Assembly: GCA_019973575.1 (NCBI GenBank)
Contig: BPUI01000002.1
Location: 1,054,001 to 1,118,000 of the forward strand
Direction: 5' to 3'
Length of the DNA stretch: 64,000 bases
Origin: Gemmatimonadetes bacterium T265
Lineage (GTDB): Bacteria > Gemmatimonadota > Gemmatimonadetes > Gemmatimonadales > Gemmatimonadaceae
In this document: piece after piece, positions 1 through 64,000 of the stretch
Position numbering within the stretch: position 1 is the stretch's first letter
Layout: the number at the start of each line of letters is the position of its first letter
Made by a program: the position numbers and the translations under genes
Notes under the pieces: model-generated
The model's database searches: none
Seen by the model: only the letters and a program-made list of their open reading frames with translations
What the model was told of the DNA's origin: nothing

Positions 1-44
1 CGGGCCTGTCCGCCCTCTCGCGTGCGCCGTGGCGTCGGGCCTGA
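1..44 (+). CDS. Possible 3' end of an upstream gene (partial)
   Basis: One frame is open from the left edge to a TGA at 42-44 and would give a short basic C-terminus ending PWRRA. The stop lies 6 bp before the GTG of the next gene, a spacing that fits the tightly packed + strand operon that follows. Only 14 codons are visible, so neither coding status nor function can be judged. An open frame this short is expected by chance in such GC-rich DNA. Confidence 0.25.
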   Translation, partial: GLSALSRAPWRRA

Positions 45-50
45 GGCGCC

Positions 51-1148
51 GTGGTACCGCTCGTCACCCCGGAGACGCTCGAAGGCTCGACGCTTACCCG
101 CTCGCCGCAACCGACGACCGGGCTACCGCTGGTCTCGGTGCTCATCACCGCGCACAACCGACCCGACGAGCTCCGGGCGACCCTTCGCGCTTTGAAGTCG
201 CAGGATTACGCCCCGCTCGAACTACTGATCATCGACGATGCATCCGCCGTCGAGCTCGGGGCGGTGGTGCGCGACGAGTGGCCGGCCGCGCGGTTCTGGC
301 GCAATCCGCGCAACCTCGGTCTGATCGCGAGCCGGACGCTGGGGATGGGTCGGGCGTCCGGCAGGTACGTGCTGACCCTGGACGACGACTCGCATCCCGT
401 CGACGCGGCCGCGATCTCGCGCGCCGTCGCCCGGTTCGAACGCGAGCCGCAGTTAGGCGTGATCGCGTTTCGCGTCCACGAAGGCGTCGAGCCGCCGCGG
501 GCCGAGCCGGGGGCGCCGGAGCCGTACTACACGCACTCGTTCCTCGGTTGCGGCGAGATGATGCGGACGGCGGTGGCGCGCGAGCTCGGCGCGTACCGCG
601 ACTTCTTCGTCTACTACGCCGAGGAGTCAGAATTCTCGCTGCGAGCGATCGGGCGCGGGTGGCGCATCCTCCACGATCCCGGGCTCGTCGTGCTGCACCG
701 TGCGTCTCCGATCGGGCGCTCGAACGCGAAGATCGTCGCGTACAGCTTCCGCAACATGGCATGGACGACGCTGCTGGACCTGCCGTTCCCCCGGGCGCTG
801 GTCGATCTCGCGTGGAAGCTCGCGACCGGCGGCGTCGAGGTGGTGCGGCAGGGCGACGCACGATGGATGGTTTGGGCGCTGTGGTCCTTTCTGCGGGGAC
901 TGCCACGGGTCGCGCGCGAGCGGACGCCGATCTCGCGCGAGGCCCTGCGCGTGTACGACGCGCTCCGGTTCCGGCGCGTGCTCACGCCCGAGGCGCTGGA
1001 ATCGCCCGCGGCGATCACCTGGCGCGAGCGGTGGACGTGGTTCAACGGCGCATTCCGTAACCGTCGGCGCGCGCCCGCGGCGTGGGACCGGCGCGGCCGT
1101 CCGATCGGCGACGGTGCCTGGACGACGCCGGGCTCGGCGGGGCCGTGA
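51..1148 (+). CDS. Family 2 glycosyltransferase
   Basis: Predicted cytoplasmic or membrane-associated inverting glycosyltransferase (365 aa) that adds a sugar during polysaccharide repeat-unit assembly. The GT-A fold signature is clear: a strand followed by TAHNRPDEL near residue 35, the nucleotide-binding stretch LLIIDDAS near 58, and a metal-binding DxD motif in LTLDDDSHP near 110. Later FVYYAEESEF resembles the acceptor-site ED/EE motif of the family. The GTG start at 51 follows TGAGG at 42-46. The next gene starts inside the stop codon (GTGA), so the two are probably translationally coupled. Donor and acceptor cannot be predicted. Confidence 0.85.
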   Translation: MVPLVTPETLEGSTLTRSPQPTTGLPLVSVLITAHNRPDELRATLRALKSQDYAPLELLIIDDASAVELGAVVRDEWPAARFWRNPRNLGLIASRTLGMGRASGRYVLTLDDDSHPVDAAAISRAVARFEREPQLGVIAFRVHEGVEPPRAEPGAPEPYYTHSFLGCGEMMRTAVARELGAYRDFFVYYAEESEFSLRAIGRGWRILHDPGLVVLHRASPIGRSNAKIVAYSFRNMAWTTLLDLPFPRALVDLAWKLATGGVEVVRQGDARWMVWALWSFLRGLPRVARERTPISREALRVYDALRFRRVLTPEALESPAAITWRERWTWFNGAFRNRRRAPAAWDRRGRPIGDGAWTTPGSAGP

Positions 1149-2365
1149 CGCCCTCGAGTCGGCCGCGGTCGTTCGTGACGGTGTTCAACGGCGCGCGGGA
1201 CGGGTATCAAGTCCCGCTCGCGCTGGCCGAGGCAGGGCGGCTCGAAGCACTCGTGACGGACTGGTACTCGCCGCTGGACCGACGCGGGTTCGCGCGCGCG
1301 CTGGCGTTCGCGCCGGAGCGCGTACGATCCGCGCTCGCGCGACGTCGTCACGCGGACCTGCCGTCGCGACTCGTCCGCACGATGCCGTGGCAGGCCGTGC
1401 GTCAGCGCGTGCGGCCGGACACGCTCTCCGACGTCGACGCGCGACTCGGCGGCGCCGCGGGCGAACTCGCGCGCGCGCGCGGCGCCGGGCTGCTCGCGTA
1501 CAGCTACTACGCGCATGCGGCGTTCGCGGCGCTCGGGACTGCGGCGGGCGCGCGGGTGCTGTTCCAAGTGCAGGCGCACCCGGCGGCGCTCCGCCGGGTG
1601 TTCGTCGACGAGGCGAGTCCCGACGATTACGACGCCGGCTCGGGCGCGGACGGCGCGCCGCGACCGCTCGCGGAATGGCCGCGTCGCGTGGGACTCGCGG
1701 ACGAGCCGTTCATGGCCGACCGGTGTGTCGCGCCGTCGACCTACGTGCGCACGACGCTCGTCGACGCGGGCGTGGCACCGGACCGCGTGTCGGTGGTGCC
1801 GTACGGCGTCGATCTGGACACGTTCAATCCGTCGGCGCCGTCGACCGTGCGGCGGCCGTTCCGGGTCGTCTACGCCGGCCAGCTGTTACGACGCAAAGGG
1901 TTACAATATCTGCTCGCCGCGTGGAAGCGTCTCGCGCTGCCGAACGCCGAGCTGCTGCTCGTCGGGCGCGGGGCGTCGGACGGGCCGCTGCTGCGCGCCT
2001 ACGCCGGCCTCTACCGCGTCGTGCGCGACGTACACGCGCGCGCCGCGATGGCGCGGATCTACGCCGAGAGCGACGTCTGTTGTCTGCCGTCGCTCTCGGA
2101 CGCGTTCGGCCACGTGCTGCTTGAGGCACTCGCGTGCGGGACGCCGGTGATCGGGACCGTCAACACGGCGGCGCCTGACCTCGTCACGCCGGGCGAGAAC
2201 GGTTTCGTGGTGCCCATCCGCGACGTCGACGCGCTCCTCAGGACGCTGACCTGGTGCTACGAGAACCCGGACGCCTTGGCCCACATGCGTGCCGCGGCGC
2301 GGCGGCGGGCCGAGCAGTGTTCGTGGGGCGCCTTTCGACGCGCGCTGGTCGCCTGTGTGGATTGA
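1145..2365 (+). CDS. Family 4 glycosyltransferase
   Basis: Predicted retaining GT-B glycosyltransferase (406 aa). The C-terminal GT4 donor-binding half is easily seen: RVVYAGQLLRRKG near residue 240, then a loop with LLLVGRG, and SDVCCLPSLSDAFGHVLLE near 320, which carries the conserved E-x7-E type region followed by ALACGTPVIGT. The GTG at 1145 is chosen because it overlaps the preceding stop as GTGA and gives a normal-length N-terminal half; an in-frame upstream GTG at 1082 would only extend the protein into the previous gene. Two TTA codons occur close together around 1887-1905, which is rare here. Probably extends the lipid-linked repeat unit. Confidence 0.85.
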   Translation: MTPSSRPRSFVTVFNGARDGYQVPLALAEAGRLEALVTDWYSPLDRRGFARALAFAPERVRSALARRRHADLPSRLVRTMPWQAVRQRVRPDTLSDVDARLGGAAGELARARGAGLLAYSYYAHAAFAALGTAAGARVLFQVQAHPAALRRVFVDEASPDDYDAGSGADGAPRPLAEWPRRVGLADEPFMADRCVAPSTYVRTTLVDAGVAPDRVSVVPYGVDLDTFNPSAPSTVRRPFRVVYAGQLLRRKGLQYLLAAWKRLALPNAELLLVGRGASDGPLLRAYAGLYRVVRDVHARAAMARIYAESDVCCLPSLSDAFGHVLLEALACGTPVIGTVNTAAPDLVTPGENGFVVPIRDVDALLRTLTWCYENPDALAHMRAAARRRAEQCSWGAFRRALVACVD

Positions 2366-2478
2366 TTTGGGAAGCACGCCATACGACCGGTCCTGCAACG
2401 ACCGGCGGGGGTCGACGGATCACGGCGTCGAGCTGCGTTCCGGTCCGCGGGCGGGCCGACCGCGTCCGGCCTCCGGGT

Positions 2479-2484
2479 TATCAT
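2479..2484 (+). promoter_or_regulatory. Minus-10-like TATCAT, candidate leaderless promoter for the Wzy-like gene
   Basis: TATCAT fits TANNNT and ends 7 nt before the ATG at 2492, so transcription would begin at or next to the start codon. The same layout occurs upstream of several other genes in this window. No good -35 box is visible 16-18 bp upstream, and no Shine-Dalgarno sequence lies in the 7-nt gap. The 126-bp gap 2366-2491 is otherwise featureless. Confidence 0.45.
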
Positions 2485-2491
2485 TCGCCGC

Positions 2492-3973
2492 ATGGACCTC
2501 GTGACCGACCCGCGTCGCGAATCGGCACTCGGCATCGACCGCGGACGTCGGCCGGTGCGCGCGACGGTCGGCCTACTCGTCGGCGCAGCCGGCGTGGCGG
2601 TCGCGTACGCGATGTCGGCGTTCATGGGCGCGGCGGTCGTGCTCTGCGTGCTCGTCGGTGTGCTCATCATCACGCCGCTCGCGCTGCGGTTGTGGACGGA
2701 CACGTTCGATCTGTTCGAACCCGTGACCATCATCTCGATCGTCTACTTCGTCTATTTCGTCGTCGGTCCGCTCGCTCGCATTGCGACGGACGATCTCTCG
2801 TTCATCGGGCGCAGCTCCGAGGCGGACTTCGTGCCCGTGCTCGTGGCGATCGCCGTCGCGGTGAGCGCGATGTGGCTCGGCTACGCCCTCCCGATCGGCC
2901 CGCGCCCGGCCCTTCGCGACACGCCGTTGTCGTCAGAAACGGTGGACAGCGTACGGTACGGGCGGCGGATGGCGGGGCTCCTGGTGGTGATGGCGGGGTT
3001 AGGAATCATTGTGTGGGCGCGCCTCGCTGGCCGGTCGTTGCGCTACTTTCTGCTCCCGGGCGTGTCCCAGGCGGCCGACGCCGGCCAAGGCGGGACGGAC
3101 ATCCCGTACTTTTTTTTCGCGGTCGAATGGTTCATCCCGGCCGTTGCGGTACTCATCGCGACGGACGGGCTGCGTGGACGATTTGCCCGCACGGCGCTGA
3201 TCGCCTTCGTGACGGTCATGTACGTATCGATCGGGTTCCGCTACCGGATCGCGGTCCTGTGGTTCGCCGCGGGGATCGTGGCGTACCTCCGGGTCGGACG
3301 CCGCCCGCGAGTCCTGCACCTGGTCGTCCCGTGCTCGCTGGCATTCCTGGGCGCGGGGTGGCTCGCGGCCGCCCGCGAGTTCTTCCGCAGCGGTGGGGCT
3401 GCCGGCAGTCTCGGGTTCGACTTGCGGTCGGCCCTGCTCGCCGGGCTGTCGGACACGCGCATCTTCGAGACGTTCGGGGCGGTGCTCGCGACGGTCCCGC
3501 GGTTCCTGCCGTACGCGGGCATCACGCCGTTCGCGTATCCGTTCCTGTTGTGGATCCCGCGGTTCGTCTGGCCCGGCAAGCCGGTCCCGTTCTGGCTCGG
3601 CTACGTCGGGCAGAGCATCGGAACGCCCGAGACGTTCGGTGCCGGCGCCGCCGTCCCGCAATTCGGCGAGTTCTACATCGCGTTCGGCTGGCCGGGTATT
3701 ATGATCGGCATGTTTATTTTCGGCGCGGCGGCGAAATGGCTTTGGCGCTGGTACCGGGCCTCGCCGGACGACCCGTGGCGTCAGGCGATCTTCGCGCTGA
3801 ACGCGTCGCTGCTCTTCCTCGCGATCATCCGCGGGTACTTCGCGCAGATCGCCCAGGAGTGGTGCTTCGTCGTGCTGCCCGCGGTCGTGATCGCCGCGCT
3901 CGCGCGGCGGCGCGCCCGACGCGCGGCCGGGCGCGCGGTCGGTCGGTCCGCGGAGGTGGTCGCGGATGCGTAG
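2492..3973 (+). CDS. Wzy-like oligosaccharide repeat-unit polymerase
   Basis: Integral membrane protein of 493 aa with about a dozen hydrophobic segments, beginning with the pair at residues 25-70 and ending with NASLLFLAIIRGYFAQ near 440. The overall plan and the segment PQFGEFYIAFGWPGI near 390, after a long loop with RFVWPGKP, match O-antigen polymerases of the Wzy/WzyE-like type that join lipid-linked repeats on the outer face of the inner membrane. It sits among glycosyltransferases, which supports this. The basic C-terminus (RRRARRAAG) should be cytoplasmic. Codons around residue 206 form a run of eight T. The stop overlaps the next start by 8 bp. A ligase role is the main alternative. 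Confidence 0.75.
   Translation: MDLVTDPRRESALGIDRGRRPVRATVGLLVGAAGVAVAYAMSAFMGAAVVLCVLVGVLIITPLALRLWTDTFDLFEPVTIISIVYFVYFVVGPLARIATDDLSFIGRSSEADFVPVLVAIAVAVSAMWLGYALPIGPRPALRDTPLSSETVDSVRYGRRMAGLLVVMAGLGIIVWARLAGRSLRYFLLPGVSQAADAGQGGTDIPYFFFAVEWFIPAVAVLIATDGLRGRFARTALIAFVTVMYVSIGFRYRIAVLWFAAGIVAYLRVGRRPRVLHLVVPCSLAFLGAGWLAAAREFFRSGGAAGSLGFDLRSALLAGLSDTRIFETFGAVLATVPRFLPYAGITPFAYPFLLWIPRFVWPGKPVPFWLGYVGQSIGTPETFGAGAAVPQFGEFYIAFGWPGIMIGMFIFGAAAKWLWRWYRASPDDPWRQAIFALNASLLFLAIIRGYFAQIAQEWCFVVLPAVVIAALARRRARRAAGRAVGRSAEVVADA
3110..3117 (+). repeat. T8 homopolymer inside the Wzy-like gene
   Basis: Eight consecutive T residues encode Phe-Phe-Phe with TTT TTT TTC. Phe is otherwise mostly TTC here, so the run is unusual for the composition. 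Loss or gain of one T would truncate the polymerase at about residue 206. Confidence 0.8.
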
Positions 3974-5129
3974 GATCCTCGTCGTCAGCAACATCCCGAC
4001 GCCGAACAACGACGCGCTCTTCGCGCAGCTCACGCGGCAGCCGGGCGTCGACCTCCGCGTCGTGTACGGGGCCGCGCGGGAAGCGAACCGCGCCTGGCGC
4101 CTCGTCGACGAGAAGGCGTACGCCTACGACGTGCTGCCGGGCTGGACGCTTGCCGGTTCGGCGCACGTGAACCCGCGGGTCCTCCGCGCGTTGCGGTCGT
4201 TCCGCCCCGACGTCGCCGTGCTGAGCGGGTCGTACACGATGCCGACCGTGCAACTCGCCGCGGCCGCGCTCCACGCGCGCGGCACGCCGTGGCTGTTCTG
4301 GGGCGAGGAGCTGGCCTACAACGACGCGCCGGCGACGGTCCGATCGGGACGCGCGCTGTTGCGCCGCGTGCTCCGCCGCGCACGCGGCGTGTTGGCGATC
4401 GGATCGCGCGCGTGCGCGTCGTACGTGCGGGCGGGGGTCGCGACCGAGCGCGTGACCGACTTCCGCTACTACGCCGACACGGACCGCTTCGCCCTTCCGG
4501 ACCCGGCCCGGCTCGAAGCGCGCGCTGCGGTGCGCGCGTCGTTGGGGATCGCGGACGCGGCGTTCGCCGTGTTGTACTGCGGGCAGCTCATCGTTCGCAA
4601 GGGTGTCGACACCCTGCTCCGCGCCGTGCACCGGCTCCCCTCGCCCGACGGGCGCCCGCCGGCGTCGGTCCTGCTCGCCGGCGACGGGCCGGAACGCCCC
4701 GCACTCGAAGCGTTGGCGGAGGAACTCGGCATCCGCGATCGCGTCCACTTCATGGGCTTCCACCAGCCCGACGCGCTGCCGCGTGTCTTCGCGGCGGCGG
4801 ACACGTTCGTGTTGCCGTCGCACGCCGAGGGCTGGGGGGTCGTCGTGCCGGAGGCGATGGCGGCGGGACTCCCGGTATTCGCGTCGGACCGGGTGAACGC
4901 GGCGGCGGACCTCGTGCGCGACGGCGAGAACGGCGGACGCTTCGTCGCGGGCGACGACGCCCGGCTGGCCGACTGGCTGCGCGCGGTGTTGTGCGATCCG
5001 TCGCGGCGTGAGACGATGGCGAACGCGGCGCGGGCCGCGGTCCGGTGCGAGACGCCGGCCTACGCCGCGCGGCGGATGGTCTCGCTACTCGACGCCGCGA
5101 CGGCGCGCCGCCCGCTGCGCGGGCTGTAG
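3966..5129 (+). CDS. Family 4 glycosyltransferase
   Basis: Predicted GT-B retaining glycosyltransferase of 387 aa. The N-terminal half opens with ILVVSNIPTPNNDALF, a typical acceptor-domain nucleotide-fold start. The C-terminal half has LYCGQLIVRKGVDTLL near residue 200, VLLAGDGPERPALE near 235, HFMGFHQPDALP near 262 and DTFVLPSHAEGWGVVVPEA near 280, the standard GT4 donor-binding series including the E-x7-E-like acidic pair. Translation starts at an ATG inside the last codons of the polymerase gene, an 8-bp overlap that implies co-expression. Substrate unknown. Confidence 0.87.
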   Translation: MRRILVVSNIPTPNNDALFAQLTRQPGVDLRVVYGAAREANRAWRLVDEKAYAYDVLPGWTLAGSAHVNPRVLRALRSFRPDVAVLSGSYTMPTVQLAAAALHARGTPWLFWGEELAYNDAPATVRSGRALLRRVLRRARGVLAIGSRACASYVRAGVATERVTDFRYYADTDRFALPDPARLEARAAVRASLGIADAAFAVLYCGQLIVRKGVDTLLRAVHRLPSPDGRPPASVLLAGDGPERPALEALAEELGIRDRVHFMGFHQPDALPRVFAAADTFVLPSHAEGWGVVVPEAMAAGLPVFASDRVNAAADLVRDGENGGRFVAGDDARLADWLRAVLCDPSRRETMANAARAAVRCETPAYAARRMVSLLDAATARRPLRGL

Positions 5130-5315
5130 CCGAACCGCCGGGTCCGGCCGTAAGGCGGCGCGTGCCCGGCCGCCGCGCGGAGCGGCCCTGCTGCTCTTAT
5201 GCCACGCGACGTCAGCTGCTAGCTTCGCAGCGTCGCACGCGGGCGCTCCGGCCCGCCGGTGCGCGCGCGCGGTGTGCCGACGTCACAACCCGCGGGCAGC
5301 CTGCGGAGGGTGTCG

Positions 5316-6662
5316 GTGTCGTACGTACGCCAGCCTGTCGAGGTGACCGAGACGCGCCCCCCCCGCGCGCCGTTCGTCGCGCGCGAGCTCCCGCGCGGCA
5401 CGCGGGTCTGCTTCGTGGCCGACGGGCGGAGCCCGATCGCGCGCAACTGGATCGCCGACGTCGTCGCCCGCGGCCACGACGTCCACCTCGTGTCGACGTT
5501 CCCGTGCGACGCCGCGGAACTCGGCGTCGCGAGCGTCACCGTCGTGCCGGCCGCGTTAGGCCGGCTCGCGGGTGGCGGGGCGAGCCGGCCGACGGCGGCC
5601 GCGACGGCGCCGCCGTCGCGGGGCGCGGCGGCGGTGGTGCGGCGCGCGCGCGCGCGCGCGACGGGCGCGCTGCTCCCGACGATGCTGGGCTGGGTCGCGC
5701 CGTTCGACCTCGCGTCGCACGCGCGGCGGCTCCGCACCGTGATCGACGCGATCGACCCGGCGCTCGTCCACGCGATGCGCGTCCCGTACGAGGGCATCCT
5801 CGCCGCGCTCGCGCTGGAGGGCACCGGGCGCCCCCTCGTCGTCTCGATATGGGGGAACGACCTCGAGCTCTGGGCGGCGCGCTATCCGTTCGTCGCACGC
5901 CTGACGCGGCGCGCGCTCCGCCGCGCGACGGCGCTCCACCCGGACTGCGCGCGCGACCTCCGGCTCGCCGAGTCGTGGGGGTGGGACACCGCGCGTCCGG
6001 CGGCCGTGATCCCCGGCAACGGCGGGATCCGCACCGACCTGTTCCACCCCGGACCGGCGGACCCCGCGGTGCTCGCGCGGTATGAACTTCCGGCCGACGC
6101 GCCGATCGTCCTCAACGCGCGCGGCTTCCGCGGGTACGTCCGCAACGACACGTTCTTCCGCGCGATCCCGGCCGTCCTCGAGCGGCGCCCCGACGCCGTG
6201 TTCGCGGGCGTCGGGATGGCCGGGCATCCGACCGCCCTGCGCTGGACGCGCACGTTAGGCATCGGGCACGCCGTGCGGCTGCTGCCGCCCGTGCGGCCGG
6301 CCGAGATGGCAGCGCTCTTCCGCGCGGCGGCGGTCGCGGTCTCGCCGGCCGAGTACGACGGCACGCCGAACACGCTGCTCGAGGCGATGGCGTGCGGCGC
6401 GCTGCCGGTCGCGGGCGACATCGCGTCGGTGCGGGAGTGGGTCGACGACGGGCGGAACGGGTTCCTGTTCGACCCCGCCGACCCGCGCGCGCTCGCCGAC
6501 GCGCTCGTGCGCGCGCTCGACGACGCACCCCTGCGTGCGGCGGCGGCGGCGCGCAATCGCGCGCTCGTGGAGGAGCGCGCGGAGTTCACGCGCGGGATGC
6601 GACGCGCCGACGCGCTCTACGCGGCCGCACTCGCCGCGGCCGCCCGCGGCGCGGCCGCCTAA
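5316..6662 (+). CDS. Family 4 glycosyltransferase
   Basis: GT-B glycosyltransferase of about 448 aa. The GT4 signature is seen in PVRPAEMAALFRAAAVAVSP near residue 330 and YDGTPNTLLEAMACGALPV just after; the first half contains LVVSIWGNDLELWA near 178. The start is placed at GTG 5316 because GGAGGG at 5305-5310 lies 5 nt upstream; an in-frame GTG at 5259 has no such site. A run of eight C covers codons 14-17 and an alternating GC tract (5642-5658) encodes an Ala-Arg stretch near residue 110. The TAA stop lies in a GTTAGGC motif (reverse orientation). The 186-bp gap upstream shows nothing but the ribosome-binding site. Confidence 0.83.
   Translation: MSYVRQPVEVTETRPPRAPFVARELPRGTRVCFVADGRSPIARNWIADVVARGHDVHLVSTFPCDAAELGVASVTVVPAALGRLAGGGASRPTAAATAPPSRGAAAVVRRARARATGALLPTMLGWVAPFDLASHARRLRTVIDAIDPALVHAMRVPYEGILAALALEGTGRPLVVSIWGNDLELWAARYPFVARLTRRALRRATALHPDCARDLRLAESWGWDTARPAAVIPGNGGIRTDLFHPGPADPAVLARYELPADAPIVLNARGFRGYVRNDTFFRAIPAVLERRPDAVFAGVGMAGHPTALRWTRTLGIGHAVRLLPPVRPAEMAALFRAAAVAVSPAEYDGTPNTLLEAMACGALPVAGDIASVREWVDDGRNGFLFDPADPRALADALVRALDDAPLRAAAAARNRALVEERAEFTRGMRRADALYAAALAAAARGAAA
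5357..5364 (+). repeat. C8 homopolymer near the 5' end of a glycosyltransferase gene
   Basis: Eight consecutive C residues fall in codons 14-17 of the gene that starts at 5316. A one-base slip would shift the frame before any catalytic residue is made. This is the position where slipped-strand phase-variable tracts usually sit. Confidence 0.75.
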
Positions 6663-6693
6663 CACGCCCCGACGCCCGACGGAGCCCCCGAGC

Positions 6694-8715
6694 ATGTGCG
6701 GACTCGCCGGATTCGCCGGCGCCTTCGACGCCCGACTCCTCGGCGCGATGAACGCGTGCGTCGCGCACCGCGGCCCCGACGGGGGGGGCGACCTCGTGCT
6801 ACGCTCCGACGCGGGGCGCGGGCGCGTCGGACTGGCGCACCGGCGGCTCTCGATCATCGACCTCTCCGCCGACGGCGCGCAGCCGATGGGGGTCGACTGC
6901 GCCCGCTGCGGCGTGCGCCACGACACGCCGGCCGACGACGCGCTCTGGCTCGCCTACAACGGAGAGCTCTACAACTTCCCGGCACTCCGCGCGGAGCTCG
7001 AGGCCGCGGGGCACCGGTTCCGGAGCCGCACCGATTCGGAGGTGCTGCTGCACCTCTATGCGGAAGCCGGGCCGGCGATGCTGGAGCGGCTGAACGGGAT
7101 CTTCGCCCTCGCCCTCTACGACGGACGGCCGACCGGGCGGCCGGAGGACGTGGCGCGTGGCGACGTCCTACTCGCGCGCGACGGGCTCGGCACGAAGCCG
7201 CTCTACTACGCGGCCGTCGCCGACGGCGTGTTGTTCGGGTCGGAGCTCAAGTCGCTCCTCCAGAGCCCCGCGGTGTCGCGCGACGTCGACGCGGCCGCGA
7301 TCCACTATCACCTCGCGTACCTGTGGTCGCCCGCGCCGCATACGGTGCTCCGCGCGGTCCGCAAGCTGCGGCCCGGGTACGCGCTCGCGGTGCGCGACGG
7401 CGTAGTCGCGCGCGAGTGGTGCCACTACGACCTTCCGTACGGGCGCGCGCCGCTCGCCGGGACGGAAGCGGAGATCGCCGCGCAACTTGCGACGGAGGTC
7501 GAGGCGGCCGTCAGCCGGCAGATGGTCGCCGACGTGCCGGTCGGCGCGTTCCTCTCCGGCGGGCTCGATTCGAGTGCGGTCGTCGCGATGATGCGGCGCG
7601 CGCGGCCCGACTACCGGCCGCGCTGCTACACCATCGGCTTCGCCGACGACGCCGACGTCGAGGGAAACCCGGCCGACTTGCCCTACGCGCGGCGTGTGGC
7701 CGAGCACCTCGACGTGGACCTGCGCGTGCTCGAGATCGCGCCCGACGCGATCCGGCACCTCGGCCGGATGCTCTACCACCTCGACGAACCGCAGGCCGAC
7801 CCCGCGCCGATCAACGCGCTCCTGATCGCGGAGGCGGCGCGCGAGGACGGGACGAAGGTCCTGCTCTCGGGCGCGGGCGGCGACGACCTGCTGAGCGGCT
7901 ACCGCCGGCACCGCGCGTTAGGCGCCGAGCGCGCGTGGGGGTGGCTGCCGCGTGCCGTGCGTCGCGGCGTCGCGGCCGGGGCGCGCGGCGTGAGCGAGGG
8001 GCGGGGCGGGGTCGGGCTGATGGATCGGCCGCTCGCGCGCCGCGTCGCGAAGATGTTTGCCCACGCGGACCTGCCGCCCGACGCGCGGCTCGCGAGCTAC
8101 TTCTGGTGGAGCGGCGAGGCCGTCCGGCGGTCGCTCTACACGCCGGCGTTCGCGGAGGCGACGCGCGAGGTGGACACGGCCGGGCCGCTCCTCGCCTCGC
8201 TCGCGCGCATCCCGGGCGAGCGGAACGCGCTCAACCGCATGCTGTACCTCGAAGGCAAGCACTTCCTCGCCGACCACAACCTGAACTACACCGACAAGAC
8301 CGGCATGGCCGCGGGCGTCGAGGTGCGCGTCCCGCTGCTCGACCGCGAGCTGGTCGACTTCGCGACGCGCATCCCCGCGCACATGAAGCAGCGCGGCGCC
8401 GTCGGGAAGGCCATCTTCAAACGCGCGATGGAGCCGTACCTGCCGCACGACGTCATCTACCGCCCGAAGAGCGGGTTCGGCGCGCCGCTCCGCCGCTGGC
8501 TGCACGGCGAGCTGCGCGACCAGGTGCAGGACGCGCTCAGCCCCGCGGCGCTCGCCCGCCGCGGGTGGTTCGAGCCCGCCGCGGTGGCGCGCCTGATCGA
8601 CGCCGACCGGCGGGGCGCGGTCGACGGCGCGTACACGATCTTCGCGCTCGTCTGCCTGGAGCTGTGGTGCCGCATGTTCATCGACGCGCCGGTGCCGGCG
8701 ATGGGGCGGGCGTGA
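6694..8715 (+). CDS. Asparagine synthase-like glutamine amidotransferase
   Basis: Class II glutamine amidotransferase of the AsnB type, 673 aa. The start at ATG 6694 puts the catalytic Cys at position 2 (MCGLAGFAG), and GGAG lies about 9 nt upstream. RGPDGGG near residue 27 and YNGELYN near 90 belong to the glutaminase domain. The synthetase domain has the PP-loop SGGLDSS near 288 and later SGAGGDDLLSGYRR near 390, so ATP-dependent amide formation looks intact. An unusual insertion with Cys-Ala-Arg-Cys precedes YNGELYN. Such enzymes in polysaccharide loci are thought to amidate sugar acids or other intermediates; here that is inference. It overlaps the next gene as GTGA. Confidence 0.88.
   Translation: MCGLAGFAGAFDARLLGAMNACVAHRGPDGGGDLVLRSDAGRGRVGLAHRRLSIIDLSADGAQPMGVDCARCGVRHDTPADDALWLAYNGELYNFPALRAELEAAGHRFRSRTDSEVLLHLYAEAGPAMLERLNGIFALALYDGRPTGRPEDVARGDVLLARDGLGTKPLYYAAVADGVLFGSELKSLLQSPAVSRDVDAAAIHYHLAYLWSPAPHTVLRAVRKLRPGYALAVRDGVVAREWCHYDLPYGRAPLAGTEAEIAAQLATEVEAAVSRQMVADVPVGAFLSGGLDSSAVVAMMRRARPDYRPRCYTIGFADDADVEGNPADLPYARRVAEHLDVDLRVLEIAPDAIRHLGRMLYHLDEPQADPAPINALLIAEAAREDGTKVLLSGAGGDDLLSGYRRHRALGAERAWGWLPRAVRRGVAAGARGVSEGRGGVGLMDRPLARRVAKMFAHADLPPDARLASYFWWSGEAVRRSLYTPAFAEATREVDTAGPLLASLARIPGERNALNRMLYLEGKHFLADHNLNYTDKTGMAAGVEVRVPLLDRELVDFATRIPAHMKQRGAVGKAIFKRAMEPYLPHDVIYRPKSGFGAPLRRWLHGELRDQVQDALSPAALARRGWFEPAAVARLIDADRRGAVDGAYTIFALVCLELWCRMFIDAPVPAMGRA
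6781..6788 (+). repeat. G8 homopolymer in the asparagine synthase-like gene
   Basis: Eight consecutive G residues encode Gly-Gly-Gly in the RGPDGGG motif, codons 30-32. A slip would inactivate the enzyme early. Gly codons GGG GGG are a costly choice unless tolerated or selected. Confidence 0.7.
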
Positions 8716-9962
8716 CGGCGGCGGGAGTCACGGCGAGGTCGGACGCGTCGACGCCGGCGCTGCTCTGGGTCAACCAGTTCGCGGTGACGCCGGCGCAGCA
8801 GGGCGGGACGCGCCACTTCGAGCTCGGCCGCGAACTCGTCCGCCGCGGCTGGGCGGTCACGGTCGCCGCGTGCGACCTGAACCTGCACTCGCGCCAGTAC
8901 GCGCGCCGCGCCCACGCGCGCGCGACCGACGCGGTCGACGACGTCGTCGACGGGGTGCACTTCCGCTGGCTGTGGGCCGCGCCGTACGAGCGCAACAACT
9001 GGCGTCGCGCGCACAACTGGCTCTCGTTCAGCCGCCGCGTGTGGCGCATGCGCGGCGCCCGCCCCGACGTCGTGATCGGCTCGTCGCCGCAGCTCTTCGC
9101 GGCGCTCGCCTCCGAGCGCCTCGCGCGGCGCTGGGGCGTACCGTTCGTCTTCGAGGTGCGCGACCTGTGGCCGGAGAGCCTGCTCGCCGCGGGCGGCCGC
9201 AAGGGCCCGCTCTACCGCGTGCTCGAGCGGATCGCGCGCCACCTCTACGCCCACGCCGACCGCATCGTCGTCCTCGCCCGCGGCTCGGCGGACTACCTCG
9301 CCACGTTAGGCGTCGACGCGGCGAAGGTCGTCTTCGTGCCGAACGGCGTCGACGTGTCGGCGTTCGCCGGCGTCGAGCGGCCGGCGCGCGAGACGCTGAC
9401 CCTCGTCTACACCGGCGCGCACGGACCGGCGAACGGCCTCGACGCGGTGCTCGACGCCGCCGAGCGCCTGCGCGACCGCGCCGACCTGCGGTTCCTGCTT
9501 GTCGGCGACGGGCCGGCCAAGGCGGCGCTCGTCGCCGACGCGGAGCGGCGGGGGCTCGCGAACGTCGAGTTCCGCGACCCGATCCCGAAGCACGCGATGC
9601 CCGCGCTCCTGGCGAGCGTCGACGCGGGACTAATGGTGCTCCGCGAGTCGCCGCTGTTCACCTTCGGCGTGAGCCCGAACAAGCTGTTCGACTACTTCGG
9701 CGCGGCACTCCCGGTCGTCTGCAACGTGCCCGGCGAGGTCGCGACGATGGTCGCCGACGCGCGCGCCGGCGAGCAAACGGCGGACGCGAGCGGCGCCGCC
9801 CTCGCCGACGCGGTGCTGCGGCTCGCGGCGCGCGCGCCGGCCGAGCGCGCCGCGATGGGCGCGGCCGGGCGCGCGTGGGTCGCGCGCGAGCACGACCGGC
9901 CGGTGCTCGCCGACCGGCTCGACGCGGTCCTCCGGCCGCTCGCGGCGCGTGCTGCCCGTTAG
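8712..9962 (+). CDS. Family 4 glycosyltransferase (WbuB/WcaI-like)
   Basis: GT-B glycosyltransferase of 416 aa. The N-terminal domain has LLWVNQFAVTPAQQGGTRHF, a pattern typical of the WcaI/WbuB group that adds sugars such as fucose or N-acetyl-fucosamine, followed by FVFEVRDLWPESLL near residue 150. The donor domain has LVYTGAHGPANGLD near 230 and FLLVGDGPAKAAL near 265, then SPNKLFDYFGAALPVVCNV near 320. The GTG start at 8712 overlaps the previous stop as GTGA. The stop TAG at the end lies inside a GTTAGGC heptamer. The exact sugar cannot be read from the sequence. Confidence 0.85.
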   Translation: MTAAGVTARSDASTPALLWVNQFAVTPAQQGGTRHFELGRELVRRGWAVTVAACDLNLHSRQYARRAHARATDAVDDVVDGVHFRWLWAAPYERNNWRRAHNWLSFSRRVWRMRGARPDVVIGSSPQLFAALASERLARRWGVPFVFEVRDLWPESLLAAGGRKGPLYRVLERIARHLYAHADRIVVLARGSADYLATLGVDAAKVVFVPNGVDVSAFAGVERPARETLTLVYTGAHGPANGLDAVLDAAERLRDRADLRFLLVGDGPAKAALVADAERRGLANVEFRDPIPKHAMPALLASVDAGLMVLRESPLFTFGVSPNKLFDYFGAALPVVCNVPGEVATMVADARAGEQTADASGAALADAVLRLAARAPAERAAMGAAGRAWVAREHDRPVLADRLDAVLRPLAARAAR

Positions 9963-11847
9963 GCGCTGGCCCACGGCGGCCGGCACGCTCGCGCGGACGT
10001 TCGGCGTGCGCGGCGCGGCGCTCCGCACCACGCACGAGCTGCGGCGCGCGGCGCACGGGTTCCGCCCCGCGCCCCGCGAGTCGTTGGCCGTGGACGCGGC
10101 ACCTCCCGCGCCGGCGTTCCGCGTCGACGCCGCCCGGCTGCGCGCGGCGAGCGACGCCGCGGTCGCGCTCGAGCGCGCCGCGCGCGTGCGGGCGGGGGAG
10201 CACGAGGCGTACCGCTGGACGTGGACGCCGCTCCCCGCCGACGCCGACGCGTGGCTCCGTCACCCCGCGACCAGCCACGGCTACCGCGCGGACGCCCCGT
10301 GGTGGACCGTGCCGCACCTCGACCCGCGGGCGGGCGACATCAAGGATCTCTGGGAGCCCGCGCGCTTCGGCTGGGCGTACGACCTCGTGCGCGGGTCGCT
10401 GCTGACCGGCGACCCGCGGTACGCGGCGTCTTTCGCGAAATATTTCACAAAATGGGCCGAAAGCAGCCCGCCGTTCCGCGGCCCGCACTGGTCGTGCGGA
10501 CAGGAGACGGCGATCCGCGCCGTCGCGCTGCTCTACGCGGAGGCGAACCTGCCGCTCGCGCGCGACGTCTCCGCGTCGGTCGTCCGCACACTCGCCGCGT
10601 CGGGGGAGCGGATCGACGACGCACTCGGCTACGCGGTGTCGCAGCGCAACAATCACGCGATCTCGGAGGCGGTCGGGCTGCTCGCGCTCGGCGCGCGGCT
10701 GCGCGGCGCGCACCCGGACGCGGCGCGCTGGTACGCGCGCGGCCGGCGCTGGCTCGCGCGGCTCGTCGCCGAGCAGTTCGCCCCCGACGGGTGGTACGTG
10801 CAGCACTCGTTCACCTACCTGCGGCTCGCACTCGACCAGTGCGTCGTGGCTGAACGCGTGCTGCGCGCGGCCGGCGAGCGGCTGCCCGACGTGGCCGCGG
10901 ATCGGTTGCGCGCGGCCGCGCGGCTGCTGCTCGCGGTCGTCGAGCCGACGACCGGCGAGGTGCCCAACCACGGCGCGAACGACGGCGCCTTCGTGCACCC
11001 GATCACGACGGCGCGCTACCGCGACTTCCGGCCGGTCCTGACCGCGGCCTGCGCGACGTGGGGCGTGCCGCTGCCGGCGAACGTCGCCGCCGACGCGGAG
11101 ACGCTCGCCTGGCTCGGCCTGGACGCGCCTAACGCCTCGCCGCCGCTCGGCGACGGCGTGTGGCGCGGCGCGTCCGGGTGGGCCGCGGCGCGCGCCGGGC
11201 GCGTGCAGGCGTTCGTGCGCGCGGGGCGCTACACGAGCCGGCCGAGTCACGTGGACGCCCTCCAGCTGGACGTGCGCGACGGCGAGCGGGCGCTCGTCGT
11301 CGACGCGGGCACGTTCGCGTACAACGCGCCGCCGCCGTGGCGGAACGGGCTCGTCGCCGCACGCGTCCACAACGGGCCGCTCGTCGACGGGCACGAGCCG
11401 GGCGTGCGTGGGCCGCGCTTCCTGTGGTACGCGTGGCCCGACGCTGAGGTCGAATCGGCGGCGTGGACCGACGGCGGCGCGACGATCGTCGCCGCGCGCG
11501 CCGGGACGATCCGGCGCACGGTACGGGTGACCGGGTCTGGCGTGCGCGTCGTCGATGAAGTTGCGCCGGGCGCGGGCGACGAGGTCGCCGTGCGCTGGCT
11601 GCTCCACCCCGACGCGCCGGACGACGCGGTGCGCGTCGAGCCCGGGCCCGGCGAGGCGGCGTGCACGCCCGCATCCGACGCCTCGGTCGACGGGTGGTAC
11701 TCGCCCGGGTACGGCGCGCGGCAGCCCTCGCGCGTGCTCGCCGTGCACCGCCCGGCGCGCCAGGGTGCCACGATCGTGACGACGATCGCGCTCCGCGATC
11801 CGGACGCGCCGGCGCCGCACCGAACTCCCAACGCAGGCTCCGCATGA
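9949..11847 (+). CDS. Heparinase II/III-like polysaccharide lyase family protein
   Basis: 632-aa protein with the two-part plan of heparinase II/III-like lyases: an alpha-helical N-terminal toroid (residues about 90-400, with DIKDLWEPARFGWAYDLVRG and SQRNNHAISEAVGL) and a C-terminal beta-sheet domain (about 400-620, with SHVDALQLDVRDGE and RVHNGPLVDGHE). Conserved Asn-Asn-His and Tyr/His residues in those stretches are candidate catalytic residues. No signal peptide is evident, so if active it may act in the cytoplasm or be exported by another route. It overlaps both neighbours (14 bp and ATGA). Proteins like this are often paired with the two-domain dehydrogenase found next, in uronate-containing polysaccharide loci. 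Confidence 0.8.
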   Translation: MLPVRRWPTAAGTLARTFGVRGAALRTTHELRRAAHGFRPAPRESLAVDAAPPAPAFRVDAARLRAASDAAVALERAARVRAGEHEAYRWTWTPLPADADAWLRHPATSHGYRADAPWWTVPHLDPRAGDIKDLWEPARFGWAYDLVRGSLLTGDPRYAASFAKYFTKWAESSPPFRGPHWSCGQETAIRAVALLYAEANLPLARDVSASVVRTLAASGERIDDALGYAVSQRNNHAISEAVGLLALGARLRGAHPDAARWYARGRRWLARLVAEQFAPDGWYVQHSFTYLRLALDQCVVAERVLRAAGERLPDVAADRLRAAARLLLAVVEPTTGEVPNHGANDGAFVHPITTARYRDFRPVLTAACATWGVPLPANVAADAETLAWLGLDAPNASPPLGDGVWRGASGWAAARAGRVQAFVRAGRYTSRPSHVDALQLDVRDGERALVVDAGTFAYNAPPPWRNGLVAARVHNGPLVDGHEPGVRGPRFLWYAWPDAEVESAAWTDGGATIVAARAGTIRRTVRVTGSGVRVVDEVAPGAGDEVAVRWLLHPDAPDDAVRVEPGPGEAACTPASDASVDGWYSPGYGARQPSRVLAVHRPARQGATIVTTIALRDPDAPAPHRTPNAGSA

Positions 11848-14018
11848 AGCAGTTGCTGCAACAGCTCGACACCGGCGAGACCCGCCTCGCCGACGTTCCC
11901 GCGCCGCGCGCCGGCTCGACCTCGCTCGTCGTCGAGTCACGCGCGACCGTGGTGTCGGCCGGCACCGAGCGGATGCTGGTCGAGTTCGGCCGCGCGAACC
12001 TGCTCGACAAGGCCCGCCAGCAACCGGACAAGGTGCGGCAGGTGCTCGACAAGGTGCGCACCGACGGGCTCGCGCCGACGCTCGAGGCCGTGCGCGCCAA
12101 GCTCGACGCGCCGATCCCGTTAGGCTACTGCCACGCCGGCGTCGTCGTCGAGGCCGGCGAGCGCGTCCGGCAGTTCCGGGTCGGCGAGCGCGTCGTGACC
12201 AACGGTCAGCACGCGGAGTACGTGCGCGTGCCCCAGACGCTCGCGGCGCGCATTCCCGACGGCGTCGGGTTCGAAGCGGCCGCGTTCACGCCGCTCGCCG
12301 CGATCGGCCTCCAGGGCCTCCGCCTCGCCGCGCCCACGCTCGGCGAGACAGTGGTCGTCTACGGCCTCGGACTGATCGGGCTTCTCACCGTACAGCTGCT
12401 CCGCGCTAACGGATGCCGGGTGATCGGCATCGACCGCGACGCGACGCGGCTCGGTCTCGCGGAGCGGTTCGGGGCGACCGCGGTCGAGGGCGGGGCGGCG
12501 GGCGCGGCCGAGCACGTGCTCGCGCAGACGGCGGGCGTCGGCGCGGATGCGGTGCTGCTCACGCTCGCTTCGCAGAGCGACGACCCCGTGCACGACGCGG
12601 CGGCGATGAGCCGGAAGCGTGGGCGGCTCGTGCTGGTCGGCGTGACGGGGCTGCACCTCCGGCGCGAGGACTTCTATCGGAAGGAGCTCTCGTTCGCCGT
12701 CTCGTGCAGCTACGGCCCCGGGCGGTACGATCCGGAGTACGAGGACGCCGCCCGCGACTACCCGCTCCCGTTCGTGCGCTGGACGGAGCAGCGGAACTTC
12801 GAGGCGGTGTTAGGCCTCATGGCGCAGGGGTCGGTCGACCCGACGCCGCTCGTCACGCACCGTATCGCCTTCGCCGCCGCGCCCGCCGCGTACGACGTGA
12901 TCTCGGGCAAGGCACCGAGCCTCGGCGTCGTGCTCGACTACCCGGACCGCGGCGGCGCGGCGCCGGGCGCGGCCGGCCGGCTCGTGTCGGCGAAGGTCAG
13001 TGCAAACGGCGGCGCTCCCCCGGTCGCGGTCCGCGGCGCAGCACGCGGCGTGGTCGGCGTGATCGGGGCGGGGAACTTCGCCGTGCGCACGCTGCTCCCC
13101 GCGTTGCAACCGACCGGCGCCCGCCTCCACACGATCGTGTCGTCTGGCGGCACGACGGGCGCGATCGCCGCCCAGAAGTTCGGCTTCGCGCGGACGAGCA
13201 GCGACGTCGACGCGGTGCTCGACGACGACGAGATCGACACGGTATTCGTGCTCACCCGCCACGACACGCACGCGCGGCTCGCCGAACGCGCGCTCGCGGC
13301 CGGAAAGCACGTCTTCGTCGAGAAGCCGCTCGCGCTCACCGAGGACGCGGTCGACGCCGTCGCTGCGGCCCGCGACGCCTCGGGACGTCTACTAACAGTC
13401 GGGTTCAACCGCCGCTTTGCGCCGCTCACGCACGAACTGCGCGGGCTGCTCCGCGGCCGCGCGGGTCCGCTGTCCGTGATCGCGACCGTGAACGCGGGCG
13501 CGATCCCGCGCGACCACTGGACACAGGACCCCGACGTCGGTGGTGGGCGCATCGTCGGCGAAGCGTGCCACTTCGTGGACCTCTGCTGGGCGCTCGTCGG
13601 TGCGCCGATCATCGACCTGCGCGTGACCACCGCGCGCGACGCGGGCGGGCGCGCGATCGACGACGTCGCGCACCTGTCGCTCGCCTTCGCCGACGGGTCG
13701 ACCGCCGTCGTCCACTACCTCGCGAGCGGCGCGCGCGCGTTCCCCAAGGAGCGCGTCGAGTGCTTCTGGGACGGCAAGACGGCGGCGATCGACAACTGGC
13801 GCCGGCTGCGCCGGTACGGGGTCGCGGGGCCGCTGTGGGAGCGCTCGCGCGCGATGGACAAGGGGCACGCGGAGGAGCTGCGGCGGTGGATGGCCGCCGT
13901 GCGCGGCGAGCAGCCGGTGCCGATCCCGCCCGACGAGCTGTTCGAGGTCTCGCGCTGGTCGGCGCGCGCGGGGCGGCTCGCGCGCGACCGGACGGGCGAG
14001 GCGGCGGCGGAGTGCTGA
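11844..14018 (+). CDS. Two-domain oxidoreductase: MDR alcohol dehydrogenase fused to Gfo/Idh/MocA dehydrogenase
   Basis: 724-aa fusion. Residues about 1-370 form a medium-chain dehydrogenase: an N-terminal GroES-like part, then TVVVYGLGLIGLLTVQLL near 170, the NAD(P) Rossmann motif. Residues about 395-720 form a Gfo/Idh/MocA enzyme: GVVGVIGAGNFAVRTLLPAL at the Rossmann start and HVFVEKPLALTED near 490, the EKP motif with the catalytic Lys. The linker near 375-395 is Gly/Ala-rich. Both halves are expected to oxidise or reduce sugar nucleotides. The ATG overlaps the preceding stop (ATGA). This fusion is known next to heparinase-like genes in polysaccharide clusters; the substrate is not known. 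Confidence 0.85.
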   Translation: MKQLLQQLDTGETRLADVPAPRAGSTSLVVESRATVVSAGTERMLVEFGRANLLDKARQQPDKVRQVLDKVRTDGLAPTLEAVRAKLDAPIPLGYCHAGVVVEAGERVRQFRVGERVVTNGQHAEYVRVPQTLAARIPDGVGFEAAAFTPLAAIGLQGLRLAAPTLGETVVVYGLGLIGLLTVQLLRANGCRVIGIDRDATRLGLAERFGATAVEGGAAGAAEHVLAQTAGVGADAVLLTLASQSDDPVHDAAAMSRKRGRLVLVGVTGLHLRREDFYRKELSFAVSCSYGPGRYDPEYEDAARDYPLPFVRWTEQRNFEAVLGLMAQGSVDPTPLVTHRIAFAAAPAAYDVISGKAPSLGVVLDYPDRGGAAPGAAGRLVSAKVSANGGAPPVAVRGAARGVVGVIGAGNFAVRTLLPALQPTGARLHTIVSSGGTTGAIAAQKFGFARTSSDVDAVLDDDEIDTVFVLTRHDTHARLAERALAAGKHVFVEKPLALTEDAVDAVAAARDASGRLLTVGFNRRFAPLTHELRGLLRGRAGPLSVIATVNAGAIPRDHWTQDPDVGGGRIVGEACHFVDLCWALVGAPIIDLRVTTARDAGGRAIDDVAHLSLAFADGSTAVVHYLASGARAFPKERVECFWDGKTAAIDNWRRLRRYGVAGPLWERSRAMDKGHAEELRRWMAAVRGEQPVPIPPDELFEVSRWSARAGRLARDRTGEAAAEC

Positions 14019-14641
14019 AGCGCGCGATCGACGTCGTCGGCGCGGCGGTCGGCCTCGTCGTCCTCTCGCCGGTCTTGTTAGGCGTCGCGCTCGTCCTCGC
14101 GCGGCGCATGGGCCGACCCGTGCTCTTCCGGCAGACGCGGCCGGGGCTGCACGGGCGCGCGTTTACGATGTACAAGTTCCGCACGATGCGCGACGCCGTG
14201 GGCCGCGACGGCCGCCCGCTCGCCGACGCGGAGCGCCTCACGCCGCTCGGCCGCCTGCTGCGCAGCACGAGCCTCGACGAGCTGCCGGAGCTCTTCAACG
14301 TCCTGCGCGGCGAGATGAGCCTCGTCGGGCCGCGGCCGCTGCTCATGGAATACCTGCCGCTCTACACGCCCGAGCAGGCCCGGCGGCACGACGTCCGCCC
14401 GGGGATGACGGGCTGGGCCCAGGTGAACGGCCGCAACGCGATCGGCTGGGACGAGAAGTTCGCACGCGACGTGTGGTACGTGGACCACCAGTCGCTCGCG
14501 CTCGACGTGCGCATCCTCCTCCTAACGCTCGCGCGCGTCCTCGCCCGCGAGGGCGTCAGCGCGGCGGGCGAGGCGACGGCGCGGCCGTTCACGGGGTCGG
14601 TCACGACCGGATCCGCGCCGCGGGGCGCGTCGGGCGCGTGA
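14012..14641 (+). CDS. PglC-like monotopic phosphoglycosyl transferase
   Basis: 209-aa bacterial sugar transferase that would start repeat-unit assembly by moving a phospho-sugar onto undecaprenyl phosphate at the inner membrane. It has the family order: KRAIDVVGA at the very start, a hydrophobic re-entrant helix (residues 12-30), FTMYKFRTMRDA near 52, the catalytic Asp-Glu in STSLDELPELFNVLRGE near 90, [13 protein letters not shown], and VRPGMTGWAQVNGRN near 130. Length matches the minimal PglC type rather than the long WbaP type. GTG 14012 overlaps the previous gene by 7 bp. The PglD-like gene follows at once, which suggests a bacillosamine-type sugar as substrate. Confidence 0.87.
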   Translation: MLKRAIDVVGAAVGLVVLSPVLLGVALVLARRMGRPVLFRQTRPGLHGRAFTMYKFRTMRDAVGRDGRPLADAERLTPLGRLLRSTSLDELPELFNVLRGEMSLVGPRPLLMEYLPLYTPEQARRHDVRPGMTGWAQVNGRNAIGWDEKFARDVWYVDHQSLALDVRILLLTLARVLAREGVSAAGEATARPFTGSVTTGSAPRGASGA

Positions 14642-15300
14642 TCGGTCCGCGCGCGGGCGGGCGGCGGTTCCTGATTTGGGGCGGCGGCGGCCACGGCAAG
14701 GTCGTCGCGGACCTCGTGCGCGCGCTCGGCGACGAGGTCGTCGGGTTCGTCGACCGGGACGCCGCCAAGATCGGACAGGTCGTCGAACCCGGCGGCGCGC
14801 GCGTCGTGCTCGGCGAAGACGACTTCCTCGCGGGGGCGGGCGCCCACCGGGCGGGGGCCGTCGCGCTCGCCGTCGGCGACAACGCCGCCCGACTCGGCTG
14901 CCTCGCGCGGGCGGGCGCCTCCGGCGTGCCGGCGCTCGTCCACCCCACGGCCGCGTGCAGCCGGTCGGCGACGTTAGGCGCGGGGACCGTCGTGCTCGCC
15001 GCCGCGGTCGTCAACGCCGCCGCGGCGCTCGGGCGGGCGGTGATCGTGAACTCGGGCGCCGTCGTCGAACACGATTGCGTGGTCGGCGACGGCGCGCACG
15101 TCTCGCCCGGCGCCGTGCTCGCGGGCGGGGTGCACGTCGGCGCGCGGGCGTGGGTCGGCGCCGGCGCGACCGTGATTCAGGGTGTCCGCGTCGGGAGCGA
15201 GGCGGTGGTCGGCGCCGGCGCGGTCGTCATCCGCGACGTACCCGACGGGGTCACCGTGGTCGGCAACCCCGCCCGGGTCCTCGCGGCGCGGCGCGGGTAG
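14638..15300 (+). CDS. PglD-like sugar O/N-acyltransferase
   Basis: 220-aa acyltransferase of the NeuD/PglD family. An N-terminal Rossmann-like domain starts with FLIWGGGGHGKVVADLV (residues 11-27), which binds the nucleotide sugar. From about residue 105 a left-handed beta-helix made of hexapeptide repeats follows (for example ATLGAGTVVLAAAVV and GVHVGARAWVGAGATV), with the candidate catalytic His in VVEHDCVVGDG near 143. It ends with GNPARVL, usual for this family. It would N-acetylate a UDP-4-amino sugar with acetyl-CoA. GTGA overlap with the PglC-like gene supports a shared pathway with the aminotransferase and dehydratase further right. Confidence 0.83.
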   Translation: MIGPRAGGRRFLIWGGGGHGKVVADLVRALGDEVVGFVDRDAAKIGQVVEPGGARVVLGEDDFLAGAGAHRAGAVALAVGDNAARLGCLARAGASGVPALVHPTAACSRSATLGAGTVVLAAAVVNAAAALGRAVIVNSGAVVEHDCVVGDGAHVSPGAVLAGGVHVGARAWVGAGATVIQGVRVGSEAVVGAGAVVIRDVPDGVTVVGNPARVLAARRG

Positions 15301-15325
15301 CGCCTAACGGCGCGGGCCGCGGCCG

Positions 15326-16648
15326 TCAGTCGCCCCGCGCGCCGGGCGCGTGCCGCCCGATCGACGCGTAGCGGAACCCGAGCGCGGCCATCCGCGTCGG
15401 GTCGTAGAGGTTGCGGCCGTCGATTACGACCGGCTGGCGCAGCCCCGCCTTCACGCGCGACAGGTCGGGGTTGCGGTACTCGCTCCAGTCGGTGACGATG
15501 ACGAGGGCGTCGGCGCCGTTCGTCGCCTCGTAGTTGTTCGCGGCGTACTCGATGCGGTCGTCGAGCCGCCGCCTCGCCTCTTTCATCGCCTCCGGGTCGT
15601 GCGCTATCACGGACGCGCCCTCGGCGAGGAGCGCCTCGATGAGCGTCAGCGCCGGCGACTCGCGCATGTCGTCCGTGCGCGGCTTGAACGCCAACCCCCA
15701 GACGGCGACCCGCCGCCCCGCGAGCGCGCCGTCGAGCGCGTCCTTGAGCTTCTCGAAGAGCCGCGTCTTCTGGCGCTCGTTCGCCGCCTCGACGGCCTCG
15801 AGCACGCGCATCGGCGCGCCGGCCTCGTGCGCGGTCCGGACGAGCGCCTGGACGTCCTTGGGAAAGCACGAGCCGCCGTAGCCCGGCCCGGGAAAGAGGA
15901 ACGACCGCCCGATGCGCGAGTCGCTCCCGATCCCTTCGCGCACGAGGTCGACGTTCGCGCCGACCTGGTCGCAGAGGTTGGCGACCTCGTTCATGAACGA
16001 GATCCGCGTGGCGAGCATCGCGTTCGCGGCGTACTTGGTCATCTCCGCGGAGGCGATGTCCATGAAGATGAGCGGGTTGCCGGTGCGCACGAACGGCGCG
16101 TAGAGCGTCGCCATCACACCCCGCGCGTAGTCGCTGTCGACGCCGAGCACGACGCGGTCCGGCTTCATGAAGTCGTCGAGCGCGGCGCCCTCTTTCAAAA
16201 ACTCGGGGTTGCTGCAGACGTGGAACGGCACGCGCGCGTGCCGCGCGACCGCGGCGCGCACCTTGGCGGCCGTGCCGACCGGCACCGTCGACTTCGTGAC
16301 GATCACCGCTTCGCGCTGTAAATGCCGACCGACCGTGTCGGCGACACCGAGCACGTGCCGGAGGTCGGCCGACCCGTCCTCGTCGGGCGGCGTACCGACG
16401 GCGATAAAGATGACGTCCGAGTGCTCGACCGCCGCGCCGACGTCGGTCGTGAACGCGAGCCGGTTCTGCGCCTGGTTGCGCTCGACGAGCGCGTCGAGCC
16501 CGGGCTCGTAGATCGGCAGCACGTTGCGACGCAGTCCTTCGATCTTCGACTGGTCCAAGTCCGCGCAGACGATGTCGTTCCCGGTTTCCGCGAGGCAGGC
16601 CCCGACGACGAGGCCCACGTAACCGGTGCCGATGACAGAGATCTTCAC
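15326..16648 (-). CDS. ugd: UDP-glucose 6-dehydrogenase
   Basis: 440-aa NAD-dependent enzyme that oxidises UDP-glucose to UDP-glucuronate in the cytoplasm. The N-terminal Rossmann motif is ISVIGTGYVGLVVGACLAE; VTKSTVPVGTA near residue 118 and EMTKYAANAMLATRISFMNE near 202 are family hallmarks. The catalytic Cys261 lies in GPGYGGSCFPKD. The C-terminal domain has VWGLAFKPRTDDMRESPAL near 310. Start is GTG at 16648. It lies 54 bp downstream of the aminotransferase on the minus strand and ends 26 bp from the convergent PglD-like gene. UDP-glucuronate would fit the lyase and dehydrogenase pair in the left arm. Confidence 0.95.
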   Translation of the reverse strand: MKISVIGTGYVGLVVGACLAETGNDIVCADLDQSKIEGLRRNVLPIYEPGLDALVERNQAQNRLAFTTDVGAAVEHSDVIFIAVGTPPDEDGSADLRHVLGVADTVGRHLQREAVIVTKSTVPVGTAAKVRAAVARHARVPFHVCSNPEFLKEGAALDDFMKPDRVVLGVDSDYARGVMATLYAPFVRTGNPLIFMDIASAEMTKYAANAMLATRISFMNEVANLCDQVGANVDLVREGIGSDSRIGRSFLFPGPGYGGSCFPKDVQALVRTAHEAGAPMRVLEAVEAANERQKTRLFEKLKDALDGALAGRRVAVWGLAFKPRTDDMRESPALTLIEALLAEGASVIAHDPEAMKEARRRLDDRIEYAANNYEATNGADALVIVTDWSEYRNPDLSRVKAGLRQPVVIDGRNLYDPTRMAALGFRYASIGRHAPGARGD

Positions 16649-16702
16649 GTGTGCAGGGGCAGGGAAGTACGTCGGACGCCACGCCGTCGTGGCCGCGCCC
16701 GG

Positions 16703-17857
16703 CTACGACGGTCGTCGCGGCGTGCTCAAGCTTAGCGTGTTTGCGACCGCCGTGACGACCCGCGCTTGCTCATCCGCCGAAAGCGACGAGGACGACGGCA
16801 GGCAAACTCCCGTTCCATACAGGCGCTCGGCGACGTCGCCGCCGACCGACTCGCAGTCGGCGAACATTGGTTGCGTGTGCATCGGCCGCCAGACCGGGCG
16901 TGCCTCGATGTTCTCCGCCGCGAGCCGTTCGATCAGGGTCGTGGGCGAGATCGCCGCGACGCCGGGCTTGAGGAACATGACCGTGAGCCAGCGCGAATGC
17001 GTCCCCCACGACGCTTCCGGTTGAAAGGTGACGCCGCGTGCGCGGCCGAGCGCGGTGCGGTAGCGCTCGAACACGGCCCGCCGCTGCGCGACGCGCTCGG
17101 CGAGCACGCAGAGCTGGCCGCGCCCGATGCCGGCGAGCACGTTGCTCATGCGGTAGTTGTAGCCGAGCTCCGCGTGCACGTACTCGACCGCCGGCTCGCG
17201 CGACTGGTTCGCCCACTTCCGCATGCGCGCCAGGGCGTCCGCGTCCCGCGTAACGACCATCCCGCCGCCCGTCGTGGTGATGATCTTGTTGCCGTTGAAG
17301 CTGAGGATAGCGTAGTCGGCGGTGGTGCCCGTCGGGTGTCCGCGGTACGTCGCGCCGAGCGACTCCGCCGCGTCCTCGACGAGGACGACGCCGTGTTCGC
17401 GGCACGACTGCGCGATCGCGTCGACGTCCGCATGCTGTCCGTAGAGATGAACGACAACGAGCGCTTTCGGGAGCGCGTTCCGGCGCGCGGCGTCCCGCAG
17501 GTACTCGTCGACGAGCGCGGGCGAGAGGTTACCCGACTCGGTTTCGCTGTCGAGGAAGACCGGGCGGGCGCCGAGGTAGAGGATCGGCCACACCGAGCCG
17601 GCGAAGGTCAGCGTCGAGACGGCCACGCGGTCGCCCGGGCCGACGCCGACGGCGCGGAGGACGAGGTGCAGCGCGGCCGTCCCGCTCGCCGTCGCGAGCG
17701 TCCGGACGCCGTCGCCTAACAGCGCCGCGACGTCGGCCTCGAACCCGTCGAGGTTGGGTCCGACCGACGACAGCCAGTTGCTGCGGAACGCCTCGTCCAC
17801 GAACGTCCGTTCGTGGCCGCTCATGTGTGGCACGGAGAGATAGATGCGGTCCGGCAT
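16703..17857 (-). CDS. DegT/DnrJ/EryC1/StrS aminotransferase (PglE-like)
   Basis: 384-aa PLP-dependent aminotransferase that would convert a UDP-4-keto-6-deoxy sugar to the 4-amino sugar. The PLP-binding Lys191 is in AILSFNGNKIITT; VLVEDAAESLGA near 158 supplies the Asp that contacts the PLP ring nitrogen; ATASGTAALHLVLRA near 55 contacts the phosphate. YNYRMSNVLAGIGRGQL near 230 is the usual subunit-interface helix. Sequence style (SVPHMSGHE at the N-terminus, NWLSSVGPN) resembles PglE/WbpE-type enzymes. It is divergent from the PglF-like dehydratase at 18,039, which would supply its substrate, and upstream of ugd on the same strand. Confidence 0.9.
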   Translation of the reverse strand: MPDRIYLSVPHMSGHERTFVDEAFRSNWLSSVGPNLDGFEADVAALLGDGVRTLATASGTAALHLVLRAVGVGPGDRVAVSTLTFAGSVWPILYLGARPVFLDSETESGNLSPALVDEYLRDAARRNALPKALVVVHLYGQHADVDAIAQSCREHGVVLVEDAAESLGATYRGHPTGTTADYAILSFNGNKIITTTGGGMVVTRDADALARMRKWANQSREPAVEYVHAELGYNYRMSNVLAGIGRGQLCVLAERVAQRRAVFERYRTALGRARGVTFQPEASWGTHSRWLTVMFLKPGVAAISPTTLIERLAAENIEARPVWRPMHTQPMFADCESVGGDVAERLYGTGVCLPSSSSLSADEQARVVTAVANTLSLSTPRRPS

Positions 17858-18038
17858 GACGGCGGCGTGACGCGGCGGGCGCGGGGCGGGTAAGGGCGCA
17901 CGGGTGTTGTCACACGGAGGTGGGGCAGCACCGCGGCTACACTTTGCGGTTCAGCAGATTAACCTTCGCCGGGCGACCGGCGCCACGGCCGGGGACTCGC
18001 GTTCCCGACGCGGACGCTCATCCGTGTAACCCTCGTTG

Positions 18039-19955
18039 ATGTCGCGCCTTCGGAATCGCCATTTGATGACGGCGGACGCGCTGCTGCTCGGTGTAGCAGC
18101 GGCGCTCGCCTTCGTGGTTCGGTTCGAAACGTGGACGCTGCCGAGGGGTGTCGGGTTGGCGTTGGTCGTGTACTACGGGCTCGCGCTCCCGCTGCGGCTG
18201 CTCGCCTGCGTGCGGCTCGGCTTGTACGCGCGGATGTGGCGATACGCCGGGACCGCGGACCTGGACTCGCTGCTCGCGGCCGCGACCGCATCCGTCACGC
18301 TCGGGTTGTTCGTCGGCGTCCTGACCCCGTTCCTGCCGGGACTCGGGCTGCCGCGCATCCCCTACAGCGTGCTCGCCCTCGACGGGCTGTTGAGCGCGCT
18401 CGCGCTGGCGCTTCCACGTCTCGCGCTCCGGCTGGTGTACGGTCGCGAACGGCGCGGACGCGCGAACACCCGCCGCGCGCTCGTCGTCGGCGCGGGCTCG
18501 GCGGGCTCGTTCATCGCGCGCGAGATGCGCCGCCACGCGGAGCTCCGGCTCACGCCGGTCGCGTTCGTCGACGACGACCCGTACAAACGGAATCGCACGC
18601 TGCAGGGCGTCCCGGTCGTCGGCGCCGTTGCCGAGATCCCCGGGATCGTCCGGGCGCTCGGCATCGACGAGATCGTCATCGCGATGCCGTCGGTATCGGG
18701 CGCCGTCCTGCGGCGCGTGATGCAGGGCGCGCAGGAGGTCGGCGTTGCGACGCGCACGGTCCCGGGCCTCTTCGAGCTGATTTCCGGCGCGAAATCCGTG
18801 AGTGCGCTGCGCAAGGTCGAGATCGAGGACCTCCTGCGGCGCGCGCCGGTCCAGATCGATCTGGACCGGGTCCGCAGTCTTGCGGACGATAAGGCGGTAC
18901 TCGTGACCGGCGCCGGCGGATCGATCGGGTCGGAACTCTGCCGCCAGATCGCGCGCCTCGGGCCGAGCCGGATCGTGGCGGTCGGGCGCGGCGAGAACTC
19001 CGTGTTCGAACTGCTCCAGGAGCTCGCGCGCGCGTTCCCCGCAATCCCGGTGCAGCCGGTCATCGCCGACGTGCGCGACCACGCGCGCCTCGAGGCCGCG
19101 TTCGCGACGTTCCGGCCCGCGACCGTGTTTCACGCCGCGGCGCACAAGCACGTCCCGCTGATGGAGCAGAACGTCGCGGAGGCGGTGCTGAACAACGTGC
19201 TCGGCACGCAGGTCGTCGCGGAACTCGCCGCGCGGCACGGCGCCGAGCGCTTCGTGCTCATCTCGAGCGACAAGGCCGTCCGGCCATCGAGCGTGATGGG
19301 CGCGACCAAGCGACTCGCCGAGGGCGTCGTGCAGGAGGTCGGGCGCGCCGCGTCGTGCCGCTTCGTCTCGGTCCGCTTCGGCAACGTGCTCGGCAGCCGC
19401 GGGAGCGTGATCCCGACGTTCATGCGGCAGATCGCGGCCGGCGGGCCGGTGACGATCACGCACCCCGAGATGACGCGCTACTTCATGACGATCCCCGAGG
19501 CCGTGCAACTCGTGCTGCAGGCGGGCGTGATGGGCGCGGGGGGCGAGGTATTCGCGCTCGACATGGGGGAGCCGGTGCGCGTGCTGGACCTCGCGCGCGA
19601 CCTCGTCCGCCTCTCGGGGCTCGCCGAGCACGAGATCGAGATCGCGTACACGGGAATGCGGCCGGGCGAGAAGCTGTACGAGGAGCTGTTCTTCGACGAC
19701 GAGAACGCGCTCCCGACCGAGCATCCGAAAGTGCTGCGGGCGCGGAACGCGGAGTTCGACGCCGCGGCGCGTCGTGCGGTGCCGGGGCTCATCGCGCTCG
19801 CCGCGCGCAACGCCTCGGCCGACGAGATCCGGCACGTGATCAAGCGGCTCGTGCCCGAGTACACCGGGGTCGCCGACCCCGCGCCGGCGTCGGCCCCCGC
19901 CCCGGTCGCGGCGCCGACGAACGCGCGCGACCTCGACGTGCTCGCGACGCGTTAG
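18039..19955 (+). CDS. PglF/CapD/WbpM-like membrane NDP-sugar 4,6-dehydratase
   Basis: 638-aa membrane enzyme. Four hydrophobic segments occupy residues about 10-125, then a first Rossmann-like domain (RRALVVGAGSAGSFIAREM, about 148) and the catalytic SDR domain with AVLVTGAGGSIGSELCRQI near 288. It has SSDKAVRPSSVMGATKR near 410, where Lys of the SxxK/MGATKR region replaces the usual Tyr-Lys pair as in WbpM/PglF. It would convert UDP-GlcNAc to the 4-keto-6-deoxy sugar at the inner membrane. ATG 18039 is preferred over TTG 18036. The 181-bp divergent gap (17858-18038) must hold promoters for both directions; none is convincing. The stop TAG lies in a GTTAGGC motif. Confidence 0.9.
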   Translation: MSRLRNRHLMTADALLLGVAAALAFVVRFETWTLPRGVGLALVVYYGLALPLRLLACVRLGLYARMWRYAGTADLDSLLAAATASVTLGLFVGVLTPFLPGLGLPRIPYSVLALDGLLSALALALPRLALRLVYGRERRGRANTRRALVVGAGSAGSFIAREMRRHAELRLTPVAFVDDDPYKRNRTLQGVPVVGAVAEIPGIVRALGIDEIVIAMPSVSGAVLRRVMQGAQEVGVATRTVPGLFELISGAKSVSALRKVEIEDLLRRAPVQIDLDRVRSLADDKAVLVTGAGGSIGSELCRQIARLGPSRIVAVGRGENSVFELLQELARAFPAIPVQPVIADVRDHARLEAAFATFRPATVFHAAAHKHVPLMEQNVAEAVLNNVLGTQVVAELAARHGAERFVLISSDKAVRPSSVMGATKRLAEGVVQEVGRAASCRFVSVRFGNVLGSRGSVIPTFMRQIAAGGPVTITHPEMTRYFMTIPEAVQLVLQAGVMGAGGEVFALDMGEPVRVLDLARDLVRLSGLAEHEIEIAYTGMRPGEKLYEELFFDDENALPTEHPKVLRARNAEFDAAARRAVPGLIALAARNASADEIRHVIKRLVPEYTGVADPAPASAPAPVAAPTNARDLDVLATR

Positions 19956-19991
19956 GCACGTGCCGCGCCCGTCCCCCGACGTCGTGGCTCG

Positions 19992-21182
19992 ATGATCGAA
20001 TGGCGGGGGCGCCCGCCGCGGCGCGTCGCCGTGGTGCACGAGTGGCTCGTGAACTACGCGGGGTCGGAGCGGGTGCTGGAACAGCTGCTTCTGCTGTTGC
20101 CGGACGCGGACCTGTACGCGGTCGTCGACTTCGTGCCGCCGGACGAGCGCGGGTTCCTCGGAGGGCGGCGCGCCCGGACGACGTTCGTGCAGCGCCTGCC
20201 GTTCGCGCGCACGCGGTACCGCGCGTACCTGCCGCTGATGCCGCTCGCGATCGAGCAGTTGGACCTGTCGGGCTACGACCTCGTGGTATCGAGCAGCCAC
20301 GCCGTCGCGAAGGGCGTGCTGACCGACCCCGACGCGCTGCACGTGTCGTACTGCCATTCCCCCCTGCGGTACGCGTGGGACCTCCAGCACGCGTACCTCC
20401 GCGAGACCGGTCTCGGCTGGGGGCCGACGGGGCTGCTGGTGCGGCGGCAGCTGCACCGGCTGCGCGTGTGGGACGCGCGCGCCGCGTTAGGCGTCGACCG
20501 GTTCGTGGCGAACTCGCGGTTCGTCGCGCGCCGGATCGCGAAGGCGTACCGCCGTGCGGCGGACGTCGTATACCCGCCGGTCGACACGGACGCGTTCACC
20601 CCCGGCCCGCCCGAACGGCCCGCGCCGGACGGCGGGCCGCCGTACTACGTGGCGGCGTCGCGCTTCGCCCCGTACAAGCGCATGCCGATGATCGTCGAGG
20701 CGTTCCGGGCCCTGCCCGACCGGCGGCTCGTCGTGATCGGCGACGGGCCGGAGTGGCGCGCGGCCGCGCGGGCCGCCGGGCGCAACGTCACGCTGCTCGG
20801 TCGGCTACCGTCGGGGGAGCTGCGCGCGTGGCTACGCGGCGCGCGCGCGTACCTGTTTGCCGCGATCGAGGACTTCGGGATCGCCCCGATCGAAGCGCAG
20901 GCGTGCGGCACGCCGGTCGTCGCGTACGCCGGCGGCGCCCTCCGCGAAACCCTCCCTGGGCTGGACGCGGACGCGCCCTGCGGCGTGCTGTACGAAGAGC
21001 AGACGCCCGGTGCGCTCGCCGCCGCGGTGCGCGAGTTCGAGGCGCATGCCGGCCGGATCAACGCGCGCGCGTGCCGGGCTAACGCCGAGCGTTACTCGGT
21101 TGCCGCGTTCCGCGCCGGGATGAGTCTCGCGCTCGCGGGCGCGTACGCGGAACACGTCGGCGGCCTGCGGACCGCGCGCTGA
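19992..21182 (+). CDS. Family 4 glycosyltransferase (WbaZ-like)
   Basis: 396-aa GT-B glycosyltransferase. VAVVHEWLVNYAGSERVLEQ near residue 12 and VSYCHSPLRYAWDL near 120 are typical of the WbaZ-like mannosyltransferase branch. The donor half has YYVAASRFAPYKRMPMIVEA near 220, LVVIGDGPEWRAA near 245 and AAIEDFGIAPIEAQACGTPV near 300 with the acidic pair. The ATG at 19992 follows the dehydratase stop by 36 bp, so the two may be co-transcribed. Mannose is a reasonable but unproven donor. Confidence 0.86.
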   Translation: MIEWRGRPPRRVAVVHEWLVNYAGSERVLEQLLLLLPDADLYAVVDFVPPDERGFLGGRRARTTFVQRLPFARTRYRAYLPLMPLAIEQLDLSGYDLVVSSSHAVAKGVLTDPDALHVSYCHSPLRYAWDLQHAYLRETGLGWGPTGLLVRRQLHRLRVWDARAALGVDRFVANSRFVARRIAKAYRRAADVVYPPVDTDAFTPGPPERPAPDGGPPYYVAASRFAPYKRMPMIVEAFRALPDRRLVVIGDGPEWRAAARAAGRNVTLLGRLPSGELRAWLRGARAYLFAAIEDFGIAPIEAQACGTPVVAYAGGALRETLPGLDADAPCGVLYEEQTPGALAAAVREFEAHAGRINARACRANAERYSVAAFRAGMSLALAGAYAEHVGGLRTAR

Positions 21183-21192
21183 ACGTTCGGCC

Positions 21193-22155
21193 TCACCCGG
21201 CGCCGTGTCGCGCGAGCACCGCGCCGACGGTGCGAAGGAGGATGCCGAGGTCGCGAGCGAGGCTCCAGCGCCGCACGTAGTCCAGCTCCATCGCCGCGCG
21301 CTGGGGGTACCCGACCCGACTGCGGCCGCCCACGGCCCACGCGCCCGTCAGTCCCGGACGCACCGACAGCAATACGTCGCGGTCCTCGCCCGGGTAGTGC
21401 GCCAACTCGCGCACGACGAGTGGCCGCGGCCCGACGAGTGACATCTCGCCGCGGAGCACGTTCCAGAGCTGCGGGAGCTCGTCGCAGCTCGTCAGGCGCA
21501 ACACGCGGCCGATGCGGGTCACGCGGTGGTCGGCGTCGCACGGGATCTTGAACCCGTTGCGTTCATACGTCGCGCGGAGGTCGGGGTCGGTGCGCAGGAG
21601 CGACTCCGCGTCGTGGCGCATCGTGCGCAGCTTATAGCACCGGAACACGCGGCCACCCCGTCCGACGCGCGCCTGCGCAAAGAGGGCCGGCCCGGGCGAG
21701 CCGATGCGCACGAGCAGCGCGAGTGCCGCGAGCAGCGGGGCGGCGATGACGAGTCCGAGCGCGGCCCCGACGACGTCGAGCGCGCGCTTGCATGCCTGCG
21801 CGACGAGTCGCGACGGACTCTCGTCGCCGACCTCGGGCGTGTCCGGGACGAGGTAGACGGGCGCCGCGGGCGCGGTCAGCCCGGTGAACTCTCCGAGGTG
21901 CGCGTGCGCAATCTCCACGTGTCCCACGGCATCCTTGAAGCGGCGGATGCGATCGACGTGGCGGTCGGCCGGCGGCGCGTGGGGCGCGACCACGTCCGCC
22001 GCGCTGTCGATCGCGAGTGCGAGCGGGCCGACGACGCCCGCAGGTCCGACTTCCGCGGCCGTGGCGGCGGCCGGTGCGGACGACACCCCCAACGTGCCAT
22101 GCGATCGGGCAACACGTGAGAAAGCAGCTCGGACCGGCTGGTACTTCCGTCGCAT
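21193..22155 (-). CDS. Second initiating sugar transferase (WbaP/ExoY-like catalytic domain)
   Basis: About 320 aa if started at ATG 22155. The C-terminal 200 residues form a complete phosphoglycosyl transferase: [19 protein letters not shown] (membrane helix, near 125), [19 protein letters not shown] near 170, [19 protein letters not shown] near 230 with the catalytic Asp-Glu, and [17 protein letters not shown] near 275. The N-terminal 115 residues lack the four membrane helices of full-length WbaP and match nothing I recognise. The start is uncertain because no ribosome-binding site is visible. Having two initiating enzymes suggests two glycans, or alternative priming sugars. Confidence 0.83.
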
Positions 22156-22523
22156 GCAATCGGGGTGAAATGATCGTCGGGCCCCGTCCGAGCACGGGGC
22201 GGGCGGCGCTGCTCGATCCGCGGCCGGCCGGAACGACGCGGTCTGGTCGGAGCTGTCCGGGCGCGCACGGGAACCTAATGGGGCGCGTGGGGCGCGGGTA
22301 GCGAAACAGCGGCGCACGGGGATGACACTTAGCGCCGCGCATTCCCCGCCTGTGGGGCGTCCTTCTCCACGGCGGGCGGCCCGACTCGCGCCAAGCACCG
22401 CCGCCGCGCACGGGCACGCGTGCCGGACGGCCGCGGAGGCGCGCCGGCGCCACGTCGCGTTGCACGACGGTCGCGTCGTGTGGCGGCGCGGGAACGACGT
22501 CGCGCGGGCCCACGGTCGAATCG
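22156..22523. other. 368-bp gap without a gene
   Basis: Lies between two minus-strand genes, the GT9 gene (stop at 22,524) and the sugar transferase (ATG at 22,155). It holds a perfect 7-bp hairpin at 22,181-22,200 and a GTTAGGC motif at its right end that contains the GT9 stop. No convincing promoter or small gene is seen. Some of it may be the true 5' part of the sugar transferase if its start is further upstream. Confidence 0.5.
22181..22200 (-). terminator. Hairpin upstream of the sugar transferase
   Basis: GCCCCGT and ACGGGGC form a perfect 7-bp stem around a 6-nt loop. It lies 3' of the GT9 gene and 25 bp 5' of the sugar transferase start, so it could stop transcripts or act in the leader of the next gene. 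There is no T-tract on either strand, so a role is uncertain. Confidence 0.3.
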
Positions 22524-23636
22524 TTAGGCGCTCCGCCGGGCGCGGCCCGCCGCGGCGAGCGCCGCGTCGACGCTTGCGCGCATCGCGGCGACGTGCACGC
22601 GCTCGATGCAGCACGGGTTCACGCACGGTCGGTGCGCGCCCGCCGCGTCCTCGTAGCACGGGACGTCGCGGGCGGGCGACCAGACCACGTGCATGCTCGG
22701 TACGAGCGGCGCGATCGCGCGAGGGTCCGTCGGACCGAACGCGATCACCGCCGGCGTCCGCGTGGTCGCGGCGACGTGCATGAGGCCGGAATCGTTGCCG
22801 ACGAAGACGTCGAGCTCGGCGATCGCGGCGCGCGCGCCGGGGACGTCGGTCCGGCCGCCGAGGTCGAGGACGTCCGGGCCGCGCAGGGCGGCGCGGACCT
22901 CGTCGAGCTCGGCGCGGTCCCCCGGGCCGCCGAGCAGGACGAACGCGGCGTTCGGGTACGCGACCGAGATGTCGCGCGCGAGCTGCGCGAAGCGGGCGGC
23001 GGGCCAACGTTTCGTCGCGAGGTCCTGCTTCACGTTGCGCGCGCCGCCCGGCGCGAGGCCGACTAACGGCCACGCGCGCGCGCGGACGTCCGGCGGGACC
23101 AGCGATTCTCGTTCGGGCCATGCGGCGGGAACGGCGCGCCGCGGGTCAGCGCCGAGCGCCGCAACCACGGCGGAGTACCGGTCCTCGTGATGACACGACG
23201 GGTCGATCGCGATCGCGCGGGTGAGGAGCAGCCGACCCGCGCCCCGGGCAAGGCCGACGCGCCACCGCGCGCCCGACGCGGCGGCGAGCGCCGCGTACAC
23301 CGGCGAGCCCTTGAATACGGCCACGGCGTCGGGGCGGTAGCGTCGTACTCCAACCACCAGCGACGCCGCGAGCCGGAGTCGCGACGCGACCGTCCCGCCA
23401 TACGCGATCGAGGCGTCGAAGCCGGTCACGGCATCGAAGATCTGCGTGCCCCGGGCGAACGCGACGAGCGCGTCGTCGGTGAGTAGCGCGAGGCGCGAAT
23501 CAGGGTAAGCCGCGCGCACGGCTCCGAACGCCCGGAACGCCTGCACGAGATCGCCGAGCGCGCCCGGGTGCACGAGGAGCAGCCGGCGGGGAACGCGCGT
23601 CGGTCGCGTTCCTTTTGACGGCGAGTGTGTCGGCAT
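22524..23636 (-). CDS. Family 9 glycosyltransferase (heptosyltransferase-like)
   Basis: 370-aa GT-B enzyme of the ADP-heptose:LPS heptosyltransferase family. The N-terminus has LLLVHPGALGDLVQAFRAF, the characteristic G-x-GD acceptor loop. The C-terminal half has VGLAPGGARNVKQDLATKRW near residue 190, FVLLGGPGDRAELDEV near 225, and FVGNDSGLMHVAA near 272, the D-S/T-G-x-x-H motif of the family. A Cys-rich stretch (CYEDAAGAHRPCVNPCCIE) near 325 resembles the cluster of Cys in other GT9 proteins. ATG 23636 is preferred over GTG 23642 because TATGTT sits 6 nt upstream of it. A heptose kinase gene lies 15 kb to the right. Confidence 0.87.
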   Translation of the reverse strand: MPTHSPSKGTRPTRVPRRLLLVHPGALGDLVQAFRAFGAVRAAYPDSRLALLTDDALVAFARGTQIFDAVTGFDASIAYGGTVASRLRLAASLVVGVRRYRPDAVAVFKGSPVYAALAAASGARWRVGLARGAGRLLLTRAIAIDPSCHHEDRYSAVVAALGADPRRAVPAAWPERESLVPPDVRARAWPLVGLAPGGARNVKQDLATKRWPAARFAQLARDISVAYPNAAFVLLGGPGDRAELDEVRAALRGPDVLDLGGRTDVPGARAAIAELDVFVGNDSGLMHVAATTRTPAVIAFGPTDPRAIAPLVPSMHVVWSPARDVPCYEDAAGAHRPCVNPCCIERVHVAAMRASVDAALAAAGRARRSA

Positions 23637-23642
23637 CAACAC

Positions 23643-23648
23643 AACATA
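23643..23648 (-). promoter_or_regulatory. Minus-10-like TATGTT, candidate leaderless promoter for the GT9 gene
   Basis: On the minus strand TATGTT (TANNNT) ends 6 nt before the ATG at 23,636. No clear -35 box is present 16-18 bp upstream. The divergent Wza-like gene begins about 150 bp away. Confidence 0.4.
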
Positions 23649-23786
23649 CGATCTCGAGTCCGCGCCGGGCGCCGCGGTCGCCCGAGAGCGCGGAAGGCGT
23701 TACCGTTCATAGTCTTCGGCCGACGGCCCACGTGGGCCGAGGCCGGCGTGCGTTGCGCGCCGGTCCATTTGCCGCACCAACATTCC

Positions 23787-24476
23787 GTGATCTTACGCAG
23801 ACCGCTCTCGCGCCACCGGGCCGTCACTCGGTTCGTTTCTGTCGTCCTCGCAATGGTGAGTGCGGCGGGTTGTGCGTCCGGTCACAACGAGGCGTCGCTC
23901 GCCGCGTCCATGGACGCGTCGGCCGCGCAAGCCGCCGAGCGCGCCTCCGCCGTCGACGTCGCGGTCGGTGACCGCGTGCGCGTGAAGGTCTGGCGCGAGG
24001 CGCAGTACAGCGACGAGTACAACGTGGACGCGGCCGGCGAGATCGTGCTCCCACGCCTGGGCCCCGTCAACGTTACAGGGCTGACGATCGGTGCGCTCCA
24101 GGACACACTCCGAGCCCGCTACGCCGTGTACCTGCGCGATCCCGCCGTGACCGTGACCGTGTTGCGCCGAGTCGGCTTGCAGGGCGAAGTCCGCGCGCCC
24201 GGCCTCTACTACGTCGATCCCACGGTGACGATGCGCGACGTCATCGCGCAGGGTGGCGGGCTGACCGAGGCCGCGAACCCGGGCGAGGTCGAGGTGATTC
24301 GCAACGGGCGCCATCTGCCCGTCACGGCGGGCGCGGACCGCGCACCGCTCGCGGACCTTCGATCGGGCGACGCGATCATCGTCGGGCGGCGGAGCTGGCT
24401 GTCCCGCAACGCGCTCGCCGCGGCGAGCACCCTCGGCGTCGTCGTGTCCGTCGCCGTCCAGGTCTTCCGTCGCTGA
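23787..24476 (+). CDS. Wza-like polysaccharide export lipoprotein
   Basis: About 229 aa from GTG 23787. A basic n-region and hydrophobic stretch (FVSVVLAMVSAAGCAS) end in a lipobox with Cys near residue 29, so it should be a lipoprotein. Residues about 50-130 form the polysaccharide export (poly_export) domain: VAVGDRVRVKVWREAQY, then GEIVLPRLGPVNVTGLT. A single SLBB domain follows (LQGEVRAPGLYYVDPTVT near 140). The C-terminus ends with a hydrophobic helix (LAAASTLGVVVSVAVQVF), comparable to the outer-membrane helix of Wza, although shorter proteins of this type may stay periplasmic. It lies 10 bp before the Wzz-like gene, its usual partner. The start is uncertain. Confidence 0.83.
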   Translation: MILRRPLSRHRAVTRFVSVVLAMVSAAGCASGHNEASLAASMDASAAQAAERASAVDVAVGDRVRVKVWREAQYSDEYNVDAAGEIVLPRLGPVNVTGLTIGALQDTLRARYAVYLRDPAVTVTVLRRVGLQGEVRAPGLYYVDPTVTMRDVIAQGGGLTEAANPGEVEVIRNGRHLPVTAGADRAPLADLRSGDAIIVGRRSWLSRNALAAASTLGVVVSVAVQVFRR

Positions 24477-24486
24477 GGCCCGAGCT

Positions 24487-26694
24487 GTGGAGTTCGTGAA
24501 TAGCCCGAATGGCAATGGAGCGCACCGCGCGAGTGGCGGCGCGGCACTGAACGGTGCCGAGATGAGGCCGCAAGACGGCGCGTCCGGCGTCGGGAGCGAC
24601 GGCGCGTCGTCAGGCGTCGGACCCGGTGTGCGGCGCGAGCTCCCCGCTGCGCTCTGGCCGGTTCCGGCCGCCCGCCCCGTCCCGGCCACGGCCGCCGACG
24701 AGTCGGTCGATGTCGGCGCGCTTGCGCGAACGATCGGTCGCGGGTGGCGAACGCTCCTGACCGGAGGGCTGCTCGGCGTACTCGTCGGGCTCGCGCTCGT
24801 CCTGTTCGTGCCGGCCTGGTACCGTGGGACGGCGTCGGTCCTTGTGCGGAACGCCAACGATCCGGCCGGCTCGCTCCTCTCGCGCTTCGGGATCGCGGGC
24901 GACATCGCCGGCTCGGCCGCGGGCGGCGCGCTCGGTGGCGTACTGAAATCGTCGCTCGAAACGGAAGTCCAGCTCCTCCAAAGCCGCGAGATCGCGGGCA
25001 AGGTCGTCGACTCGCTCGCGCTGCAAGCGCGCGTGCTCTCGCCGCGTGGCCTGCCCGCCGTCGCGCTGTTCGCGCCCGGCCGCGTCGGGGAATCGTTCCG
25101 GCGGCGTACAGTCACATTCACGCGTGACGCGGACGGTTCCTACCAGACGACCGACGCCGGCCCTGTCCCCCGGCTCGTGCCGGGGCGCCCCGGGGTCGTG
25201 CCTGGCGTCGGCGCGGTGACGCTCGGGGCGGGGCCGCTGCCGCCCACGTTCCGGGTGCAGTTCGAAGACCGCGAGGACGCGATCACACGCGCAGTCGATC
25301 ACCTCACGATCGAGAAGCTCGGCGGCGACGTCGTGAAGGTGCGCTACAGCGGCCCCGATTCGCTGACCGCGGCGGCGGTCCCCAACGCGGCCGTCGCCGT
25401 CTACCTCGGGCTGCGCCGCACCGTTGACCGCGGCGTCAACGAGCGCCGGTACGAGTTCATGGCGGCGCAGGCGGACACGGCGGCGCGCCAGTTGGCGGTC
25501 GCGGAGGACGCGCTCGCGCGCGATCAGACGGCCACCGGGGTGATCGACCCCGAGTTGGTCGGCAAGAGCGAGCTCGAAGCCGCGCAGCAGGTCCGGACGC
25601 AGACCCTGCCACTCGAGTCGGAGCGGCAGGCCGCGCACGCGCTGGTCGACTCGGTCGAGCGCGGCCGTGTGGGCCCGCGGCAGCTCGCCGCGTTCCCGAG
25701 CTTCTTGCGCGCGCCGGCGATCAACTCGATCCTGAGTCAGCTTACCCAGCTCGAGACGGAGCGGACGCGCCTGCTCGGTACCCGCACCGAACGCGACCCG
25801 GACGTGGTCGTGCTCACGCAGAGCATCGCGGACCTCGAGCGCGGGCTGCTTCCGCTGGCGCGCACGTACGCCACATCGCTCGACCGTCAGGTCGACGAAC
25901 TGACCTCGGAGCAGCGATCGGTTCAGGCGCGGCTCACCGCGCTTCCGGGACAGGCGGAGACGGCGCTCCGTCGCCAGCGCGACGTGAAGCGACTGTCGCA
26001 GGTCGTGCTCGGCTTGCAAGCGCAGATGATCGACGCGCGACTCTCTGCGCTGAGTGAGGGCGGCCAGGTGCGCCAAGTCGACGTGGCGGTCGCGCCGAAG
26101 CGGCCACTCTTCCCGCGGGCGGTGTGGACGCTGCCGGGAGGATGCGCGCTCGGCGTGCTGGCCGCTATCGCGTGGGTGCTCGCGCGCGGCGCGTGGTCGT
26201 CGCGCGTGCGCTCCGCGAACGACGCCGAGCGCGCGACGGGGCTGCCCGCGGTCGTCTTGCGGCCCGGCACGCCGCTATGGCTGCCGTCCTTCGACGACGG
26301 CACCGTGGTCGTTGTCGGCGCCGACGGCAGCGCCGGGACACACGCGGTTGCCGACGCGCTCGCCGCGCAGGCGCGCGCGCGCGGCCGGACGGCGGTCGTC
26401 CTCGGTGCGCCCGACGGACGCGGCGGCGACGAGTCCGACGCCGTCGCGTTGCGCGAGGCGGTCCGGCGGGCCGACGCGCAACACGACGCGGTGTATGTCG
26501 CCGCGCCGCCGCTCGACGACACGCGGACCGCCGCGGTACTCGAGCCGGGCCGCGCGGTCGCCGTCGTCGCGGCCGAGGGCGTCACCGGCCGCGACGCGCT
26601 CGCGTCGGTCACCGAGACGCTCGGCCGGCTCGGCGTGCCGGTGTTAGGCATCGTCGTGACGTCGCGGGCCGCCGCGGCGCGCAGCCGCGGGTGA
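24487..26694 (+). CDS. Wzz-type polysaccharide co-polymerase with degenerate tyrosine-kinase domain
   Basis: 735-aa inner-membrane protein. A disordered N-terminus (1-75) precedes a first membrane helix (LLTGGLLGVLVGLALVLFV, about 92-110), a periplasmic Wzz/GNVR region rich in helix (about 115-540), and a second membrane helix near 555. The cytoplasmic end (about 570-735) has the fold of a BY-kinase but without working motifs: the Walker A site reads VVVVGADGSAGTHAVADAL with no Lys, the Walker A' site reads VVLGAPDG, and Walker B reads VYVAAPP. There is no Tyr-rich tail. It would set chain length with the Wza-like protein but not by autokinase activity. It overlaps the next gene as GTGA. Confidence 0.82.
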   Translation: MEFVNSPNGNGAHRASGGAALNGAEMRPQDGASGVGSDGASSGVGPGVRRELPAALWPVPAARPVPATAADESVDVGALARTIGRGWRTLLTGGLLGVLVGLALVLFVPAWYRGTASVLVRNANDPAGSLLSRFGIAGDIAGSAAGGALGGVLKSSLETEVQLLQSREIAGKVVDSLALQARVLSPRGLPAVALFAPGRVGESFRRRTVTFTRDADGSYQTTDAGPVPRLVPGRPGVVPGVGAVTLGAGPLPPTFRVQFEDREDAITRAVDHLTIEKLGGDVVKVRYSGPDSLTAAAVPNAAVAVYLGLRRTVDRGVNERRYEFMAAQADTAARQLAVAEDALARDQTATGVIDPELVGKSELEAAQQVRTQTLPLESERQAAHALVDSVERGRVGPRQLAAFPSFLRAPAINSILSQLTQLETERTRLLGTRTERDPDVVVLTQSIADLERGLLPLARTYATSLDRQVDELTSEQRSVQARLTALPGQAETALRRQRDVKRLSQVVLGLQAQMIDARLSALSEGGQVRQVDVAVAPKRPLFPRAVWTLPGGCALGVLAAIAWVLARGAWSSRVRSANDAERATGLPAVVLRPGTPLWLPSFDDGTVVVVGADGSAGTHAVADALAAQARARGRTAVVLGAPDGRGGDESDAVALREAVRRADAQHDAVYVAAPPLDDTRTAAVLEPGRAVAVVAAEGVTGRDALASVTETLGRLGVPVLGIVVTSRAAAARSRG

Positions 26695-28058
26695 GTCAGG
26701 CCGGGCTACTGCCCGGCGCGGCCGGCCGGGGCGCGCGCGCGGGAGTCGCGGCCGATCGGTCGTCGATCTCCGCGCCCCGGGCGCTCACGCCGCGACGCGG
26801 CGGCACGCGGCCGGTGCGCGTCCTCCGTCTCGCGATCGCCGGGCTGGTGATCGGGAATCTTGGCCGCGCGCCGGTCCTCGTCCGCGGGCCGGAGCTGCCG
26901 GTCGTGCTGAACGATCTGCTCGTGGCGGGAGCCCTGCTCCTGGCGGCGTTGGCCTGCTTCCAGGCGCGGCGGCTCCGGGTCGACGCGATCGTCGGGGCCG
27001 CACTGCTGTTCGCCGCCGTCGGATGTGGCGCGGGGCTCTGGGCCGCGCAGAAGTATGGCATCGCGTCGGGGGAGCTCATCGGGAGCTTCGCCTATCTCGG
27101 CCGTTGGCTCGCGTACTTCGGACTGTACGTCGCCGTGCTCAACGTCGCGCGGGACGACGACGCGCCCGTGCTCTGGTCGACGATCGAACGCACGGTGCTC
27201 GCGTTCGCCGCGTTCGGCGTATTCCAGGCGTTTGCGTTCGAGCACTTCGCACAGACAGTCTACCCGCAGGGGTCGGACTACATCATCTGGGACTACCAGG
27301 GGCACCGGCTGGTCTCGACACTGCTCGACCCGAACTTCGCGGGGATTCTGATCGCGTTCCCGCTCCTCGTTCAAGTGGCGCAGCTCTCGTTCGGGGTTCC
27401 GGTCCGCGCGTGGAAGCCCGCCTTGCTGCTCGCGGCGTTGCTGTTGACCGTCTCGCGCGGCGCGGTACTCGCCTTCGGCGTCGGCGTGGCGCTAATTGTC
27501 GTCGTGCGCGGCGTCCGCCCGCGTCTCGCGCGCGCGGCCGGGCTGGTCGCGCTCGCCGGGCTGCCGTTCGTTCCGGCGCTCGTCGGCTTCGCGGCGTCGT
27601 TCAAGAAGTTCAGCGTCGACGAGTCCGCGATGGCGCGCGTCGAGTCGTGGCTGCGCGCGATCACCGTGATCCGGGACAACCCGGTGTTCGGCGTCGGCTT
27701 CAACACCTACCAGTACGTGCGACGCGCGTACGGCTGGGCCGTCGCCGACAACCTGCCCGCGGCGGGCCTCGACGGCGGGCTGCTGTTCGTCACGGTGCTG
27801 ACCGGATTCGTCGGGCTCGCGTTATACCTGGTCCTCCTCGGCCTCGTCGTCGCGCGGTGCCGCCGGCTGTGGCGCGAGCACCGCGCGACGCCCGCGTCGC
27901 GAGCGTTCGCGTTAGGCACCGCGGCGGCGACGGTCGCGCTGGTGCTCCACAGCGTGACCGTCAACTCGCTGCTCCTGCCGTTCCTGATGGAGCCGCTCTG
28001 GCTCATGGCGGGGATCGTGTACCTGTACGCGCGGGCCGAGCGGTCCGCCGCGGCGTAG
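26691..28058 (+). CDS. O-antigen ligase/polymerase family membrane protein
   Basis: About 455 aa with roughly ten to twelve membrane segments and a large periplasmic loop between about residues 280 and 370, the plan of the Wzy_C/WaaL family. In that loop are RVESWLRAITVIRDNPVFGVGFNTYQ, close to the signature of this family (a conserved Arg, then NPxxGxG), and LDPNFAGILIAFPLLV earlier, near 200. It may polymerise repeats or ligate the chain to a carrier. The Wzy-like protein at 2,492 belongs to a different family, so the two could split these jobs. GTG 26691 overlaps the previous stop as GTGA. Confidence 0.82.
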   Translation: MSQAGLLPGAAGRGARAGVAADRSSISAPRALTPRRGGTRPVRVLRLAIAGLVIGNLGRAPVLVRGPELPVVLNDLLVAGALLLAALACFQARRLRVDAIVGAALLFAAVGCGAGLWAAQKYGIASGELIGSFAYLGRWLAYFGLYVAVLNVARDDDAPVLWSTIERTVLAFAAFGVFQAFAFEHFAQTVYPQGSDYIIWDYQGHRLVSTLLDPNFAGILIAFPLLVQVAQLSFGVPVRAWKPALLLAALLLTVSRGAVLAFGVGVALIVVVRGVRPRLARAAGLVALAGLPFVPALVGFAASFKKFSVDESAMARVESWLRAITVIRDNPVFGVGFNTYQYVRRAYGWAVADNLPAAGLDGGLLFVTVLTGFVGLALYLVLLGLVVARCRRLWREHRATPASRAFALGTAAATVALVLHSVTVNSLLLPFLMEPLWLMAGIVYLYARAERSAAA

Positions 28059-28062
28059 TCGC

Positions 28063-29613
28063 GTGCTGGGCGGGACGGCGGAGCTGACGCGCGGCCGGCT
28101 GCTCGCGCGCAACGTCGGGCTGAACGTGGCGGGATGGGCGGTCCCGGCGGTCTGCGCGTTGCTCGCGATCCCGGCGCTCGTGCGTGCGATGGGTGCGGAG
28201 CGCTTCGGGCTGCTCGCGCTCGCCTGGACGTTGGTCGGTTCCTTCAGCCCGTTCGACCTCGGGATCGCGCGTGCCCTCACGCAGGCACTCGCCGAACGGG
28301 TCGGGCGGGCGGACCAGGAAGACTCGCCCGAGATCGCCTGGAGTGCCTGGTGGTTGATGTTGGGCGTGGGGGCGGCGGGCGCGTTCGCGCTCGCCGCCGG
28401 TGCGCCGGCGCTTGCGGGCCGGTGGCTCCACATGTCGGCGCCGATGCAGGGCGAGGCGACCCGGTCGCTGCAGCTGCTTGCCGTCGCGGTCCCGCTGACG
28501 GTGATGACCTCCGGCCTGCGCGCGGTCCTCGAGGCAGGGCAGGCGTTCCGCGCCGTGAACGCGCTGCGAGTGCCGCTCGCGCTACTCACGTTCGTGGGCC
28601 CGTGGGTGGTGCAGCCGTTCAGTCACGCGCTGCCCGCCTCCATTGCGGTGATCGTCTGCGCGCGCGCGCTCATCTGGGCCCTGCACGCGTGGGTCGTCGC
28701 GCGCAGCTATCCGAGCCTGCGGAGGCCGCGGCTCCCGCGCACGCGCGCGCTTCGCAGCTTGTGGCGTGTTGCCGGGTGGATCACCCTCAGCACGCTGTCG
28801 AACCCGATCCTCGTGACCGGCGACCGGTTGCTCATCGGCGCGGCACTGCCGATGGCGGCGTTTGCGCAGTACGCCGCGGTGAGCGAGATCGCGTCGAAGC
28901 TCGGCGTGGTCGGCGCCGTGTTGCAGCCGGTGCTCTTCCCGGCGCTGACCGCGACGCTCGTGGCGTCGCCCCGTACCGCGGCGATGCTCTTCGACCGCGG
29001 TGTCCGCGCCACGGCCCTCGCGGTCGCGCCGGCCGCGCTCGTCCTCGTTGCGTTCGCGCCCGAGGGGCTCCGCGCCTGGCTCGGCGCCGACCTCGCACGC
29101 GACGCCGTACCGGTCCTGCAGATCCTCGCGACCGCGACGTTCGTGAACACGTGCGCGCAGATGCCGTTCGTCACCCTGCAGAGTGCGGGACGTCCGGACG
29201 TGCCGGCGAAGTTTCACGCGGTCGAGATCCCGCTCTACCTCGGTGCGCTCTGGCTGCTCCTCGGCCGCTTCGGGCTGTTGGGGGCCGCGATCGCGTTCGC
29301 GCTCCGGATCCTGTTCGACACGGCGGCGCTCTACGCCGCGCTCCCGCGCGTCGTGCCGCAGGTGGGGCCGGCGCTGCGGCGCGCCGTGGCGCTGATGCTC
29401 GCCGGTACGGCGGTGCTCGCCGCGTGCGCGCTGACGCATGACCTCGCGGTGCGCGCCGCGTTCGCGGCCGGCGCGCTCGGCGCGTTCGCGCTGGCGGCGA
29501 CGCGTTGGCTCGTGACGCCCGACGAACGCGCGCTCGCCCGGACGTGGGTCGGGGGTCGGCTTGCGCGCGCGCGTCCGCTCGGACCGACGGCGCCGGCCGC
29601 CGACACGGCCTGA
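28063..29613 (+). CDS. Wzx-like flippase (MOP superfamily)
   Basis: 516-aa polytopic membrane protein with about 12-14 hydrophobic segments spread over its whole length. The N-terminus (RLLARNVGLNVAGWAVPAV, then AERFGLLALAWTLVGSFSPFDLG) is typical of the MOP/Wzx polysaccharide transporters, which move lipid-linked repeats across the inner membrane. Positive charges between segments fit a many-helix exporter. It starts at GTG 28063, 4 bp after the polymerase/ligase stop, in the same operon as the Wza- and Wzz-like genes. A general MATE-type transporter is unlikely in this setting. Confidence 0.85.
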   Translation: MLGGTAELTRGRLLARNVGLNVAGWAVPAVCALLAIPALVRAMGAERFGLLALAWTLVGSFSPFDLGIARALTQALAERVGRADQEDSPEIAWSAWWLMLGVGAAGAFALAAGAPALAGRWLHMSAPMQGEATRSLQLLAVAVPLTVMTSGLRAVLEAGQAFRAVNALRVPLALLTFVGPWVVQPFSHALPASIAVIVCARALIWALHAWVVARSYPSLRRPRLPRTRALRSLWRVAGWITLSTLSNPILVTGDRLLIGAALPMAAFAQYAAVSEIASKLGVVGAVLQPVLFPALTATLVASPRTAAMLFDRGVRATALAVAPAALVLVAFAPEGLRAWLGADLARDAVPVLQILATATFVNTCAQMPFVTLQSAGRPDVPAKFHAVEIPLYLGALWLLLGRFGLLGAAIAFALRILFDTAALYAALPRVVPQVGPALRRAVALMLAGTAVLAACALTHDLAVRAAFAAGALGAFALAATRWLVTPDERALARTWVGGRLARARPLGPTAPAADTA

Positions 29614-29655
29614 CGCGTCAGCGGCGCGCGCAGCCCTTCCTCGAACTCCGTGGTG

Positions 29656-30393
29656 ATGAACCGAGCGCAATTCGCGTACGTCGCAAAGCGCACCCTGCTC
29701 CGGTGGGGCTGGCGCGTGGAGCGCAACATCGCGGCGCAGCGTGGCTGGCAGCACGGGCGGACGTACTGGGATCCGGAATACCTGCGGCGTTGGGGCGCGC
29801 GCCCGGGCACGATCATCGACGTCGGCGTCGGGAACGGGACGCCGCAGCTCTACGAGGCGTTCCCCGACGCGTACCTCGCGCTCGTCGAGCCGCTCGCGGA
29901 ATTCGGCCCGGCGATCGCGTCGATCCTCGCGCGTCGGCCGGGCGTCCTCTTTCCTACAGCGGTCGGCGCCGTCGACGAGGAGCGGGACGTCTTCGTCGAG
30001 CGGCACGACGCGCAGCGCACCTCGTTCTACACTCGCCACGCGCTGGAGCCTGCGCGCGACGTGGTGTCGCGGCGGCGCATCCCGGTCACCACGCTCGACA
30101 GCCTCGTGCGCGGGCGCGGGCTGCCGACGCCGTTCCTGCTCAAGATCGACGCCGAAGGCGCGGAGCTCGACGTGATCCGGGGCGCGGCCGAAACGCTGCG
30201 CGACACGGAGTTCGTCGTCGCCGAGGTCAGCGTGCTCGACCGCTTCGCGGGGGGGCACACGTTCGCCGACTTCGTGGCCGCGATGGCCGAGGCGGGCTTC
30301 GCCGCCCGCGACATCCTCGGGATCGGCCGCGCCGACACCTCCGAGGTGACGTTTCTCGATCTCGTGTTCCGGCGGCGCGCGGCCGGGGGGTGA
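29656..30393 (+). CDS. FkbM family methyltransferase
   Basis: About 245 aa. SAM-binding motif I is TIIDVGVGNGTPQLYEAF near residue 53, and the FkbM hallmark PFLLKIDAEGAELDVIRGA near 160 is clear. FkbM enzymes O-methylate sugars or polyketides; here a sugar hydroxyl in the glycan is likely. ATG 29656 is taken over the in-frame GTG at 29650. It follows the flippase by 42 bp. A second FkbM gene is at 32,584. The gene ends convergently with the next glycosyltransferase, with a hairpin between them. Confidence 0.87.
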   Translation: MNRAQFAYVAKRTLLRWGWRVERNIAAQRGWQHGRTYWDPEYLRRWGARPGTIIDVGVGNGTPQLYEAFPDAYLALVEPLAEFGPAIASILARRPGVLFPTAVGAVDEERDVFVERHDAQRTSFYTRHALEPARDVVSRRRIPVTTLDSLVRGRGLPTPFLLKIDAEGAELDVIRGAAETLRDTEFVVAEVSVLDRFAGGHTFADFVAAMAEAGFAARDILGIGRADTSEVTFLDLVFRRRAAGG

Positions 30394-30404
30394 GTGCCGC
30401 GCGC

Positions 30405-30426
30405 CCGCGCCGATGGTCAGGCGCGG
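30405..30426. terminator. Hairpin between convergent genes
   Basis: CCGCGCC and GGCGCGG form a perfect 7-bp stem with an 8-nt loop. It lies 12 bp after the FkbM stop on the + strand and directly after the stop of the minus-strand GT2 gene, so it may terminate both. Only two T follow on the + strand. Confidence 0.45.
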
Positions 30427-30427
30427 T

Positions 30428-31636
30428 TCAGGACTGCGCGCCGACGGGGACCGGCCCGGGATCGGCGTCGGCCGGGTCGGCGGGCCGCGGCGCCGGGTCG
30501 GCGCGCGGCGCGGGTAGTGCGTGCGGCGCCGCGCCGAGACGGGGCGACCGCAGGACGACGGCGTCGCGCGGGCGTTCGCCGAGCGACGGGGTGTAGCCGA
30601 GGCGCCGTCGGATCGCGTGCATCGACGCCTGCAGCCGTCGCGGTCCGACGACTGCCACGGCCGCCGCCCACGCGTGAAACAGCGGGTCGCGCCAGAACCC
30701 GAACCGGGCCAGTCCGGCGTACAGCCGCCCGTACTCCGCCCACGGCTGCTCGCCGTGGTGGGCGAACGTGTGGTAGCTGTACCGGGCCATGTCGCGGAGC
30801 ACGCGCGCGCGCAGGTTCGTGCCGTGCTCGGCGTCGAACCCGCCGGCGATCGTGAGCGAGCTCTCGATCAGACGGAGCGCGTCGTCGATGTCGTGCGCCT
30901 CGCCGGGCGTAAAACGGCCGCGTTCGACCGGGCTCGTGCCGAACTCCTTGCGTCGCCCCTCGCGGTAGTAGGCGAGCACCTCGGGGACGATGACGCCCGG
31001 CCTCCGCCAGAGGACGTTCGCGACGAGGTGGAACTGGTAGTACAACAGCCCGTCGAACCGGTCGGTTTCGTGGGCCAGCGCCTCGCCGCGGTGGATCACG
31101 ACGCCCGACATGATCGCGCAACGACGATAAAACTGGACGATCGTGTCCAGCCCGGGCGGGAACCGGAGCTCGTCGGCGGAGTAGCGCGCGATCGTAAAGA
31201 ACTCGTCCGGCCGCTCGTAGAAGTACGCGAGGCTCCGCAGCACGACGCCGACGTTAGGCGTGCGGCCGATGACGTCGGCGGCCGTGGCGAACGCGCCCGG
31301 CGCGACGACGTCGTCGTTGCCCATGACGAAGCAGTAGTCGCCGGTCGCGCGCCGGACGAGCGCGCGGTAGTTCGCGTCGTACCCGATGTTGGCCGCGTTC
31401 TCGAAGTACCGGATGCCGCCGTTGAACCGCGGCCGGTACGCCTCGACGATCGCGCGGATCTCCGCGCGCTGCGGCGAATGGTCCTCGGAAACGACGACTT
31501 CGTAGTGCGGGTACTGCTGCGCGAGGATGGAGTCGAGCAGCTCCCGAAACTCCGCCGGCCGGTTGTACGCGGGGATGCAGACGGACAGGCGGACGGGGGT
31601 GTGGCGCACGCGCGGCGCGCCCGGCGGGACAGTCAT
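30428..31636 (-). CDS. Family 2 glycosyltransferase
   Basis: About 402 aa from ATG 31636. GT-A hallmarks are LSVCIPAYNRPAEFRELLDS at the N-terminus, VVVSEDHSP about 30 residues on, and the metal-binding motif in FVMGNDDVVAPGAFA near residue 105. ANIGYDANYRALVRRATG just before it is common in abequosyl- or rhamnosyl-type GT2 enzymes. The last 40 residues are Pro/Ala/Asp-rich and probably disordered. An in-frame ATG at 31,708 would add 24 residues without similarity to the family. It is divergent from the lipoprotein gene and convergent with the FkbM gene. Confidence 0.84.
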   Translation of the reverse strand: MTVPPGAPRVRHTPVRLSVCIPAYNRPAEFRELLDSILAQQYPHYEVVVSEDHSPQRAEIRAIVEAYRPRFNGGIRYFENAANIGYDANYRALVRRATGDYCFVMGNDDVVAPGAFATAADVIGRTPNVGVVLRSLAYFYERPDEFFTIARYSADELRFPPGLDTIVQFYRRCAIMSGVVIHRGEALAHETDRFDGLLYYQFHLVANVLWRRPGVIVPEVLAYYREGRRKEFGTSPVERGRFTPGEAHDIDDALRLIESSLTIAGGFDAEHGTNLRARVLRDMARYSYHTFAHHGEQPWAEYGRLYAGLARFGFWRDPLFHAWAAAVAVVGPRRLQASMHAIRRRLGYTPSLGERPRDAVVLRSPRLGAAPHALPAPRADPAPRPADPADADPGPVPVGAQS

Positions 31637-31725
31637 CGCCGGGGTAGCTGAATCGACTCCAGCGGCGCGCGCAAGGCCGCCGTGGTGGGTGGAGAACCGC
31701 GCATGCATCGCGCAGATTTCCGCGG

Positions 31726-32553
31726 ATGACGAGCTCGCTCCCGGTAGCCGCGCAGGCTCTGCGGAAGGCCGCGGCCGTCCGGCGCGTCGCGTGCGTCGGC
31801 GCGATCGCGACGGCCGCCGCGGCCTTCTCGGCGTGCGACCCGTGCAGCGGCGTCGCTTCGTGCACGGAGGCGCCGCGGCTCGGTATCAGCGGTCAGATCG
31901 TCGACCGCGGGAACCCGACCAACGCCGACCGTAACGAGATCTCCGGCGCGAACATTCCGGAGCCCAAGCCGGTGCCCGGCGTGAAGGTGCAGGTCACCCG
32001 GACCGGCGGCGCGAGGATGGTCGTGTCGGAGGCCGAGGCGACCACCGACGGCGACGGATGGTGGCACGTCGACATGGAAGCGCGGGAGGTGAGCGGCGTC
32101 GGGGTCGACGTGGTCGTGACGCCGCCAGACGGTCCCGGGTACCGGGCCGCGGGACTACATCTGCTGACCAGCAACGTACGCGGGATGGGGAACGTGCTCG
32201 GGCGCTGGACGCGCGATCCCTTTCTCACCGCCGTGGGCGAGGTGTACGACGCCGCGACCGGCGCGCACGTAGACGGCGCGCGGGTCACAGCGACCCGACG
32301 CGCCGGGGTCGAGATCCGGCCGACCGTCAACACGCAATCGCCGATGGTCACCTACGGGGGGCGGTTCGTATACGACGTGCGCCCATTGAGCGACGGCCCG
32401 CTCGTGCTCGACTTCCGCGTCGAGCGCGACGGGCTCCCGACGGCGACGATCGACAGCATCACCGTGTACACGCAGTACGAGTGGCTGCCGCCGGTCGTCA
32501 ACGGCGATCTGATCTTCCGACTGGACTCGGCCGGGCACCGCGTGAAGCCGTAG
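31726..32553 (+). CDS. Predicted lipoprotein with carboxypeptidase-regulatory-like repeats, function unknown
   Basis: 275 aa. The N-terminus has a basic region, a hydrophobic stretch (CVGAIATAAAAFSAC) and a lipobox Cys near residue 37, followed by further Cys residues (CDPCSGVASC). Two segments look like beta-sandwich carrier domains: GISGQIVDRGN to about residue 140 and AVGEVYDAATGAHVDGARV from about 167, each with the G-x-V-x-D start common in carboxypeptidase-regulatory-like folds. It would sit in the outer membrane or periplasm. CAGATT lies 7 nt before the ATG, a weak match to the TANNNT layout seen elsewhere. A role as polysaccharide-binding or assembly accessory is only a guess from context. 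Confidence 0.65.
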   Translation: MTSSLPVAAQALRKAAAVRRVACVGAIATAAAAFSACDPCSGVASCTEAPRLGISGQIVDRGNPTNADRNEISGANIPEPKPVPGVKVQVTRTGGARMVVSEAEATTDGDGWWHVDMEAREVSGVGVDVVVTPPDGPGYRAAGLHLLTSNVRGMGNVLGRWTRDPFLTAVGEVYDAATGAHVDGARVTATRRAGVEIRPTVNTQSPMVTYGGRFVYDVRPLSDGPLVLDFRVERDGLPTATIDSITVYTQYEWLPPVVNGDLIFRLDSAGHRVKP

Positions 32554-32567
32554 CGCGCGTCGACGCG

Positions 32568-32581
32568 GCGCGGCGCCGCGC
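32568..32581. terminator. GC palindrome between convergent genes
   Basis: GCGCGGCGCCGCGC is a perfect 14-bp palindrome in the 30-bp gap between the lipoprotein stop and the end of the FkbM gene. It could fold as a short hairpin or cruciform, but such palindromes arise easily at this GC content. Confidence 0.25.
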
Positions 32582-32583
32582 GC

Positions 32584-33465
32584 TCAGTCGCGGCGTCGCG
32601 TGAGGCGACAGACGCTCCCGCGCAGCTGCTGCGTGAAGAGCGCCGGGTGGAGTGGGCCGTCCGGCTTCTCGTCGAACGCTTCGAACACGATCGCGCGCAC
32701 GCGGCGGAGCAGCGTCGGGTCCATCGCGCGCACGGTCGCGAGTTCGAGTCCCTCCGTGTCGATCTTGACGAGGTCGATCGTCCCCGTGCGCGAGAGGGCG
32801 CGGTCCAGCACGTCGTTGATCGCGAGACAGTCGACCGTGATCGCGGCGTCGCTCGGCGCGTCGCCGACGCGGCCGTAGCGTCCCGTGGGCTCGGTCGCGA
32901 AGCGGACCCGCCCCGCGCGAGGTGCCACCGCCGCCTCGGCGAGCTCCCAGCGGCCGCCGAAACGCTCGAGGTTGTCGCGCAGGCGCGAGGCGTTGCGCGG
33001 GTCCGGCTCGTACAGGTGGCAGAACGGGCGCGACGCGCGCGTCAGGAAGTACAGCGCGCTCAACCCGATGTTGGACCCGAGGTCGACCACGACCCGCGCG
33101 GGCTCGTCCAGCGCGTAGTCGAGGCGGCAGAAGACCTCGTTGAGCGTGAGCATGTCGTCCGGCGCGTACAGCCGCGGGCTGACGCGACCGACTGGCGTGC
33201 GTACGGCGACGTTGGCGGGGTACGCGCCGCGCCCGAACACGTACCGGGCCACCGCGTCGACCGGCCGCGGGTAGCGGCGCAGCATGTTCGCCGCGGCGCG
33301 GTAGTGACTCGGTTCGCGCAACGCGCGCCACACGCGCGCGAACGACCGGCCGCCGACAACGCCCCGCGGCGATGCCCCAGGCACGGGTGCGTCAGGTCCG
33401 GGTGCGTCAGGTCCGGGCGCGTCGGGTCGGGACGCGCCCCGCGCGGGCGCCGCCGGCGCGGTCAC
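32584..33465 (-). CDS. FkbM family methyltransferase
   Basis: 293 aa from GTG 33465, which overlaps the stop of the Wzi-like gene as GTGA. The SAM-binding motif is VVVDLGSNIGLSALYFL near residue 130, and the FkbM signature is DLVKIDTEGLELATVRAM near 232. Residues about 10-35 contain a short Pro-Asp-Ala-Pro-Gly repeat encoded by a 15-bp tandem repeat. Tight coupling to an outer-membrane Wzi-like protein is unusual for a cytoplasmic sugar methyltransferase and suggests that both serve the same glycan. The start is supported only by the overlap. Confidence 0.82.
   Translation of the reverse strand: MTAPAAPARGASRPDAPGPDAPGPDAPVPGASPRGVVGGRSFARVWRALREPSHYRAAANMLRRYPRPVDAVARYVFGRGAYPANVAVRTPVGRVSPRLYAPDDMLTLNEVFCRLDYALDEPARVVVDLGSNIGLSALYFLTRASRPFCHLYEPDPRNASRLRDNLERFGGRWELAEAAVAPRAGRVRFATEPTGRYGRVGDAPSDAAITVDCLAINDVLDRALSRTGTIDLVKIDTEGLELATVRAMDPTLLRRVRAIVFEAFDEKPDGPLHPALFTQQLRGSVCRLTRRRD
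33385..33429 (-). repeat. Three 15-bp tandem repeats
   Basis: The unit GGGTGCGTCAGGTCC (as read on the + strand) is repeated exactly at 33385-33399 and 33400-33414 and imperfectly at 33415-33429. It stays in frame inside the FkbM gene and encodes Pro-Asp-Ala-Pro-Gly steps, so copy-number change would only alter linker length. Confidence 0.75.
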
Positions 33466-35168
33466 CGCGAGGCGCGCGGCGCGGGCGAGAGGCTCAGCCC
33501 AAGCGTGAGGTTTTGCACGTCGACGCTTCCGATGCCGAGATAGTTGAACGTTCCGTTCTGGAACAGGTAGTTGAGCCGGTCCGTGTACGCGAGCGTCGCG
33601 CGCGCGTCCACGCCGGCGTACCGCACGCCGCCGCGCAGCCCGCCCGCGAGCGACACGTCGTGGCGGAACGCGTTCGGGAGGGCCACCCGGTACAGCGCGT
33701 CGTTCTGGTTGCGCGTGCGCTGCGCGAACACGCCGAGTTGCCAGCGCGGCGTGTAGTAGTCGAGCGCGGTCCACTGGCTCGACGACCCCGGGCCGATCGC
33801 CGCGCCTAACGGCTGCCCGCGGGTCGTGAACCCGCGCGGCGCGGCGCGGCCGGTGTAGTAGTCGGGCGGGGGCGGACGGTCGCTGAAGTTCCGCGTCTGC
33901 TCGAGATTGGTGAGCTCGACGCTCGCGCGCAGCGCGCCGGCCGCGGGTGTGATCCACGCGTGCGCCAGCCCGAGCGTGTACGCCCCGGTGTTGAGCGGCG
34001 CGATCAGAAAGTCGCGGATGGATCGCGGGAGCTCGAGCCGCGCGAACTCGCCGTAGACTTCGGTGCGCGCGCTTGGGATGATCCAGCGCGAGAACACAGA
34101 CGTGAGCTGGTCGCTGCGCAGCCCGGTCCGCAGCGTGTCGCCGGTGCCGAGGTTCTGGTTCCGGATGAGCACGTCGAACGCGTGCGCGAAGATGCTGCCC
34201 TGTCCCGGCGAGAGCACGAGCCGCGCGAGGCCGACGGTCACGTCGGGTGCCGCGGCCACGCGTAGGGTCGCGACCGCTCCGTTGAGCACACGACCGTCGG
34301 GCACCGACGCCGGCACGTTGAAGTAGAGCGACCCCGTCGGCTCGCCGAGCATCCAGCGCGCCTCGACGTCGCCGAAGCGGGTGTGGAGCGGCCGCGCCGT
34401 GCGCACGAACGCGTGCGGGACGCCCTCGCCGGCGTTGCTCATGAGGAGCGCGTTGCGCGTACCGGGGCCCCACCACTGATTCTCCGACGAGAGGCCGAAC
34501 ACGACGGGACCGGTCGTGAGTCCGACGTAGCTCTGGCCCAGGCCGACCACGGAGTACGACTGGTCGCCGAAGCGAGTGGGGAGGTCCGCCGAGTACGGGC
34601 CGGTGAACCACTGCGCCGCGAACGATCCCGCGAACGTTCCGATCCCGGGCCGCTGGCCGGTCGAGAACGCCGGCTGGCTTTGGTACGCCAAGTTCTGCGA
34701 GTAGGTCAGCTCCGGGTCGAGCACCGCGGTGAACGGGCCGGCGCGGACGGCGATCCCGCCGCGGAGGAGCACGTTCGCGCCCCGCCCGGCCCAGAGCGCC
34801 CCGTCGTTGTCGGCGACGTCGATCGCGGAGTTGCGCACGACGTCCAACTCCGGGAGGATCACGGCAAACCCGACACCCGCCGAACCGACGCGGATCGGCG
34901 CGGAGAGCACGGACGCGCTGCGGACGACGAAGCCGCGCGTCGAATTGCGGCCGAGCAGCTGGTCCAGGCGCGCGCGCTCGTCGGCGTCGCTTCCAATGGT
35001 GACGAGCGACGCGGTCGACCAGGCAACCTCACCTGCGGGAGGAGGCGGCACGGCAGCGGAGGCCGGGCTCGCGCTCGCCTGCGCTGCGACCGTGGCCGGG
35101 GCTGACGCGATGCACGCTCCGCATGTCGCGATGCGCACGACGCGCGCGGGCGCTCGGACGGCCGTCAC
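33462..35168 (-). CDS. Wzi-like capsule assembly outer-membrane protein
   Basis: 568 aa from GTG 35168, which gives a clean signal peptide (VVRIATCGACIASAPATVAAQA). The body is rich in alternating beta-strand patterns and ends with LTLGLSLSPAPRASR, as expected of an outer-membrane barrel. The Wzi-family marker SSENQWWGPGTRNALLMSN lies near residue 250. Wzi binds and anchors capsule at the cell surface. It is coupled (GTGA) to the FkbM gene and divergent from a second Wzi-like gene 76 bp away. An upstream in-frame start at 35,363 would overlap that gene and spoil the signal peptide. Confidence 0.8.
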   Translation of the reverse strand: MTAVRAPARVVRIATCGACIASAPATVAAQASASPASAAVPPPPAGEVAWSTASLVTIGSDADERARLDQLLGRNSTRGFVVRSASVLSAPIRVGSAGVGFAVILPELDVVRNSAIDVADNDGALWAGRGANVLLRGGIAVRAGPFTAVLDPELTYSQNLAYQSQPAFSTGQRPGIGTFAGSFAAQWFTGPYSADLPTRFGDQSYSVVGLGQSYVGLTTGPVVFGLSSENQWWGPGTRNALLMSNAGEGVPHAFVRTARPLHTRFGDVEARWMLGEPTGSLYFNVPASVPDGRVLNGAVATLRVAAAPDVTVGLARLVLSPGQGSIFAHAFDVLIRNQNLGTGDTLRTGLRSDQLTSVFSRWIIPSARTEVYGEFARLELPRSIRDFLIAPLNTGAYTLGLAHAWITPAAGALRASVELTNLEQTRNFSDRPPPPDYYTGRAAPRGFTTRGQPLGAAIGPGSSSQWTALDYYTPRWQLGVFAQRTRNQNDALYRVALPNAFRHDVSLAGGLRGGVRYAGVDARATLAYTDRLNYLFQNGTFNYLGIGSVDVQNLTLGLSLSPAPRASR

Positions 35169-35244
35169 GCGCCTACATTGCGCGCGGCGCGGCCGCCGTC
35201 GCCGCGGTACCGATATGTTCACGAACGAGGAGGGATGGGAAGGA

Positions 35245-36930
35245 ATGCAGCGACGCATCGACCTCGCGCATCGTGCGCGCGCGTGCGCGGCCGTCGGCGC
35301 CTCTGCGGCGCTGTGCGCCGGCGCGGGACGCGCCGCGGGCGCGCAAGGCGCCACGGTCGTCACGTCGGGTCGGCCGAGCGACTGGACCGACGCCGCGGTC
35401 GGAAGCGAGGAAGAAAACTACCTTCGCGTGCTGCAACTGGTCGGGGTCGCGCGCCCGCGTCCCTGGTCCGTGCGGCCGTTCGGGCCGGGCGAACTACACG
35501 GTCTCGTGCGCGCGGGGGTGCCCCATCCCTGGGCGGCGCGCGTCGCCGGCGACACCGTCACGGGCGGCGACACGGCGCGGAGCGCCGCGCGCGCACCGCG
35601 CCGCACCATTTATCTGCGAACCGTCGGCGCGGCTACCGGCGTCGCCGTGAACACCGGATTCCCGTTCTCCATGAACGACGGCGCCATCTGGACGGGACGC
35701 GGTCCGACGGTGTACGCGTCCGGCGGCGTCGCGGCCGACTACACGCCGACGCCGTGGGCGCGGGTCTCCATCCGGGTCGAGCCGCTCGCGTTCGTGGCGT
35801 CGAACCTCGCGGTGTCTATCGCGTCGAACGGACAAACGGGCGCGTTGCGCTACGGCGATGCGCTCGAGCCGCAGAGGATCGACGCGCCGCAACGGTTCGG
35901 CTCCGGTGCATACGGGCGCGTCGATCCCGGGCAGAGCACGGCGCGCGTCGACGTCGCGGGCCTCGCAGTGGGCGTGTCGACCGCGAACCAGTGGTGGGGA
36001 CCCGCGCTCACCGACCCGCAGATTCTCGGATACAACGCGGCCGGATTCCCGCACGTGTTCGTCGGCACGAGCCGCCCGCTGTGGTTCGGGTTCGGGACCG
36101 TGCACGCGCGGCTTCTGGCCGGCCGCCTTGCGCAATCCGCGTATTCGCCGATGCCGGCCGACTCGGCCTACCGCACCGCGAGCGGCGCTGCGGCGGCGTT
36201 GACGCTCGACGCGGTGCCGGGGCTCGAGCTCGGCGGGACGCGTTTCTATCACGAACCGTGGACCGGCGCCTCGCACGCCCTCAGCCGAATCACGGCTCCC
36301 CTGGGCGGGTTCTTCGGGTCTGAGGTTGCCAACGTCGCACAAAATCAGATCTCGAGCCTCTTCGCGCGCTGGGCGTTTGCGCCGTCGGGACTGGAGGTTT
36401 GGGGGGAGTACATGCGGAACGACGCGGCCGCCGACGTGCGCGACCTCGAGCAGGAGCCGGATCAGAACTCCGGCTTTACCGTCGGCCTCCGGAAAGCCCG
36501 GACGAACGCGGACGGCTCCATCGGGGCGTTCCGGGTGGAGTGGCTCGACGACCGCATCACGCACCTCGAGCGGGTGCGGGGCCAGGTCCGCCCGTACGAG
36601 CACACCCAACTACGCCAGGGGCACACGCAACTCGGCCAGGTGCTCGGGTCCGACGGGGGGCAGGGGGGCAGCAGCGTGACGTTAGGCTACGACCGGTACG
36701 TGCGCGACGGGCGCTGGACGTTCGAGGGCGCGCGACGGGTCGTGCAGACGTCGTTAGGCGAGTCCGCCCCGGAGGCCGCGTGGGACGTGTTGTACTACCT
36801 GCGCGTCGAGCGGCTGCGCTTCGGTCGCCGCCGCGACCTCATGCTCGGCGCCTCCGCAATGCCGGAGCTTAACCGGAACTTCGGCCGCGACGCGTTCAAC
36901 CTCCGTCTCGACGCCGGGTTCCGCTTCTGA
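35245..36930 (+). CDS. Second Wzi-like capsule assembly outer-membrane protein
   Basis: 561 aa from ATG 35245; GAGGAGGG at 35227-35234 lies 10 nt upstream, so this start is preferred to ATG 35215. A signal peptide (ACAAVGASAALCAGAGRAAGA) is followed by a conserved N-terminal segment (VGSEEENYLRVLQLVG) and then beta-rich sequence. The Wzi marker is VSTANQWWGPALTDPQIL near residue 245, and the protein ends LRLDAGFRF, a terminal aromatic typical of outer-membrane barrels. It shares the same plan as its divergent neighbour but is clearly diverged from it. A strong hairpin follows the stop. Confidence 0.8.
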   Translation: MQRRIDLAHRARACAAVGASAALCAGAGRAAGAQGATVVTSGRPSDWTDAAVGSEEENYLRVLQLVGVARPRPWSVRPFGPGELHGLVRAGVPHPWAARVAGDTVTGGDTARSAARAPRRTIYLRTVGAATGVAVNTGFPFSMNDGAIWTGRGPTVYASGGVAADYTPTPWARVSIRVEPLAFVASNLAVSIASNGQTGALRYGDALEPQRIDAPQRFGSGAYGRVDPGQSTARVDVAGLAVGVSTANQWWGPALTDPQILGYNAAGFPHVFVGTSRPLWFGFGTVHARLLAGRLAQSAYSPMPADSAYRTASGAAAALTLDAVPGLELGGTRFYHEPWTGASHALSRITAPLGGFFGSEVANVAQNQISSLFARWAFAPSGLEVWGEYMRNDAAADVRDLEQEPDQNSGFTVGLRKARTNADGSIGAFRVEWLDDRITHLERVRGQVRPYEHTQLRQGHTQLGQVLGSDGGQGGSSVTLGYDRYVRDGRWTFEGARRVVQTSLGESAPEAAWDVLYYLRVERLRFGRRRDLMLGASAMPELNRNFGRDAFNLRLDAGFRF

Positions 36931-36978
36931 TCCGTGCGGCGTCGAACCCCGCCGGGTGTCGCGGCGGGCGCGGACGCA

Positions 36979-37018
36979 CGAATGCCGAGCGGGCGTGACG
37001 CGCCGCGCTCGGCATTCG
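36979..37018. terminator. Long hairpin terminator between the polysaccharide region and the tRNA genes
   Basis: CGAATGCCGAGCG (36979-36991) pairs perfectly with 37006-37018, and GGCG (36992-36995) continues the stem with 37001-37004 across a one-base bulge, leaving a 5-nt loop. It separates the + strand Wzi-like gene from the minus-strand tRNA genes, so it could terminate from both sides. No T-run follows on either strand. Confidence 0.75.
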
Positions 37019-37035
37019 GATTGGGCGACCGACGA

Positions 37036-37109
37036 TGGACGCGCAGGGACTCGAACCCCGGACCTCTGCTGTGTGAAAGCAGCGCTCTAACCAGCTGAGC
37101 TACGCGTCC
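37036..37109 (-). tRNA. tRNA-Val (anticodon CAC)
   Basis: Full cloverleaf on the minus strand: acceptor GGACGCG with CGCGTCC, D stem GCTC/GAGC, anticodon stem CTGCT/AGCAG around loop TTCACAC (anticodon CAC), T arm with TTCGAGT, discriminator A. It reads the GTG codon, which this GC-rich genome uses heavily. The 3' CCA is not encoded. Confidence 0.93.
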
Positions 37110-37177
37110 TCTGGCCGTCGCGAGACGGCTCCTACATCGTAACCCGGCGCGGCCGACCGCGGAAGGTCGGCCGTCAG

Positions 37178-37250
37178 TGGGCCCTGTGGGATTTGAACCC
37201 ACGACCGAGCGATTATGAGTCGCCTGCTCTGACCGCTGAGCTAAGGACCC
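37178..37250 (-). tRNA. tRNA-Ile2 (anticodon CAT, lysidine type)
   Basis: Cloverleaf on the minus strand: acceptor GGGTCCT with AGGGCCC, D stem GCTC/GAGC, anticodon stem GGCGA/TCGCT around loop CTCATAA, T arm with TTCAAAT, discriminator A. The CAT anticodon would suggest Met, but the GGCGACTCATAATCGCT arm matches the known bacterial tRNA-Ile2, in which C34 becomes lysidine through TilS so that AUA is read. CCA is not encoded. It lies 68 bp upstream of the tRNA-Val gene on the same strand. Confidence 0.88.
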
Positions 37251-37285
37251 GCACCGCCCAAGTTACGCACCCGGCGTCGCCACGG

Positions 37286-38359
37286 TCACCCCGTCGTGCC
37301 CTGGCAATCGACCACGCCGTCGTACGCGTTAATGACCTCGTCCGGCGCGACCGACTGCGCCCCGAGCTTCCCGACCTCCACCCCCGCGGCGAAGTTGGCG
37401 ATCACCGCCGCCTCGCGCGGCGTCGCGCCCGCGCCGAGCATCACCGCCAGGTACGCGGTCACCGTGTCGCCTGCGCCGACGACGTCGTACACGTCGCGCG
37501 CGGCCGTCGGGACGCGGAACGGCTCCGCGTCGCCCGTGAGCAGCGCCATCCCGCGTTCGCCGAGCGTGAGCAGGAGGTGGTCGACGCCGAGGCGCGCGAG
37601 CGTCGCGGGCAGCGCCTGCGGGTGCTCGAGGTCGACCGCCGCCCCGAGCGCCGCCTCCAGCTCGCGCCGGTTCGGCTTGAACACCGTCGCGCCGCGGTAG
37701 AGGAAGAAGTTGCGGTACTTGGGATCGACGACGATCGGTAGCCCGAGCGATCGCGCGACCGAGATCGTGTGCGTGATGACCGCGGGGGCGAGCACGCCCT
37801 TGTTGTAGTCCTCGAGGACCACGGCCGTCGCGCCGGCGAGCGCCTGCTCGACCGTGTCCAGCACCCGCCGCTCGTCGGCGCTGTTCAGGTCGGCGTCGTC
37901 CTCCTCGTCGAAGCGGACGACCTGCTGCGCGCGCGCGAGCACGCGCGTCTTGGTCGTCGTCGGGCGCGTGAGCGTGACGAGGGCCGACGCGTCCGCACGG
38001 AGTTCGTGCAGGATGTCGCGCAGACGCGCGCCGGCGAGGTCGTTCCCGATGGTCGCGACGAGGGTGCACCCCGCGCCGAGCGCGACGACGTTCTGCGCGA
38101 CGTTCGCCGCGCCGCCGAGCGCGTCGCGCCGCTCGCGCACGCGGACGACCGGGACCGGCGCTTCGGGCGAGATGCGCTCCACGTCGCCGCGGTAGTAGAC
38201 GTCGAGCATCGCGTCGCCGACGACGACGACGCGCTGCGCCGGCGCCGCGGCGAGCAGCTGGAGCAGCCGCTCCCGCGGCAACACCGCCAGCGACGTGTTG
38301 TGGTGGCCGTCGGACGGGGCGCCGTCCGCAACCGCGAGTTCCGCAGGCACTGTCGACAT
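37286..38359 (-). CDS. D-glycero-beta-D-manno-heptose-7-phosphate kinase (HldE kinase domain, RfaE1)
   Basis: 357-aa PfkB/ribokinase-fold enzyme. VVVVGDAMLDVYYRGDVERI near residue 42 and APVPVVRVRERRDALGGAAN near 65 are the N-terminal hallmarks of the HldE kinase domain, KPNRRELEAALG near 210 contributes to the active site, and DVVGAGDTVTAYLAVMLG near 290 has the GAGD motif with the catalytic Asp. There is no C-terminal adenylyltransferase domain, so a separate RfaE2-type enzyme is needed for ADP-heptose. Start ATG 38359 is chosen because a -35/-10 pair ends 7 nt before it; upstream ATGs exist. Confidence 0.88.
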   Translation of the reverse strand: MSTVPAELAVADGAPSDGHHNTSLAVLPRERLLQLLAAAPAQRVVVVGDAMLDVYYRGDVERISPEAPVPVVRVRERRDALGGAANVAQNVVALGAGCTLVATIGNDLAGARLRDILHELRADASALVTLTRPTTTKTRVLARAQQVVRFDEEDDADLNSADERRVLDTVEQALAGATAVVLEDYNKGVLAPAVITHTISVARSLGLPIVVDPKYRNFFLYRGATVFKPNRRELEAALGAAVDLEHPQALPATLARLGVDHLLLTLGERGMALLTGDAEPFRVPTAARDVYDVVGAGDTVTAYLAVMLGAGATPREAAVIANFAAGVEVGKLGAQSVAPDEVINAYDGVVDCQGTTG

Positions 38360-38366
38360 GGCGCGA

Positions 38367-38395
38367 ACACTACGCATTCCGGCGCGGGCGATCAA
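38367..38395 (-). promoter_or_regulatory. Promoter of the heptose kinase gene (TTGATC-N17-TAGTGT)
   Basis: On the minus strand TTGATC (38395-38390) and TAGTGT (38372-38367) are exactly 17 bp apart, and the -10 ends 7 nt before the ATG at 38,359. Transcription would start at or within a base or two of the start codon, so the mRNA should be nearly leaderless. Confidence 0.65.
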
Positions 38396-38505
38396 CGCCG
38401 CGACGTGCCACAATGTTGCTCGCGGCCGCGCCCGGCACGCCGATTGCCCCCGTCCACGCGTGCGGCCGCGGGAGCTATCGTGGCGCGCTCCGCCCCGACC
38501 TCCCC

Positions 38506-39318
38506 GTGCCCGCGATCACTGCACGCGTCAGCGCGTTCCTCCTGCGCACCGCCGAGGGCGCACAGAACTTCGCGCAGCTCGCGTGGAAGGCCGTGCGCTT
38601 CGTCTTCGCGCGCCCGTTCTACCTCACCGACATGTTCCAGCAGATGGACGCGATGGGCGTCCAGTCGCTCGGAATCGTGTTGCTGACCGGATTCTTCACG
38701 GGGATGGTGCTCGCGCTCCAATCGTCGGTGCAGCTCCGGACGTTCGGCGCGACGCAGTACATCGGGTCGCTCGTCTCGGCGTCGATGATCCGTGAGCTCG
38801 GGCCCGTCCTCGCCGGGCTCATGGTCGCCGGCCGCGTCGGCTCCGGCGTCGCCGCCCAGATTGGGTCGATGAAGGTCACGGAGCAGATCGACGCGCTCAA
38901 CACGCTCGGGACCGACCCGATCAAGAAGCTCGTCACCCCGCGCGTCCTCGCCGGGATCGTGATGTTGCCGATGCTGACTGTCATCAACGACCTCGTCGGG
39001 ATCCTCGGCGGGAACCTGATCGCGAAGCTGTACGTGGGTCTGCCCACGTCGTTCTACTGGCAGACGGTATGGCAGCAGATCGCGCAGGGGGGATTCTCGC
39101 TCGGCGTGATCCCGAACGACTTCATCCAGGGGCTCGTGAAACCGATCGTCTTCGGGGCGATCATCGCCGTCACGGCCTGCTACTACGGACTGGCAACGTC
39201 CGGCGGCACGGAGGGCGTGGGCACCGCGACGACGCGCACGGTGGTCGCCGCGAGCATCTCGATCCTCGTCGTCGACTACTTCCTCACGCAGGTCTTGCTC
39301 GCGGTGTTCGCCGTATGA
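38506..39318 (+). CDS. mlaE: MlaE-like ABC transporter permease
   Basis: About 270 aa. Five to six membrane segments and the family core are visible: MGVQSLGIVLLTGFFTGMVL, then SASMIRELGPVLAGLMVAGRVG, followed by GSMKVTEQIDALNTLGTDPI, the conserved MlaE/permease signature. It would form the inner-membrane part of an MCE-type phospholipid transporter with the next two genes. GTG 38506 gives the normal length; an in-frame ATG at 38,413 would add 31 residues that do not look like this family. It overlaps the ATPase gene as ATGA. Confidence 0.88.
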   Translation: MPAITARVSAFLLRTAEGAQNFAQLAWKAVRFVFARPFYLTDMFQQMDAMGVQSLGIVLLTGFFTGMVLALQSSVQLRTFGATQYIGSLVSASMIRELGPVLAGLMVAGRVGSGVAAQIGSMKVTEQIDALNTLGTDPIKKLVTPRVLAGIVMLPMLTVINDLVGILGGNLIAKLYVGLPTSFYWQTVWQQIAQGGFSLGVIPNDFIQGLVKPIVFGAIIAVTACYYGLATSGGTEGVGTATTRTVVAASISILVVDYFLTQVLLAVFAV

Positions 39319-40364
39319 CGCCGCGCGACGGTGCCGGCGGCGGCGATCCCCGCGTCTCCAACCCGCGGCTCGCCGATCCGGCGCGGAGCGACCCGTCGCA
39401 GGCCGACCCGCGCGCGCCCGCGCCGTCGCCGAGTGCCTCGACCGGCGCGTCGGCGCTGGCCGCGACGCGCGCGAGGCCGGGCGACCGCGCCGCGGAATCG
39501 CAGCACACCCCGCCGGCCGCCCTTCCCGACGGCGGCCGGCGGGTGCGCGCGGCGATCCGGCAGGCGTTGGCCGACGCGGACGACGGGGAGGCGCCGCGGC
39601 CCGACGCGGCCGAGCCCGGGCCGGCGGAGGGGGCCGTGATTGAACTCGAGCACGTGCACCTCGGCTTCGGAGGGCGCACGATCCTCGAGGACATCTCGTT
39701 TCTCGCCATGCAGGGCGAGACGATCGCGGTGGTCGGCGAGTCCGGGACGGGGAAATCGACGACGCTCAAACTCATCCTGCGCCTGCTCGTGCCCGACAGC
39801 GGGTGCGTCTACGTCCACGGGCGCGAGATCGGCGCGCTCTCGTTCGAGGAGGCGCTCGAGGTGCGGCAGCAGATGGGGATGGTGTTCCAGGGCGCGGCGC
39901 TGTTCGACTCGATGAGCGTGTACGAGAACGTCGCATATCCCCTGCGCGAGCACACGCATTACGACGAGGACGAGATCGAGCGGCGCGTGCGCGAGAAGCT
40001 CGACTTCGTCGACCTCGACCCGGACGTCGTCATGCCGCAGCTCCCGTCGGCGCTGTCGGGCGGCATGCGCAAGCGCGTCGGCATCGCGCGCGCGATCGCC
40101 AACGACCCGCGCATCATGCTCTACGACGAGCCGACGTCTGGGCTCGACCCGCTCACGACGGGCACGATCACGCGGCTCATCATCAAGCTCCAGCGCGAAC
40201 TCGGCGTGACGAGCATCGTCGTCTCGCACGACATCCGGTCGGTCTTCCGCATGGCGAGCTACGTTGCGCTCCTCGCCGAGCGGCAGATCCGGTTCTTCGG
40301 CACGCCCGAAGAGATGGCGGCGAGCGACGACCGCTACATCCAGAACTTCCTCGGCGGGTTCTGA
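39315..40364 (+). CDS. mlaF: MlaF-like ABC transporter ATPase
   Basis: 349 aa if started at ATG 39315 (ATGA overlap). The ATPase core starts at about residue 108: Walker A GESGTGKSTTLK, Q-loop in MGMVFQGAALFDSMSVYEN, signature LSGGMRKRVGIARAI, Walker B IMLYDEPTSGLDPLT, and the H-loop VSHD. It powers lipid transport with MlaE. The first 107 residues are Pro/Ala/Asp-rich and low in complexity, with no counterpart in MlaF. A GTG at 39,636 with GGAGG 6 nt upstream would give a 242-aa protein of more usual size and may be the real or a second start. Confidence 0.87.
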   Translation: MTPRDGAGGGDPRVSNPRLADPARSDPSQADPRAPAPSPSASTGASALAATRARPGDRAAESQHTPPAALPDGGRRVRAAIRQALADADDGEAPRPDAAEPGPAEGAVIELEHVHLGFGGRTILEDISFLAMQGETIAVVGESGTGKSTTLKLILRLLVPDSGCVYVHGREIGALSFEEALEVRQQMGMVFQGAALFDSMSVYENVAYPLREHTHYDEDEIERRVREKLDFVDLDPDVVMPQLPSALSGGMRKRVGIARAIANDPRIMLYDEPTSGLDPLTTGTITRLIIKLQRELGVTSIVVSHDIRSVFRMASYVALLAERQIRFFGTPEEMAASDDRYIQNFLGGF

Positions 40365-40417
40365 CCCGCCCGCGTCCCCGCTGACCGCCGCCCCGACCGC
40401 CGACTTCGGCCTCCGCC

Positions 40418-41395
40418 ATGCGCCGCAGCAGCCTCATCACCTTCGAACAGCTCCGCGTCGGCGGGGTCGTGCTCGCCGCGCTCGCGATCCTGCTCTTCGG
40501 CGGCTACCGACTCGGACAGGCGGCCCGCCTGTTCAGCAAGCGCTACCAGCTGATCGCGTTCGTGCCGAACGCGAGCGGGCTGCGCGTCGGCGGCACGGTC
40601 AGCGTCGCCGGCCAGCTCGTCGGCACCGTGGAGAGCATCAGCTTCCTGCCGCCCGACGCGGACACGACGCGCAATTTGAAGCTGACCGTCAACGTCGACG
40701 AGGCCGTCCGCGAGCAGATCCGCGGCGACTCGCGCGCGCGCCTCCGCACGCAGGGCCTGCTCGGCGACAAGGTGTTCGACATCACGCCCGGCACGCCGCG
40801 CTTCGCCGCACTCCGTCCCAACGACACGATCCCGATCGCGCCCTCGCTCGACTACGACCAGATCGTGCAGCAGGCGTCGGGCGCGGTCGGCGACGTCGTC
40901 GGACTCACGCACGACCTCCGCAACGTCACCGGCGGGATCGCGCGCGGCGAGGGGACCGTCGGGCAGCTCGTGACCAACCGCGCGCTCTACGACCAGCTGA
41001 CGCAGACGCTCGACCGGACGAACAACCTGATCGCGCGGATGCAGAACCCGCGTGGCACCGTGGGGCGCCTCCTCGACGACCCGCAGTTGTACCGCAACCT
41101 CGTCCGCGTGACGACCTCGGTCGACTCGCTCACTCAGCAGGTCGCCGGGTCGCAGGGGACGATCGGGCGGCTGCTGCGCGACGACTCGCTCTACGTGCGG
41201 CTCGTCGGCGTCGCGGGCGGGGCCGACTCGCTCGTGAAGCTCCTCACGCGCGGCAACGGGCTCGCGGCGCGGATGCTCACCGACCAGCAGTCGTACGACC
41301 AGCTCAACAAGACGCTGACGGAGTTGAACGCGATCCTCGTCGACGTCCGGCGTAATCCGCAGAAGTACACGAAGGGGCTGATCAAGGTCTTCTGA
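40418..41395 (+). CDS. mlaD: MlaD-like MCE-domain lipid-binding protein
   Basis: 325 aa. One N-terminal membrane anchor (VGGVVLAALAILLFGGYRL, residues 14-32), then an MCE domain (about 40-125) with FVPNASGLRVGGTVSVAGQ and LLGDKVFDITPGT. The remainder is helical and carries three related segments of the form GTxGxLLxDxxLYxxL (near 180, 217 and 253). It would form the periplasmic lipid conduit for MlaE/F. No MlaC or MlaB gene is nearby. It ends 27 bp before the asparaginase gene, which appears to have its own promoter. Confidence 0.88.
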   Translation: MRRSSLITFEQLRVGGVVLAALAILLFGGYRLGQAARLFSKRYQLIAFVPNASGLRVGGTVSVAGQLVGTVESISFLPPDADTTRNLKLTVNVDEAVREQIRGDSRARLRTQGLLGDKVFDITPGTPRFAALRPNDTIPIAPSLDYDQIVQQASGAVGDVVGLTHDLRNVTGGIARGEGTVGQLVTNRALYDQLTQTLDRTNNLIARMQNPRGTVGRLLDDPQLYRNLVRVTTSVDSLTQQVAGSQGTIGRLLRDDSLYVRLVGVAGGADSLVKLLTRGNGLAARMLTDQQSYDQLNKTLTELNAILVDVRRNPQKYTKGLIKVF

Positions 41396-41410
41396 CCCGC
41401 CGCCGCCGTG

Positions 41411-41416
41411 TAGCTT
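41411..41416 (+). promoter_or_regulatory. Minus-10-like TAGCTT, candidate leaderless promoter for the asparaginase gene
   Basis: TAGCTT (TANNNT) ends 6 nt before the ATG at 41,423. No clear -35 box or Shine-Dalgarno sequence is visible. Confidence 0.4.
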
Positions 41417-41422
41417 GCACGC

Positions 41423-42421
41423 ATGCGGACCCTCTCTCTCGACGTGATCGCCACCCGGGGCGCGCTGGTCGAGTCGCGCCACGCGGTGCACGCGGCCGTG
41501 GTCCGCGCCGGGCCGGCCGGCGATCAACTCGTCGCCGCCGCCGGCGACCCGAACACGGTGACGTACTGGCGCTCGTGCGCGAAGCCGTTCCAGGTGCTGC
41601 CGCTGCTGCGCGACGGCGGCTTCGACCGCGCGCGCTGGGGCGACGACGAACTCGCCCTCGCCTGCGCGTCCCACGGCGGCGAGCCCGAACACGTCGCCCT
41701 CGCCGCCCGCATGCTCGCCACCCTCGGGCTCGAAGAGGGTGACCTCGCCTGCGGCGCGCACGAACCGCTCGCGGCGCGCGGCGCGCGCTTCCTGCGCGAC
41801 GCGGGGCTGCGGCCGACGCGCCTGCACAACAACTGCTCGGGGAAGCACGCCGCGATGCTCGCGCGCACGGTCGCCCACGACTGGCCCGCCGCCGGCTACG
41901 AGCGCGCGGAACACCCGGTGCAGCGCGCCTGCACGCACGAGGTCGCGCGCTGGACCGGCGTCGCCGAAGACGCCCTGGTCACCGCGGTCGACGGCTGCGG
42001 CGTGGTCGTCTACGGATTGCCGCTCGTCGGGATGGCGCGTGCCTACGCGCGACTCGCGCGCGACGCACGCGCCGGCCACGACGAGCCGTCGCGCGTGCTG
42101 CACGCCATGCGCACCCGCCCCTTCCTCGTCGGCGGCACGGACCGGTTCGACACGGTGCTGGCGGAGGCGACCGACGGGCGCGTCGTGGCGAAGGTCGGCG
42201 CCGAAGGCGTGCACTCGGTCGCGGTCCTCGACGAGGACCTCGGGATTGCGATCAAGGTCGCGGACGGCGCCGCGCGCGCGCAGTACCCGGCGGTCGTCAA
42301 CGCGCTCCGCCAGCTCGGCGTCCTCGACGACCCGCTCCCGCCGCCGCTCGCGGACTGGCTCGTGCGCCCGGTCCGGAACACGCGCAACGCCGCGGTCGGC
42401 GAGCTCCGCCCCGTAGCGTGA
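41423..42421 (+). CDS. L-asparaginase II family protein
   Basis: 332 aa. This family differs from the classic E. coli asparaginases. Its conserved steps are present: YWRSCAKPFQVLPLL near residue 48, CASHGGEPEHV near 81, RLHNNCSGKHAAML near 132, VDGCGVVVYGLPL near 189 and KVGAEGVHSVAVL near 258. The SCAKP and NNCSGKH segments hold the Ser, Cys and Lys residues thought to catalyse amide hydrolysis in this family. It is cytoplasmic with no signal peptide. It probably forms its own transcription unit after mlaD. Confidence 0.88.
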   Translation: MRTLSLDVIATRGALVESRHAVHAAVVRAGPAGDQLVAAAGDPNTVTYWRSCAKPFQVLPLLRDGGFDRARWGDDELALACASHGGEPEHVALAARMLATLGLEEGDLACGAHEPLAARGARFLRDAGLRPTRLHNNCSGKHAAMLARTVAHDWPAAGYERAEHPVQRACTHEVARWTGVAEDALVTAVDGCGVVVYGLPLVGMARAYARLARDARAGHDEPSRVLHAMRTRPFLVGGTDRFDTVLAEATDGRVVAKVGAEGVHSVAVLDEDLGIAIKVADGAARAQYPAVVNALRQLGVLDDPLPPPLADWLVRPVRNTRNAAVGELRPVA

Positions 42422-42505
42422 TGCCGCTCCCGCAGCTGACGACCACCGCCGAGCCCGCCGCACGCGCCCGTGCCCGCGCATAGTTCCGCCCCAGTCGGCG
42501 AAGAA

Positions 42506-43150
42506 ATGATGCACGACGTGGTCGACGCGCCCGCTACCCTGTCGCACGTCGAGCGCACGCTCGTCCGCGTCGCCGCGGTCGTCGCGGTGGGCGACGAGCC
42601 GGCGGTACGCGACGTCCTCGCCCGCGCCCTCGACGCCGCCGTCCCGCCGCCCTGGGTCGAGGAGGTCCTGCTGCAGTCGTACATGTTCGCCGGCTTCCCG
42701 CGCGCGCTCAACGCGATGCGCGAGTGGCGCCGCCTCTCCGGGCTCGCCGCGCCCGCGGTGGACCCGGACCTCGACCGCGACGACCACCTCGTCCGCGGCG
42801 AGGCGACCTGCGCCCGCGTCTACGGCCACTTCTACCCCAAACTCCGCGACAACGTCGCCGCGCTCCACCCCGCGCTCGACCGCTGGATGGTCGAGGCGGG
42901 CTACGGCCAAGTACTCGGCCGCCCCGCGCTCAGCCTCGCGCGCCGCGAGCTGTGCGTCGTCGCCGTCTGCGCCGCGGCCGCGCAGGAGCGGCAGCTGCAA
43001 TCGCACCTGCACGGCGCGCTGCACGTCGGCGTCGACCCGGCAGTCATTACCGAGACGCTCGCGGCCGTGGCCGACCTCGCGCGCGACGGCGGCGACCGCG
43101 CGGGCCGCCTCTGGGACCACGTGCGCGCGTCCGCGTCGCGGCCCGACTAA
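42506..43150 (+). CDS. Carboxymuconolactone decarboxylase-like (AhpD fold) protein
   Basis: About 214 aa, helical. Two similar helical halves are visible: PPPWVEEVLLQSYMFAGFPR near residue 47 and LHGALHVGVDPAVITETLAA near 172, each resembling the AhpD/CMD helix hairpin. The usual CxxC-x3-H redox motif is absent in the first half (no Cys), and the second half has only scattered Cys (LCVVAVCAAA), so a peroxidase-partner role is doubtful. ATG 42506 was chosen; an in-frame GTG at 42,470 is also possible. It lies 49 bp before obg. The function is unknown. Confidence 0.7.
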   Translation: MMHDVVDAPATLSHVERTLVRVAAVVAVGDEPAVRDVLARALDAAVPPPWVEEVLLQSYMFAGFPRALNAMREWRRLSGLAAPAVDPDLDRDDHLVRGEATCARVYGHFYPKLRDNVAALHPALDRWMVEAGYGQVLGRPALSLARRELCVVAVCAAAAQERQLQSHLHGALHVGVDPAVITETLAAVADLARDGGDRAGRLWDHVRASASRPD

Positions 43151-43198
43151 CCGGCTCGACCCACCGGCTCGACCCACACCCGTTTCGCTGCGCAGCCC

Positions 43199-44218
43199 AT
43201 GTTCATAGACCGCGTTGTCGTCCGCGTAGAGGCGGGCACCGGCGGCTCCGGCGCCAGCTCCTTCCGGCGCGAGAAATTCGTCCCGATGGGCGGCCCCGAC
43301 GGCGGCGACGGCGGCCGCGGCGGCGACGTCATCATCCGCGGCGACCGCAACCTCGCAACCCTGCTCGACTACACGTACCGCGACTTCTGGCGCGCCGAAC
43401 GCGGCGACCACGGCAGCGGTTCGAACCGCACCGGCGCGTCGGGCGCGAACGTGATCCTCCCGGTGCCGCCCGGCACCGTCGTCCGCGACGACGCCACCGG
43501 CGAGTTCCTCGGCGAAATCCTCGACGACGGCCAGGAGCTCACGATCGCCCGCGGCGGTCGCGGCGGCCGCGGCAACGCGAAGTTCACCTCCGCCACGCAC
43601 CAGGCACCGCGCGAATGGGAGCCGGGCGAGGACGGCGAGCAGCGCACTCTCGAACTCGAACTCAAGCTGATCGCCGACATCGGCCTCGTCGGCCAGCCGA
43701 ACGCGGGCAAGTCGACGCTCCTGTCCGTCATCTCGGCCGCACGCCCGAAAATCGCCGACTACCCGTTCACGACGCTCGCTCCCAACCTCGGCGTCGTCCA
43801 ACTCTCCGATCACCGCACGTTCGTCGTCGCCGACATCCCCGGCATCATCGAGGGCGCGCACGAGGGCCGCGGGCTCGGCATCCAGTTCCTGCGCCACATC
43901 GAACGGACCCGCGTCCTCGCGTTCCTGATCCCGATCGATGCGATGGACTGGCAGGCGGAGTACGACCAGCTCCGCGGCGAAATCCGCGAGTACTCCGCCC
44001 AACTCGCCGACAAGCCGCACTGTGTCGTCTTCACCAAGCTCGACCTGCTCGGCGAGGATTACACACCACCGATCGACGCGCCCGACAGCTTCGGAAGCTT
44101 CGCCGTGAGCGCCGCAGGTCGTACCGGCATCGACGCGCTCCTCGCCGGATGGTGGGCACAACTGCTGAGCATGCAGACCGCGAGCGTCGCGACGCAGGCC
44201 GGCGTCGCCCTGCCCTGA
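43199..44218 (+). CDS. obg: GTPase Obg (CgtA)
   Basis: 339-aa ribosome-associated GTPase that acts late in 50S assembly. The Gly-rich Obg domain spans residues 1-158 (VEAGTGGSGASSFRREKF, GGPDGGDGGRGGDV). The G domain has G1 GLVGQPNAGKST near 164, G2 region IADYPFTTLAPNLG near 187, G3 DIPGIIEGAHEG near 213 and G4 FTKLD near 280 (TKxD instead of NKxD), with G5 in VSAAG. The C-terminal extra domain is short. It starts at ATG 43199 and ends 5 bp before dprA. Confidence 0.96.
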   Translation: MFIDRVVVRVEAGTGGSGASSFRREKFVPMGGPDGGDGGRGGDVIIRGDRNLATLLDYTYRDFWRAERGDHGSGSNRTGASGANVILPVPPGTVVRDDATGEFLGEILDDGQELTIARGGRGGRGNAKFTSATHQAPREWEPGEDGEQRTLELELKLIADIGLVGQPNAGKSTLLSVISAARPKIADYPFTTLAPNLGVVQLSDHRTFVVADIPGIIEGAHEGRGLGIQFLRHIERTRVLAFLIPIDAMDWQAEYDQLRGEIREYSAQLADKPHCVVFTKLDLLGEDYTPPIDAPDSFGSFAVSAAGRTGIDALLAGWWAQLLSMQTASVATQAGVALP

Positions 44219-44223
44219 CGCCC

Positions 44224-45396
44224 ATGCCGGCAACGACCGCGCGCGTAACGCCCGCGGCGTTCCCGTCCGACGTCCACGCGACGTTCGACACGCCACTCGT
44301 CGACCGCGTCGCCGCCGCGGCACTCGCGCTGCTCCCGGGCGTGGGGCCGGTCCGCTGGCGATCGCTCATCACCTGCTATGACGGCGACGCCGCCCGCGCG
44401 GCCCTCGCCCACGGCGTCACGCAGAGCGCGTGGACCGACGCGCTCCGCGACGCCGCCCGTCGCCTGCGCGCACCGGACGGCGCGACCACGGTCCTCCTCG
44501 CGGGCGACCGGAGCTACCCGCGAGCGCTGCTCGACCTGCCCGACGCGCCACCCCTACTCTGGGCGCGCGGCAACCTCGCCACGCTCGCGGTCACGCCGAC
44601 CGCCGCGCTCGTCGGCACACGCCACAACAGCTCGGCCGGCGCACACACCGCACGCCGCCTGGTCGCGTCGCTGCGAGGCGACAACGCGTGCGTGATCAGC
44701 GGAATGGCCCGCGGCATCGACGGCGTCGTCCACGACGCCGCCCTCGCCGCCGGTCTCCCCACCATCGCGGTGTTGGGCACCGGCGTGGACGTGCCGTACC
44801 CCGCACAACATCGCGCGCTGTACGCGCGCATCGTCCGTGACGGCGCCGTCGTCAGCGAGCAGCCGCCTGGCACGAGCGCGGTACCCGGCGCGTTCCCGCG
44901 TCGCAACCGCATCATCGCGGCGCTCGCCGACTGCACAGTCGTCGTCGAAGCCGGCGAACGCAGCGGCGCCCTGATCACGGCCGACGTCGCGCTCGACCTC
45001 GGGCGTACCGTCGCCGCAGTCCCGGGGCCGATCGACGCGCAGACGTCGACCGGTGCGAACGCGCTGCTGCGCGACGGCGCGCACGTACTCGCTTCGGTGG
45101 ATGACCTGCTCCCACTCCTGCGCCCGCCGACAATACGTCGTCCGGCCGGCGAACGATTGGAGCGTCGCCCCCGCGCTGTCCGCGCCGCTACCGGCTCGAC
45201 CGCGAAATCCGTCCCTCCGGCCCTCCACGGCGACGAGCTGGCGCTCTGGGATGCCCTCGTCGAGCCCGCCGCCGACGCTGACGTTGCCGCCGAAAAGGCC
45301 GGACTTTCCGCGCGACGATGCGCGGCCGCGCTCGCCGGCTTGGAACTGCACGGCGCGGTCGCGACGGAGCTGACCGGCGCCATCCGCCGACTCTGA
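44224..45396 (+). CDS. dprA: DNA processing protein DprA (Smf)
   Basis: 390-aa protein that loads RecA onto incoming single-stranded DNA in natural transformation. An N-terminal helical SAM-like part (about 20-85) precedes the Rossmann-like domain with AALVGTRHNSSAGAH near residue 125, ISGMARGIDGVVHDAAL near 158, VLGTGVDVPYPAQH near 183, VVSEQPPGTSAVPGAFPRRN near 207 and EAGERSGALITADVAL near 243. A winged-helix-like C-terminus follows (about 325-390). Start ATG 44224, 5 bp after obg. It is the only competence-related gene seen here; most bacteria have it, so it does not prove transformability. Confidence 0.93.
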   Translation: MPATTARVTPAAFPSDVHATFDTPLVDRVAAAALALLPGVGPVRWRSLITCYDGDAARAALAHGVTQSAWTDALRDAARRLRAPDGATTVLLAGDRSYPRALLDLPDAPPLLWARGNLATLAVTPTAALVGTRHNSSAGAHTARRLVASLRGDNACVISGMARGIDGVVHDAALAAGLPTIAVLGTGVDVPYPAQHRALYARIVRDGAVVSEQPPGTSAVPGAFPRRNRIIAALADCTVVVEAGERSGALITADVALDLGRTVAAVPGPIDAQTSTGANALLRDGAHVLASVDDLLPLLRPPTIRRPAGERLERRPRAVRAATGSTAKSVPPALHGDELALWDALVEPAADADVAAEKAGLSARRCAAALAGLELHGAVATELTGAIRRL

Positions 45397-45463
45397 CGCG
45401 GTCAACGCTCCGCGGGACGGCCACGCCGCCACCTCGGCCGCGAACGCGCGGCACGGCTTCGGG

Positions 45464-45469
45464 TATTAT
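45464..45469 (+). promoter_or_regulatory. Minus-10-like TATTAT before hemW
   Basis: TATTAT is a near-perfect -10 box in GC-rich surroundings and ends 4 nt before GTG 45474. Transcription would begin around the start codon. No good -35 box is visible. Confidence 0.45.
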
Positions 45470-45473
45470 TCGC

Positions 45474-46610
45474 GTGCCCGATCTGTACCGTCATGTCTAC
45501 GTGCACGTCCCGTTTTGTGCGCGGCGTTGCGTGTATTGCGATTTCGCGATCGCGGTCCGCGCCCGCGTGCCCGTCGACGAGTACCTGGACGGCGTGCGGC
45601 GCGAGCTCGAGGCCCGCTTCGGGCCGGCACCGCGGGCCGTCGACCGCGCGCCGATCACGACGCTTTACATGGGCGGCGGTACGCCGTCGCGGCTGGGCGG
45701 CGACGGGCTCGCGCGACTGGTCGACGTGTTCAGGCGCTGGTTCGTGTGGGACGAAAGCGCCGAAGTGACAGCCGAAGCGAACCCGGACGACGTGACCGCG
45801 GACGCCGTCCGGTCCTGGCGCGACGCCGGCATCACGCGCCTGTCGATCGGCGCCCAAACGTTCGACGAGAGCGCGCTCGGCTGGATGCGGCGGTCCCACG
45901 CGCGCGACGCGGCGGAGCGCGCGGTCGACATCGCTCGCGCGCACGGCATCGACGACCTCGCCCTCGACCTCATCTTCGCGCTCCCGGAGGGAGTCGCGCG
46001 CGACCTGGACGCCGACCTCGCGCGGCTCGTGGCTCTCGCCCCGTCACACGTGTCGATCTACGGCTTGACGGTAGAACCCGGTACCCCGCTCGCGCGGTGG
46101 GCCGATCGGCGAGCGGTCGACGAAGCCGACGAGTCGCGGTACGAGGCGGAGTTCCTCACCGCGCACGACGTCCTGACCGCGGCGGGGTACGAGCACTACG
46201 AAGTATCGAACTTCGCCCGCCCCGGGCGCCGGGCGCGGCACAACTCGGCGTACTGGTCCGGGGTCCCGTACGTCGGACTCGGCCCGTCGGCGCACGGATT
46301 TGACGGCGTGGTCCGGCGCTGGAACGAACCTGCGTACGCGCGCTGGCTCTCGCGCGTCGGGCGCGGGGAGGATCCGCTCGCGGGCTGCGACCCGCTCGAC
46401 GCGGACGCGCGCCAAACCGAGGCCGTCTACCTGGGTCTCCGCACTGCCGACGGTCTGCGAATCCGGCAGAACGAGCGCCCGCGCGTCCGACGCTGGGCCG
46501 ACGCGGGGTGGGCCACGCTCGACGGAGAATGCGCTCGCCTCACGCCCCTCGGTTGGCTCCGGCTCGACGCCCTGGCCGCCGACTTGACAGCGGTCCGAAG
46601 TCGTTCGTAG
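45474..46610 (+). CDS. hemW: HemW-like radical SAM protein
   Basis: 378 aa. The radical SAM cluster motif CARRCVYCDF (CxxxCxxC) lies near residue 16, after HVYVHVPF, exactly as in HemW and HemN. TLYMGGGTPSRLG near 63, TAEANPDDVT near 98, RLSIGAQTFDE near 120 and ALDLIFALPEG near 160 follow in family order. The C-terminal part has NSAYWSGVPYVGLGPSAHGF near 258. The lack of HemN's extra N-terminal Cys motif points to HemW, a heme chaperone, rather than coproporphyrinogen oxidase. GTG 45474 sits just after a TATTAT box. Its TAG stop overlaps the hrcA promoter. Confidence 0.9.
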   Translation: MPDLYRHVYVHVPFCARRCVYCDFAIAVRARVPVDEYLDGVRRELEARFGPAPRAVDRAPITTLYMGGGTPSRLGGDGLARLVDVFRRWFVWDESAEVTAEANPDDVTADAVRSWRDAGITRLSIGAQTFDESALGWMRRSHARDAAERAVDIARAHGIDDLALDLIFALPEGVARDLDADLARLVALAPSHVSIYGLTVEPGTPLARWADRRAVDEADESRYEAEFLTAHDVLTAAGYEHYEVSNFARPGRRARHNSAYWSGVPYVGLGPSAHGFDGVVRRWNEPAYARWLSRVGRGEDPLAGCDPLDADARQTEAVYLGLRTADGLRIRQNERPRVRRWADAGWATLDGECARLTPLGWLRLDALAADLTAVRSRS

Positions 46611-46613
46611 GAT
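46584..46613 (+). promoter_or_regulatory. Promoter of hrcA (TTGACA-N18-TAGGAT)
   Basis: A consensus -35 TTGACA (46584-46589) and TAGGAT (46608-46613) are 18 bp apart inside the 3' end of hemW; the -10 contains the hemW stop codon. Transcription would start within a few bases of ATG 46624, leaving almost no leader. No CIRCE inverted repeat is seen here. Confidence 0.7.
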
Positions 46614-46623
46614 TGAACTTACC

Positions 46624-47682
46624 ATGCATTCAGAGCTCTCCGACCGCGAGCGCCGCGTGCTCGCGGCGGTGATTCAGAGCTACGTCGCCACGGCGGAGCC
46701 CGCCGGCTCGCGGATGATCGCGCGCAAGTTCGGACTCAACGTTTCGCCGGCGACGATCCGGAATACGATGAGCGACCTGGAAGAGAAGGGGTTCCTCTTC
46801 CACCCGCACACGTCCGCCGGCCGCGTCCCGACGCACAAGGCGTATCGCGTCTACGTCGACGCGCTCATCCACGTCCCGGCGCTCGAGGCCGCCGACCAGG
46901 ACCGGCTGAGCGAGCACCTCGCGACCGCACCGGCCGCCGGGCAGGTCGACACGATCGACGCCATCCTCCGCCGCGCCGCGCAGTCGCTCGGCGTGCTCAC
47001 ACAGGAACTCGGCGTCGCCGTCGGCCCGCAGCTCGACGCCGCCGCGCTGCGCCAGATCGACCTCGTCCGCCTCGCGAGCGACCGATTGCTCGTCGTCTTC
47101 ACGCTCGACCGCGGGGCGGTGCGGACCGTGTTCGTCGAGGTGCCGGGCGAGATCGCGGACGACGCGGTGCGCGAAGTCGCGCGCGTGCTGAACGAGCGCC
47201 TCGCGGGCCGCACGATGGCCGAGCTTCGCGGCACGCTCGCCGAGCGGCTGCGCGACGCGCCGCCGACGGCCGACGCGGCCGACCTGTTGAACATCTTCGT
47301 CGCCGGCGCCGGCCCGCTCATCGAGCCCGACGCGGGCCCCGGCGCCCCCGCGCTCGTCATGGGGCAGCCCTCGCTGCTCGCAGACCAGCCGGAATTCGCG
47401 AGCGGCCCCGAGATGCGCCGCCTCCTCGAGCTCACCGAGACCCGCGAAGATCTCGCGCGACTCCTCACCCGCCGCGCCGGGCACACCGCCGGGCTCTCGA
47501 TCACGATCGGCAGCGAGCACGACGACCCGCGGCTCGCGCCGTTCACCGTCGTGACCGCGGAGTACCGCGCCGCCGGGCTGAGCGGCGTCATCGGCGTGAT
47601 CGGGCCGACGCGGATGCCGTACGAAAAGGTGATCGCCCTCGTCAGCCACACCTCGCGGCTCGTCTCCGACCTCCTGCACTGA
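46624..47682 (+). CDS. hrcA: Heat-inducible transcription repressor HrcA
   Basis: 352 aa. The N-terminal winged helix shows SDRERRVLAAVIQSYVATAE and the recognition region VSPATIRNTMSDLEEKGFLF (residues 39-58), then HPHTSAGRVPTHKAYRVYVD. GAF-like and dimerisation parts follow, ending in the family motif GVIGVIGPTRMPYEKVIAL near 320. HrcA normally represses the groE and dnaK operons by binding CIRCE; no CIRCE-like inverted repeat (GAGTGCTAA type) is visible at its own promoter. It lies directly before dnaJ without grpE or dnaK between them. Confidence 0.94.
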   Translation: MHSELSDRERRVLAAVIQSYVATAEPAGSRMIARKFGLNVSPATIRNTMSDLEEKGFLFHPHTSAGRVPTHKAYRVYVDALIHVPALEAADQDRLSEHLATAPAAGQVDTIDAILRRAAQSLGVLTQELGVAVGPQLDAAALRQIDLVRLASDRLLVVFTLDRGAVRTVFVEVPGEIADDAVREVARVLNERLAGRTMAELRGTLAERLRDAPPTADAADLLNIFVAGAGPLIEPDAGPGAPALVMGQPSLLADQPEFASGPEMRRLLELTETREDLARLLTRRAGHTAGLSITIGSEHDDPRLAPFTVVTAEYRAAGLSGVIGVIGPTRMPYEKVIALVSHTSRLVSDLLH

Positions 47683-47691
47683 CCGTTAGGC

Positions 47692-48834
47692 ATGGCCGAC
47701 TACTACAGCACGCTCGGCGTCGCGCGCGACGCGTCCGACGACGACCTCAAGAAGGCGTACCGCAAGCTCGCGATGCAGTGGCACCCGGACCGCAACAACG
47801 GCTCGGCCGAGGCCACGGAGAAGTTCAAGGAAATCACGGAGGCGTACGACGTCCTGCGGGACCCGCAGAAGCGTACCGCGTTCGACCGCTACGGCGAGGC
47901 CGGCCTGCGCGGCGCGGGCGGCGGCGGCGCGTACCACCACGTCGACCTCTCCGAAGCGCTGAACATCTTCATGCGCGAGGCCGGCTTTGGGGGCATCGGC
48001 GACCTCTTCGGGGCGGGCGGCCGCGGCGGAGCGAGCGGGCCCCGCACGGGCTCGGACGTGAAGATCGACGTCCCGCTCACGCTCGCGGAGGTCGCGACCG
48101 GCGTCGACCGCACGCTCACGGCCAAGCTGCTCGACTCGTGCGACCGGTGTGAGGGGAGCGGCGCGGAGCCCGGCTCGAAGCCGACCACCTGCACGACGTG
48201 CGGCGGCTCGGGCGAGGTCCGCCGCGCGCAGCGGTCGTTCTTCGGCCAGTTCGTCTCGGTCGCGCCCTGCCCGACGTGCGCGGGCGAGGGGACCGTGATC
48301 GCGACGCCGTGTAAGAAGTGCCGCGGCGAGGGCCGCGTCCGCGCGGAGAAGCAGGTGCAGCTGTCAGTGCCGGCCGGCGTCGCCACGGGACAGTACATGA
48401 CGCTCCGCGGGCAGGGTAACGTCGGGCCGCGCGGCGGGCCGCGCGGCGACCTCGTCATGCTCTTCGACGTCGAAGAAGACCCGCGGTTCGAGCGCGACGG
48501 CGAGGACCTCTACTGCGAGGTGCTCGTCGGCTACCCGCAGCTCGTGTTAGGCGCGGACGTCGCCGTGCCGGGCGTCACCGGCGAGCTGTCGCTCCGCGTG
48601 CCCGCCGCGACGCAGAGCGGGCAGGTGTTCCACCTCCGCGGCCGCGGCCTGCCCCGCGTGAACGCGAGCGGCGTGGGCGACCTGCACGTCCGCGTCCAGC
48701 TCTGGACGCCGGACCACCTCACCCCCCGCGAGGAGGAACTCGTCCGCGCGCTCGGCGACGCCTCCGCGGAGCCGCCGCAGAAGTCGCACGCGAAGGGGTT
48801 CTGGGGCAAGATGAAGGAGGCGTTGCGCGCGTGA
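47692..48834 (+). CDS. dnaJ: Chaperone DnaJ
   Basis: 380-aa DnaK co-chaperone. The J domain has MQWHPDRNNG (HPD motif near residue 33). A short Gly-rich linker is followed by the zinc domain with four CxxCxGxG repeats (CDRCEGSG, CTTCGGSG, CPTCAGEG, CKKCRGEG, residues about 146-218). The C-terminal substrate-binding domains end near 350 (GDLHVRVQLWTP). The 9-bp gap after hrcA contains a GTTAGGC motif directly before the ATG. It overlaps prmA as GTGA. Type I DnaJ, complete. Confidence 0.95.
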   Translation: MADYYSTLGVARDASDDDLKKAYRKLAMQWHPDRNNGSAEATEKFKEITEAYDVLRDPQKRTAFDRYGEAGLRGAGGGGAYHHVDLSEALNIFMREAGFGGIGDLFGAGGRGGASGPRTGSDVKIDVPLTLAEVATGVDRTLTAKLLDSCDRCEGSGAEPGSKPTTCTTCGGSGEVRRAQRSFFGQFVSVAPCPTCAGEGTVIATPCKKCRGEGRVRAEKQVQLSVPAGVATGQYMTLRGQGNVGPRGGPRGDLVMLFDVEEDPRFERDGEDLYCEVLVGYPQLVLGADVAVPGVTGELSLRVPAATQSGQVFHLRGRGLPRVNASGVGDLHVRVQLWTPDHLTPREEELVRALGDASAEPPQKSHAKGFWGKMKEALRA

Positions 48835-49706
48835 GCGCGCCCGACGGCGTCCCCGGTCCGGCCATCGCCGCGCCCGCCCCCTGGACCGCGGTGCGCGTCC
48901 GCCCGCGCGGAGATCGCGACGCCGCGCAGCGCGTTTCGGACGCGTTGTTCGAGGCGGGCTCGATGGGCGTCCACGTGGACGGCCCGACGCTCGTCACGCA
49001 GTTCCCGGCCGGTGTCGACGTCGACGCGGTCCGCGTCGCGGTCCTCGCGGCCGACCCGTCCGCCGACGTCGAGATCGCGCCCGCCGTCGCCGTCGACTGG
49101 TCGACCGGCTGGCGAGCCCTCATCGGTGCGCACGACCTCGGCGCGCTCGCGATCGTCCCGCCGTGGCTCGCCGACGGCCGCGATCCGGCGCGCACGATCG
49201 TCATCGACCCCGGGATGGCGTTCGGTACCGGCGACCATCCGACGACGCGCGGCGTCGTCCGGCTCCTTCCCGCGGTGATCCGCCCCGGCGACCTCGTCGC
49301 CGACCTCGGCGCGGGCAGCGGGGTGCTCGCGATCGCGGCCGCGAAGCTGGGCGCGCGGCGCGTCGCGGCGATCGAGTTCGACCCTGACGCGATCGGGAAC
49401 GCGGAAGAGAACGTCGAGCGGAACGAGGTCGGCGCGGTCGTCACCGTCATCGAGGGCGACGCGGGCGTGCTGCTCCCGCTCGTCGCGCCCGTGCGCGTCG
49501 TCGTCGCGAACATCATCTCGAGCGTACTCGTCGAGCTGCTCCCCGCGATCGAGGACGCGTTGGCGCCGAGCGGCGATGTCGTGCTCAGCGGGATTCTCTG
49601 GGACGAACGTCCGCACATGCTCGAAATCCTCGGCGCGAGCGGGTGGGAAGTCGCGGCAGAAGACCGCGAGGACGCGTGGTGGAGCGTGCACGTGCGCCGC
49701 GTGTGA
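48831..49706 (+). CDS. prmA: Ribosomal protein L11 methyltransferase
   Basis: 291 aa. An N-terminal substrate-recognition domain (to about residue 100) is followed by the SAM domain with IVIDPGMAFGTGDHPTTR near 122, VADLGAGSGVLAIAAAKLGA near 160 and VVANIISSVLVELLP near 224 (motif NI-type replacing NPPY). The FGTGDHPTT step is diagnostic of PrmA. It trimethylates L11 at the ribosome. GTGA overlaps on both sides tie it to dnaJ and rsmE. Confidence 0.93.
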   Translation: MSAPDGVPGPAIAAPAPWTAVRVRPRGDRDAAQRVSDALFEAGSMGVHVDGPTLVTQFPAGVDVDAVRVAVLAADPSADVEIAPAVAVDWSTGWRALIGAHDLGALAIVPPWLADGRDPARTIVIDPGMAFGTGDHPTTRGVVRLLPAVIRPGDLVADLGAGSGVLAIAAAKLGARRVAAIEFDPDAIGNAEENVERNEVGAVVTVIEGDAGVLLPLVAPVRVVVANIISSVLVELLPAIEDALAPSGDVVLSGILWDERPHMLEILGASGWEVAAEDREDAWWSVHVRRV

Positions 49707-50458
49707 CGTGGGACGGCGCGGGCGACGTCCGGCCGACGGTCGCCTCGTTCGTCGCGTCCGGTCCGATCGCCGCCGGCCGGATCGCTCTGGGCGACGCCGC
49801 CGCCCACCACGCACGCGTGCGACGCCTTGCCGACGGCGACCGCGTGACGGTTCGCGACGGCGCCGGCTCGGTCGGCCAGGGGCGCGTCGCGCGGCTTGCG
49901 AAGCACACGCTCGACATCGAGGTCGAACACGTCGACCAGGTTGCCGCACCCGCCCCCGTGCATCTCCTCGCGCCCGTCGGAGACCGAGAGCGGATGCTCT
50001 GGCTCGCCGAGAAGGCCGTCGAGGTCGGGGTGACGAGCTGGCGCGCGGTGCGATGGCAGCGGTCGCGTAGCGTGTCACCCCGCGGGGAGGGTGACGCGTT
50101 CGTCGCCAAGCTGCGTGCGCGCATGGCGCAGGCGCTCGCGCAGTCGGAGGGGGCGTGGCTGCCGACGGTGGACGACGCGGCCGAGTTGGACGACGTCGTG
50201 GAGCGACTCCCGTCTGGCGTGCGCGTGCTGCTCGACGGGGCCGGCGGTCCGTTCGCGACGACCGCCGACGCGAGCGTGCGCGACGGCCTGTGTCTCGCGG
50301 TCGGGCCGGAGGGCGGCCTGGAGGCGAAGGAGATCGCGCGTTGCGAGGCGGCCGGCTTTCGTCGCGCGTCGCTGCCCGGCAACGTCCTGCGGTTCGAAAC
50401 GGCCGGCGTGGTCGGACTCGCGTTCGCACGCCACGCGGTCGAACGCGCGCGCGATTAG
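49703..50458 (+). CDS. rsmE: 16S rRNA (uracil1498-N3)-methyltransferase
   Basis: 251-aa SPOUT-fold methyltransferase. The N-terminal PUA-like part has AAHHARVRRLADGDRVTV near residue 33. The knot domain has LAEKAVEVGVTSWRAV near 97, LAVGPEGGLEAKEIARCE near 198 and SLPGNVLRFETAGVVGLAF near 222, the usual RsmE SAM-binding loops. GTG 49703 overlaps the prmA stop as GTGA and gives the normal length; an in-frame start at 49,643 would extend into prmA. It modifies U1498 of 16S rRNA. Confidence 0.92.
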   Translation: MTWDGAGDVRPTVASFVASGPIAAGRIALGDAAAHHARVRRLADGDRVTVRDGAGSVGQGRVARLAKHTLDIEVEHVDQVAAPAPVHLLAPVGDRERMLWLAEKAVEVGVTSWRAVRWQRSRSVSPRGEGDAFVAKLRARMAQALAQSEGAWLPTVDDAAELDDVVERLPSGVRVLLDGAGGPFATTADASVRDGLCLAVGPEGGLEAKEIARCEAAGFRRASLPGNVLRFETAGVVGLAFARHAVERARD

Positions 50459-50487
50459 CCCGAGGACATACCATTCACTTGCCGCTC

Positions 50488-50829
50488 ATGTCTGAAACCT
50501 GCCTCTTCTGCCGGATCGTCGCGGGCGAGATCCCGGCGCAGATCGTCGCCCAGAACGATCAGTGCATCGCGTTCCGCGACGTCGCGCCGCAGGCGCCGCT
50601 GCACGTGCTCGTCGTGCCGCGCGCGCACGTCGCGTCGCTCAGTGCTGGCGAGGACGCCGCGATGATCGGCGCGGTCGCCATGCTCGCCGCGCAGGTCGCG
50701 CGCGACGCGGGCTACGCCGAGCGCGGCTTCCGCACGGTCGTGAATGACGGCCCGGATGCCGGCCAGACCGTGTCGCATCTGCACATGCACGTCCTCGCCG
50801 GGCGCCCGCTCGCCTGGCCGCCGGGCTGA
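50488..50829 (+). CDS. HIT family nucleotide-binding protein
   Basis: 113-aa histidine triad protein of the HINT branch. CLFCRIVAGEIPAQIV at the start and the triad HLHMH (His97, 99 and 101) near the end define it; the usual last His is absent from the two positions that follow (VL). It hydrolyses or binds nucleotides such as AMP-linked amines. It is the last gene of the hrcA operon, 29 bp after rsmE, and is followed by a hairpin. Confidence 0.9.
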   Translation: MSETCLFCRIVAGEIPAQIVAQNDQCIAFRDVAPQAPLHVLVVPRAHVASLSAGEDAAMIGAVAMLAAQVARDAGYAERGFRTVVNDGPDAGQTVSHLHMHVLAGRPLAWPPG

Positions 50830-50849
50830 GGTCGCGGCGCTGCGGACCC

Positions 50850-50880
50850 GCGACGACGACCGCGTTACGATCGTCGTCGC
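50850..50880. terminator. Hairpin between the HIT gene and the convergent HTTM gene
   Basis: GCGACGACGA and TCGTCGTCGC form a perfect 10-bp stem with an 11-nt loop. It begins 20 bp after the HIT stop and reaches into the last codons of the minus-strand HTTM-like gene, whose TAA lies in the loop. There is no T-tract, so termination is plausible but unproven. Confidence 0.4.
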
Positions 50881-51773
50881 AGCCGACGTACCGGGTCGAT
50901 GAACGCGAGGGCGAGCGCGGCGTACTCGGCGAAATTCGCCCGCTGCAGCACGAAGATGCCGACGTGCATCACGAGGCCGCCGAGGAGGAGGAAGGGAAGC
51001 GCGCGGCGCCACACGAGGCCCAACCAGAACAGCGCCTCGTATGCGACCGAGAACAGCGCGCTCGCCGCGGCGAGCGCCGGAACGCGTGCGGCTTGCAGTG
51101 CGAGCGGGTTGCCGAAGCGCAGTCCGTCCTGGACGAGGTAGAACTGCAGCGTCGACGGCGCGAACCACGCGAGGCCGCCTCGCGCGAGCTTCGAGCCGGC
51201 GGCCGAGAGGTACGTGAGCGCGATCAGCCACTGCACCGTGACTAACGGCCAGCGCGCGTCCGGGTGCTCCGGCGGCACCGGCCGTCCCGCGCGCCGCGCC
51301 CGCCACGCGTCGACGGAGAGGGCCGCGCCGCACGGCGCACACGCGAGCAGCCCGAGCGAAATGAGCGCGAGCGCGTTGTTGTGGTAGAGGGCGTCGCCGC
51401 GCGAGTAGATCGCCCCCCACAGCACGAGCAGCGCCCACAGGAACACGAGCACGCTCGCGCGGGCGAACAGGCCGATCGCGGCGAGCAGTCCGGCGACGAC
51501 CGCCGTGGACCAGGCGAGCGGTCCGAGGACGCTGATGTCCCAATGGCCGAGGCGCCCGAGTGGGAGCATCGCCGCGCGGAGGACCGGCAGCACGTTCCCG
51601 GTCAGGCGCGGTCCGTCAGCCCCGACCGATAGCGCCGTCTCGAGCGCCGGAAGCCGAACGAGGAGCATTACGACGAGTCCGATCCGAAGGAGCGCCAGGT
51701 CCGAGAGTGGCTGCGGCGCGAACCAGTAACGACGTAGCGCCTCGACCACGCGCGGTGGTTCCAGTGCGTTCAT
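50865..51773 (-). CDS. HTTM-domain (vitamin K-dependent carboxylase-like) membrane protein
   Basis: About 302 aa with seven or more membrane segments: an N-terminal cytoplasmic stretch (PQPSDLALLRIGLVVMLLV), then segments up to LPFLLLGGLVMHVGIFVLQ near residue 260. The pattern of paired helices with HWDISVLGPLAW and LYHNNALALISLGLLAC matches the HTTM domain related to gamma-glutamyl carboxylase. No catalytic role can be assigned from sequence alone. The ATG at 51,773 overlaps the stop of the upstream partner gene as ATGA, so the two form an operon. Confidence 0.75.
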   Translation of the reverse strand: MNALEPPRVVEALRRYWFAPQPLSDLALLRIGLVVMLLVRLPALETALSVGADGPRLTGNVLPVLRAAMLPLGRLGHWDISVLGPLAWSTAVVAGLLAAIGLFARASVLVFLWALLVLWGAIYSRGDALYHNNALALISLGLLACAPCGAALSVDAWRARRAGRPVPPEHPDARWPLVTVQWLIALTYLSAAGSKLARGGLAWFAPSTLQFYLVQDGLRFGNPLALQAARVPALAAASALFSVAYEALFWLGLVWRRALPFLLLGGLVMHVGIFVLQRANFAEYAALALAFIDPVRRLRRRS

Positions 51774-52258
51774 CGGCGCCACCGTGCGACGGCGACTGGT
51801 CGGCGGGCCAGGACGACAGCGCCCCGGGGCGCAATCGTCGCCGAGTCGTTCTGAACCTCGAACTCGCACCAGCGGCCGGGTGTGCGGCGGTCCGCGTACG
51901 CGGCGAGGCGTGCACGCGTCGCGGTGCCGCTCGGCCTCGCGGCCACCTCGAGCAAGGCGCGAAACTGCTTGTCCGTGCTCGCGTCCACTGCCGCGGCGCC
52001 GAGCACGATGCCCGGTCCTCCGGCGCACGGACGCGCCATCAAGCGCTGGACGACGATCGGCTCTCCGTACGCGTGCGCGGACGCGTACATCGAATACGGT
52101 ACGAACGGCCACGCGTGCTCCTTCGCCTCGCTGCCGAACGGGATGATCGCCCAGGCCTGAGTGCCGAGCACGCTCGCGATGACGATCACCCGTCCGAGCA
52201 CTCGCGTTCGCACGGGGCGGATCTCAGGGTATGCGATTGCGTCGGGCGGTCGAGCCAT
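51770..52258 (-). CDS. Small membrane-anchored partner of the HTTM protein, function unknown
   Basis: About 162 aa from ATG 52258. One hydrophobic N-terminal segment (VLGRVIVIASVLGTQAWAII) is followed by a conserved-looking aromatic stretch (HAWPFVPYSMYASAHAYGE) and a mixed C-terminal domain of about 100 residues that should face the periplasm. WPF-x-Y-SMY-type sequences are seen in small proteins beside HTTM genes. It is ATGA-coupled to the HTTM gene. A longer in-frame start (52,447) gives an Arg-rich tail unlike protein. The 239-bp gap to yqeY shows no clear promoter. Confidence 0.65.
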   Translation of the reverse strand: MARPPDAIAYPEIRPVRTRVLGRVIVIASVLGTQAWAIIPFGSEAKEHAWPFVPYSMYASAHAYGEPIVVQRLMARPCAGGPGIVLGAAAVDASTDKQFRALLEVAARPSGTATRARLAAYADRRTPGRWCEFEVQNDSATIAPRGAVVLARRPVAVARWRR

Positions 52259-52497
52259 CCGTTCCTCGTCGTCAGCAGGCGCGATTCGGCGCGGTCGCAC
52301 GAGAGTACCGCGCCGACGGCACGGCGGCAATTCGACGCCGCGTGCGACGGTCGTCGTACCCCGCCGGCCGGATCTCCTTTCCGCGTCGTCCCTTGTCGTG
52401 GCCGTTCGCGCGCCGCACGTTACCCCGCCGGTGCGAATGCGGGCCACACGCGCCGTGCAGCGCCGGGGCGCCGCGCCGTCACTCCTCTCACGTGTCC

Positions 52498-52944
52498 ATG
52501 TCCGAACTCGCCGACCGTCTCCAGGCCGACCTCAACGCCTCGCGCAAGGCGCAGGACAAGCCGCTCACGCTCGTGCTCGGCTCGCTGCTCGCGGACGTGA
52601 AGAACCGGCGCATCGAACTGCGCCGGGATCCGACCGACGACGAGGTGATCGACCTCGTCCGGCGCGGCATCAAACGCCGCCGCGAGTCGGTCGAGATGTA
52701 CCGCACCGGCGGCCGTGAGGACCTCGAAGCCAAGGAGTCGGCCGAGATCGCGATCCTCGAACGCTACCTGCCGCCCGCGGTCGACGAGGCCGAGATCCGC
52801 GCCGCCGCCCGCGCGGTGGTGAGCGGCGGGGCGGGGAACCTCGGCGCGATCATGGGCCGCCTGATAGGCCAGTACAAGGGTCGGGTCGACGGCTCGGTGC
52901 TCAACCGGATCGCGCGCGAGGAGCTGGCCGCCGGCATGAGCTGA
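52498..52944 (+). CDS. YqeY/GatB-like domain protein
   Basis: 148 aa, the usual length of YqeY. MSELADRLQADLNASRKAQD at the start, LGSLLADVKNRRIEL near residue 26, DEVIDLVRRGIKRRRESVEM near 49, ILERYLPPAVDEAEI near 81 and MGRLIGQYKGRVDGSVLNR near 117 follow family order. It resembles the tail domain of the amidotransferase subunit GatB; a role in tRNA-related metabolism is suspected but not established. It lies 48 bp before mutS2, which has its own -10-like box. Confidence 0.9.
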   Translation: MSELADRLQADLNASRKAQDKPLTLVLGSLLADVKNRRIELRRDPTDDEVIDLVRRGIKRRRESVEMYRTGGREDLEAKESAEIAILERYLPPAVDEAEIRAAARAVVSGGAGNLGAIMGRLIGQYKGRVDGSVLNRIAREELAAGMS

Positions 52945-52979
52945 CGAGCGGCGGCGCGATCGGAGCGCGCGGGGTGGGG

Positions 52980-52985
52980 TAATAT
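52980..52985 (+). promoter_or_regulatory. Minus-10-like TAATAT, candidate leaderless promoter for mutS2
   Basis: TAATAT (TANNNT) ends exactly 7 nt before ATG 52993. A GTG at 52,990 would be 4 nt away. No -35 box or ribosome-binding site is visible. Confidence 0.5.
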
Positions 52986-52992
52986 CCGGGTG

Positions 52993-55422
52993 ATGAATTC
53001 GCACGCCCTAACCGTTCTCGAGTACCCGCGCGTCCTCGCCGTCGTCGCGGACCGGGCGACCTCCACGCTCGGGGCCGCCCGGCTCCGCGCTTTCACCCCG
53101 TCCGCCGACATCCCGTGGCTCGATGGGGAGCACCGCCGGGTCGCCGCGGTCCGCGCGCTCGTGACGAGCGAGGGCGGCTGGTCGCCCGAGCCCACCCCGG
53201 ACCTGACCGAGCCGCTCGCGCGCCTCCGCATCGTCGGCACGGTGTGGAGCGGCCAGGAGCTGGTGCAGGGCGCGACGCTGCTCCGCTCGGCGCGGCGGAC
53301 GCGCGACGCGCTCGCCGACCCCAAGCGCCCGGTGATCGTCGCCGCCGTGCTCGCGCCGCTCGGCGACCGGCTGCCGAGTGCCTCGCGCATGGAACAGCAG
53401 ATCGCGCACGCGGTCGCCGACGACGGGACCGTGCGCGACGAGGCCAGTCCGGTGCTCCGGAGCGTGCGGCGCGAGCTGCGCGGCGCGCAGGGCGAGCTGA
53501 TCGCGCTGCTCGAACGCGCGATCGGCCGCCTCGAGCCGCACCAGCAGGTGCCGGACGGGTCGGTGACGGTGCGCAACGGGCGCTACGTCATCCCGGTCCG
53601 TGCGGCCGCGCGCGGCGCGGTCGGCGGCATCGTCCAGGACGTCTCGAGCACCGGCGCGACGCTCTTCGTCGAGCCGCCGGCGGCCGTCGAGTTCGGCAAC
53701 CGGATCCGCGAGCTGGAGGCGCGCGAGGCCGGCGAGGTGCAGCGGATCCTCGCCGAGCTGACGGACGAGTTGCGCCCGAGGCGCGAGGCGATGCTCGACG
53801 CGTTAGACGTGCTGGTCGCGCTCGACACGCTCTACGCGCGTGCGCGCTTCGCGACCGAGTTCGCTTGTGCGCCGTGCGACCTCGTGCCGGCCGGCGAGGG
53901 CTTCGGAATCGTCAACGGACGGCACCCGCTCCTGCTCGCGCAGGGCGCGCCCGTCGTCCCGTTCGACCTCGCGATGGACGCGGCCGAGCACACGCTGCTC
54001 GTGTCGGGGCCGAACACCGGCGGCAAGACGGTGCTGCTCAAGGCCCTCGCGCTCATCTCGCTGCTCGTGCAGAGCGGGATCCCGGCGCCGGTCGGCGACG
54101 CGAGCCGGGTGGCCGTGTTCGACGACTTCTTCGCGGACGTCGGCGACGAGCAGAGCCTGCAGGCGTCACTCTCGACCTTCTCGGCGCATCTCAAGAACCT
54201 CACCGAGATCGTCGCCGCCGCGACGCACGCGTCGCTGGTGCTCATCGACGAGCTCGGGTCGGGCACCGACCCGGTCGAGGGGGCGGCGTTAGGCGCGTCG
54301 GTGCTCGAGGAGCTCACGGGCCGCGGCACGACGACGATCGCGACGACGCACCTCGGCGCGCTGAAGGAGCTCGCGACCGACGTGCGCGGCGTCGTGAATG
54401 CGTCGCTCCAGTTCGACGCAGTCGCTCTGGCGCCGACCTACCGGCTGCTGAAGGGCGTGCCGGGGCGCTCGTACGGCCTCTCGATCGCCCGCCGCCTCAA
54501 CATGCCCGACGCAATCGTCGAGCGCGCGGTCGAGCGGATCCCCAAGGGGGAGCGCGACGTCGACGCGTTGCTCGCCGACCTGGAAGTGCGCGAGAAAGCG
54601 CTTGAGGACCGCGAGAAGCTCGCGGAGGAGCTCGTGGACAGCGGGCGCGCGCGCGCGCAGCGGCTCGCCGAGCGCGAGAAGGCCGTCCGCGACCGCGAGC
54701 GTACCGTCGAGCGCGAGGCGCGGGCCGACGCGCGGCGCCACCTCCTCGACGCCCGCAAGCAGGTCGACCGACTCCTGGGCGACCTGAAGACCGCCGCCGC
54801 GGAGCTCGCGGGCGTCACGCGGGCCGAGCTGGACGAGCGCGCGCGGGCGGCGCGGCGCCGCGCCGAGGAGCTCGCGGCCGGGCAGCAGGAGCACCTGGAA
54901 CGGCTCGACCGCGAGGAGCGTAACGTCGCGCGCCGCGACGGCCAGCACGCGCGCGGGAACGGCGCGCGCACCGCGCCGCCGTCGGCGGGGGACACGGTCG
55001 TCGTCGAGACGTTGGGCGGGAAGCTCGGGCGGCTCGTCGAGGTGCGCGGCAAGGAAGCCGTCGTGTCCGTCGGCGCATTGAAGCTGACCGTCCCGATCGT
55101 CGCCGTGACGAAGACGTCGCAGGCGATCCCGAAGCCCGAGGTCGTCGTGCCCGCGGTCGGGTCCTTCCCGGAGGTGCGCGCGTCGAGCGAGGTGGACCTG
55201 CGCGGCATCCGCGCCGACGAGGTCGACGACGCGCTGCTGCCGGCGATCGACGCCGCGGTGCACGCGGACCTGCGCCACCTCCGCATCATCCACGGCAAGG
55301 GCACCGGCGCACTGCGCGAGCGCGTGACCGAATTGCTGCGCAAGGACACGCGCGCGCGCTCGTTCCGCATGGGGCTCTGGAACGAGGGCGGCTCGGGGGT
55401 GACCGTCGTGGACCTCGAGTGA
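52993..55422 (+). CDS. mutS2: Endonuclease MutS2
   Basis: 809 aa. The core and clamp regions (1-330) lack the MutS mismatch-recognition domain. The ATPase has Walker A LLVSGPNTGGKTVLLKAL near residue 335, the FADVGDEQSLQASLSTFS step near 378 and Walker B LVLIDELGSGTDPVEGAAL near 415. A long charged coiled coil (about 510-645) leads to a KOW-like part and the C-terminal Smr nuclease domain with EVDLRGIRADE near 736 and LRIIHGKGTGALR near 758. MutS2 acts on branched DNA and collided ribosomes rather than mismatch repair. ATG 52993 is supported by the promoter spacing. Confidence 0.93.
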   Translation: MNSHALTVLEYPRVLAVVADRATSTLGAARLRAFTPSADIPWLDGEHRRVAAVRALVTSEGGWSPEPTPDLTEPLARLRIVGTVWSGQELVQGATLLRSARRTRDALADPKRPVIVAAVLAPLGDRLPSASRMEQQIAHAVADDGTVRDEASPVLRSVRRELRGAQGELIALLERAIGRLEPHQQVPDGSVTVRNGRYVIPVRAAARGAVGGIVQDVSSTGATLFVEPPAAVEFGNRIRELEAREAGEVQRILAELTDELRPRREAMLDALDVLVALDTLYARARFATEFACAPCDLVPAGEGFGIVNGRHPLLLAQGAPVVPFDLAMDAAEHTLLVSGPNTGGKTVLLKALALISLLVQSGIPAPVGDASRVAVFDDFFADVGDEQSLQASLSTFSAHLKNLTEIVAAATHASLVLIDELGSGTDPVEGAALGASVLEELTGRGTTTIATTHLGALKELATDVRGVVNASLQFDAVALAPTYRLLKGVPGRSYGLSIARRLNMPDAIVERAVERIPKGERDVDALLADLEVREKALEDREKLAEELVDSGRARAQRLAEREKAVRDRERTVEREARADARRHLLDARKQVDRLLGDLKTAAAELAGVTRAELDERARAARRRAEELAAGQQEHLERLDREERNVARRDGQHARGNGARTAPPSAGDTVVVETLGGKLGRLVEVRGKEAVVSVGALKLTVPIVAVTKTSQAIPKPEVVVPAVGSFPEVRASSEVDLRGIRADEVDDALLPAIDAAVHADLRHLRIIHGKGTGALRERVTELLRKDTRARSFRMGLWNEGGSGVTVVDLE

Positions 55423-55438
55423 CGCGCGGCACCGCGGT

Positions 55439-57478
55439 ATGATCACCCCCGAGAGCATCGAGCGCGTGCGCGAGGCGGCCGACATCGTCGAGATCGTCGG
55501 CGAGCACGTGAAGCTGAAGCGGAGCGGCTCCAGCTTCCGCGGCCCCTGCCCGTTCCACCACGGCACCGGGCCCAACTTCTCCGTCATCCCGCGGACCAAC
55601 GCGTACTACTGCTTCGTCTGCCACGCCAAGGGCGACGTGATCGGCTTCGTGCGCGACCACCTCGGCATGGACTTCGTCGACGCCGTGAAGTACGTCGCCG
55701 ACCGCGCCGGGGTCGAGGTGCAGGAAACGCGCAACCCGCGCGCGGCCGAGGAGCGCGACGCGCGCGAGCCGCTCTGGGAGGCGACCGCGGCGGCGGCCGA
55801 GCTCTTCCGCGCGACGCTCTGGGAGGACGCGGAGGCGCAGAGCGCGCGCGACTACCTCGCCTCGCGCGGCGTCGGCCGCGAGGAGGCGGACCGCTTCGGG
55901 CTGGGGTACGCGTGGCGCGACGGGGCGCGCTGGGCCGAGCGGCTGCGCGCGTTAGGCCACGACGACGCGCGGCTCGTCGACGTCGGGCTGCTCCGCCGGC
56001 GCGACGACCGCGGGGACGAGACGTTCCCGTACTTCCGCGGGCGCCTGATGATCCCGATCCAGGACGCGGGCGGGCGGACGGTCGGCTTCGGCGGGCGGGT
56101 GATCGGTCAGGGCGAGCCGAAGTACCTCAACTCGCCCCAGGGCATGCTCTTCGACAAGGGGCGGCAGCTCTACGGGCTCTCGTGGGCCAAGCACCCGATC
56201 CGCAAGGCGGAGCGCGCGCTCGTCGTCGAGGGCTACTTCGACGCGATCCGGCTCGCGCTCGCCGGCGTCGAGGAGGCGGTCGCGCCGTTAGGCACGGCGA
56301 TGACCGAGGCGCAGGCGGCGCTCGTTGCGAAGCTCACGCGGAACGTCTTCCTCGTCTACGACAGCGACGCCGCGGGCCTCAAGGCGACCGTCCGCGCCGG
56401 GCACGAGCTGCTCCGGCTCGGCGTCGCGCCGCGCGTCGTCTCGCTCCCCGGCGGCGAGGACCCCGACACGTTCGTGCGGACGCACGGGCGAGACGCGATG
56501 GAGGCCGCGCTCGCGCAGGGGCTCGACCTGCTCGACTGGCAGCTCCTGCTCCTGCAGCGCCGCGCGTACTTCGCGGACCTACACCGGACGCGGCAGGCGA
56601 TCGACAAGCTCCTGCCGACGGTGCGCGCGGCGAGCGACCCGGTGACGCGCGACCTCTACATCGCGAAGCTGGCCGAAGTCACGCGCCTCGACCGCGACGT
56701 CCTGCAGCGCGAGGTCGACGCGCCGCCGCAGCGCGCGTCCGGCGCTGCTCCCGCGCCGGGCGCGCGGCCGTCGCCGACCAATGGCGGCGCGCCCGCGGCG
56801 CCCGTGGATCCGACGCGCGGGCCGCCGCGCGCCGTGTGCGAGGTGAGCGCCGACGGGGTCGAGTACGTGACCGCGCCCCCCGCGCGCGAGGACCGGCCCG
56901 GCTTTCGCCCTTTCGTCCCGCGGAGCCAGCGCGGGCGGCGTGCCGAAGAGTGGGTGAGCGTCAAGGCCGTGCCGCGCGTGCCACTCGACGCCAACGTGCG
57001 ACGCGCGGAGCGGTACCTGATCCGCGCGATGGTGCAGGATCGGGCGCTCGTCGAGACCGTCGCCGAACGCTGGCAGCCCGAGGCCTTTTTCGAGGACGCG
57101 TTTCGCGAGCTGTTCGGCCGGTTGCTCGCCGATCCCTACAAGCCGCTCGACGACGCGACCGAGGGATTCCCCGAGCACGCGATGCGCGCGATCGACGAGG
57201 CGGTGAGCGAGCACGACCCGACGCCCGATCTCACCGTCGCGAGCTGGTTGCAGAAGCTCCAGGTCTGGGCACTCGACGCCGAGAAGACACAGATCCTCCG
57301 CCGCTTCGCCGCAACGGACGCGCCGCTGCGCGACGACGAAAAGGACGCGCTCACCGAGCGGATGCGCGCGTTGCAGGCCGAGCGCGCCGCGCTCTCGCCT
57401 ACGTTCGCCCGCGTCGCCGGTTTCCTGAGGAACGTCGCAGACGAACGACCCGCGGGTAACGGCCCCGGCCCGGCGTAG
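55439..57478 (+). CDS. dnaG: DNA primase DnaG
   Basis: 679-aa primase. The zinc-binding domain is CPFHHGTGPNFSVIPRTNAY followed by CFVCHAKGD (C-x2-H and C-x2-C ligands, residues 38-65). The catalytic core has a Toprim domain with ALVVEGYFDAIRLALAGVEE near 262 and VFLVYDSDAAGLKATVRAG near 305, plus RLMIPIQDAGGRTVGFGGRV near 200. A disordered Pro/Ala linker (about 425-460) precedes the helicase-binding C-terminal domain. It starts at ATG 55439, 16 bp after mutS2. Confidence 0.95.
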   Translation: MITPESIERVREAADIVEIVGEHVKLKRSGSSFRGPCPFHHGTGPNFSVIPRTNAYYCFVCHAKGDVIGFVRDHLGMDFVDAVKYVADRAGVEVQETRNPRAAEERDAREPLWEATAAAAELFRATLWEDAEAQSARDYLASRGVGREEADRFGLGYAWRDGARWAERLRALGHDDARLVDVGLLRRRDDRGDETFPYFRGRLMIPIQDAGGRTVGFGGRVIGQGEPKYLNSPQGMLFDKGRQLYGLSWAKHPIRKAERALVVEGYFDAIRLALAGVEEAVAPLGTAMTEAQAALVAKLTRNVFLVYDSDAAGLKATVRAGHELLRLGVAPRVVSLPGGEDPDTFVRTHGRDAMEAALAQGLDLLDWQLLLLQRRAYFADLHRTRQAIDKLLPTVRAASDPVTRDLYIAKLAEVTRLDRDVLQREVDAPPQRASGAAPAPGARPSPTNGGAPAAPVDPTRGPPRAVCEVSADGVEYVTAPPAREDRPGFRPFVPRSQRGRRAEEWVSVKAVPRVPLDANVRRAERYLIRAMVQDRALVETVAERWQPEAFFEDAFRELFGRLLADPYKPLDDATEGFPEHAMRAIDEAVSEHDPTPDLTVASWLQKLQVWALDAEKTQILRRFAATDAPLRDDEKDALTERMRALQAERAALSPTFARVAGFLRNVADERPAGNGPGPA

Positions 57479-57527
57479 CACGTTGGAGCGGCGGTCGCAA
57501 CCGGGTTCCGCGCCCCGCGTGTGCCGG

Positions 57528-57533
57528 TAGATT
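57528..57533 (+). promoter_or_regulatory. Minus-10-like TAGATT, candidate leaderless promoter for recJ
   Basis: TAGATT (TANNNT) ends 7 nt before GTG 57541. TTCCGC at 57506-57511 is a poor -35 candidate 16 bp upstream. Confidence 0.45.
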
Positions 57534-57540
57534 GGCCCGC

Positions 57541-59322
57541 GTGCCCGCCTCCGCCGCCCCCCGCCCGGCCGTCCGCCCCCGGCCGCGGCCGCGCTGGACC
57601 GTCGCCCCGGCGCCCGACGCGGCGCTCGTCGCCTCGCTCGCCGCGGGGCTCCAGCTCCCCGAGACCGTCTGCCAGTTGCTCGCCGTGCGCGGGCACCGCG
57701 CGGTCGACACGGCCAAGCTTTACCTCCGGCCCCGTCTCGACCAGCTGCACGCGCCCGACCGCCTCGACGGCGTCGCCAGCGCCGCCGAGCGGCTTGCGAC
57801 CGCGGTGCGCCGCGGGGAAACGGTGCTCGTGCACGGCGACTACGACGTCGACGGCATGTGCTCGACGGCGATCATGGTGCGCGTGCTGCGCGCGGTCGGC
57901 GGCAGGGTCGTCCCGTTCATCCCGGACCGGCTGACCGACGGCTACGATCTGACCGACGCGGGCGTGCGCGCGGCGCAGGCGGCCGGTGCGGTGGTGGTGC
58001 TCACCTGCGATTGCGGAACGAGCGCGCACGGGCCGGTCGCGGCGCTCTGCGCCGCCGGCATCGACGTGATCGTCAGCGACCACCACCTTCCCGGGCACGG
58101 GCGCGACGTGCCCGCCTGCCACGCGGTGCTCAACCCCAACGCGCCGGGTACCAACTACCCCGACTCGGACCGCGGGCTGTGTGCCGCCGGCGTCGCGTTC
58201 AAGCTCGCGCTCGCCGTCGTCCATGCGTTAGGCGTGAACGACGCGCTCGTCTGGCGCCAGCTCGACCTCGTCGCGCTCGCGACGATCGCCGACGTCGCGC
58301 CGCTGCGCGGCGAGAACCGCGTGCTCGCGCGCTACGGGCTGAAGCTGATGGCCGAGTCGCCGAACGTCGGACTGCGCGCGCTGGTGCGCGCGGCCGGCCT
58401 CGACGCGAAGCCGCTCACGGCCGGCCGCGTCGGCTTCATCCTCGCCCCGCGTCTGAACGCCGTCGGCCGGCTCGGCTCGGCGCTGCGCGGTGTCGAGCTG
58501 CTGACGACCGACGACCCGCACGCGGCGAACGCGATCGCGCGTGAGCTCGAGGAGCTGAACCGCCGGCGCCAGGATCTCGACCGCGCGACGCTCGACGCCG
58601 CGCGGCGGCACGTCGACCGGCTCGACCTGGACGCGACGTACGGGCTCGTGATCGCCGGGGAGGGCTGGCACCCGGGGGTGATCGGGATCGTCGCGTCGCG
58701 CGTCGTCGAGGAGACGGGCCGTCCCGCGGTACTCGTCGCGGTCGAGAACGGGGTCGGGAAGGGGAGCGGGCGCTCGATCCCGGCCTTCGACCTGCACGAC
58801 GCACTCGCGGCGTGCGACGCGCGCGGGCTGTTCCGCCGCTTCGGCGGGCACAAGGCCGCCGCGGGCGTGACCCTCGACGCGGTGCAGGTGCCCGCGTTCG
58901 CCGAGGCGTTCGCGGCGGTGGCGCGCGAGCGCCTCACGACGGACCAACTCGTACCCGAGCTGCGCGTCGACCTCGAGGTACCGATAGACGCCGTGACCGA
59001 CGCGCTCGAGGCGACGCTGCGGCACCTCGAGCCGCACGGGATCGGGAACGCCGCCCCCGTGCTCGCCGTGCGCGGCGCGCGCCTCGCCGCACCGCCGCGG
59101 CCGGTCGGCGGCGACGGCGTGCGCCTCGCGTTCCGCACGCCCGACGGCGGCGAGATCGGCGCGATCGGGTGGGGGATGATCGACCGCGCCGACGGGCTCG
59201 ACGTGCACACGCCCGTGGACGTCGCGTTCCGCCTGGAGCGCGACGACTACCGCGGTGCGGACCGGCTACAGCTGCGGCTCGCCGACGTCGCGCCGGCGCG
59301 CGCCGCGGCCTACGCCGGCTGA
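57541..59322 (+). CDS. recJ: Single-stranded-DNA exonuclease RecJ
   Basis: 593-aa 5'-3' exonuclease used in recombination and repair. The DHH domain shows VLVHGDYDVDGMCSTAIM near residue 96 (motif I), VVLTCDCGTSAHGPV near 150 and VIVSDHHLPGHG near 178 (the DHH motif). LNAVGRLGSALRGVELL near 305 precedes the DHHA1 domain, with GEGWHPGVIGIVASR near 372 and FRRFGGHKAAAGVTL near 430. An OB-fold follows at the C-terminus. GTG 57541 is preferred over TTG 57532 because of the upstream TAGATT box. Confidence 0.94.
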   Translation: MPASAAPRPAVRPRPRPRWTVAPAPDAALVASLAAGLQLPETVCQLLAVRGHRAVDTAKLYLRPRLDQLHAPDRLDGVASAAERLATAVRRGETVLVHGDYDVDGMCSTAIMVRVLRAVGGRVVPFIPDRLTDGYDLTDAGVRAAQAAGAVVVLTCDCGTSAHGPVAALCAAGIDVIVSDHHLPGHGRDVPACHAVLNPNAPGTNYPDSDRGLCAAGVAFKLALAVVHALGVNDALVWRQLDLVALATIADVAPLRGENRVLARYGLKLMAESPNVGLRALVRAAGLDAKPLTAGRVGFILAPRLNAVGRLGSALRGVELLTTDDPHAANAIARELEELNRRRQDLDRATLDAARRHVDRLDLDATYGLVIAGEGWHPGVIGIVASRVVEETGRPAVLVAVENGVGKGSGRSIPAFDLHDALAACDARGLFRRFGGHKAAAGVTLDAVQVPAFAEAFAAVARERLTTDQLVPELRVDLEVPIDAVTDALEATLRHLEPHGIGNAAPVLAVRGARLAAPPRPVGGDGVRLAFRTPDGGEIGAIGWGMIDRADGLDVHTPVDVAFRLERDDYRGADRLQLRLADVAPARAAAYAG

Positions 59323-59333
59323 GGCGCGCGGCG

Positions 59334-59900
59334 GTGCGGATCGTCGCGGGGCGGTGGCGCGGACGCCCGATCGATGCGCCGCGCGACGCGCGCGTGCGCC
59401 CGACGTCGGACAAGGTGCGGGAGGCGTGGCTCAGCATCGTCGCGGCGGACGTCGCGGGCGCGGCGGCCGTCGACCTGTTCGCCGGCTCGGGCGCGTTAGG
59501 CATCGAGGCGCTCTCGCGCGGCGCGGCCTCCTGCGACTTCGTCGAGCTGAACGCGGCGTCGCTCCGCGCGCTCGGCGCGAACCTCGAGCGCGTCGCCGCC
59601 GGCGGCGCGGCCCGCGTGCGGCGCGGCGACGCGTTGCGGTTCGTCGAGGCGCTCCCGGCGTACGCCTACGACCTCGCGTTCGCCGACCCGCCGTACACGA
59701 CCGACGCCGCGGTGCGCGTGGCCGAGCGGTGGCTCGCGGTCCCGTTCGCGCGCGTCCTCGGCGTCGAGCACGACGCGCGAGTCGCCTTGCCTGGGGGTGG
59801 TGATTCCCGCAAGTACGGGACGACGCGCGTCACGTTTTACCGGGCCGACGACCCGGCGTGGGCGCCAGCGCCGGAAGCCGCGGCGGCCGCGGCCCCGTGA
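59334..59900 (+). CDS. rsmD: 16S rRNA (guanine966-N2)-methyltransferase
   Basis: 188 aa. RIVAGRWRGRPIDAP at the start and RPTSDKVREAWLSIV near residue 22 are typical of RsmD. Motif I is AVDLFAGSGALGIEALSRGA near 44, and the catalytic motif is FADPPYTTDAA near 120 (DPPY). It methylates G966 of 16S rRNA. The last 20 residues are Ala/Pro-rich. It overlaps coaD as GTGA, the pairing seen in many genomes. Confidence 0.92.
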   Translation: MRIVAGRWRGRPIDAPRDARVRPTSDKVREAWLSIVAADVAGAAAVDLFAGSGALGIEALSRGAASCDFVELNAASLRALGANLERVAAGGAARVRRGDALRFVEALPAYAYDLAFADPPYTTDAAVRVAERWLAVPFARVLGVEHDARVALPGGGDSRKYGTTRVTFYRADDPAWAPAPEAAAAAAP

Positions 59901-60409
59901 CGGAACGCCGGCCGCCGCGCACGGCCGTGTTCGCCGGCAGCTTCGACCCGGTCACGCGCGGCCATGTCGACCTCGTCCGCCGCGCGGCCGCGCTCTTCGA
60001 CCACGTCGTCGTCGCGGTGGCCGTGAATTCGGGGAAGCAGCCGCTCTTTTCGCTCGAGGAGCGCGCCGAGCTCGTGCGCGGCGCGCTGGCGGCCGAAGGC
60101 ATCGCGGCGGACGTTGCGGGACTCGACGGGTTGCTCGTCGCGTTCGCGCGCGGCGTCGGCGCGACGTTCCTCGTGCGGGGCGTCCGAAGCGTCGCGGACT
60201 TCGAGTACGAGCAGCAGATGGCGCGCATGAACCGGCACATTGCGCCGGCGATCGACACCGTCTTCCTCGCCCCCGCCCCCGAGCTCGCGTGGGTGAGCTC
60301 GACGCTGGTGCGCGAGGTCGCGCGGCTCGGCGAGCGCGTCGACGCGCTCGTCACGCCTAACGTGGCGGACGCGCTGCGCGCGAAGTTCGGCGGGCCGGAC
60401 CCCGCGTGA
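59897..60409 (+). CDS. coaD: Phosphopantetheine adenylyltransferase
   Basis: 170 aa. It adds AMP to 4'-phosphopantetheine in coenzyme A synthesis. Diagnostic motifs are VFAGSFDPVTRGHVDLVRRA near residue 10 (T/H-x-G-H nucleotidyl transfer site), FLVRGVRSVADFEYEQQM near 92, and LAWVSSTLVREVARLG near 128 (the ISSTxVRE site). GTG 59897 overlaps the rsmD stop as GTGA; an in-frame start at 59,858 would only lengthen into rsmD. It overlaps pta as GTGA. Confidence 0.95.
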   Translation: MTERRPPRTAVFAGSFDPVTRGHVDLVRRAAALFDHVVVAVAVNSGKQPLFSLEERAELVRGALAAEGIAADVAGLDGLLVAFARGVGATFLVRGVRSVADFEYEQQMARMNRHIAPAIDTVFLAPAPELAWVSSTLVREVARLGERVDALVTPNVADALRAKFGGPDPA

Positions 60410-61482
60410 GCGTCGCGTCCGCGTTCCTCGACTCGGTCCGCGCGCGCGCCGCGGCCCGGCCCCGCCGCGTCGCCTTCGCCGAGTCGGGCGACGCGCGCAC
60501 GCGCGACGCGGTGCGCCGCCTGCTCGCGGAGCGCGTCGTACGCCCGGTGCTCGTCGTCGACGGCGACGCGCGCGACGTGGCGGAACTCGCCGCGGCGGGG
60601 GCGGACGTCGTCGACGTGCGCGAACACGACGTGCGCGAACGCGTCGTCGCGCACCTGCTCGCCCGCCGCGCAGCGAAGGGACTGACGGCCGACGCGGCCG
60701 TCGCACTCGCGTCGCGTCCGCTCTACGTCGCCGACGTGCTCGTCGCAACAGGCGCGTGCGACGGCGCGGTCGCCGGCGCGGTGCACACGACCGCGGACGT
60801 GCTGCGGGCGGCGCTCTGGACGGTCGGTCCCGCGACGCCCGGGGGCACGGTGTCGAGCGCCTTCTACATGGCGGTCGGCGACTTCCGCGGCGACGGTGAC
60901 GAGGTGCTGACGTTCACCGACTGCGCGGTGGTCCCGGAGCCGACGGCCGAGCAGCTCGTCGACATCGCGCGCGCGGCCGCGGCCGACCGGACGCGCATCG
61001 TCGGCGACGTGCCGCGCGTCGCCTTTCTGTCGTACTCGACGTGCGGCAGCGGCGGTGACGGCGCGACCGTCCGCCGCGTCCAGCGTGCGGCGGCCGCGCT
61101 GCGCGACGCGCTCCCAGGACTCGCCGTGGACGGAGACTTGCAAGCCGACGCCGCGCTCGTGGCCGACGTCGGACGTCGCAAGGCGCCGGGCAGTCCGGTC
61201 GCGGGCGCGGCGAACGTGCTGGTCTTCCCGTCGCTCGACGCCGGGAACATCGGGTACAAGCTCGTGCAGCGCCTCGCGCGCGCCGCCGCCGTCGGACCGA
61301 TCCTGCAGGGGCTCGCGCGGCCGTGCAGCGACCTCTCCCGCGGCGCGTCGTCCGACGACATCGTTCACGTGGCCGCGATCACCGCGCTGCAGGCGGCCGA
61401 CGTGGCCGCGCGCGAGGCGCCGCCCGACGCCGCAGCCGCCGTCCCCCCGACAGCTCGCACCCCAACAGAATCGCCCCCATGA
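60406..61482 (+). CDS. pta: Phosphate acetyltransferase (Pta) family protein
   Basis: 358 aa, the short single-domain form. It interconverts acetyl-CoA and acetyl phosphate. Diagnostic steps are DGAVAGAVHTTADVLRAAL near residue 120, AFLSYSTCGSGGDGATVR near 207 and ANVLVFPSLDAGNIGYKLVQ near 268, with GPILQGLARPCSDLSRGAS near 298, all features of the PTA_PTB family. It follows coaD, fitting a CoA theme, and its stop overlaps the STAS gene start (ATGA). A phosphate butyryltransferase activity cannot be excluded. Confidence 0.9.
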   Translation: MSVASAFLDSVRARAAARPRRVAFAESGDARTRDAVRRLLAERVVRPVLVVDGDARDVAELAAAGADVVDVREHDVRERVVAHLLARRAAKGLTADAAVALASRPLYVADVLVATGACDGAVAGAVHTTADVLRAALWTVGPATPGGTVSSAFYMAVGDFRGDGDEVLTFTDCAVVPEPTAEQLVDIARAAAADRTRIVGDVPRVAFLSYSTCGSGGDGATVRRVQRAAAALRDALPGLAVDGDLQADAALVADVGRRKAPGSPVAGAANVLVFPSLDAGNIGYKLVQRLARAAAVGPILQGLARPCSDLSRGASSDDIVHVAAITALQAADVAAREAPPDAAAAVPPTARTPTESPP

Positions 61483-61811
61483 GTTTCACCATGCAGCGCG
61501 AGCGCGACGTGCTCGTCGTGGACGTCGACGGCCAGCTCATCGTCGGCAACCGTCAGGAGATGAAGCAGAAGGTGCTCGACGCGCTCGAGGGCGGCGAGCG
61601 CAAGTTCCTCATCGACTTCGAAAAAACGGGCTACATCGACAGCTCCGGGCTCGGCGTGCTCGTCTCGCTCAGCAAGAAAATCCGCGAGCAGGGCGGCGAG
61701 CTGCGTCTGGCGAACCTCAACGAGGACCTGAAGACGCTGTTCGAGCTCACGAAGCTCGACACGCTCTTCCAGATCGCCGACTCGCGCGAGCGCGCGCTCG
61801 AGAGCCTCTAG
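61479..61811 (+). CDS. STAS-domain anti-sigma factor antagonist (SpoIIAA/RsbV-like)
   Basis: 110 aa, one STAS domain. MSFTMQRERDVLVVDVDGQL forms the first strands; FEKTGYIDSSGLGVLVSLSK near residue 46 carries the phosphorylatable Ser in D-S-S-G. Unphosphorylated protein would bind the kinase encoded next, releasing that kinase's target. It is translationally coupled to pta (ATGA) and lies 12 bp before the HATPase gene. Confidence 0.9.
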   Translation: MSFTMQRERDVLVVDVDGQLIVGNRQEMKQKVLDALEGGERKFLIDFEKTGYIDSSGLGVLVSLSKKIREQGGELRLANLNEDLKTLFELTKLDTLFQIADSRERALESL

Positions 61812-61823
61812 ACCGCCCCCGCA

Positions 61824-62249
61824 TTGAGCCCCGACCGGCTCGACCTCGCGATCCCGAGCGACGTCGGGCAGATCGAACGCGTCGTGGACGCGGTGGTCGC
61901 GCGCTGCCACGCGCACCGCTACCCCCGCCGCGCGTGCGCGCTGAACGTGCCCGTCGCGCTCACCGAGGCGCTCGCCAACGCGATCGTCAGCGGCAACCGC
62001 GAGGACGCGGGCAAGCGCGTGCACGTGTGTGCGTCGATCGACGACCGCCAACTCGTCCTCGAGGTCCGGGACGAGGGCCCCGGCTTCGACCTCGGCGCGC
62101 ACGCGTGGGGCCCGGACGCCGCCGACGCTCACGACCGCGAGGATGGCCGCGGCCTCTTCCTCATGCGGCGGCTCATGGACCACGTCGAACAGTTCGTCGC
62201 CCCCGGGAGCGGCAACGTCGTCCGGATGACGCTCCGGCGCTCCGCGTGA
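61824..62249 (+). CDS. HATPase anti-sigma factor/serine kinase (SpoIIAB/RsbW-like)
   Basis: 141 aa. The GHKL ATPase motifs are the N box VALTEALANAIVSGNRED near residue 44, the G1 box LEVRDEGPGFDLGA near 80 and the G2 box DGRGLFLMRRLMD near 106. It would phosphorylate the STAS protein and hold a target, normally a sigma factor. No sigma-factor gene is in the window. TTG 61824 is the only start that fits after the previous gene; it overlaps the phosphatase gene as GTGA. Confidence 0.87.
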   Translation: MSPDRLDLAIPSDVGQIERVVDAVVARCHAHRYPRRACALNVPVALTEALANAIVSGNREDAGKRVHVCASIDDRQLVLEVRDEGPGFDLGAHAWGPDAADAHDREDGRGLFLMRRLMDHVEQFVAPGSGNVVRMTLRRSA

Positions 62250-63850
62250 ACGGCGGCCGCGCGACCGGACGCGCGGCGAGTGAGCTCGGTGCCGTGTTGC
62301 GCGCGTTCCGCGCGGCCGTGGGGTGCCGCGCGGCGCTCTGGGCCGCGCCGTCGTCCGGCGCGCCCGCACGCCTGCTCGCGCACGACGGCGACCCGGCCGG
62401 CCTCCGCTGGCCCGACCCGCACGGGCCGCCGACGGGCGCGCGACTCGCGACCGTCCCGGGGCTCCCGTCCACGTGGCTCACCGTCGGGCCGTGCGCGGAC
62501 GGGTCGGCGCCGTCGCAGGCGCAGCTCGACCTGCTCGCGCCGCTCGTCGCGCGTCAGCTGCAGACGGCGGGCGAGGTCGAGCAGGCCGCGCTCGAACTGT
62601 CCGAGCGCTACGAGGAGATCAACCTCCTCTACACGATCACCGAGATCCTCGGCCGCGCGGTGACCCTCGAGGAGACCGCCCGCGTCATCCTCACCGAGGT
62701 CTCCGAAACGGTCGGCGCGCGGCGCGGCGCGATCTACCTGTACGAGCCCGGCGCGGGCGTTCTCCGAGCGACCGCGACGTTAGGCGTCCCGGCGGCGGGC
62801 GTGCCGCCCGTCGCCGTGGACGCGGCCGACAGCACCGCGGCCCGCGTGTTCCGTACGCTGCACCCGACGATCGACGAGCGCGACGGCCCGGGCGCGGACG
62901 GCACGTCGCCGGACGGGGCGCTCCGCGACGGCGCGCTGCTCTGCGTCCCGATCGTCTGGAGCGGGCCGTCGGGCGGGGAGCCGCTCGGCGTCGTCGCGCT
63001 CTCGGGCCGCCGCGCCGGGCAGCAGTTCACGGCCGGGGACCTCAAGCTCGTCACGGCGATCGCGTCGCAAATCGCCGCCGCGATCCAGAACGCCCGGCTG
63101 GTCCGCGCCTCGATCCAGCAGCAGCGCCTCACGCAGGAGATGGCCCTCGCACACGACCTGCAGATGTCGCTGCTGCCGCGCGTCGACGTCGTCGCGCCCG
63201 CGGCCCGCGTCGCCGCGCGCGTGGTGCCGGCGGACAGCGTCGGCGGCGACTTCTACCAGCTGGTCCGCCTCCCCGGCGCGCGCACGGGCGTGATGGTCGG
63301 CGACGTGTCGAGCCACGGCTACCGCGCCGCGCTCATCATGGCGCTCACGATGAGCGCCGCGGCGATCCACGCGCAGCAGTCGGGCGACCCCGGCGAGACG
63401 CTCGGCGCGGTGCTCGGCTCGTTAGGCGACGAGCTGGCGACCACGGAGATGTTCATTTCGACGGTCTACGCGGTCGTCGACCCGCGCGCCGGCACCCTGC
63501 TCTACGCGAACGCGGGCCACCCGCACGCGTTCGTCCTCCGCGCCGACGGCAGCGCCGAGCGGCTGCCCGCGGGCGCGCCCCCGCTCGGACTCGTGCCCGC
63601 CACGCCCGCCTGCGCACGCACGACCTGGCACGCGGGCGAGGACCTGCTCGTCGTCTTCACCGACGGGATCAGCGAAGCCGTCGACGCGAACGGGCGGATG
63701 CTCGGCGAAGAGCCCGTCCTCGCGGCGGCGCGCGCAGTGCGCGACCGCGACCCCGACGCGGTGGTCGCGGCGGTGTTCGACGCGCTCGCCGCGCACACCG
63801 GCGGGGCCGCCCCGCGCGACGACCTCACCCTCGTCGTCGCGCGGAGCTAA
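62246..63850 (+). CDS. GAF-domain PP2C-type phosphatase (RsbU/SpoIIE-like)
   Basis: 534 aa. A poorly conserved N-terminal sensor-like part (1-115) and a short helix lead to a GAF domain (about 128-285, with [20 protein letters not shown] at its start). A coiled linker with [20 protein letters not shown] near 290 is followed by the PP2C/SpoIIE domain (about 310-534): [28 protein letters not shown] near 350, [14 protein letters not shown] and [14 protein letters not shown] near 470, and [10 protein letters not shown] at the end. The metal-binding Asp residues (GGD, GDV, TDG, RDD) are present. It should dephosphorylate the STAS protein in response to an unknown signal. Confidence 0.9.
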
Positions 63851-63854
63851 CCCG

Positions 63855-64000
63855 GTGCCGCGCGCGGGCGGCGACCTGCCGGCGCCGCGGAAGCGGTTCG
63901 GACAACACTTCCTGCGCGACGGCGCGGTCCTCGCCCGCATCGTCGAGGCGCTCGCGCTCACCGGCGCGGAAACCGTCGTCGAGATCGGGCCCGGGCGCGG
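63855..64000 (+). CDS. rsmA: 16S rRNA dimethyladenosine transferase, 5' part (cut by the window edge)
   Basis: The first 48 codons from GTG 63855 are visible. [18 protein letters not shown] near residue 13 and [10 protein letters not shown] at the edge are the diagnostic start and SAM-binding motif I of RsmA/KsgA, which dimethylates A1518 and A1519 of 16S rRNA. It starts 4 bp after the phosphatase stop. The rest of the gene lies outside the window. Confidence 0.85.

Follow-up and report, generated by a model that had tools for sequence, protein, structure and literature searches.

The heptamer GTTAGGC recurs throughout a 64,000-nt stretch of the genome of Gemmatimonadetes bacterium T265 (the whole of which is referred to here as the window), raising the question of what maintains a short word at such density. 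The first-pass annotation of this DNA had counted 33 copies on both strands, had estimated that five or six were to be expected, and had proposed selection on the DNA word, with a DNA uptake sequence, a polar chromosome-organising or segregation motif, a Chi-like recombination hotspot and a methylation target as candidate roles.

GTTAGGC is over-represented in the window and across the genome

All 33 copies were found to be present, 27 on the + strand and 6 on the - strand, the first starting at position 452 and the last ending at position 63,427. Twenty-four represent in-frame (NNG)TTA GGC codons, three are antisense within genes, four coincide with stop codons and two are intergenic, consistent with the earlier observation that stop codons and intergenic spots also fall within the word. 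The window furthermore encodes the DNA processing protein DprA, the product of a transformation gene that bears on the uptake hypothesis, and its previously noted position was corroborated by a strong profile match (PF02481, E 1.1e-69). The features, numbered from the first nucleotide of the window, are as follows:

452..458, +, GTTAGGC, in-frame (NNG)TTA GGC, sense
5555..5561, +, GTTAGGC, in-frame TTA GGC
6254..6260, +, GTTAGGC, in-frame TTA GGC
6657..6663, -, GTTAGGC, end of gene 5310-6662(+), GCC TAA C providing the TAA stop
7917..7923, +, GTTAGGC, in-frame TTA GGC
9305..9311, +, GTTAGGC, in-frame TTA GGC
9958..9964, +, GTTAGGC, TAG stop of gene 8712-9962(+), in overlap with gene 9949-11847
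11127..11133, -, GTTAGGC, antisense in gene 9949-11847(+)
12119..12125, +, GTTAGGC, in-frame TTA GGC
12809..12815, +, GTTAGGC, in-frame TTA GGC
14077..14083, +, GTTAGGC, in-frame TTA GGC
14973..14979, +, GTTAGGC, in-frame TTA GGC
15302..15308, -, GTTAGGC, intergenic
17714..17720, -, GTTAGGC, in-frame TTA GGC, gene 16703-17857(-)
19951..19957, +, GTTAGGC, TAG stop of gene 18066-19955(+)
20486..20492, +, GTTAGGC, in-frame TTA GGC
22523..22529, +, GTTAGGC, TAA stop of gene 22524-23573(-)
26643..26649, +, GTTAGGC, in-frame TTA GGC
27911..27917, +, GTTAGGC, in-frame TTA GGC
31253..31259, +, GTTAGGC, antisense in gene 30428-31609(-)
33804..33810, -, GTTAGGC, in-frame TTA GGC, gene 33462-34862(-)
36681..36687, +, GTTAGGC, in-frame TTA GGC
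36753..36759, +, GTTAGGC, in-frame TTA GGC
44224..45396, +, dprA, PF02481 and DprA_WH matches
47685..47691, +, GTTAGGC, intergenic, in the gap between hrcA and dnaJ
48546..48552, +, GTTAGGC, in-frame TTA GGC, dnaJ
54288..54294, +, GTTAGGC, in-frame TTA GGC, MutS2-type gene
55951..55957, +, GTTAGGC, in-frame TTA GGC, dnaG
56287..56293, +, GTTAGGC, in-frame TTA GGC, dnaG
58227..58233, +, GTTAGGC, in-frame TTA GGC, recJ
59495..59501, +, GTTAGGC, in-frame TTA GGC
60355..60361, -, GTTAGGC, antisense in gene 59927-60409(+)
62779..62785, +, GTTAGGC, in-frame TTA GGC
63421..63427, +, GTTAGGC, in-frame TTA GGC

In 100 dinucleotide shuffles of the window, GTTAGGC occurred 2.15 times on average and at most eight times, so that the reported excess stands while the earlier expectation of five or six copies was generous. 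GTTAGGC was also the most over-represented heptamer of the window (z ~24, second-order Markov model). Absence from the rest of the genome, which the first-pass annotation had named as an outcome that would speak against its reading, was not what was found: the 5.63-Mb genome contains 3304 copies, at the same density as the window, compared with 253 copies of the reversed control word. In a separate count against a word-masked background, 802 copies were observed where 28 were expected.

The word extends to a 9-bp consensus, YGTTAGGCV, which is identical for coding and intergenic copies, conservation of the flanks being limited to one base on either side. Spacing between copies is approximately random (CV 1.05), and density is independent of the replicon, being uniform over the chromosome, both megaplasmids and the 21-kb Gemmatirosa element. 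When genes were compared by base composition, the word was absent from those below 66% GC and its density rose to 0.71 copies per kb in those above 78% GC, as would be expected if DNA of recent acquisition lacked the tag.

Evidence for selection on the DNA word

A within-gene synonymous shuffle, in which protein sequence and codon counts were kept, yielded 26.7 coding copies for genome G000 and 8.6 for genome G016, compared with 554 (21-fold more) and 195 observed, respectively, and enrichment was seen at all four stop-free reading positions. The other outcome that had been named as refuting, a frequency no higher than a codon-pair-aware model predicts, was thus not borne out either. In non-coding DNA, 148 copies were observed against 9.6 expected in one comparison and 78 against 1.7 in another, while 55 of 148 TAA and 36 of 220 TAG stop codons were located within the word. 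Enrichment in every legal frame, on both strands, at stop codons and in intergenic DNA therefore indicates that the DNA word itself, and not the protein, is the target of selection, as had been proposed. Within the reading frame one orientation is dominant, which has likewise been reported for known uptake words (PMC2346458).

TTA codons are mostly preceded by G and followed by GGC, and the word accounts for 24 of the 32 TTA codons in genes predicted within the window, for 425 of 549 in 1.44 Mb sampled from the T265 genome and for 121 of 126 sampled in Gemmatirosa. The earlier statement that almost all TTA codons are captured thus holds as a tendency. This placement of TTA would suit an effect at the level of translation or codon pairing, such as a TTA-Gly pair decoded by a dedicated tRNA, yet such an effect is refuted by the enrichment of antisense, stop-codon and intergenic copies, and the requirement for a preceding G (416 of 421 TTAGGC occurrences, and 89 of 92 for the CCTAAC counterpart) is also at odds with it, leaving this explanation a negligible probability.

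Orientation and arrangement of copies

Genome-wide, the two strands carry 1612 and 1692 copies. Intergenic copies are strand-neutral (120:117), as are those of strand-biased loci (22:27) and of Gemmatirosa (19:19), and the 27:6 bias of the window tracks gene direction rather than replication strand. Replication polarity was judged with gene direction and GC skew as proxies for mapped origin and terminus positions, and by these proxies the replichore polarity typical of KOPS (FtsK-orienting) motifs was not seen. The polar segregation motif listed among the earlier candidate roles is disfavoured, given that intergenic copies lack an orientation preference. Hairpin terminators formed by inverted pairs of the word were absent, only one of 152 tail-to-tail neighbours lying within 30 bp.

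GTTAGGC is a genus-level trait within the Gemmatimonadaceae

A comparison of related genomes, as earlier suggested, revealed that GTTAGGC, whose host here is a member of the Gemmatimonadota, is carried by 11 of 35 genera of Gemmatimonadaceae (270-5785 copies per genome), compared with 3-169 copies in the other genera, some of which are sisters of carriers. Density in rich carriers is up to ~100 times that of close word-free relatives. The word is consistent within genera and patchy among sister genera, and thus represents a genus-level trait. Among the carriers is Gemmatirosa kalamazoonensis, with 5148 copies, whose 21-kb contig, described as phage-like by its authors (PMC3974934), bears ~14 copies per 15-kb unit, so that the word also occurs outside core DNA.

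The core word is common to all carriers, whereas flank preferences and enriched near-matches vary by lineage, with small samples for the low-copy genera. GTTGGGC and GTTAGAC were in excess in G000, G016 and G021, and CGTTAGGT, CGTTATGC and CGTCAGGC among G020, G011, G005 and G033. No shared GTTAGGC sites were seen in dnaG across genera, an anecdotal comparison in which reverse-strand loci were mishandled. Viral contigs with close word pairs gave background-like matches only, and Obg relatives from named metagenome assemblies contained no copies.

A putative DNA uptake sequence

Several features fit a self tag resembling a DNA uptake sequence (DUS), namely the density of the word, its non-palindromic nature, 9-bp consensus, graded near-matches, lineage variants and depletion from low-GC genes, along with the occurrence of ComEC, DprA and type IV pilins. 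Based on this combination of features, YGTTAGGCV is considered, with modest confidence, to be a genome-wide self-DNA recognition word and most likely a DNA uptake sequence, which is the best fit among the four roles listed at the outset. In this model, the competence machinery would include a surface receptor, probably a type IV minor pilin, that binds the word on free double-stranded DNA; such DNA would thereby be imported preferentially via the pilus secretin and ComEC, after which it would be recombined into the genome by DprA and RecA. Over evolutionary time, such biased uptake would lead the word to accumulate on all replicons at whatever sites the proteins permit, i.e. as Leu-Gly (TTA GGC), Pro-Asn (CCT AAC), at stops (GCC TAA C or GT TAG GC) and in intergenic DNA.

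ComEC was detected in 55 of 59 relatives, including every carrier among these, and 12 type IV prepilin matches were obtained in G000. ComEC and pilins are present in non-carrier relatives also, and the machinery therefore does not predict the word. With the ComP_DUS profile (PF16732), matches were weak whether or not a genome carries the word, and the single genome exceeding the cut-off is a non-carrier. The library of papers searched yielded neither an account of natural transformation for Gemmatimonas, nor a published uptake assay, nor any over-represented or uptake word already known from Gemmatimonadota. A text search for GTTAGGC returned primers and unrelated sequence only.

Similar to the eight Neisseriaceae DUS dialects, which are read by the minor pilin ComP, GTTAGGC is a short non-palindromic word that is found thousands of times in a genome, both within genes and between them, and with one preferred frame; related variants appear to occur in related genera, some genera lack the word, and competence genes and type IV pilins are present. 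PMC3630211 gives 2245-5918 copies per genome for the dialects whose counts were considered here, placing T265 and the other carriers in the copy-number range of uptake sequences, and reports some Neisseriaceae genomes without any DUS. GTTAGGC differs in belonging to another phylum, in its unrelated sequence, in being dense on megaplasmids and a phage-like element also, and in lacking the inverted-pair terminators that are common in Neisseriaceae DUS genomes according to the same paper; its uptake role is putative and no ComP orthologue was assigned. The uptake signal sequences of Pasteurellaceae are similar to the putative uptake word in core length (~9 bp) and density and likewise occur on both strands, but they differ in sequence and, given its single conserved flanking base on each side, in flank conservation.

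Alternative explanations

The uniform density, lack of polarity and near-random spacing would also be compatible with an architecture or maintenance word, bound by a nucleoid, SMC or repair protein on all replicons and kept everywhere by selection. Known examples are as a rule polar (as for KOPS) or restricted to regions of the chromosome, and for a word bound in a housekeeping role neither absence from sister genera nor depletion in low-GC genes would be expected; this explanation, though the one to be taken most seriously beside uptake, is thus judged unlikely. A Chi-like hotspot modulating a RecBCD/AddAB/AdnAB-type helicase-nuclease is improbable. GTTAGGC resembles Chi in being short, non-palindromic, over-represented and present in core genes too, but Chi of Escherichia coli shows a leading-strand bias whereas intergenic GTTAGGC copies are oriented with neither GC skew nor gene direction, and the contrast of ~100-fold between rich carriers and word-free relatives is unlike Chi. 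Moreover, the nuclease domain PF12705 (PDDEXK_1, of RecB/AddAB/AdnAB) was undetected in five carriers (G000, G020, G021, G029 and G033), which disfavours this earlier candidate role, and strong matches were obtained in some relatives that lack the word. The search, which a highly divergent enzyme could escape, gave matches for 12 of 14 control genomes.

The possibility that the word is methylated, serves a restriction-modification system, or is maintained by an orphan methyltransferase in the manner of HIP1 (GCGATCGC) of cyanobacteria, finds a parallel in the co-occurrence of HIP words with matching methyltransferases (PMC4390886). HIP1 is likewise a short, genome-wide over-represented word of putative function that is clade-specific with exceptions, but it is palindromic, whereas GTTAGGC is not. 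For the SMRT methylome of G. kalamazoonensis, only RGATCY, ATGCAC and CCAGN7TCA are reported despite the abundance of GTTAGGC in this genome (PMC3974934); as this methylome covers m6A, adenine methylation of the word is disfavoured, and methylation, the last of the proposed roles, appears highly improbable. The word is also a perfect example of the integron attC core (GTTRRRY/RYYYAAC), a match that a random heptamer, taken together with its complement, would give with a probability of ~16 in 8192; Gemmatimonadaceae commonly encode integron integrases, and in some word-poor relatives copies occur in attC-like pairs ~80-130 bp apart. An effect of cassettes or integrase activity is nevertheless scarcely credible, since IntI is found in carriers and non-carriers alike (G015, G022, G094, G013, G019 and G023 being positive), pairs within 150 bp are as rarely tail-to-tail and attC-like (6/152) as head-to-head (4/155), and most copies are dispersed, single, synonymous codons inside genes rather than paired hairpin sites. 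Cassettes as the source of most copies are thus refuted, although integrons may conceivably have contributed to the choice of the word. In one speculative and improbable scenario, the identity with attC is no coincidence: in these integron-rich bacteria, a recognition system keyed to GTTAGGC would accept as self the free cassettes of any bacterium, whose ends bear this core, the word having afterwards spread over the genome by biased uptake.

Implications for Gemmatimonadota

According to a paper from 2025, Neisseriaceae and Pasteurellaceae are the only families known to distinguish their own from foreign DNA through enrichment of a short uptake word (PMC12616744). If the uptake reading of GTTAGGC is correct, it would constitute a third, unrelated case and the first beyond these families, implying that self-tagging evolved repeatedly, here in an abundant, hardly cultured soil phylum, and predicting frequent recombination within the group. 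It would also offer a practical key to the genetics of harmless soil bacteria for which tools are lacking, namely the addition of GTTAGGC (e.g. as CGTTAGGCG) to donor DNA, and the cultured carrier G. kalamazoonensis makes this reading directly testable. Should the word not serve uptake, GTTAGGC would still represent a strongly selected genomic signal in cultured bacteria.

Abundance and spacing of GTTAGGC

All 33 copies of GTTAGGC (both strands) reported by the first-pass annotation were recovered in the window, each at its reported position, whereas dinucleotide shuffles averaged 2.15 copies and never exceeded 8. The claimed over-representation was also reproduced under a second-order Markov model, in which the word ranked above all other window heptamers (z ~24), and extended beyond the window, with 1612 + 1692 copies in the whole T265 assembly (5.63 Mb, six contigs, the window being C2:1054001-1118000) versus 253 of a control word with the same letters in reverse order. 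Spacing in this genome was near random (mean 1.65 kb, CV 1.05), and inverted pairs were not over-represented. An 11-kb interval of the window (36760-47684), encompassing two tRNA genes, Mla-type transport genes, obgE, dprA, a hemW-like gene and hrcA, lacks the word, but does not stand out clearly against near-random spacing of ~1.9 kb. The closest Obg relatives are from uncultured Gemmatimonadetes (73-75 % identity), and the organism belongs to Gemmatimonadota, in a family that includes Gemmatirosa kalamazoonensis.

Genes above 78 % GC carry 0.71 words per kb; density declines as gene GC falls, and genes below 66 % carry none. The trend is opposite to that predicted from the word's own low GC content and would fit a scarcity of the word in genes acquired recently. 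Of the 20-kb stretches sampled, L040 (C1:2170001-2190000) is poorest in the word, with two copies; it contains a tyrosine-recombinase-like gene, as would befit an island of recent acquisition.

Selection on the DNA word

Copies were classified in 1.44 Mb of T265 (the window together with 69 segments of 20 kb), using a simple GC-periodicity gene finder tuned to this genome, whose coding/non-coding split is unreliable for lower-GC relatives.

Readings of the 802 GTTAGGC copies in the 1.44-Mb sample
Sense NNG TTA GGC: 424
Two open antisense readings: 90 and 36
Sense GTT AGG C: 14
Across gene ends: 90
Intergenic: 148

When synonymous codons were shuffled gene by gene, so that the proteins and even the inflated number of TTA codons were preserved, 26.7 coding copies resulted against 554 observed, and each of the four stop-avoiding readings was 10- to 70-fold enriched; the same shuffle in Gemmatirosa kalamazoonensis (G016) gave 8.6 against 195. 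Non-coding DNA of the T265 sample was likewise enriched (148 versus 9.6 expected), and the word contains 55 of the 148 TAA stops (as GCC TAA C) and 36 of the 220 TAG stops (as GT TAG GC). These results uphold the earlier proposal of selection on the DNA word and not on protein. In Gemmatirosa, 121 of 126 TTA codons in sampled genes lie within the word. Since the preceding codon ends in G before both CCTAAC (89/92) and TTAGGC (416/421) in the T265 sample, the full seven bases are what matters.

The word is preceded by C (0.73) or T (0.20) and seldom followed by T (0.03), with similar preferences in intergenic and coding copies and no conservation beyond one flanking base on each side. Enriched near-matches vary by lineage: GTTGGGC and GTTAGAC were in excess in T265, Gemmatirosa and the relative G021, GTTAGTC in T265, and CGTTAGGT, CGTTATGC or CGTCAGGC among the relatives G020, G011, G005 and G033, low-copy carrier genera being represented by samples of 40-100 kb each.

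Other repeats were also observed. TGTCATCCTGAG forms a second family in the T265 sample (L001-L069 and the window), where TGTCATCCTG occurs 35 times versus 0.5 expected; it resembles a dispersed element of REP type and appears to have no relation to GTTAGGC. GAGTTGA/TCTCAACT words recur in carrier G005 (L220-L222, contig C48) and a related MAG (stretch L072), and a comparable GTGGGAGA repeat was seen in stretch L071.

Strand distribution

Strand was compared with gene direction and with GC skew, a proxy for replication strand. Word strand tracks gene strand (rho 0.56, p 5e-7) and showed no correlation with GC skew (rho -0.10, p 0.40), while intergenic copies are balanced (120:117); the 27:6 ratio of the window is therefore due to gene direction, not replication, and the suggested polar role is disfavoured. 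A study of strand bias in Gemmatimonadota (PMC11237797) describes a conserved stretch whose genes are strongly co-oriented, and the window may lie within it.

Distribution among relatives and replicons

Within the family Gemmatimonadaceae, the carriers are 26 genomes belonging to 11 of its 35 genera, each with 270 to 5785 copies; the remaining genera have 3 to 169 per genome. In a phylum sample (n=297), the only others with counts in the hundreds fell in the same order, mainly in genus g47 (203-960), with a few others at 268-436. On a DnaG tree, representing one protein, the trait requires at least four changes, with non-carriers G015, G014 and G031 placed, each with starred support, as sisters of carriers T265, G020 and G021. 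No replacement word of comparable strength was found in sampled stretches of word-free G015, G022, G013, G019 and G023. Members of a genus agree in carriage of the word, except that G137 has nine copies against 2664-5785 in the other five members of genus g22. This reflects recent loss of the word or misplacement of the genome, and makes G137 a good case for tracing the responsible gene.

Both Gemmatirosa megaplasmids (0.62-0.84 words per kb) match the chromosome in density. A 21-kb contig (G016:C1:1112-20930; ~14 words per 15-kb unit), considered phage-like by the genome's authors (PMC3974934), is denser than the chromosome. Its word positions recur at an offset of 14,997 bases, so that it probably represents a circle of 15 kb whose assembly overlaps itself.

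Candidate functions

Chi and KOPS words are expected to be polar, Chi additionally requires a RecBCD, AddAB or AdnAB enzyme, and HIP words are palindromic and paired with a methyltransferase. Chi, uptake and HIP words are the classes commonly named for short over-represented words (PMC4390886). The non-polarity of GTTAGGC argues against KOPS and against the Chi role proposed earlier, and the nuclease domain PF12705 went undetected in five carriers (12 of 14 controls were positive). A HIP-like word, or an m6A form of the methylation target proposed earlier, is disfavoured by the Gemmatirosa methylome, whose three m6A motifs do not include GTTAGGC (PMC3974934).

With Chi, KOPS and HIP words disfavoured, an uptake word is the remaining known kind, and this reading is somewhat more likely than not. 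GTTAGGC resembles uptake words in its size and density, in being strand-neutral with a preferred frame, in the graded excess of its near-matches, in its patchy loss among relatives, in the competence genes that accompany it (ComEC, DprA and pilins) and perhaps in its lineage variants. Unlike textbook uptake words, GTTAGGC forms no terminator hairpins and is also carried by the phage-like element. A non-polar chromosomal role of some other kind is considerably less likely than uptake. Competence machinery also occurs in non-carriers, as expected if carriers and non-carriers differed in receptor specificity alone; no receptor gene could be named.

Resemblance to integron attC sites

GTTAGGC is a perfect example of the attC core, GTTRRRY, a fit expected for ~1 in 500 random words. 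Genes for integron integrases are widespread among family members; three in T265 exceed the TIGR02249 cut-off:

C3:115000-115947, integron integrase
C1:366680-367612, integron integrase
C3:192486-193382, integron integrase

Among replicons classed as plasmids, one of the largest integrons found is that of Gemmatirosa (PMC9024848). In family f2 relatives (contigs of G050, G052, G035 and G348), the word occurs as inverted pairs ~80-130 bp apart that recur every few hundred bases, resembling integron cassette arrays. Integrases are nevertheless present in carriers and non-carriers alike, and the dispersed copies, which show no excess of inverted pairs, are not attC sites. A link to the attC core beyond coincidence is a low-probability lead, which, if true, would be of high interest.
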